21,908 nt of DNA, taken from a virus. Numbering within the stretch: the first letter of the stretch is position 1; the number at the start of each line of letters is the position of its first letter. The notes under the pieces were generated by a model, which searched no databases, had not been told where the DNA came from, and was given only the letters and a program-made list of their open reading frames with translations. Positions 1 through 21,908 of this stretch are shown in pieces. The translations under genes and the position numbers were made by a program. Location: positions 1 through 21,908 of the IMG/VR virus record IMGVR_UViG_3300033154_000176, one strand, 5' to 3'.

Positions 1-60
1 CAATCCTACACTTCGCGCATTTTTGACACTGTCCGTCCGTCCGGCCAGCAGATGACATGA
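1..60 (+). CDS. 3' end of an unidentified upstream gene (partial)
   Basis: A reading frame open from the first base ends at TGA 58-60, which overlaps the ATG of the large terminase gene by ATGA. Only about 19 residues are visible, ending in SGQQMT, too few to assign a function. Third positions look more coding-like in this frame than in the neighbouring open frame that stops at TGA 53-55, but either could be the real end. ATGA overlaps are used by several gene pairs in this window, which favours the frame ending at 60. By position it would be another packaging or early gene. Confidence 0.35.
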   Translation, partial: QSYTSRIFDTVRPSGQQMT

Positions 61-2219
61 TTCGACGAGCGAGAACACACCGGCCTATACGCAATCTCGA
101 GCGAGAACGCGACCGCCTCCGCGTATCGGCCCGCCGGGCTCACGCCCGCGACCTCGAGATCCCCAAGCCGCGGAACTCCCGCCGCCGCCGGCTATGCGAG
201 AACGACCCCGGCGAGTTCCTATCGACCTATCTCCCGAAGATCTTCTACAACCCATTCACCGCGACCCACGACTCCATGATCGCCGCCTTTGTCGACTGCA
301 TATCCTCGGCCGGATGGCAAGCCGTCGCCGGCCCCCGCGGAACCGGAAAGACGATGATCGCCCTGGGCCTGACCTTGTGGGCCCTCCTCTACGGTCTGCG
401 CCGCTTCATCGTAATCGTCGCGGCCAACGCCGCCGACGCGGCCCGCAACATGGGGAACATAAAGGCCGAGCTCGAGCGAAACCCCCTCCTCGGCGCCGAC
501 TTCCCGGAGGTCTGCGTCCCGATCCGGGCCCTCGAGGGGGCCAACCAGCGGGCCAACCTCCAGACCGTCGCCGGCCGCCGGACCCACCTCAAGTGGACCG
601 GCGACCTGATCGTCCTGCCGACGATCCGCAAGCCGGGCGGCCAGGCCTACCCCGCCTCGGGCGCGATCGTGACCTCCCGCGGGATCGACGCGGCGATCCG
701 CGGGCTCAACCACGAAGGCCGCCGCCCGGACATGGGCCTTATCGACGACTGCGAAACCCGCGAGTCGGCCGCCTCGGCCAAGCAGACCGGCGACCGCGAG
801 GACATCATCGACGCCGACATCGTCAACCTCGCCGGCCAGGATCAGCCGATGGCCCTCCTGTACCTCTGCACGTTATGGACCCGCGACTGCCTGGCCGACC
901 GGTTCACCGACCCGACGCGAAAGCCCCCCTGGACCGGCCGCCGGCACAAACTCCTCGAGCGCGAGCCGACGCGGGCCGACCTCTGGGACAAGTACATCGA
1001 ACTCCGCCAGCGCGACCAGATCGCCGGCGACAAGACCGGCCGGACCGCGCACCGATTCCTCCTCGACAACCTCGCCGACATGGACGCCGGGGCCCGGGTA
1101 TCCAACCTCCACCGGTATTACGGCAAGGTCCTGCCCGACGGATCGCAGTTGCAGATATCGACCCTGCAATTCTGTTACGACATCATCTCCGACACCGGAT
1201 GGATCCACTTCAACACCGAATACCAGAACATCCCCCCGGCCGAGGACGCACCGGAAACCGCCGGGATTGACAGGACGGCCGTAATGACCTCGACCAACGG
1301 CCGGCCCCGCGGGATCCTCCCGGCCGCGACGGATTTCCTCGTCTCCGGGATCGACGTCCACGGCCGATTCCTCATCTGGGCCGTCGCCGCCTGGTCGGCC
1401 GGGGCCGGCCACCTCGTCGACTACGGCGTAACCCGCGTCCACTCGCCGCTCGAGGGGGCCCTCACCGACCCGGCCAACGCCGCGCCCCTGGCCGACGCGA
1501 TCGTCGGGGCACTCGTCGAGGTCCGCGACCTGTTCTCGGCCGGATGGCCGCTCGAGAACACCGGCGAGGTCCGCCACCTGGACCTCGGCCTCGTCGATTC
1601 CGGATACCAGCCCCAGGCCGTCTACGCATTCTGCCGGACCGGCCCCCGGGGCCTGTACCGCCCGGCCAAGGGATTCGGGACCGCCAGCGGCCAGGCGCGA
1701 TATCGCCCGCCGGCCCGCAAGGCCGCCGGCCGACGACTCGGTCGCAACTGGTTTGCCACCCGCCAGGCCTCGCCGCGGATCTGGCTCTACAACGTCAACG
1801 CCGACCACTTCAAGGAGTACGTTCACACCGGATTCCTCCTGCCGCGCGACGACGGGGCCGCCCGCCCGGGATCGCTCTCGGTTTTCGGATCCGACCCGAT
1901 CGCACACCGCGAGTACGCCGACCAGATCACCGCCGAGATACTGACGACCGTGTACCGCGGCGGGAAGGAACTGACGTACTGGGATCGCCGGCGGAAATCG
2001 AATCACTACCTCGACGCCACCGCCCTGACCGTCGCGGCGTCGGCGATCCTCGGGATGGCGCAGATATCCAGTGGCGCCCGGGCCGCCGCCGAGCGACCCG
2101 CGCGGGGCCCGTCGGCCGCCAAGGGCGACACGACAACGACGCGCGAAACCGCAAGCGGTCCGGCGGCGAAACGGAAGCGCCGCCGCCCGAAAATGTCCGA
2201 ACGGATCCGCAGACGATGA
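57..2219 (+). CDS. terL: Phage terminase large subunit, lambda GpA type (TerL)
   Basis: The 720-residue product is the DNA packaging motor: an ATPase that pumps DNA into the prohead and a nuclease that cuts the concatemer. Walker A is GPRGTGKT at residues 92-99. A Walker B-like segment, DMGLIDD followed by CET, is at about 225-234. The C-terminal RNase H-like nuclease shows GIDVHG (D433), LVDSGY (D514) followed by AVYAFCR, and HYLDAT (D653). The IDVHG and VDSGY-AVY pattern is that of the GpA family rather than the T4/HK97 type. The basic N-terminus (1-47) may be extra. The first in-frame ATG after an upstream stop at 24-26 is 57; no strong ribosome site is visible and coupling to the previous gene is likely. 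Residues 692-701, TTTTRETASG, are encoded by a family A palindromic repeat that sits just before a very basic tail (AAKRKRRRPK). The stop overlaps ATG 2216. Confidence 0.93.
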   Translation: MIRRARTHRPIRNLERERDRLRVSARRAHARDLEIPKPRNSRRRRLCENDPGEFLSTYLPKIFYNPFTATHDSMIAAFVDCISSAGWQAVAGPRGTGKTMIALGLTLWALLYGLRRFIVIVAANAADAARNMGNIKAELERNPLLGADFPEVCVPIRALEGANQRANLQTVAGRRTHLKWTGDLIVLPTIRKPGGQAYPASGAIVTSRGIDAAIRGLNHEGRRPDMGLIDDCETRESAASAKQTGDREDIIDADIVNLAGQDQPMALLYLCTLWTRDCLADRFTDPTRKPPWTGRRHKLLEREPTRADLWDKYIELRQRDQIAGDKTGRTAHRFLLDNLADMDAGARVSNLHRYYGKVLPDGSQLQISTLQFCYDIISDTGWIHFNTEYQNIPPAEDAPETAGIDRTAVMTSTNGRPRGILPAATDFLVSGIDVHGRFLIWAVAAWSAGAGHLVDYGVTRVHSPLEGALTDPANAAPLADAIVGALVEVRDLFSAGWPLENTGEVRHLDLGLVDSGYQPQAVYAFCRTGPRGLYRPAKGFGTASGQARYRPPARKAAGRRLGRNWFATRQASPRIWLYNVNADHFKEYVHTGFLLPRDDGAARPGSLSVFGSDPIAHREYADQITAEILTTVYRGGKELTYWDRRRKSNHYLDATALTVAASAILGMAQISSGARAAAERPARGPSAAKGDTTTTRETASGPAAKRKRRRPKMSERIRRR
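2130..2162 (+). repeat. Family A palindromic repeat inside the TerL gene
   Basis: This copy spans ACGACAACGACGCGC, then GAAACCGCAAGCGGT, in frame with TerL and reads TTTTRETASG near the C-terminus, beyond the last nuclease motif. The same bases recur at 3590, 6072, 13734 and 16911, and in reverse orientation at 3794-3920, 5979, 13468 and 13639. It lies in the dispensable tail of the protein, as expected for a tolerated insertion. Confidence 0.85.
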
Positions 2220-2230
2220 AAGGAAAAACG

Positions 2231-2500
2231 ATGGACAAACCGACACCGAGCACAATCGCCCTCGAAATCATCCGAGAAGTTGAAACAGCCGAGGCCAACT
2301 ATCCGCCCCTAAACTACCCGCACGAAGCATACGCCGTGATCCTCGAGGAGGTCGACGAGTATTGGGAGGAGGTCCGCAAGAAACAGAGCGCCCGCGTCAT
2401 GGTCGACATGAGGACCGAACTTATCCATATCGCCGCGATGGCGTTCCGCGCGATCCGTGACACGATCGACATACCGGCCGGAACAAGAATCCACGTATGA
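2231..2500 (+). CDS. MazG-like all-alpha nucleotide pyrophosphohydrolase
   Basis: The 89-residue protein reads HEAYAVILEEVDEYWEEV at about 35-52 and then MRTELIHIAAMAFRAI at about 62-77. This is the two-helix pattern (EExDE then ELxxIAAMA) of small phage MazG-like NTP pyrophosphohydrolases. By family knowledge they hydrolyse nucleoside triphosphates to monophosphate and pyrophosphate using Mg2+ held by the Glu/Asp residues. The second helix has ELIH where many members have ExxD, so activity is not certain. I chose ATG 2231 because AAAGGA at 2219-2224 lies 6 bases upstream; ATG 2216, overlapping the TerL stop, would add five residues (MKGKT). The stop overlaps the next ATG at 2497. It could alter nucleotide pools or the host stringent response during infection, but that role is inferred. 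Confidence 0.75.
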   Translation: MDKPTPSTIALEIIREVETAEANYPPLNYPHEAYAVILEEVDEYWEEVRKKQSARVMVDMRTELIHIAAMAFRAIRDTIDIPAGTRIHV

Positions 2501-3111
2501 CCCCCCGCCCCATGACAAAGGCCAAACGTCGAAAAGCGAAGGGCAAGGCCCCGAAGCCGAAGCCGATCGACGAGGCGATTATCGACGAGATCGTCCTGAT
2601 ACTGGTATCCGGCCTGCAACCGGCCGCGGTCGTCGAGACGGTTCGGACAGAAACCGGCCTCCCGCCCGACCGGACCGACGAGGCGATCGCCGAGGCCAGA
2701 CTCCGGATCGCCCGGGCCGCCGACTACGCCCGCGACGCCGTCCTCGGCGAATCGATCACGCGACTCGACGCCCTGTATAACCAGGCGATCGTCGACAAGG
2801 AAACGACGACCGCCCTGGCCGCCCTGAAAGAGAAAAACCGACTCCTCGGCCTCGGCCCGGCCGTGACAGACGACCCGGGCGCCGACGACCCGGCCGACGC
2901 CGACGATCCAGACGCCCGCCGCGTGATCGAGGACGACGAGCTCGCCGCGGTCGTCGGGTCGATCGAGAGGCATATCGACCCGTTGAAACTGACCGACAAC
3001 ATGAACCACACCGACGCCGACGCCGTCCGCCTGGCCGGCCAGGAGATCAAACGCCTCCGCCGCCAGGTAAAACGACTCCAGCGCAAGGCGAAGAAAACGA
3101 AAACGACATGA
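2497..3111 (+). CDS. Terminase small subunit-like DNA-binding protein
   Basis: The 204-residue product starts with a very basic stretch, followed at 24-70 by helices that could form a helix-turn-helix (a region containing LVSGLQPAAVVETVRTET). At about 84-118 is RLDALYNQAIVDKETTTALA then LKEKNRLLGLG, the pattern common near the middle of phage small terminases (a helical dimerisation segment ending in LLGL). A long acidic, Asp-rich segment (123-150) and a basic C-terminal coiled coil (about 176-204) follow. Small terminases recognise the packaging site and load TerL. Here the gene is downstream of TerL and separated from it by a MazG-like gene, unlike the usual order. The start overlaps the previous stop as ATGA; ATG 2512 is an alternative. 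A generic DNA-binding or scaffolding role is also possible. Confidence 0.6.
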   Translation: MTPRPMTKAKRRKAKGKAPKPKPIDEAIIDEIVLILVSGLQPAAVVETVRTETGLPPDRTDEAIAEARLRIARAADYARDAVLGESITRLDALYNQAIVDKETTTALAALKEKNRLLGLGPAVTDDPGADDPADADDPDARRVIEDDELAAVVGSIERHIDPLKLTDNMNHTDADAVRLAGQEIKRLRRQVKRLQRKAKKTKTT

Positions 3112-3140
3112 TCCGCAGATTACGCAGATGCCACAGATGA
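3109..3140. repeat. Short 9-base periodic repeat between genes
   Basis: Just after the preceding stop the sequence shows ATTACGCAG, then ATGCCACAG, then ATGAAAGGA, a 9-base periodicity of ATNNCRCAG units. It ends at the ribosome binding site of the next gene and may be a worn remnant of a longer repeat array. It contains an in-frame upstream ATG (3128) that I consider less likely as the start of the next gene. Confidence 0.4.
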
Positions 3141-3151
3141 AAGGAACGAGA

Positions 3152-3565
3152 ATGAAAGCGATCACGATACACCAGCCCTGGGCCTGGGCCATAATCCACG
3201 CCGGCAAGAACATCGAGAACCGGACGTGGCAAACGAAACACCGCGGGCCCCTGGCGATTCACGCAAGCAAGCGGCGCCACCGCGGGGAGTACCAATACGC
3301 ACGGCAAGTGATCCAACGCATTCTCAGGGACGCCGGCAAGAGCGACATGGGCGTCCCCAGATTCGAGGAAGCCATCCGCGGGGCCATAATCGGGACCGTC
3401 GAGGTCACCGGTATCGCCCTCACAGAACCGGAAAGCCGATGGTGGTGGACCGGGCCCGTCGGTTGGATGTTGAGCAAACAACACGCCACGGCCCCGCAGA
3501 AGATAAGCGGACAACAAGGCCTCTGGACAGTAGACGACGCCTTAATCGTCGAATACCCATTCTGA
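3152..3565 (+). CDS. ASCH-domain protein
   Basis: The 137-residue protein begins MKAITIHQPWAWAIIHAGK, continues NIENRTWQTKHRGPLAIHAS, and later has GAIIGTVEVTGIAL and WWWTGPVGWML. This is the ASCH fold (PUA-like beta barrel); the N-terminal QPWA and ENR-W motifs are typical of the phage and bacterial branch. ASCH proteins are thought to bind RNA or modified nucleosides, and some bacterial members are amidohydrolases for N4-acetylcytidine. No specific substrate can be read from this sequence. ATG 3152 is preferred because AAAGGA at 3140-3145 lies 6 bases upstream; an in-frame ATG at 3128 would add eight poor residues made from repeat DNA. It sits in a small cassette of accessory genes between terminase and gpW, together with MazG-like and zinc-ribbon genes. 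Confidence 0.8.
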   Translation: MKAITIHQPWAWAIIHAGKNIENRTWQTKHRGPLAIHASKRRHRGEYQYARQVIQRILRDAGKSDMGVPRFEEAIRGAIIGTVEVTGIALTEPESRWWWTGPVGWMLSKQHATAPQKISGQQGLWTVDDALIVEYPF

Positions 3566-3580
3566 GAAAGGCCGCCACGG

Positions 3581-3793
3581 ATGGCGAAGAAAACGACGAC
3601 GACGCGCGAAACCGCAAGCGGAAACGACCACGCCGCCGAAAAGGGCGACGACGTCGGCCTCAAGTGCCCGCGATGCGCCTGCAGACACTTCTACACCGTC
3701 AACACCAAGCGACTCAGGGGATGGATCCGCCGGCGGAAGGTCTGCCGAAATTGCGGACGCAAGATCCGCACCCGGGAGCGACTCGACCCGTAA
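3581..3793 (+). CDS. Small zinc-ribbon protein with repeat-encoded N-terminus
   Basis: The 70-residue protein has CPRC at 29-32 and CRNCG at 55-59, separated by a basic segment with WIRRRKV. This is a zinc ribbon like that at the N-terminus of NrdR and of many small phage proteins, where the two CxxC knuckles bind one Zn2+. It probably binds nucleic acid; no target is visible. Residues 4-14 (KTTTTRETASG) come from a family A repeat, so the repeat begins only three codons after the start. ATG 3581 follows GAGAAAGG (3564-3571) at 9 bases. The ribbon domain starts after residue 25, so the inserted peptide is outside the folded part. It is the last gene of the first unit, before a 400-base non-coding gap. 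Confidence 0.75.
   Translation: MAKKTTTTRETASGNDHAAEKGDDVGLKCPRCACRHFYTVNTKRLRGWIRRRKVCRNCGRKIRTRERLDP
3590..3622 (+). repeat. Family A repeat in the zinc-ribbon gene
   Basis: This copy occupies codons 4-14 of the zinc-ribbon gene and is read in the same frame (TTTTRETASG) as in TerL. One base differs from the TerL copy in the ACGACGACG part, giving ACGACGACGACGCGC. The surrounding protein has no other sign of damage. Confidence 0.85.
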
Positions 3794-3996
3794 CCGCTTG
3801 CGGTTTCGCGCGTCGTAACGGCCGAGGCACTCGGCCGTCCGCTTGCGGTTTCGCGCGTCGTAACGGCCGAGGCACTCGGCCGTCCGCTTGCGGTTTCGCG
3901 CGTCGTTGTCGTGTTCACCCGATCGGACAGGACGGCCCGCCTGATGGCACACGCAAGGAACAAACCAGCCCGACCGGACGGGTACCGCAAGCGGTC
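3794..3996 (-). repeat. Tandem array of family A repeats, 45-bp unit
   Basis: Units start at 3794, 3839 and 3884. The first two are identical 45-mers: CCGCTTGCGGTTTCGCGCG, then TCGTAACG, then the hairpin GGCCGAGGCACTCGGCC and T. The third changes after CGTCGT into the longer arm (TGTCGTGTTCACCC) and an interior that resembles the interior of the complete element at 13639-13772 (shared GGACAGGACGGCCCG). The opposite end is a shortened arm, ACCGCAAGCGGTCC, at about 3983-3996, lacking about 22 bases present in intact arms. The array is non-coding, oriented opposite to the in-frame copies in TerL and the zinc-ribbon gene, and starts directly at the stop codon of that gene. Confidence 0.85.
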
Positions 3997-4040
3997 CCTG
4001 TCCCTCGACCCCTAGATATAGCCCCGCGAAACGGAAATAC

Positions 4041-4054
4041 TGCTACATGTAGCA
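4041..4054. promoter_or_regulatory. 14-bp perfect palindrome, possible operator
   Basis: TGCTACATGTAGCA is a perfect inverted repeat in a relatively AT-richer part of the non-coding gap ahead of the head genes. Such symmetric sites often bind dimeric repressors or activators. No clear sigma-70 -35/-10 pair can be assigned around it, so a promoter is only suggested by position. It is unrelated to the GC-rich repeat families nearby. Confidence 0.35.
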
Positions 4055-4136
4055 CACTTCACCCCCTCGACCCCTTTTCCACTTGCCACCGCGACCTATC
4101 CGCGCGAAAAAGGCAATCGTGACCAAGACGTAAACG

Positions 4137-4185
4137 GATCGGGCCTGGCGGGGCCGCCACTCCGCCAGGCCCGATCGCCTTTTTC
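4137..4185 (+). terminator. Strong rho-independent terminator upstream of gpW
   Basis: A 15-bp perfect stem is formed by GATCGGGCCTGGCGG (4137-4151) and its complement at 4162-4176, with a 10-base loop, followed by GCCTTTTTC (4177-4185). An additional complementary segment, GAAAAAGGC, lies upstream at 4106-4114 and could pair with the T-run. That would make the structure bidirectional or allow an alternative fold. It sits only 12 bases before the gpW start, so it either ends the packaging/accessory transcript or acts as an antitermination or attenuation point for the head genes. Confidence 0.85.
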
Positions 4186-4197
4186 AAGGGATACCGA

Positions 4198-4404
4198 ATG
4201 GCCGTTGCAGACCAGATCGCCGCGATCGAATCCGCACTCGAGATCGGGGCCGTCTCGGTCACCGACGAGAACGGCCGAACCGTCAATTACGGAACCCGAA
4301 AGGGGATGCTCGACGCCCTGGGCCGCCTCAAGGCCTCACAGCAGCAATCCTCCGCCGGCCGCGGATTCGCCGTCACCCCCTTCAAGTCGAGCGCCGCGAA
4401 ATGA
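4198..4404 (+). CDS. Head-tail joining protein, gpW-like
   Basis: The 68-residue protein (MAVADQIAAIESALEIGAVS and so on) matches the gpW pattern: an N-terminal helix, a short beta hairpin around VTDENGRTVNYG, a second helix with MLDALGRLKA, and a flexible C-terminus. Lambda gpW is also 68 residues long and lies between the large terminase and the portal, as here. In family members it is added after packaging to the portal and is needed for tail attachment. AAGGGA at 4186-4191 is a good ribosome site. The stop overlaps the portal start as ATGA (4401-4404). Confidence 0.85.
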   Translation: MAVADQIAAIESALEIGAVSVTDENGRTVNYGTRKGMLDALGRLKASQQQSSAGRGFAVTPFKSSAAK

Positions 4405-5957
4405 AACACCGATCGAAAAAGCCCGGATACCTCCGACGAATCGGCCGGGCCCTCGTCGGCCGCGGATCGCCGGGCCGGCCGATCGTCAACCGGATATACC
4501 GCCGCCCGCCCCCGGGCTCGCGGGCCTACTTCGACGCCGCCGACTCGAACAGATACACCGACGCCCATTTCGCCGACGCCTCGGCCCTGGACATCGCCTC
4601 GATCGTCCGCGGCGACATCGCGACCCTCCGCAAACGCTGCCGGTACGAGTACGCCAACAACACCTACGCTCGCGGGATCACCGACACCCTGGCAAACGAC
4701 GTGATCGGGCCCGGGCCGCGCCTACAGATCACGACCGGCCCGGACGACGCCGCCGAGACGGCCGCCGGCCGGATCGAGGACGATTTCCGCGCATGGTCGG
4801 AAAAATGCGACGCCGACGCGAAGGCCAACCTCGGCCAGATCCTCGCCCTGGCCGAGAAACAGTGCGCCCACACCGGCGAGGCCTTCATCGTCCTGGTAAA
4901 GGACCCCGACGCCGGCCGCCGCGAGGTATCGCTCCGCCTCCGCCTCGTCGAGGCCGACCGCGTCACGACGCCATACGCCTGGTTCGGCGACAAGAACACC
5001 CGCGACGGGATCCAGTTCGACGACGACGGACGGCCGGTCGCGTACTACATCCTCAAGCAGCACCCCGGCGATACGTCCGTCCTGGGCCTGGGAAACGATT
5101 ATGAGCTCGTTGCCGCCGCTAACGTGATCCACATCTACGATCCCGACCGCCCGGGCCAGACCCGCGGGATCCCGCGCCTCGCCGCGAGCCTCATTCCGCT
5201 CGCGCAACTCCGCCGGTATTCCCTCGCGACGGTCCGCGCCGCCGAGCGCGCGGCGTCGGTTTCGATGGTCGTTCACACATACGCCTCGGACCTCGACGTC
5301 GATGACTACGAGGCAAACGACGAGATCGAGATCCCCCACGACTCGGCCGTCACCCTGCCGCACGGATACACGGCGACGGGATTCGACGCAAAGCAGCCCA
5401 CCGCGACGTACCAGTCGTTCAAGCACGAAATGCTCAAAGAGGCCGCCCGGCCGTTCCACATGCCGTACAACATCGCCGCGGCCGACTCGTCGAAGCACAA
5501 TTACGCCTCGGGCCGACTCGACGACCAGATTTACCTCCGATTCGTCCTGACCCGCCAGGCCAACCGGTCCCGCGACTGCGATCGCATATTCGCCGCCTGG
5601 TACGCCGAATATCGCCTCGCGGCCCGCGTGATCCCGATCCGCGGGGCCCCGGCGATCGCGACCGACTGGTACTGGCCCGGCCGCCAGCACGTCGACCCGG
5701 CCAAGGAGGCCAACGCCCAGCGGATCCGCCTGAACTCACTCACCACGACCCTCCGGGCCGAGTACGCCCGCCAGGGCCTCGACTACCGCCGCGAGATCCA
5801 ACAGATCGCCGACGAGCGGACCCTCCTGGCCGACCTGGGCCTCACGATCGAGGACGCCGCCCCGTCGATCGCCGCCGCGGCCGCCGACGAGGCCCTCGCC
5901 GACGCCGTCGAGGATGCAAAGGAAACGAACGATGAAAACGAAACCGTCGCCGCGTAG
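4401..5957 (+). CDS. Portal protein, lambda gpB family
   Basis: The 518-residue protein has the lambda-type portal signature: ATLRKRCRYEYANNTYARGI at about 74-93, then TLANDVIGPGPRLQI, and later AYILK-like and HIYDPDRPGQTRGIPRLA (about 247-264). This is followed by RAAERAASVSMVV and by a C-terminal region (PIRGAPAIATDWYWPGRQHV, then VDPAKEANAQ) typical of this family. Portals form the dodecameric ring at one head vertex through which DNA enters and leaves and to which the terminase and connector dock. Length is normal for the family. It starts inside the gpW stop codon and ends inside the next gene (26-base overlap with ATG 5932), so head genes are translationally coupled. Confidence 0.92.
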   Translation: MKHRSKKPGYLRRIGRALVGRGSPGRPIVNRIYRRPPPGSRAYFDAADSNRYTDAHFADASALDIASIVRGDIATLRKRCRYEYANNTYARGITDTLANDVIGPGPRLQITTGPDDAAETAAGRIEDDFRAWSEKCDADAKANLGQILALAEKQCAHTGEAFIVLVKDPDAGRREVSLRLRLVEADRVTTPYAWFGDKNTRDGIQFDDDGRPVAYYILKQHPGDTSVLGLGNDYELVAAANVIHIYDPDRPGQTRGIPRLAASLIPLAQLRRYSLATVRAAERAASVSMVVHTYASDLDVDDYEANDEIEIPHDSAVTLPHGYTATGFDAKQPTATYQSFKHEMLKEAARPFHMPYNIAAADSSKHNYASGRLDDQIYLRFVLTRQANRSRDCDRIFAAWYAEYRLAARVIPIRGAPAIATDWYWPGRQHVDPAKEANAQRIRLNSLTTTLRAEYARQGLDYRREIQQIADERTLLADLGLTIEDAAPSIAAAAADEALADAVEDAKETNDENETVAA

Positions 5958-8238
5958 CGGCCGAGGCACTCGGCCGCCCGCTTGCGGTTTAGCGAGTCGT
6001 TGCCGTTCCGCCCGTAGTGCGTGCTTGCCCTCTCATGGCCCATCGTCAACGACACCCAGCCCGACCGCAGAGGTGAAAACGACAACGACGCGCGAAACCG
6101 CAAGCGGTCCGTTACAGACCCGCGCAGAGCCCGCGACCGCCGACCGCCTCACCGTCCGCGAGTTCTCCGTCCGCGCCGCGACCCTCGACGTCGAGGCCCG
6201 CACCGTCGAGGCCGTGATCGCCACCGAGGCCCCCGTCCGCGTATACGACTGGCAACGCGAGGAAATGGTCGAGGAGGTCCTCCTGATGGCCGGCGTCCAA
6301 CTGCCGGACTCGAGACAGGTCCCGCTCCTGGACGCGCACGGCCGGTGGAGCATCGACCAGCAACTCGGATCGACCCGCGACCTCCGCGTCGAGGCCGACC
6401 GCCTTATCGGCGTCAACACGTTCGCGCGGACCGACGGGGGCGACGCCGCCCTGGCCCTCGTTCGCGACGGACACCTCACCGACAACTCGGTCGGATACCG
6501 CGTATCGGCCTCCATGTATATCGAACCCGGCGACACGGCCGAGGTCGAGGGCCAATCGTTCACCGCCCGCCAGTTACCCCTCCGCGTATCGACCCGGTGG
6601 ACGATCCACGAAAACTCCGTCTGCCCGATCGGGGCCGACCCCAACGCCACGAACCGCGAGGCCCCGCCCTCGCGCCAGCCCGACAACCCGCGCACGACAA
6701 CGCAACGCAGAAAGGACACGCAAATGGACCCCTTCAAGAAATGGTTACAGGCCCGAGGCCTCGATTACGATACCCTCGACGAGGCCCAGCGGACGGCCCT
6801 CCAGGCCGATTTCGACGCCGAACAGGCCCGCGACCAGGCCGATCCGGGCGACCCGCCCCTCACCCGGGCCGATATCGCCGGCGTCGTCAACGACACGCTC
6901 GACGCCCGCGCGACCCGGGCCGTCGAGACCCGACGCGACGAGATCCGCGCCCTGGCCGAACTGACCGGCGTCGCCGACGAGGTCCGCGACGAGGCGATCG
7001 CCTCCGACCGGTCCGTCGCCGACGTTCGCACGTCGTTCACCGAGATCCTCCGCGGATCCCGGGCCAACGTGCCCGGCGCCCCGGCCGTCCACGTCCGCGA
7101 GGGGGCCGACGAGTCGACCCGGGAAATGATCGAGGCCGCGATCCTCTGCCGCGGAAACGGCCTGGCCGACGCCGCGATCGAACAGGGCCGCTACACCGCC
7201 GAGACGATCGAACGCGGCCGCCGCACCCTCCGCGGGATCACGCTCCTGGGCCTCTGCGCCCACGCCCTGCGCCTCGAGGGCCGCGCCGCGCCGTCCAACC
7301 CCGACGAGCTGATCCGCGCCGCGGTATCCACCGGATCGTTTGCCAACGTGACGTCAAACGTCGCCGGCGTCTCGGCGATGGTCGGCGCCGCGTCGGTCAA
7401 ACAGACCTGGCGGTCCTGGTGCTCGATCGGCGACGTGTCCAACTTCCAGGCGAATAAGCTCGTCCGATGCGACATCGGCGGGAACCTCGCCACCGTCGGG
7501 GCCGACGGGAAGCTCGAGCACGTCAATATCGACGACACCGGCGAGAGCGTCACCGCCGCGACGCTCGGGAATATCCTGGTCCTGAATCGCCAGGTGATCC
7601 GCGACGATCGGATCGGGATCCTCACCAAGGCCCCCCGCGACCTCGGCCGCGCGGGGATCCAGTCGATCGCCCACACGGTGTACACGCTGCTGCTGACCGG
7701 CGAGACGGCGACCCTGGACGACGGTGTCGCGGTATTCCACGCGACACCCGGTAACCTGATTACCCAGGTCCTCGGCCCGGACGGACTCGAGGCCGCCGCC
7801 GCCGTCCTGCACAAGGCCACGACCGACACCGGCCTGCCGCGCGACCTCGAGCCGGCCGTCCTGCTCTGCGCGCCGGAGAACTGGGGCGACGCATACTCGA
7901 CGGTAAAGACGCCGAACGTCGTCGTCGTCGGCGTCGGATCGTCCGCTGCGGTCGACCGCGGGATCCACGCCTGGGGCGACGGGAGCATCGACCCCGTAAG
8001 CGAGTCGCGCCTCAGCAACGCGACCTACACCGGATACTCGGCGACCGACTGGTATCTGATGGCCTCCCCGGCCCAGGCCGACAACGTCTGCGTCGCGTTC
8101 CTGGACGGCCAGCAGAATCCGACCGTCCGCCAGGTATCGCCCGGGGCCGGGATCCTCGGCGTGGCCCTCGAGGTGTTCATCGACTTCGGCGCCGCCTTTG
8201 CCGACCGCGCCGGGATGATCAAGGCCGCGGAGTCCTAG
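5932..8238 (+). CDS. Prohead protease / major capsid protein fusion
   Basis: The 768-residue polyprotein joins a maturation protease and the capsid protein. The protease part (about 60-240) reads LLDAHGRWS with candidate His136, and LVRDGHLTDNSVGYRV with candidate Ser186, the S78-type prohead protease pattern. A helical scaffold-like stretch follows from Met265. The Mu gpT-like capsid part starts near residue 410, with TWRSWCSIGDVSNFQANKL, LNRQVIRDD and LGRAGIQSIAHTVYTLLL. Fusions of this kind are known in other phages. ATG 5932 has AAAGGA at 5918-5923; ATG 5914 is an alternative. Residues 8-60 are almost entirely translated family A repeat (RSGRGTRPPACG, later KTTTTRETASG) and are unlike any protease N-terminus. 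An internal ATG at 6724 with its own ribosome site could give a free 504-residue capsid form. Confidence 0.88.
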   Translation: MKTKPSPRSGRGTRPPACGLASRCRSARSACLPSHGPSSTTPSPTAEVKTTTTRETASGPLQTRAEPATADRLTVREFSVRAATLDVEARTVEAVIATEAPVRVYDWQREEMVEEVLLMAGVQLPDSRQVPLLDAHGRWSIDQQLGSTRDLRVEADRLIGVNTFARTDGGDAALALVRDGHLTDNSVGYRVSASMYIEPGDTAEVEGQSFTARQLPLRVSTRWTIHENSVCPIGADPNATNREAPPSRQPDNPRTTTQRRKDTQMDPFKKWLQARGLDYDTLDEAQRTALQADFDAEQARDQADPGDPPLTRADIAGVVNDTLDARATRAVETRRDEIRALAELTGVADEVRDEAIASDRSVADVRTSFTEILRGSRANVPGAPAVHVREGADESTREMIEAAILCRGNGLADAAIEQGRYTAETIERGRRTLRGITLLGLCAHALRLEGRAAPSNPDELIRAAVSTGSFANVTSNVAGVSAMVGAASVKQTWRSWCSIGDVSNFQANKLVRCDIGGNLATVGADGKLEHVNIDDTGESVTAATLGNILVLNRQVIRDDRIGILTKAPRDLGRAGIQSIAHTVYTLLLTGETATLDDGVAVFHATPGNLITQVLGPDGLEAAAAVLHKATTDTGLPRDLEPAVLLCAPENWGDAYSTVKTPNVVVVGVGSSAAVDRGIHAWGDGSIDPVSESRLSNATYTGYSATDWYLMASPAQADNVCVAFLDGQQNPTVRQVSPGAGILGVALEVFIDFGAAFADRAGMIKAAES
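5957..6108. repeat. Family A element at the N-terminus of the capsid fusion gene
   Basis: The hairpin GGCCGAGGCACTCGGCC (about 5960-5976) is followed by a left arm starting CCGCTTGCGG at 5979 (with TTTAGCGAG instead of TTTCGCGCG). A right arm at about 6071-6108 ends GAAACCGCAAGCGGTCC. The interior has CCAGCCCGACCG, as in the other long copies. The whole unit is open in the capsid frame and forms codons 8-60, between the start codon and the protease domain. Confidence 0.8.
6709..6726 (+). promoter_or_regulatory. Internal ribosome site and start for the free capsid protein
   Basis: AGAAAGGA at 6709-6716 is followed after 7 bases by ATG 6724 in the same frame as the protease-capsid fusion. The resulting protein would start MDPFKKWLQARGLDY. 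This is exactly where the protease domain ends and the scaffold-like helices begin, so a second, more abundant capsid product from the same gene is plausible. Confidence 0.6.
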
Positions 8239-8257
8239 GCGGACAAGAAACGTGCTA

Positions 8258-8306
8258 AGCCGCAAGCGGCGGCCGATCCGCCCCCGGCGGATCGCCGCTT
8301 GCGGCT
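8258..8306. repeat. Family B hairpin, copy 1
   Basis: Outer arms AGCCGCAAGCGGC (8258-8270) and GCCGCTTGCGGCT (8294-8306) are perfect complements. Inner arms GATCCGCC (8275-8282) and GGCGGATC (8286-8293) also pair, leaving a 4-base bulge and a 3-base loop. It is preceded by GTGCTA and followed by TCACAGCGA, both also found around copy 2 at 13034-13082. It lies between the capsid fusion and the decoration gene and could act as an mRNA stabiliser or terminator, though no T-run follows. Confidence 0.85.
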
Positions 8307-8352
8307 TCACAGCGAACACGAAGAAACAACGCACAACCGAAAGGATACGAAA

Positions 8353-9078
8353 ATGGAAGCCGTCTTACTCAGAGACAACATCAAGTCCGAGGATTTCTAC
8401 ACCGCCTCGGCCGTCACTGCCGGCGAGGTCGTCAACGTTGACGGACGGGCCGGCGTCGCCGTCGCCGACATCGCCGCGGGCGGGACCGGAAAGGTCTACA
8501 TCGACGGGATCTTCTCGATCGACGCCGTCGAGTTCATTATGAGCCGCGGCGGCGTGGTCGGTTGGGATACCAACGGGACGCCCTACGGCGGATCCACCAC
8601 CGGTGCCTGCGAGACGCGACTCGGCACGACCACCTTCCTCGTCGGGACGGTAATCACCGACAAGGTCGCCGCCAAGACCAAGGTCGAGGTCGACCTGAAC
8701 GCCTACCCGGCCGACCTGATCCCGATCCTGGCGATCGGCAATTTCGAGGACGTCGCGGCCAACAAGACGCTCGACGCCGAGGATACCGGGAAGGTCATGT
8801 GCGTCAATAGCGACGCCAAGGTCGTCACCCTGCCGGCCGTCGGAACGACTTTCCGATTCGCCGTAATGAACGTCGCCGGCGACGCGGTCAGCCTGACGAA
8901 GATCTCCCCCAACGCCGCCGACCTGGTCATGGGCCCGGACTTCGCCGGGACCGACAACAAGGCCCGGCTCAACACGAAGGCGACGAGCAAATCCGGGGAC
9001 TTCGCCATCCTCGAATATGCCGACGCGACCGGATGGATGGTCGTCGCCCAACGTGGCACATGGGCCGAGGAAGCCTAG
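8353..9078 (+). CDS. Head decoration protein, DUF2190-like with extra C-terminal domain
   Basis: Residues 1-125 show the DUF2190 pattern: LRDNIKSEDFYTASAVTAGE, VVNVDGRAGVAVADIAAGG, TGKVYIDGIFSI, then a beta-rich stretch with GTVITDKVAAKTKVEVDL. These proteins trimerise on the capsid surface and stabilise the shell after expansion. Residues about 126-241 form a second beta-rich domain (VMCVNSDAKVVTLPAVG, FAILEYADATGWMVVAQRG) like those found on other virion proteins, probably exposed on the surface. GAAAGGA at 8339-8345 precedes ATG 8353 by 7 bases; longer frames from 8299 only add repeat-derived residues. Position directly after the capsid gene fits the role. Confidence 0.8.
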   Translation: MEAVLLRDNIKSEDFYTASAVTAGEVVNVDGRAGVAVADIAAGGTGKVYIDGIFSIDAVEFIMSRGGVVGWDTNGTPYGGSTTGACETRLGTTTFLVGTVITDKVAAKTKVEVDLNAYPADLIPILAIGNFEDVAANKTLDAEDTGKVMCVNSDAKVVTLPAVGTTFRFAVMNVAGDAVSLTKISPNAADLVMGPDFAGTDNKARLNTKATSKSGDFAILEYADATGWMVVAQRGTWAEEA

Positions 9079-9193
9079 ACGCACTCCCACGAAAACCCCC
9101 CGCGAACGGGCCTCGCGCGGCCGGAACGGATGCCGCGCCGCGCGAGGCCAACCGCGGGCCGTTTGAGGGCCGCGCCGCTTGCGGCTTCACACT
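9079..9193. repeat. Hairpin plus half family B repeat between decoration and connector genes
   Basis: GGCCTCGCGCGG (9109-9120) pairs perfectly with 9138-9149 around a 17-base loop. A single family B right arm, GCCGCTTGCGGCTTCACA, follows at 9174-9191 and ends 2 bases before the connector ATG (9194). The matching left arm is missing, so this is a truncated copy. No gene fits in this gap and no ribosome site other than the repeat itself precedes 9194. Confidence 0.7.
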
Positions 9194-9559
9194 ATGGCGA
9201 CCTTCACTCAACAATTCGCCGACGTTTGCGCGAAGGCCGCGACCGTATTCGGCGAGGCCGTGACACACGCCACGCTCGCCGACGTCGAGACGGAGATCGC
9301 CGACGCGACATTCGCCGAGGTCCCGACCGATCCGGTCGAGGTCGCCGACGGCCAGGCGGAGATCCACCGGGCCCGATGCACCCTCGAGGTCGCCGACGTC
9401 GCGGCCCCGGAGATCGGCGAGACCATCACCCACGGCGAGAACGTCTGGAAAATCGCGACCAGGCCCCTCCTGGTGGGGGGGGGCGACTACTGGCAACTGG
9501 AACTCACCCGAACGACCGCCGCCGAAAAGACCCGGGGCGGCCACCGACTCGAGAGGTAG
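9194..9559 (+). CDS. Head-tail connector-like protein, copy 1 (FII-like)
   Basis: The 121-residue protein has an N-terminal helix and a beta-barrel with ATFAEVPTDPVEVADGQAEI, then GETITHGENVWKI and GGGDYWQLELTRT, ending RGGHRLER. The beta pattern with GETIT and a Trp in the following strand resembles the lambda FII/head-completion fold, which forms the neck ring joining head and tail; this is a fold-level guess. It is clearly homologous to the product of 12211-12669. ATG 9194 is used because codons before it are repeat-derived; no good ribosome site is seen. The following gene starts 2 bases after the stop. Confidence 0.55.
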   Translation: MATFTQQFADVCAKAATVFGEAVTHATLADVETEIADATFAEVPTDPVEVADGQAEIHRARCTLEVADVAAPEIGETITHGENVWKIATRPLLVGGGDYWQLELTRTTAAEKTRGGHRLER

Positions 9560-9561
9560 AC

Positions 9562-9870
9562 ATGGCGACGCGCACAATCGCGCCCGAAATGGTCCTCAAG
9601 ATCCCGCCGGCCAAAACCGCCTGGTCCGAACGGATCGCCTTTGCATACGCCGCCCGGGAGAAGCTCCGCCTTGACCACAACGCCCACGGAAAGGACTTCC
9701 GCGATGGGAAGATCACCCCCGACGAGTGGGCCGCGTACCTCGCCGAGGACTTCCAGCCCCGACAGAACGCCATAAACGAAACAATCCACGCCCTCCGCGG
9801 CGCCCCGACGGCGGCCGACCTGGCCGAGGTAAGCCTAACCGACTCATTCGAGGAAAAGGCCCGTGTCTGA
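9562..9870 (+). CDS. Small phage structural protein of unknown function
   Basis: The 102-residue protein (MATRTIAPEMVLKIPPAKTA and so on) is mostly helical and charged, with FAYAAREKLRLDHNAHGKDF and ITPDEWAAYLAEDFQPRQN in the middle. No family is recognised. GAGAGG at 9551-9556 gives a well placed ribosome site 5 bases before ATG 9562. It lies 2 bases after connector copy 1 and overlaps the next start by 8 bases, so it is part of the same translational unit and is probably a virion or assembly protein. Confidence 0.75.
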   Translation: MATRTIAPEMVLKIPPAKTAWSERIAFAYAAREKLRLDHNAHGKDFRDGKITPDEWAAYLAEDFQPRQNAINETIHALRGAPTAADLAEVSLTDSFEEKARV

Positions 9871-10492
9871 GGACTTCACGACATATACCGAGGTCGACGA
9901 GAACGCAGACATTTCCGTCGACGACGCCTCGCAGATTACGGTAACGTCGATGAACCTCTACGCCGATTCCCGCGTCTACGACGACAAGGGGGCCTCGCAT
10001 TTCGGCGACACCTTCAGCCACACGTTCAAATGGGGCAAGAGCACGGGAAACGGGGCCGCGGCATACGGCACATTCTGGGCCGCCGCCAATACCATCGCCG
10101 ATATGCAGACCTGGTTTGCCAGCGATCACCAGGCCGTATTCATGTTTACCTACGAAACGTCCGAAACGGTCCGGATCTACGACGGAGAGCATAACGTCGA
10201 CGACACGACGGGCGTTTGCGACGTCGGAGAAACGCACTGGTTCACCGTCGAACGGACGGCGGCCAACGCGATCCAATGCCGTATCTACAGCGACGAGGCC
10301 CGAACGAGCCTCGTCGATACCATAAGCATCGCCCTGACCGGCGAGAGGGCGTACCGCTACCTCTACGCCGTCAACTCCCGCAACAACGACGCCTCGGCGT
10401 CGTCGGTGACGTTTGTCCTCGAGGACCTCGACCTCAACGAGGCGGCGGCCGGAACGATTGTCCCCCACATGATGCACCTTACGGCGGCGTGA
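9863..10492 (+). CDS. Jelly-roll / lectin-like virion protein
   Basis: The 209-residue protein starts with GTG 9863, inside the end of the previous gene, with AGGAAAAGG just upstream. The sequence alternates beta strands: SHFGDTFSHTFKWGKS, VFMFTYETSETVRIYDG, THWFTVERTAANAIQCRIYS, AYRYLYAVNSRNNDASASS, VTFVLEDLDL. The segment with a short-wave WFTVERT-x-CRIYSDEARTSLVDT strand pair followed by YRYLYAVNS is a concanavalin/LamG-like arrangement seen in phage virion proteins. It may bind surface sugars or act as a collar or head fibre component. The assignment rests on pattern only. It is followed after one base by the repeat-rich fibre-like gene. Confidence 0.6.
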   Translation: MSEDFTTYTEVDENADISVDDASQITVTSMNLYADSRVYDDKGASHFGDTFSHTFKWGKSTGNGAAAYGTFWAAANTIADMQTWFASDHQAVFMFTYETSETVRIYDGEHNVDDTTGVCDVGETHWFTVERTAANAIQCRIYSDEARTSLVDTISIALTGERAYRYLYAVNSRNNDASASSVTFVLEDLDLNEAAAGTIVPHMMHLTAA

Positions 10493-10493
10493 C

Positions 10494-12089
10494 ATGGCGA
10501 CATTACTCGATATCGTGAAAAAGGACTCGACCGACCGGAGCGTCACGATCCGGATCATCGACTCGACCGACGGGACGCCCGAAACCGGCGTCGTATTCAA
10601 CACCGCCGGGATCGACCTCTGGTATCGACGCGAGGGCGCCACGAAAACGAGTATCACCGAGGCCGACCTGACGACGCCGGCCCTCGACGACGCCCACGCC
10701 GACGGCGGATTTCTTCACATCAGCGACGGCGAGTATCGCCTCGACCTGCCCGACGCCGCCTGCGCCACCGCCGCGAATCATGTAGACGTCGGCGGGACCG
10801 TCACCGGAATGGTCGTTATCGGCGGCCGGATCCGCCTGGTCGATTACGACCCCGAGGCCGCCCTGGCGACCGCCGCCGCCCTGACCACCGTCGATACCGT
10901 CGTCGACGCGATAAAGGCCGTCACCGACAACCTCCCCAACTCCGGGGCCCTGAGCGACCTGGCGACCGCCGCGGCCCTGACCACCGTCGACACCGTCGTC
11001 GACGCGATAAAGGCCGTCACCGACGCCCTGCCCGACGCCGGGGCCCTCAACGACCTGGCCGCGATCCTGACCGACACCGGGACGACCCTGCCGGCGACCC
11101 TGGCCACGATCCAGGCCGTCACCGACGCCCTGCCCGACGCCGGGGCCCTCAACGACCTGGCCGCGATCCTGACGGACACCGGGACGACCCTGCCGGCGAC
11201 CCTGGCCGCGATCCTGGCCGGGACCGTCCTCGTCTCGACGTCGATCGGCAGCGACGGCCGATCGACGACATCCTGCCGACTCGAGGACGCCAGCGACAAC
11301 GACAACGCATATGTCGGGATGCGCGTTATCCTCGACGACGACGCCGGCGACGGGGAATATGTATCCAGGACGATCACCGACTACGCCGCCAACAACAAGG
11401 TCCTAACCTGGGCGCCGGCGATCACCGAGGACGCCGAGGATGGCGGCAATATCTACATCATCCCAGGCGACACGACGATCAACGTCACCGCCGACGCGAT
11501 CAGGGCCGTCACCGACGCCCTGCCCGACGCCGGGGCCCTTAACGACCTGGCCGCGATCCTGACCGACACCGGCACGACCCTGCCGGCGACCCTGGCCGCG
11601 ATCCAGGCCGTCACCGACGCCCTGCCCGACGCCGGGGCCCTCAACGACCTGGCCGCGATCCTGACCGACACGGGCACGACCCTCCCGGCGACCCTCGCGA
11701 ACCTGGCGACCGCCGCGGCCCTGGCGACCGTCGACACGGTAGTCGACGCGATAAAGGCCGTGACGGACGTCTCGCTCTACACCGCCCGCGTCGACCTGAG
11801 CATCGACGAGGCCAACAGCCAGGACGAGTACACGATCCAGTGGTTTAAGAACGGAATCCCGGTAACCAGCGGGATCACCAGCCCCACCATCCAGGTAATC
11901 AAACGCGCCGACGGCACGGACCTCGTCGCCGAGGACACCCCGACCGAGATCGGATCGACCGGCGCGTACAAGCACGACGAAACCTCCGGCCGCACGACCG
12001 CCGGCCAGGCCGTCGTCGTCGTCGTCGGCGCCACGATCGACGCCGCCGGCCGGACATGGCGAGAACCCATCAGCCGAGACAGCGAATGA
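10494..12089 (+). CDS. Repeat-rich fibre or collar protein
   Basis: The 531-residue protein has three parts. Residues 1-120 form an N-terminal beta domain (VTIRIIDSTDGTPETGV, then GEYRLDLPDAACA and VVIGGRIRLVDYD), common at the base of phage fibres and adaptors. Residues about 125-420 hold two kinds of tandem repeats, DTVVDAIKAVTD and AVTDALPDAGALNDL-AAILTDTGTTLPATLAAI, with a hydrophobic spacing that suggests a trimeric coiled coil. A beta insert (about 240-325) splits the repeats. Residues about 425-531 form a C-terminal beta domain with YTIQWFKNGIPVTSG. The location between two connector copies suggests neck whiskers or head fibres rather than the tail tip, but a receptor-binding fibre cannot be excluded. 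Start ATG 10494 is one base after the previous stop. Confidence 0.65.
   Translation: MATLLDIVKKDSTDRSVTIRIIDSTDGTPETGVVFNTAGIDLWYRREGATKTSITEADLTTPALDDAHADGGFLHISDGEYRLDLPDAACATAANHVDVGGTVTGMVVIGGRIRLVDYDPEAALATAAALTTVDTVVDAIKAVTDNLPNSGALSDLATAAALTTVDTVVDAIKAVTDALPDAGALNDLAAILTDTGTTLPATLATIQAVTDALPDAGALNDLAAILTDTGTTLPATLAAILAGTVLVSTSIGSDGRSTTSCRLEDASDNDNAYVGMRVILDDDAGDGEYVSRTITDYAANNKVLTWAPAITEDAEDGGNIYIIPGDTTINVTADAIRAVTDALPDAGALNDLAAILTDTGTTLPATLAAIQAVTDALPDAGALNDLAAILTDTGTTLPATLANLATAAALATVDTVVDAIKAVTDVSLYTARVDLSIDEANSQDEYTIQWFKNGIPVTSGITSPTIQVIKRADGTDLVAEDTPTEIGSTGAYKHDETSGRTTAGQAVVVVVGATIDAAGRTWREPISRDSE
10866..11745 (+). repeat. Coding tandem repeats of the fibre-like gene
   Basis: A 96-bp unit begins at 10866 and 10962 (codons for ATAAALTTVDTVVDAIKAV) with a partial third at 11706. 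A 102-bp unit (34 residues, AVTDALPDAGALNDLAAILT and so on) begins at 11013, 11115, 11505 and 11607. The copies at 11115 and 11505 are separated by a non-repeat domain of about 290 bases. Near-identity at DNA level, including synonymous positions, points to recent duplication or gene conversion. Confidence 0.85.
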
Positions 12090-12092
12090 GAC

Positions 12093-12194
12093 GATTTCGG
12101 ATTTCGGATTTCGGATTGCGGATTGAACGGCAACGGCCCGGCCGCCGCGCGGAATCCGCAATCCGCAATCCCGTATCCGAAAAGTCCGCAATCC
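12093..12194. repeat. Heptad palindrome C1 (GATTTCG type)
   Basis: The left arm is GATTTCG three times then GATTGCG and GATTG. The middle is AACGGCAACGGCCCGGCCG. The right arm is GAATCCG, CAATCCG, CAATCCC, GTATCCG and CGCAATCC. Arms are complementary at 7-base periodicity. It fills the gap between the fibre-like gene and connector copy 2, leaving only the ribosome-site hairpin. Confidence 0.85.
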
Positions 12195-12213
12195 ATCGGA
12201 GGGAGCTCCGATG
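12195..12213 (+). promoter_or_regulatory. Hairpin holding the ribosome site of connector copy 2
   Basis: ATCGGAG (12195-12201), GGAG loop, CTCCGAT (12206-12212) forms a 7-bp perfect hairpin. The Shine-Dalgarno bases GGAGGG (12198-12203) lie in the 5' arm and loop, and the first two bases of the ATG (12211) lie in the 3' arm. Folding would hide the start; opening by an upstream ribosome or protein would expose it. Confidence 0.55.
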
Positions 12214-12669
12214 CTAAGTCGCCGCCTGATAATCTTCTTTTTCCCGCCCGTCCTCAACAGGCCGCCGATATCCATCGAGGCCCCGCCGACCCCGCGGGCC
12301 GACCCGACCGGATGGCGGGCCGTTCAGGCCTCGATCGCCGGGACGATCGCGACGGCCCTCGGCGTCGCCGTGACGTACACCGACGCCGACGGCGACGCGA
12401 CGGAGATCGACCTGGCGACATTCGTCGAGGGGATACCCGAGCGTATCGAGACGGCGGACGGGACGGCGATCGGCCGCGCCGCGCGGGCGACCTTCCCCGT
12501 CGCCAACACCGTCACCCCGGCCGGCGGCGAGACGATCACCCGCAGCGGCGAGGTATGGACGATCGTCGCGGCCCCCCTGATGGTCGGGGCCGGCCAGTAC
12601 TGGCAAGCGGACCTCAAGCGCACCGAACACGACCAACGGACCCGACGGGGCCACCGCCTCGGAAGATAA
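12211..12669 (+). CDS. Head-tail connector-like protein, copy 2
   Basis: The 152-residue protein is a diverged copy of the 9194-9559 product. Shared parts are ATFxE, ADGxA, GETIT (GGETITRSGEVWTIV here), APLMVGAGQYWQADLKRT and the C-terminal RRGHRLGR. It has an extra N-terminus of about 30 residues that is hydrophobic then Pro-rich (LSRRLIIFFFPPVLNRPPIS). This could be a membrane-like or unstructured extension, or a sign that the functional start is further in; no other good start is seen. The ribosome site GGAGGG is at 8 bases. By position next to the tail completion genes it may be the tail-side connector while copy 1 is head-side; this is inference. Confidence 0.55.
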   Translation: MLSRRLIIFFFPPVLNRPPISIEAPPTPRADPTGWRAVQASIAGTIATALGVAVTYTDADGDATEIDLATFVEGIPERIETADGTAIGRAARATFPVANTVTPAGGETITRSGEVWTIVAAPLMVGAGQYWQADLKRTEHDQRTRRGHRLGR

Positions 12670-12681
12670 AGGAACCCACCA

Positions 12682-13023
12682 ATGAGCGATAACTTTTTCC
12701 CCCAGATCGACAAGGTCGTCGCCCGCGCCGCGATATCCCAGGCCACGGCCGACACGCAAGACATCGTCGCCGCCGTATCCGGAAAGCGGATCCGCGTCCT
12801 GGCCCTCGTCCTGGTCGCCGCCGGGGCCGTCGTCGCGACGATAAAGTCCTCCTCGACGGCCCTCACGGGGGCGATGACACTCGCCGCCGGCGTCCCCGTC
12901 AAGGCCGGCCCTGCGACGGCCCTCGGGGCCGAGGAGATAATCACCGCCGCCGGCGAGGCCCTCAAGCTCACCCTCGGCGGCGCCGTCCAGGTTTCCGGAT
13001 GGATCCTGTACTACACGGAGTAA
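12682..13023 (+). CDS. Small beta-rich virion protein
   Basis: The 113-residue protein reads TQDIVAAVSGKRIRVLALVLV, then IKSSSTALTGAMTLAAGVPV, and ends GAVQVSGWILYYTE. The alternating pattern (VAAVxGKxIRVL, LTGxM, GWxLYY) is that of small phage beta-sandwich proteins often found as decoration, spike or neck components. No symmetry partner can be named. AAAGGA at 12668-12673 lies 8 bases before ATG 12682. It follows connector copy 2 by 12 bases. Confidence 0.6.
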   Translation: MSDNFFPQIDKVVARAAISQATADTQDIVAAVSGKRIRVLALVLVAAGAVVATIKSSSTALTGAMTLAAGVPVKAGPATALGAEEIITAAGEALKLTLGGAVQVSGWILYYTE

Positions 13024-13033
13024 CAACGTGCTA

Positions 13034-13082
13034 AGCCGCAAGCGGCGCCGATCCCGGCCCGCCGGGATCGCCGCTTGCGGCT
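13034..13082. repeat. Family B hairpin, copy 2
   Basis: The outer arms AGCCGCAAGCGGC (13034-13046) and GCCGCTTGCGGCT (13070-13082) are identical to copy 1. The inner arms are GATCCCGG (13050-13057) and CCGGGATC (13062-13069), different from copy 1 but again perfectly complementary. TCACAGCGA follows and GTGCTA precedes, as in copy 1. It lies between the beta-rich virion gene and the small membrane protein gene. Confidence 0.88.
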
Positions 13083-13098
13083 TCACAGCGAGACAATC

Positions 13099-13542
13099 AT
13101 GGCCGAGAGAACGAACAACGGACGAAACGGACGCAACGGGAAAATCGCCTGGCGGATCGTCGAGGTACTCGTCGCGATCCTCGCCGCCGTCGCGACCGCC
13201 GGCGTCGGATGGACCGTCAACGAGATCGGCGACCTCAGCGACGAACAGGCCGCCGCGACGACGAAGCTCGAGATCCTCCGCCAGTGGAAAACCGAATACG
13301 CGCCATGCGCGGCCGACCTGATACGGACGGTAAACGCCCAGGCGACAAAGCTCGCCGTGATCGAGGCCGACCTGAAACACGTCCGCGCGACGACCGACCA
13401 CCTGAAAGACGAGCTCGCCGACATACAGCGACGTCTCTCGGCCCCCGCGTCCGCGTCGCCGTCCGAACCGCTTGCGGTTTCGCGCGTCGTCGCCGTTTTC
13501 ACCCCCTCGACCGATTCGGCCGTTCCGAAGGACAACCCATGA
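13099..13542 (+). CDS. Small membrane protein with coiled coil, possible holin or i-spanin
   Basis: The 147-residue protein has a basic, Asn/Gly-rich N-terminus, one membrane segment at about 17-40 (WRIVEVLVAILAAVATAGVG), and then a long helical, probably coiled-coil region (about 45-115, with KLAVIEADLKHVRATTDHLK). One N-terminal membrane segment plus a coiled coil is the layout of inner-membrane spanins and of some holins. The C-terminus from about residue 123 (EPLAVSRVVAVFTPS) is encoded by a family A repeat in reverse orientation, so the original stop was probably near there. ATG 13099 is preferred to TTG 13075, which lies inside repeat DNA. The stop overlaps the next ATG (13539) as ATGA. 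Confidence 0.6.
   Translation: MAERTNNGRNGRNGKIAWRIVEVLVAILAAVATAGVGWTVNEIGDLSDEQAAATTKLEILRQWKTEYAPCAADLIRTVNAQATKLAVIEADLKHVRATTDHLKDELADIQRRLSAPASASPSEPLAVSRVVAVFTPSTDSAVPKDNP
13468..13504 (-). repeat. Family A arm at the 3' end of the membrane-protein gene
   Basis: CCGCTTGCGG, TTTCGCGCGTCGTCGCC and GTTTTCACC form one arm in the orientation opposite to the TerL copy. It is read in the frame giving PLAVSRVVAVFT, different from the TTTTRETASG frame, and supplies the last quarter of the protein. The partner arm is absent here, so the copy is truncated. Confidence 0.8.
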
Positions 13543-14093
13543 GAAACATCCCCGTCCGATACGTCCTGCTCACCGCCGCGATCCTCGCGATGATCGTCGC
13601 CGCCCTGGTTATGGCGACGGGTTGCCCGTTCGGCGACGGGACCGCTCGCGGTTTCGCGCGTCGTAGTCGTTCTCACCCGAGCGGACAGGACGGCCCGTCC
13701 GACAGCGCGACGACGACCCAGCCGTCCGGGACGGGTGAAAACGACAACGACGCGCGAAACCGCAAGCGGTCCGACGATCCGGCCGACGCGATCGACGACG
13801 CGGCGCCGTCGATCCTGACGATCCTCGGAGCCCTTCTGGGCCTCCCGGCCGTCGGCGTCGGCGCCGCGGCCGCCTGGCGGACGATCCGCCCGGCCCGGGC
13901 GATCACGAACCTCGTCCACTCGATCCAGGCCGGCCGGGCCGAGATAAAGGCCCACGCAGCGGCCGGGAAGTACGCCGACGGCGGCGATCCCCTCGAGGAT
14001 TTCGACATGACCGTCGGCGTCCTCCAGGACGACGCGACCGAGAAACTCGTCCGGACCGTCAAGCGCAAGGGAAAGATCCGGAGCATTACCTGA
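13539..14093 (+). CDS. Probable lipoprotein with second membrane segment and inserted repeat
   Basis: The 184-residue protein starts with a signal-like segment VLLTAAILAMIVAALVMATG followed by Cys29 (ATGC lipobox-like). A second hydrophobic segment lies at 91-113 (SILTILGALLGLPAVGVGAA). Its C-terminal part has DFDMTVGVLQDDATEKLVR. Residues 34-78 (TARGFARRSRSHPSGQ and ENDNDARNRKRS) are the translation of a complete 134-bp family A element that lies between the signal and the second segment. AAGGA at 13528-13532 is a good ribosome site. Paired with the preceding membrane protein, it may be an outer-membrane spanin or a holin-like protein; the double membrane character argues for a holin-like fusion. 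Function is not established. Confidence 0.55.
   Translation: MRNIPVRYVLLTAAILAMIVAALVMATGCPFGDGTARGFARRSRSHPSGQDGPSDSATTTQPSGTGENDNDARNRKRSDDPADAIDDAAPSILTILGALLGLPAVGVGAAAAWRTIRPARAITNLVHSIQAGRAEIKAHAAAGKYADGGDPLEDFDMTVGVLQDDATEKLVRTVKRKGKIRSIT
13639..13772. repeat. Complete family A element with 41-bp terminal inverted repeats
   Basis: The left end 13639-13679 starts GGACCGCTCGCGG and ends TCTCACCCG. The right end 13732-13772 starts CGGGTGAAAACG and ends CGCAAGCGGTCC. By eye 38 of 41 positions pair as inverted repeats. The 52-base interior contains GCGGACAGGACGGCCCG, also found in the copy near 3945. It is in frame in the lipoprotein gene and adds 45 residues without a stop. Confidence 0.88.
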
Positions 14094-14096
14094 CCA

Positions 14097-14594
14097 ATGG
14101 CAAACGACGCCAATAATCCGATCTGGGGCCCGGTCGCAAACGCCCGGACCCTCCTGTCGAACTCCTCGACGTTCCAGACGCTCGTCGGCGAGGCCACCGC
14201 CGGGGCCGCCGCCGCGCACATATACACGCCCGGGATCACCCCCGGGGATATCGCCGCCGCCCGCCCGTTCGCGGTCGTCGACCAGGGATCCGAGCGCGAA
14301 ATGGTCCGCAACTCGACGGACGGATTCACCGACGCCGGGAGTATCTTCTTCCTGCTCGAGGCCGACGTCGCCGATGGGAACCTCGGCCAGACCAAGGCGA
14401 AATGGGAGGCCGCGCACAAGGCGTTTCTCGGGGCACTCGGCGACATCATCGCCGACATGATCGCCACGTCGCACGGGCCCGGATACCTCTACATGACCGG
14501 ATTCCGCCTCATATTCGGACCCCAGCGGTCCGAGGACACCGGCGAGGGCGATTTCTATCAAGCGATATGCGAGATCCAGTGGAGAACGGTATGA
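14097..14594 (+). CDS. Probable tail terminator / tail completion protein
   Basis: The 165-residue protein reads PVANARTLLSNSSTFQTLVG near the N-terminus, RPFAVVDQGSEREMVRNSTD at about 56-75, a strand with GSIFFLLEADV, a helix KWEAAHKAFLGALGDII, and a final strand region YLYMTGFRLIFGPQ and YQAICEIQWRTV. This alpha-beta plan and its place just upstream of the gp10-like and tube genes fit a tail terminator (lambda gpU-like), which caps the tube at the head end. The family match is by pattern only. ATG 14097 is 3 bases after the previous stop; a weak GGAG lies further upstream. Confidence 0.55.
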   Translation: MANDANNPIWGPVANARTLLSNSSTFQTLVGEATAGAAAAHIYTPGITPGDIAAARPFAVVDQGSEREMVRNSTDGFTDAGSIFFLLEADVADGNLGQTKAKWEAAHKAFLGALGDIIADMIATSHGPGYLYMTGFRLIFGPQRSEDTGEGDFYQAICEIQWRTV

Positions 14595-14599
14595 GATTG

Positions 14600-14699
14600 C
14601 CAATTTCCAATTTCCAATTTCCAAATGCAACCCCTCCCGGCCGGGGCGTTGTGGCCGTTGCCGTTCATTTGGAAATTGGAAATTGGATATTGGAAATGG
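14600..14699. repeat. Heptad palindrome C2 (CCAATTT type)
   Basis: The left arm is CCAATTT three times then CCAAATG (14600-14627). The right arm from 14666 is CATTTGG, AAATTGG, AAATTGG, ATATTGG, AAATGG. The middle contains GTTGTGGCCGTTGCCGTT, whose complement carries AACGGCAACGGCC as in C1. The right arm runs into the GGAG ribosome site of the next gene, so the repeat supplies part of its translation start region. Confidence 0.88.
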
Positions 14700-14709
14700 A
14701 GTCCCCCTG

Positions 14710-15189
14710 ATGCCGTACAAGGCCACGATCACATACCGCGGCGGGCCGAACGTCCTGAAGCGCGAGCTCAAGGCCGAGGTAAAGGCCGGCCTGGCCGAGG
14801 TCGGCGACCACTGGCACGGTTCGATCCTCCCGGGCCACTTCGACCGCGGGGCCGCCAACAAGTACAAGTACAAGCGCCGCAGCCGAAAGTACAACGAGCG
14901 GAAACTCCGCCGCCGCGGACACAAGATCCCACTCGTCGATACCGGCCAGATGGCCCGTATGGTAAAGCGGATGGCCCGCGTGACCTCGACGTCGAAGGGC
15001 GCCCGCGTGGCCCTCAAGGGCCCGCGATACCTCCACCAGTACCGCAAGGATTTCGGCCAGCCCGATAAGGCCGCCGAGATAATCAAGGTAACCGCGAAGG
15101 AGGCCGGCGACCTTGCCCGCCTCCTGGACGAGATCGTCACCAAGAAACTCAACGACAACAAGCAACGCGAAACCGTCAAGATAGGATAG
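14710..15189 (+). CDS. Tail completion protein, HK97 gp10 / virion morphogenesis type
   Basis: The 159-residue basic protein begins MPYKATITYRGGPNVLKREL, followed by a helix, a basic segment (KYKYKRRSRKYNERKLRRRG), IPLVDTGQMARMVKRMAR and then ARVALKGPRYLHQYRKDFG and a C-terminal helix. The VDTGQM-R motif followed by a strand and a Tyr/His-rich loop is typical of the gp10/gpG-like family, which works at the head-tail junction during tail completion. ATG 14710 follows GGAG (14698-14701) at 8 bases; the longer frame from 14683 is repeat-derived. The tube gene starts 4 bases after the stop. Confidence 0.7.
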   Translation: MPYKATITYRGGPNVLKRELKAEVKAGLAEVGDHWHGSILPGHFDRGAANKYKYKRRSRKYNERKLRRRGHKIPLVDTGQMARMVKRMARVTSTSKGARVALKGPRYLHQYRKDFGQPDKAAEIIKVTAKEAGDLARLLDEIVTKKLNDNKQRETVKIG

Positions 15190-15193
15190 AACA

Positions 15194-16030
15194 ATGGCAA
15201 TACAAGACGTATACGCCCTCCACGCGCTGCAGATCGGCACGACCGTTATCGGCCAGATGCAGGACTTCGAGGTCACCGATAACATCGAGACATTCCTCGC
15301 CGCCGACTCCGGATCGCTCTACAACCGGGCCGCCGCGGTCGACCTCGAGGACACCCGGATCACCTGCACCACCACCGCGATCGACACCGCCCTGGGGGCC
15401 GTCGGCCTCACCGGCGCCGCGATCGCCGCCGATCCGAACGACATCCACGCCTATTTCAAGAAGAAAGCACCCGGCGGAGGATTCGCGGCCGACTCCAGCC
15501 TCGTAATCACCCTCACCGCCGGGATCGTCCTGTGGCGCACATTCGCCGCCCGCGAGGGCCTGGCGGTCGTCGGCCTCGAGGTAATCGGCCTCTCGCCCGA
15601 CGGCGACAACGATCCGTACACCACCGCGACCGCCCAGGCCGACGCCGTATGCACGACCGAGGAAATGTACGTCGCCTCGGCGTCCGACCTCGGCCTCCTC
15701 GGATTTGATATCGACACCGGGATCATCGAAGGGCCCCTCCGGTCCGACGGGGAGCCCTGGTTTACCCATATCAGCCTCGATGGAATCCAGCCGACCGTCA
15801 ATCACGACTATCACACGATATCCGACCTGGGAATCGACTCCTGCGCCTCCCTCCAGGTGATCGACGTGTCCTCGGGCGGATTCCGCGGATCCTCGCCGAT
15901 CACGTTCACGTTCAACGAGGAACTGACCACGATCCGGAGCATCGGCGGCGCCCCGGCCGTGCAGAGGAAGGTAACCACCCCCGTATTCGACGGGACAAAC
16001 TTGCCGATCGCAATCACCGGACTCTCATAG
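15194..16030 (+). CDS. Major tail tube protein (probable)
   Basis: The 278-residue protein begins MAIQDVYALHALQIGTTVIG and is beta-rich throughout. It has repeated strands such as TFLAADSGSLYNRAAAVDLE, RITCTTTAIDTALGAVGL, LVITLTAGIVLWRTFAAREG and ITFTFNEELTTIRSIGG. Size, beta content, position after the completion gene and before the chaperone and tape measure all fit the tube subunit that stacks around the tape measure. No single signature motif was recognised, so this is an order-based call. AGGAT at about 15184 precedes ATG 15194. A heptad palindrome follows the stop. Confidence 0.55.
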   Translation: MAIQDVYALHALQIGTTVIGQMQDFEVTDNIETFLAADSGSLYNRAAAVDLEDTRITCTTTAIDTALGAVGLTGAAIAADPNDIHAYFKKKAPGGGFAADSSLVITLTAGIVLWRTFAAREGLAVVGLEVIGLSPDGDNDPYTTATAQADAVCTTEEMYVASASDLGLLGFDIDTGIIEGPLRSDGEPWFTHISLDGIQPTVNHDYHTISDLGIDSCASLQVIDVSSGGFRGSSPITFTFNEELTTIRSIGGAPAVQRKVTTPVFDGTNLPIAITGLS

Positions 16031-16033
16031 AAA

Positions 16034-16136
16034 GGATTACGGATTTTAGATCTTAGATTGACGATCTTAGATTTCGCGCAACGGACCGGCCGTGGCCGAT
16101 CAATCGTAAATCTACAATCTACAATCGTAAATTGAA
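16034..16136. repeat. Heptad palindrome C3 (TTAGATC/TTAGATT type)
   Basis: The left arm is TTAGATC, TTAGATT, GACGATC, TTAGATT (16045-16072). The middle has CGCAACGGACCGGCCG. The right arm is AATCGTA, AATCTAC, AATCTAC, AATCGTA, AATTGAA. A consensus ribosome site, AAAGGA, lies at 16031-16036 immediately upstream, while the next start (16139) is 2 bases downstream and has no ribosome site of its own. Confidence 0.85.
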
Positions 16137-16138
16137 TC

Positions 16139-16654
16139 ATGGCGACAGCACAGACATTAGCGGGATGCGCGATCAAGGCCTCGATCGGGGCCTCGGTCAC
16201 AAAGGCCTCGGACTTCCAGGCCATCACGCAGAAGTTCGCGCACACGATATCCGAGGCGATCGCCGCCGGGACCGGATCCGGCCAGGCCGATATCCTCTGG
16301 GCCGACGAGCGGACACTCGCGGCCGACGCGACCGAGGACCTCGACCTGGCCGGCGTCCTGACCGACGCATTCGGCGACACCGTGACGCTCGTCGACGTCA
16401 AGGCGATCCTGATCGAGAACACGTCGACGACCGCGTCGATAATCTCGGTCATGCAGGCCGCGGCGAACGGATTCGTCGGCCCGTTCGACGCCGCCTCAGA
16501 AAAGACCAACCTCGCGGCGGGATGCTTTGTCATGTACGGCAACCCCGGCGCCGGATGGGCCGTCACCGCCGGGACCGGCGACCTGATTACCTTCACCGAG
16601 GAGGCGACCCTCGAGGGGAAGTACAAGATTACGATCCTCGGCGCCTCGGCGTAG
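16139..16654 (+). CDS. Beta-rich virion protein of the tail module
   Basis: The 171-residue protein reads ISEAIAAGTGSGQADILWAD, ERTLAADATEDLDLAGVLTD, AFGDTVTLVDVKAILIENTS, then AAGCFVMYGNPGAGWAVTAG and YKITILGASA. The series GxGxGQAD-W-D-RTL-DLDLAG-L-DAFG followed by a final Y-I-I-GAS strand is a recurrent phage structural pattern, probably a beta sandwich on the virion surface. Whether it decorates the tail tube or the head is unknown. ATG 16139 comes straight after the heptad palindrome; the only good ribosome site is before it. Together with the tube gene it may represent a two-protein tube or a tube with decoration. Confidence 0.6.
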   Translation: MATAQTLAGCAIKASIGASVTKASDFQAITQKFAHTISEAIAAGTGSGQADILWADERTLAADATEDLDLAGVLTDAFGDTVTLVDVKAILIENTSTTASIISVMQAAANGFVGPFDAASEKTNLAAGCFVMYGNPGAGWAVTAGTGDLITFTEEATLEGKYKITILGASA

Positions 16655-16728
16655 GAACTGGCCCCAATGGCGAAAACGTCGACGCCTCGACGAAAGAGAT
16701 ACGACGAACATCGAAAGGATAAGGACCA

Positions 16729-17184
16729 ATGGCCCGCAAGAAAAAGACGTACCCCTGCCCGGGATGCGGAAAGGTTTACAAGCGCAAGGGCGACCTGACC
16801 AAGCACAAGAGGAAATGCGAAGCCGCAAGCGGCGCCGCCGAACCGGCCGAAGGCCGGAACGGCGCCGCTCGCGGCTTCACACCGACCGCGACGGCCGAAC
16901 CGGTCGCGGAGGTGAAAACGGCAACGACGCGCGAAACCGCAAGCGGTCGGCCGGCGACGCCGGCGGCGGACGGGAAACTCGTCTGGCAACAGTGGAACGG
17001 GCGATACGAGGCCGAGAGTCACAAGGTCCCCGGGCGGACGTACATCGTCACCCACGCGGACGGCCAGTTCATTCCCACCTACACGGGACAAAAGGCCTCC
17101 TGCCCCCTCCGCGGGATGGCCGTCGGCCTGGCCGGCCTGGCCCGGGCCGCCTGCGCGGCGATCGAACGCGACGCGGAGGCCTAG
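16729..17184 (+). CDS. C2HC zinc-finger protein with repeat-made linker
   Basis: The 151-residue protein opens with YPCPGCGKVYKRKGDLTKHK and Cys30. C10, C13, H26 and C30 form a C-x2-C-x12-H-x3-C finger like classical nucleic-acid-binding fingers. Residues 31-73 (AASGAAEPAEGRNGAARGFT, later TATTRETASG) are the translation of a family B hairpin joined to a family A arm. The C-terminal domain (81-151) reads LVWQQWNGRYEAESHKVPGR, TYIVTHADGQFIPTY, then CPLRGMAVGLAGLARAACAA; its function is unknown. GAAAGGATAAGGA lies just upstream of ATG 16729. A zinc-finger gene inside a tail operon is unusual and might serve a late regulatory or DNA-ejection role; both are speculation. Confidence 0.65.
   Translation: MARKKKTYPCPGCGKVYKRKGDLTKHKRKCEAASGAAEPAEGRNGAARGFTPTATAEPVAEVKTATTRETASGRPATPAADGKLVWQQWNGRYEAESHKVPGRTYIVTHADGQFIPTYTGQKASCPLRGMAVGLAGLARAACAAIERDAEA
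16821..16948. repeat. Compound family B and A repeat within the zinc-finger gene
   Basis: AGCCGCAAGCGGCGCC (16821-16836) pairs with GGCGCCGCTCGCGGCT (16861-16876) around an inner CCGGCC-GAA-GGCCGG hairpin. TTCACACC follows, as after the family B copies. A family A arm, GGTGAAAACGGCAACGACGC then GCGAAACCGCAAGCGGTC, is at 16911-16948. The whole stretch is in frame and links the zinc finger to the C-terminal domain. Confidence 0.85.
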
Positions 17185-17188
17185 ACCC

Positions 17189-17985
17189 TTGTCGCGATTC
17201 CTCTACATGATCGAGGGGGCCAAGGCCGCGAACGCCACGGCGATCGCCGACGCCGGCCTGGCCGATCGTCTCGCCGATCCGATCGCCTCCCGCGAGACGG
17301 TCCGCGGGCCCGGGCCCGACGGCCGCGGCGGGATCGTCGCCGCCGCCGGGGCCGCCGACGGCCTCGGATTCTACCCCGACCGCCAGGAATGGACGCCGAT
17401 CCCCGGCCGGTCCGGCGTATATATCGGCCTGCCGACCGACGAACCGCCGCCCGGCCCGGCCGACCTGGCCCGCGGCGAGACCATCGCCGGATACCCGATC
17501 GAACTCGGCGACGGGAATACCTGGATCGTCCCGGTGGGGCGAATGTTCCCCGAGGGCACGCAACTGCCCCAGGCCCTCGCGATCGGACCGGACGGGGCAC
17601 TCGTCCGGGACATCCTGCCGGCGTTCGCGGTCGCCGGCCGACTGGCCGATCGGATATGGAACGCGATCCGGACGCAGTACGAACTCCTCGACGACGGCGA
17701 GAAACCCACCGAGATAGACGACCTCGAGGCCTTCGAGATGGCCGTCGCGATCGTCGCCCTGAACTACCGCGTCGCCGTCGCCGAGGCCTCCGCCCTGCGA
17801 ATCCTCACCACCGCCAACGTCCGCGACGTCCTGGGGGCCTTCGTCGACTGGCCGGCCTGGACCGAAGCCGTAAAAAAAAACGCAACGCCCGAACCCGAAC
17901 CGCCCGACTCTGGATCGCCGGACTCGTCCCCGGATACGTCCCCACCAGAGCCGATATCGCAATCTTCGAGCGAATGACCGAGTGA
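17189..17985 (+). CDS. Tail assembly chaperone with -1 frameshift extension
   Basis: The zero-frame product (TTG 17189 to TGA 17977, 262 residues) lies directly before the tape measure gene, the standard place of the tail assembly chaperone that holds the tape measure during tail building. GGAGG at 17175-17179 supports the TTG start, which is 4 bases after the previous stop. The core has GDGNTWIVPVGRMFP, LPQALAIGPDGALVRDILPA and a helical part FEMAVAIVALNYRVAVAEAS. At codons 228-231 (GTA AAA AAA AAC) there is an in-frame A_AAA_AAC slippery heptamer. Zero frame continues as a Pro/Ser/Asp-rich tail. The -1 frame continues for 34 codons (ARLWIAGLVPGYVPTRADIA, then IFERMTE) to TGA 17985, giving 265 residues and codon use more like neighbouring genes. 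The identity as chaperone is by context and frameshift, not by motif. Confidence 0.65.
17871..17881 (+). promoter_or_regulatory. Programmed -1 frameshift slippery site
   Basis: TAAAAAAAAAC contains nine A's. In zero frame the codons are GTA (17870-17872), AAA, AAA, AAC (17879-17881), so the last seven bases are exactly A_AAA_AAC, a canonical -1 heptamer, with additional A's before it. No clear downstream pseudoknot or upstream Shine-Dalgarno enhancer was identified by eye. An alternative is polymerase slippage on the A9 run or a sequencing length error. Confidence 0.65.
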
Positions 17986-17988
17986 GAC

Positions 17989-19389
17989 ATGGGAACCGTT
18001 AATTTCAAACTCGACGCCGAACACGCCAAGGCCGTCTCCGGTTTCCTCAAACTCGTCGACGCCCAGAAAAAGGTCGAGAAACAGACCAAGCGGGCGACCG
18101 GGGCCTCGAAAAAGCACGATACCGCGATGCAGAAGGGCGGGAAGTCCGCGGCGCGGAACCTCGGATCAATGGTCGCCAAATGGGGGGCCGTCGCCGCCGT
18201 GACCGGGACCGTGTCGAAGGGGATCGGGATCGTAATCGCCGACATGCAGCGCCTCGAGGCCCAGACCGCCGAGACGACCAAAACACTCACCGAGGCGATC
18301 GCCGGGGCCGGGGACTTCAAGTACGCCGCCCTCGTCCGCAAGCGCCTCCTGTCCGGTATGAAGGGCACGGCCGTAAGCCCGGCCGAGGCGATCCAACTTT
18401 ATGAAGGCGTCCGCGGGGCCGCCCCGACGATGCCCGTCGCGCGGATCGACCGCCTCGTCAACTGGGCCGCCGAGGCGAAAAAGGCCGGGAACTTCCTCGG
18501 CGCCGGCCCGGGCGCATTCGGGACCACCGTCGGCACGATCGGAAAGCTCTTTCCCAAAATGGTCGCCGATGACGTCGCCGACGTCGCCACCTACGTTACC
18601 CAGGTCCAGGGCCGACACGGTAAGAAGATCGGCCGCGGCGGATTCAAGGCCCTCGCCCAGTGGTCGCAGATAAACAAGGGCCAGGGCATGACCGGCCTCG
18701 GCCTCCTCCTCGGATCCGTCGAGGCCGAACAGGGCGCCGAGCCGTTCCTGGCCCTGACACAGAAACTCGCCGAGCAAAAGGATATCGCCGCCGCCGGATT
18801 CGGAAAAAAGGAAACCCCGCGCCTCGCCGCGCAGAGACGGTTCTACGCCATGCCGGCCGCGAAACGATACCAGGCCCTCCGCAAGGACCCGGGCCTCGTC
18901 GGCCACATATTCGAGGGATCCCAGATCGGCGCCGTCAAGGCCATGATGGCCCGCGACCCGGCCCGGTTCACCGCCGGGATCCGCAGCGCCATGGAGCGCG
19001 ACGAGCTCCTCCAGGCCCAGGACCTCGCGATGGACAATCCGTCCTGGTCCAACCTGATGCAGGTCCAGGAAACCGAGGCCTCGGCCCTGCGAAAGGAGTA
19101 TTACGGCGAGGAGGCCGTCCTCGTCCAGTCGCAGAAGATCCGCGCCGCCCGGATGCGCCGCGGCGGCGCACCGGCCCCGATCCGGGCCCTCCACGGATGG
19201 CTCGACGAACTGGCCGGATCGCTCGGCCAGGGATACCTCGAGCCCGGTATGCAGCAGCCGGACGAGGGCGCAGAGAACCGGGAGGCCAATCGCCAGATGG
19301 TCCAGGCCGCGAAGGAGCTCCGGGACGCCGCGCGGGACCTCAAGGAATCCGTCGGCCGCCCGCCGGCCCACAACGCGCACGGAGAATGA
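17989..19389 (+). CDS. Tape measure protein
   Basis: The 466-residue, largely helical protein follows the chaperone by 3 bases. The N-terminus (NFKLDAEHAKAVSGFLKLVD, then KKVEKQTKRATGASKKHD) is a coiled coil common to tape measures. A hydrophobic segment lies at about 63-85 (KWGAVAAVTGTVSKGIGIVI). Long helical stretches follow, and the C-terminus ends in a charged coiled coil (MVQAAKELRDAARDLKESVG). Tape measures set tail length and help DNA pass into the cell; using the general rule of about 1.5 angstrom per residue this one would correspond to a short tail near 70 nm. No lysozyme or peptidase domain was recognised. ATG 17989 overlaps no other gene and is preceded by a weak GAGTGAGA. Confidence 0.8.
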   Translation: MGTVNFKLDAEHAKAVSGFLKLVDAQKKVEKQTKRATGASKKHDTAMQKGGKSAARNLGSMVAKWGAVAAVTGTVSKGIGIVIADMQRLEAQTAETTKTLTEAIAGAGDFKYAALVRKRLLSGMKGTAVSPAEAIQLYEGVRGAAPTMPVARIDRLVNWAAEAKKAGNFLGAGPGAFGTTVGTIGKLFPKMVADDVADVATYVTQVQGRHGKKIGRGGFKALAQWSQINKGQGMTGLGLLLGSVEAEQGAEPFLALTQKLAEQKDIAAAGFGKKETPRLAAQRRFYAMPAAKRYQALRKDPGLVGHIFEGSQIGAVKAMMARDPARFTAGIRSAMERDELLQAQDLAMDNPSWSNLMQVQETEASALRKEYYGEEAVLVQSQKIRAARMRRGGAPAPIRALHGWLDELAGSLGQGYLEPGMQQPDEGAENREANRQMVQAAKELRDAARDLKESVGRPPAHNAHGE

Positions 19390-19398
19390 TCGAAATGC

Positions 19399-19489
19399 GG
19401 ATTGCGGATTGCGGATTGCGGATTGAACGAGAGCAACGGCCCGACCTGCGCGCGGAATCCGAAATCCGCAATCCGAAATCCGCAATCGG
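19399..19489. repeat. Heptad palindrome C4 (GGATTGC type)
   Basis: The left arm is GGATTGC repeated four times, then GGATTGAACGAGAGCAACGG. The middle is CCCGACCTGCGCGCG. The right arm is GAATCCG, AAATCCG, CAATCCG, AAATCCG, CAATCGG. Its middle contains GCAACGGCCCG as in C1. It lies between the tape measure gene and the next tail gene. Confidence 0.88.
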
Positions 19490-19503
19490 ATCCGGGAGGA
19501 TCC
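19488..19503 (+). promoter_or_regulatory. Hairpin presenting the ribosome site of 19508
   Basis: GGATCC (19488-19493), GGGA loop, GGATCC (19498-19503) can fold because GGATCC is self-complementary. The Shine-Dalgarno GGGAGG (19494-19499) covers the loop and the start of the 3' arm and ends 8 bases before ATG 19508. It resembles the hairpin before 12211 in layout but not in sequence. Confidence 0.5.
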
Positions 19504-19507
19504 CATA

Positions 19508-19885
19508 ATGGCCGCGCGAAGCATAGGAGCAAAGACCTTTACCGTGATGCTCGGCCGGCCGCGGCGCGCCGGCCAGGTCGTCGAGGAATTGCCCCGGGCC
19601 CCGGGCGAGGACTTCCACCGATACCGCAAGGCCGGAATGGCCGCCGCCCTGACGCAGATCTTGACGACCACATTCGAGGCCTCGGCCGCCGACGCCCGGA
19701 CCGAGGCGACCGCCTGCAAGGCCCTGCAGGCGACCTCCGTCACCGTGATCGACCCGGACCTCCAGGAATACGATAACTGCATGATCCTGGCCGCGACCCC
19801 GCGGATCCGCGTCTGCATCTACGGCGGCGCCGTGAAATACCGCGTATCGACCGCCTGGCGGATCCGCCAGGGAGACCCGACGTGA
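19508..19885 (+). CDS. Small tail protein, distal tail or hub associated
   Basis: The 125-residue protein reads GAKTFTVMLGRPRRAGQVVE, then DFHRYRKAGMAAALTQILTT, TFEASAADARTEATACKALQ, TSVTVIDPDLQEYDNCMILA and VKYRVSTAWRIRQ. A helix-rich first half followed by beta strands with SVTVIDP and a terminal YRV-W strand resembles a recurrent phage tail protein located between tape measure and hub. No enzymatic motif is seen. GGGAGG lies 8 bases upstream. Its exact place in the tail tip is unknown. Confidence 0.6.
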   Translation: MAARSIGAKTFTVMLGRPRRAGQVVEELPRAPGEDFHRYRKAGMAAALTQILTTTFEASAADARTEATACKALQATSVTVIDPDLQEYDNCMILAATPRIRVCIYGGAVKYRVSTAWRIRQGDPT

Positions 19886-19887
19886 AC

Positions 19888-19995
19888 GGTCGAAGGTCCG
19901 AGGTCGAAGGTCGCGGGTCGTTGCCGTTGGACCTTCGACCTTCGACCTCGGACCTTCGACCTATTACCTTCGACCTTCGACCAGGGACCTTTGAC
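19888..19995. repeat. Heptad palindrome C5 (GGTCGAA type)
   Basis: The left arm is GGTCGAA, GGTCCGA, GGTCGAA, GGTCGCG. The centre is GGTCGTTGCCGTTGGACC, whose complement has CAACGGCAACG. The right arm is TTCGACC, TTCGACC, TCGGACC, TTCGACC, TATTACC, TTCGACC, TTCGACC, AGGGACC, TTTGACC. The right arm is longer than the left. It fills the gap to ATG 19998 and contains the weak ribosome site AGGGA (19983-19987); a stronger AGGGAGA lies before the element at 19869-19875. Confidence 0.88.
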
Positions 19996-19997
19996 CA

Positions 19998-21908
19998 ATG
20001 TCGATAACGACGATAGTCCGCCCCGTTGTCCACACCCGCGGCGATTGGGGAACGAACTGGATCGAGCGCGACGACCTCAAGCCCCTGACCGCCCGCCACA
20101 CGCTCTCGCCCTCGGTCCCGTCGGCGACGTTCCGGTGGGATTACGGGGACATCGACGAGAACGACGGTTTCGGATACGACCAGGTCGGCGCCGTCGACCT
20201 CGACGGCCACTACATACGCATTTCCGACCCCGGCCCGCCCGTCACGCCGATATGGTACGGCGTGATAACCGCGGCGACGAACGTACCCGGCATGGAAAAT
20301 GACGACTCGCCGCGCGGGATGCAGATCCTCACCGCCCGCGGCCTCGAGTGGTTGCTGCACCACTCCCCGGTCGACGGGTCGATCGTGGAACTCGCGGCCA
20401 GCGACGAGGAGATCACCCGGCGCCTCCCGTTCAACATTCGCCACGCCGAGGGCCTGAGCGTGATCGGTAATCGCTCCTCGGACAAGTACGCCGGCCCCAG
20501 CGGGGAGACGTCGTATATCTTCTCCGCCGACGGCGACACCTGGACGGCCCAGGACATCGTCGAGTATCTCCTGACCTGGTTTACCGACAGCGACCTGGGC
20601 CTGGTCGCCGCCGGCCTCGAGGCCAACCTCGCGGCCTTTACCTCCGCCGTCGCCCCGCCCCGCAACGTCGGGGCGGCCCTCGACGCGATAATCTCCCGCC
20701 AGCGCGGCCACGCCTGGCGGATCGTCGTCGACGCCGACGCCGACACCGCCTCGGTCGAGGTCTGCAGCGCATTCGACGAGGCCGTCACCGTCGGGGGCGT
20801 GACTATCAATCCGACCGCCGAGGTCGTCGACTTCCCGCGGTCCGATTACGGATCCGTCGTCGTCACCAACGAGTCGGCCGCCAAGTACGCGACCGTGAAG
20901 GTCCGCGGGGCCCCGATCCTGATCGTCGGGACGTTCTCATTCGACGATGCCAACCTCGAAAAGGCCTGGACCGCCGGCCAGGAAACGGCATACGAGGCCG
21001 CCGACGAGCTCGACCGGAAATCCGAGGAGTATCAGTCGGTATTCACAGCCTACCGGATCCCCGCCGCGTCCCTGCCGGGGGGCCCGGTATCCAACGCCGA
21101 CGGGACACTCGCCGCCGGCCCGGCCAAGATCCTCCCGCACGGCAAGCAACTGCTCCGCCAGATCCCCCTCGAACTCGTCGACGACGACGCCGACGCCCCG
21201 GCCGACTTCCGGGCGCCCCTGGTCGTCATCGACAACGACCCCGCGGGATCCACGTCATACGTCCCGGTCGACAAGCTCGCCAAGAGCGGAAAGCCCCGGC
21301 CGAATATGTCCGTCGTGCCCCTGGACGGCGAGCCCGGATTCCGGATCATCGTCCACCCGAATTACATGCTCGGCCTCAACCACTACACCGACGGGGCCTC
21401 GTTTGAATGGCCCGAGGCCGCGGCCGTCGACTACGCGACCATATACGCGACCGTCGCGTACTACAGCGACGAGCATTTGAGCGTGACCGAGGACCTCGCC
21501 GGCGGCGGGATCGGCGGGACGCTCATAATCGACGTCCCCGAGGCCCAATGCTGGTATCGCCTGGCCGATACGATGGTCGACGTCACCGCCGGGAGCCGGA
21601 CCGAGGAGGCCGCCGCGGCGACCCTCCGAACCGACGCGGCCCAGCTTACCGCCGTGGCCGCCCTGGCCCGGGCCTGGTATCTCCGCGACCGCCGCGCCGT
21701 CGTCGCGACGATCGAGACCCTCGCCTATGGCGATTACCTCGGCGACCTCCTGGACAACTTCACCAACACCCTCGACGACGACGTCGCCGTAAACGCCCTG
21801 ATTACCGAGATCCGGTGGGATTTCACCAACGCGACGACGACGTATCGGACGGACTTTACCGAACTGGACTACGTCGGAATGGCCGACGCCCTCGCCGGCC
21901 GCGGCGGC
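19998..21908 (+). CDS. Tail hub / baseplate hub protein (3' partial)
   Basis: A frame open from ATG 19998 to the last base gives 637 residues without a stop. The N-terminal part reads SATFRWDYGDIDENDGFGYD, VDLDGHYIRISDPGPP and IWYGVITAATNVPGMENDD, then MQILTARGLEWLLHHSP. This is the pattern of gp27/gpD-like hub proteins (a described binding surface followed by W-YG-I and a RGLEWLL helix). A second part near 430-470 shows LVVIDNDPAG, PGFRIIVHPNYMLGLNHY. The hub forms the central ring at the tail tip to which the needle and fibres attach. Runs of GAC-GCC and valine make the surrounding frames look open too, but this is the only frame with continuous codon preference. The C-terminus is missing beyond the window. 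Confidence 0.65.
   Translation, partial: MSITTIVRPVVHTRGDWGTNWIERDDLKPLTARHTLSPSVPSATFRWDYGDIDENDGFGYDQVGAVDLDGHYIRISDPGPPVTPIWYGVITAATNVPGMENDDSPRGMQILTARGLEWLLHHSPVDGSIVELAASDEEITRRLPFNIRHAEGLSVIGNRSSDKYAGPSGETSYIFSADGDTWTAQDIVEYLLTWFTDSDLGLVAAGLEANLAAFTSAVAPPRNVGAALDAIISRQRGHAWRIVVDADADTASVEVCSAFDEAVTVGGVTINPTAEVVDFPRSDYGSVVVTNESAAKYATVKVRGAPILIVGTFSFDDANLEKAWTAGQETAYEAADELDRKSEEYQSVFTAYRIPAASLPGGPVSNADGTLAAGPAKILPHGKQLLRQIPLELVDDDADAPADFRAPLVVIDNDPAGSTSYVPVDKLAKSGKPRPNMSVVPLDGEPGFRIIVHPNYMLGLNHYTDGASFEWPEAAAVDYATIYATVAYYSDEHLSVTEDLAGGGIGGTLIIDVPEAQCWYRLADTMVDVTAGSRTEEAAAATLRTDAAQLTAVAALARAWYLRDRRAVVATIETLAYGDYLGDLLDNFTNTLDDDVAVNALITEIRWDFTNATTTYRTDFTELDYVGMADALAGRGG

Follow-up and report, generated by a model that had tools for sequence, protein, structure and literature searches.

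A palindromic repeat of Phycisphaerae genomes lies in frame within packaging, capsid and lipoprotein genes of a phage

Palindromic repeats between and within genes

In-frame palindromic repeats are already known from bacterial chromosomes. REPs of the GTAG and CGTC super-families are placed between convergent or unidirectional genes (Di Nocera 2013, PMC3733652), and REP/BIME/REPIN elements consist of palindromic units of 20-40 nt, often in inverted pairs, that are dispersed, mostly intergenic and located 3' of genes (PMC3733652). Some REP copies lie inside ORFs, members have been reported in Planctomycetes, and two Xanthomonas species have distinct REPs at nearly the same position in recB (PMC3733652). 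Rickettsia palindromic elements (RPE), which include the CGTC-tagged REPs RPE-4 and RPE-6 (PMC3733652), are translated in frame in unrelated genes and tolerated at termini and linkers. The enterobacterial RU-1, RU-2 and RU-3 are MITE-like elements of 100-170 bp that keep reading frames open in genes (Delihas 2007, PMC2759123). The repeat described here, family A, is similar to each of these but differs from REPs in residing in a phage genome, within packaging, capsid and lipoprotein genes; from RPEs in its Phycisphaerae-only exact-core matches, the absence of CGTC directly before the stem and its occurrence in a virus; and from the RU elements, which belong to bacterial chromosomes rather than phage, in sequence and host. 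Our literature search returned no report of host-shared in-frame palindromes in phage genes for packaging, capsid proteins or lipoproteins.

Family A in the phage genome

The window analysed comprises positions 1-21,908 of phage record IMGVR_UViG_3300033154_000176. The 23-nt family A core, ACGACGCGCGAAACCGCAAGCGG, occurs in it 11 times at no more than two mismatches (2136+, 3599+, 3794-, 3839-, 3884-, 5978-, 6085+, 13468-, 13642-, 13747+ and 16924+), and nine of these copies are exact. By contrast, 100 dinucleotide-preserving shuffles of the window held no copy (expected 0 versus 11 observed), and the reversed core used as control had no match in the window. The cores are distributed over six ORFs and two gene gaps. 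Genes make up 93% of the window, yet only 7 of the 11 cores lie within them (P ~0.006 for seven or fewer under uniform placement), so that family A is depleted inside phage genes and enrichment there is rejected. The unit is ~24-40 nt in length, with an extended arm of GGTGAAAACGRCAACGACGCGCGAAACCGCAAGCGGTCC, and occurs singly or as an inverted pair around a loop of 20-110 nt.

An earlier note, made from the sequence alone, had proposed that a palindromic repeat invaded six phage genes in frame, and in each of the six an open frame does run through a copy. The head module is lambda-like, with GpA-type TerL, Phage_portal_2 and a protease-capsid fusion in that order (PF20454, PF05136, PF25209 / phrog_4523); such a fusion is likewise annotated in Rhodobacter phages. 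In TerL, a single arm at 2121-2159 (+; exact core 2136-2158) adds 13 codons, KGDTTTTRETASG, to the C-terminal tail. GPSAA is followed by GAAANRPPTKKPKMSER in the colinear relative L061, whereas KGDTTTTRETASG and then PAAKRKRRRPKMSER follow it in the window. The insert falls in the low-pLDDT tail (residues 668-720) of an AlphaFold model that is weak past residue 515 and therefore backs the tail location only loosely. A second single arm, MAKKTTTTRETASG..., lies at the N-terminus of an NrdR-like zinc-ribbon gene (3589-3622, +; exact core 3599-3621); it is absent in ten relatives, in which the zinc ribbon begins after a short unrelated tail. This gene is bracketed by the arm pair 3589-3621 and 3794-3816, the latter within an intergenic array at 3794-3997 (-) with cores at 3794, 3839 and 3884 (45-nt period), ACGGCCGAGGCACTCGGCCGT spacers, a loop and a partial right arm (3984-3997).

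A full palindrome of 159 nt, or 53 codons, occupies the portal/protease junction (5953-6111; arms 5978-6007 and 6078-6107), where L061 has a 17-nt overlap between the portal and protease genes. At the protease N-terminus, MQPPHRPSP runs directly into IQTR in L061, whereas the 53 codons separate MKTKPSP from LQTR in the window. If the protease-capsid gene starts at ATG 5932, which corresponds to the relative's start, the entire insert is translated, and residues 1-71 of that product have a pLDDT of ~30 in the predicted structure. If it starts at GTG 6073, inside the palindrome, the 5978 copy is intergenic and the repeat holds only the start-codon region.

The other three genes lie further downstream. 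A half-element at the C-terminus of a membrane protein gene (13464-13523, -; gene 13099-13542) is read as PLAVSRVVAVF and matches the reverse complement of 16891-16947 (57 nt, 93%); its boundary is putative, as a good homologue is absent. The second full palindrome, at 13639-13772, lies in a lipoprotein gene (13539-14093), in the linker that follows the lipobox Cys, and has 41-nt arms (93% complementary), a 52-nt loop and an RNA MFE of -94 kcal/mol; its arms are read as TARGFARRSRS and ENDNDARNRKRS. The loop of this element (DSATTTQPSGTG) is similar to the L061 loop (DSPTTHPAADG) and also to the loops of other elements in the window; it may belong either to the original phage gene or to the repeat. 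In the linker of a C2H2 zinc-finger gene (16729-17184), a half-element at 16891-16948 (+) encodes AEVKTATTRETASG; L061 shares the flanks MARxK..CPGCGK and KVPGRxY and has neither core nor hairpin.

Several proposals of the earlier note are borne out by these copies. TTTTRETASG is encoded by the TerL, zinc-ribbon and protease-capsid ORFs and TATTRETASG by the zinc-finger gene, while different frames of the repeat are used in the lipoprotein and the membrane protein, and the insertions do lie at termini or linkers, as judged from low-confidence tails and linkers and from comparison with L061. The description of the arms as a palindrome holds for 5953-6111 and 13639-13772; in TerL, the zinc-ribbon gene, the membrane protein gene and the zinc-finger gene only one arm is present. 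The 28-base core is indeed free of stop codons in all six frames; however, this is equally true of 46-49% of all 28-30-nt windows in the contig, and coding adaptation of the core is rejected. Nor are the targets generally virion genes: the protease-capsid fusion alone is structural, TerL serves packaging, and the others encode small accessory or membrane proteins.

Related phages and Phycisphaerae genomes

The core is absent from all thirteen phage relatives examined. Judged by sequence against colinear L061, the copies in TerL, the portal/protease junction and the zinc-finger gene are clean, frame-preserving insertions. Homology to the relative is found on both sides of the inserts in TerL, protease, lipoprotein and zinc-finger gene, indicating that the inserts are not assembly joins; an assembly chimera is rejected, given that the gene order and sequence of L061 run on across them. 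The lipoprotein linker holds family A in the window and a 7-nt-periodic hairpin at the same place in L061, and the zinc-ribbon linker of another phage, L180, also bears a 7-nt repeat where the window has family A; in both phages this repeat is of IRNPQSAI type and unrelated to family A. That an unrelated repeat sits in the same linker of two genes in other phages points to tolerated positions rather than places for a useful peptide. Across IMG/VR, the exact 23-mer was found in no contig besides that of the window. A relaxed 17-nt search gave seven contigs, in which the match is repeat-like in only one phage (L084/L090), nested within a 7-nt-periodic hairpin; the remaining matches appear to be chance. 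The 134-nt element had no match among INPHARED phages or PLSDB plasmids.

When ~85,000 bacterial and archaeal genomes were scanned for the exact 23-mer, 11 stretches were found, all in Phycisphaerae MAGs. Carrier genomes of this class hold 23-55 near-exact 17-mer copies each (reversed control 0), and the exact 17-mer is present in 16 of 298 class genomes, with many copies in several. With gene context called by a simple gene caller, 49 of 53 host copies are intergenic (21 convergent, 16 unidirectional, 2 divergent, others at contig ends), and pairs of the core are inverted (21 +-, 7 -+). At least one chromosomal copy is translated in frame: a PQQ_2 protein of the host lineage has ATTTARETASGER (TTTARETASG) within a variable linker. 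Because TerL relatives occur in 89 of the 298 class genomes, the phage family lives in Phycisphaerae. Family A is thus a dispersed, mostly intergenic, inverted-pair repeat of this marine planctomycete lineage and not a phage element. The sharing between phage and host is limited to a 24-nt core, the longer phage arm (GGTGAAAACGRCA...) being absent in the host copies compared, and hairpins per kb are far lower in the sampled carrier genomes than in the phage, indicating that the actual host is absent from the genomes compared.

Like REPs and BIMEs, family A is a dispersed palindromic unit, present 11 times in the phage and 23-55 times in each carrier genome, in which inverted pairs dominate, and its host copies are mostly intergenic between convergent or unidirectional genes. 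However, no GTAG or CGTC tetranucleotide stands directly 5' of the stem in the aligned units (..ACGACGCGCG-AAACCGCAAGCGGTT), in which CGTC is confined to the far 3' side on the reverse strand. At 30 of 39 PF01797 (Y1_Tnp) loci, sampled in five carriers with 1.5 kb on either side, no RAYT was flanked by family A, the scan giving one single copy with two mismatches, and RAYT as driver of family A is unsupported. CGTC REPs lack RAYT too (PMC3733652). Family A cannot be classed as a REP, since neither the tag nor a repeat-flanked RAYT was found. Among MITE features, inverted arms are present, no parent transposon was found, and the nearest relatives, with 30-50% protein-level divergence, are too distant for a target-site duplication to be defined. 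The RPE parallel drawn in the earlier note stands as a functional likeness, with in-frame insertion into unrelated genes seen for TerL, the protease junction and the zinc finger (versus L061) and for the host PQQ_2 gene; RPE or REP membership does not stand, as tag and transposase features were not found. The two outcomes named there as telling against the idea did not occur: the relatives do not have the peptide, and the repeat is found outside the window, in Phycisphaerae genomes.

Spread of the repeat and its meaning

Taken together, these results are probably best explained by a REP/RPE-like selfish palindrome of the Phycisphaerae lineage that spread into the phage, where the copies surviving in genes are those that preserve the frame. 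The source would be the host chromosome, with movement from host to phage by a trans-acting transposase or by recombination. Copies may have landed widely and then been purged except in gaps, tails and linkers, and translating 10-53 extra residues would be harmless at the surviving sites. The repeat-encoded peptide most likely has no function.

It is possible, but unlikely, that one or a few arrivals were followed by multiplication within the phage, with short repeats recombining or undergoing gene conversion and no transposase involved. The identity of nine of the 11 cores, the extended arms common to distant copies (57 nt, 93%, 13467 versus 16891) and the 45-nt tandem at 3794-3906, a pattern that slippage or recombination typically leaves, all fit such spread. 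However, flanks are unrelated and homology stops at the unit, and single- and two-arm forms in both orientations at unrelated sites are more easily produced by transposition.

Family A is not the only hairpin-forming sequence in the window. Family B hairpins lie between genes at 8252-8314 (GCTAAGCCGCAAGCGGC..GCCGCTTGCGGCTTCAC) and 13028-13092, both from sequence and fold, and a family B-like hairpin (GAAGCCGCAAGCGGC..GCCGCTCGCGGCTTCACA; 22-nt arms, 91%) is in frame in the zinc-finger gene at 16816-16881, where L061 has none. One Phycisphaerae genome (G026) has 46 copies of the family B core CGCTAAGCCGCAAGCGG as a repeat; with flanking bases added, the pattern is at chance level and is rejected as a host repeat. 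Intergenic 7-nt-periodic hairpins lie at 12090-12185 (GGATTTC/GGATTGC units), 14595-14699 (CCAATTT), 16035-16137 (TTAGATC/TCTACAA; weaker, from fold), 19390-19492 (GGATTGC) and 19886-19997 (GGTCGAA), and 29 of 198 Phycisphaerae-class genomes have dispersed copies of a GGATTGC 19-mer. The TAACTGA heptamer repeats of Beggiatoaceae and Cyanobacteria (PMC4679880) are similarly 7-nt periodic, dispersed and intergenic but form direct arrays of one heptamer, whereas the window has many heptamers as inverted hairpin arms. A strong hairpin occupies 10 of the 11 gaps of at least 74 nt, most of which measure 108-121 nt, with RNA MFEs of -29 to -70 kcal/mol for gaps of that length. This regularity, together with host copies lying downstream of genes as 3'-end elements would, raises the idea that the hairpins, in-gene copies included, serve the phage late operon as functional RNA or DNA elements (packaging-related sites, or intergenic mRNA processing, stabilisation or attenuation). 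We regard it as improbable, given that most hairpins are missing in colinear L061, whose overlapping genes (portal/protease, and g14097/g14709 with a 23-nt overlap at the 14595-14699 hairpin) are hairpin-separated here; that three sequence families are in use; that the TerL and zinc-ribbon copies are single arms with the partner not nearby or across a gene; and that no Rfam family matched.

A further reading, speculative and to a similar degree doubtful, is that Phycisphaerae phages and chromosomes share machinery that writes hairpins at preferred junctions and linkers and swaps stem sequence over time. It would account for the presence, in homologous linkers (lipoprotein, zinc-ribbon N-terminus), of family A here but of a 7-nt-periodic hairpin or arm in relatives of the phage, and for the finding that nearly every phage gap is a hairpin of ~110-120 nt with an unrelated stem. 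That the peptide is an ancestral or functional protein part, such as a shared tag, is very improbable: one decapeptide, identical or nearly so, is encoded by four ORFs, but it is missing from the TerL, zinc-ribbon, protease-capsid and zinc-finger relatives, other genes use other frames and the opposite strand, and the same linker in other phages holds a peptide from an unrelated repeat.

If spread of a selfish palindrome from Phycisphaerae into the phage is true, small selfish repeats can travel between hosts in phages. The repeat could also act as a sequence tag tying uncultured Phycisphaerae phages to their hosts, and homologues with and without the insert represent a natural test of insertion-tolerant linkers in TerL, capsid protease and small zinc proteins.

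Family A copies as insertions in phage genes

This 21.9-kb IMG/VR virus record carries the genes for the head and tail of a lambda-like tailed phage, including a GpA-type TerL, an NrdR-like zinc ribbon, a portal, a protease-capsid fusion and additional small genes. The 23-nt core of the palindromic family A repeat, ACGACGCGCGAAACCGCAAGCGG, was found 11 times (9 of them exact; 0 in 100 shuffles) as single arms, inverted pairs and one 45-nt tandem of three. Inverted pairs lie at 5978/6085 (30-nt arms, 90% complementary) and 13642/13747 (41-nt arms, 93% complementary). Inverted arms also flank the 70-aa zinc-ribbon gene (3589-3816), which could travel as one unit between repeats. A 531-aa ORF at 10494-12089, with several 102-nt direct repeats (a 34-aa unit with AVTDALPDAGALNDLAAILTDTGTTLPATLAAI), is likely a tail or fibre-like protein.

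The earlier note had proposed that this repeat invaded at least six phage protein genes in frame, and that aligning relatives without the peptide would define the insertion boundaries. A colinear relative, the phage L061 (IMGVR_UViG_3300009431_000109), shows 43-71% identity to the window in most proteins compared, and the core is absent from it (0 copies) as well as from 12 more relatives from IMG/VR and Phycisphaerae genomes. L061 lacks the peptide in both TerL and the protease. In TerL, GPSAA is followed directly by GAAANRPPTKKPKMSER in L061, whereas it is followed by KGDTTTTRETASG and then PAAKRKRRRPKMSER in the window. The L061 protease starts with MQPPHRPSP joined to IQTR, its gene overlapping the portal gene by 17 nt, while the window protease runs from MKTKPSP through 53 open element codons to LQTR. 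The zinc-finger gene is homologous to that of L061 at its two ends but not in its repeat-bearing middle. The zinc-ribbon insert is missing in ten relatives, with an exact boundary that the variable tail makes harder to place, and the copy in the membrane protein, for which no good homologue was found, is only a putative insertion. By alignment, the family A element is shown to be an insertion relative to L061. In AlphaFold models, the protease insert lies within residues 1-71, which have a pLDDT of about 30, and the TerL insert falls in a low-confidence region (668-720) of a weak model.

Seven copies (with the protease starting at GTG 6073) or eight (ATG 5932) lie entirely inside annotated genes. 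Because genes cover 93% of the window, family A is depleted rather than enriched in genes (P about 0.006 for 7 or fewer of 11). TTTTRETASG is read in three ORFs and TATTRETASG in one, while the membrane protein and lipoprotein read the repeat in other frames or strands. The core is indeed stop-free in six frames, as noted earlier, but this is no special property, given that 46-49% of equal-length windows in the contig are also stop-free.

Other repeats at homologous linkers and in gaps

The lipoprotein linker holds a 7-nt-periodic hairpin in L061 (17647-17786) versus family A in the window (13639-13772). Similarly, the zinc-ribbon N-terminal tail of a relative, locus L180 of the Phycisphaerae genome G046, carries an in-frame 7-nt repeat, ESAIRNPQSAIE (about 5478-5515), where its window counterpart has the family A peptide TTTTRETASG. 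That two unrelated peptides occupy the same linker argues, at the level of sequence, that these sites are permissive and the repeat peptides dispensable. A host PQQ_2 homologue (L188, about 3060, reverse strand) contains an in-frame GGATTGC-type repeat, ARNPQSAVRNPDDW; therefore, the GGATTGC family enters host coding sequence too.

Hairpins are present in 10 of the 11 window gaps of at least 74 nt, and repeat elements account for about 6.5% of the window. The portal/protease and g14097/g14709 gene pairs overlap in L061 but are hairpin-separated in the window. Some gap hairpins belong to the family A-like family B, GCTAAGCCGCAAGCGGC, the core of which is repeated 46 times in genome G026; others have arms of 7-nt units (GGATTGC, CCAATTT, GGTCGAA and others). 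Intergenic 7-nt-periodic hairpins at five sites (12090-12185, 14595-14699, 16035-16137, 19390-19492 and 19886-19997) use different heptamers, TTAGATC included, with AACGGC..CCGG frequent in loops. Dispersed copies of the GGATTGC form, GGATTGCGGATTGCGGATT, occur in 29 of 198 Phycisphaerae-class genomes (control 0), among them G046 and G161, both of which hold the closest TerL relatives among the genomes examined. In another phage (L084/L090, about position 1084/1344), from the same two metagenomes as L061/L063, a family A 17-mer is nested in a GGCAGTT-periodic hairpin, so that one element combines both repeat classes.

Family A in Phycisphaerae genomes and its possible spread

Searching bacterial genomes for the core, as had been suggested, located the repeat outside the window. 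In a scan of some 85,000 genomes of bacteria and archaea, the exact 23-mer occurred in 11 stretches, all from Phycisphaerae MAGs. Allowing at most one mismatch, the 17-nt core has 33, 23 and 55 copies in three such MAGs (reversed control 0), and the exact 17-mer is present in 16 of 298 class genomes. Under MAG gene calls made with a simple hexamer score, 49 of 53 host copies are intergenic, mainly where the neighbouring genes converge or run in the same direction, and most paired copies are inverted. In G002, one copy falls within a PQQ_2-domain protein, where it is read in frame as ATTTARETASGER in a linker variable across all homologues; another PQQ_2 protein (L029) holds a second in-frame host copy. 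TerL relatives were found in 89 of 298 class genomes, indicating that the phage family lives in Phycisphaerae. Shared sequence shows that family A is part of a family of repeats found in the class that this phage family inhabits. The sampled carriers of the core have about 24 nt of the phage arm in common and no more, with far fewer hairpins per kb than the phage, and the true phage host is not among the genomes examined. A variant, GATTCGCGAAACCGCAAGCGG, in other Phycisphaerae-class genomes (L198-L200, L203 and L215-L217; G141, G105 and G153) has the opposite pair orientation and a fixed 17-19-nt spacing, and may be a separate REP family.

The phage copies probably originated in the host chromosome and spread through recombination or an enzyme acting in trans, with selection presumably purging frame-breaking copies and those within folded domains. 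None of 30 Y1 (RAYT) transposase loci sampled in carrier genomes was flanked by family A, and family A has no stem-adjacent GTAG or CGTC tag.

Intragenic, in-frame REPs and RPEs are already established in chromosomes, with the recB genes of two Xanthomonas species holding different REPs at nearly the same position (PMC3733652), and small mobile sequences in frame are known in enterobacteria (PMC2759123). By contrast, family A sits in phage genes. No report of such a phage setting was found in the literature searched, which left out most subscription journals. Judged by these comparisons, the novelty lies in where the repeat occurs: in a phage, its TerL and capsid protease included, that shares it with an uncultured planctomycete lineage.
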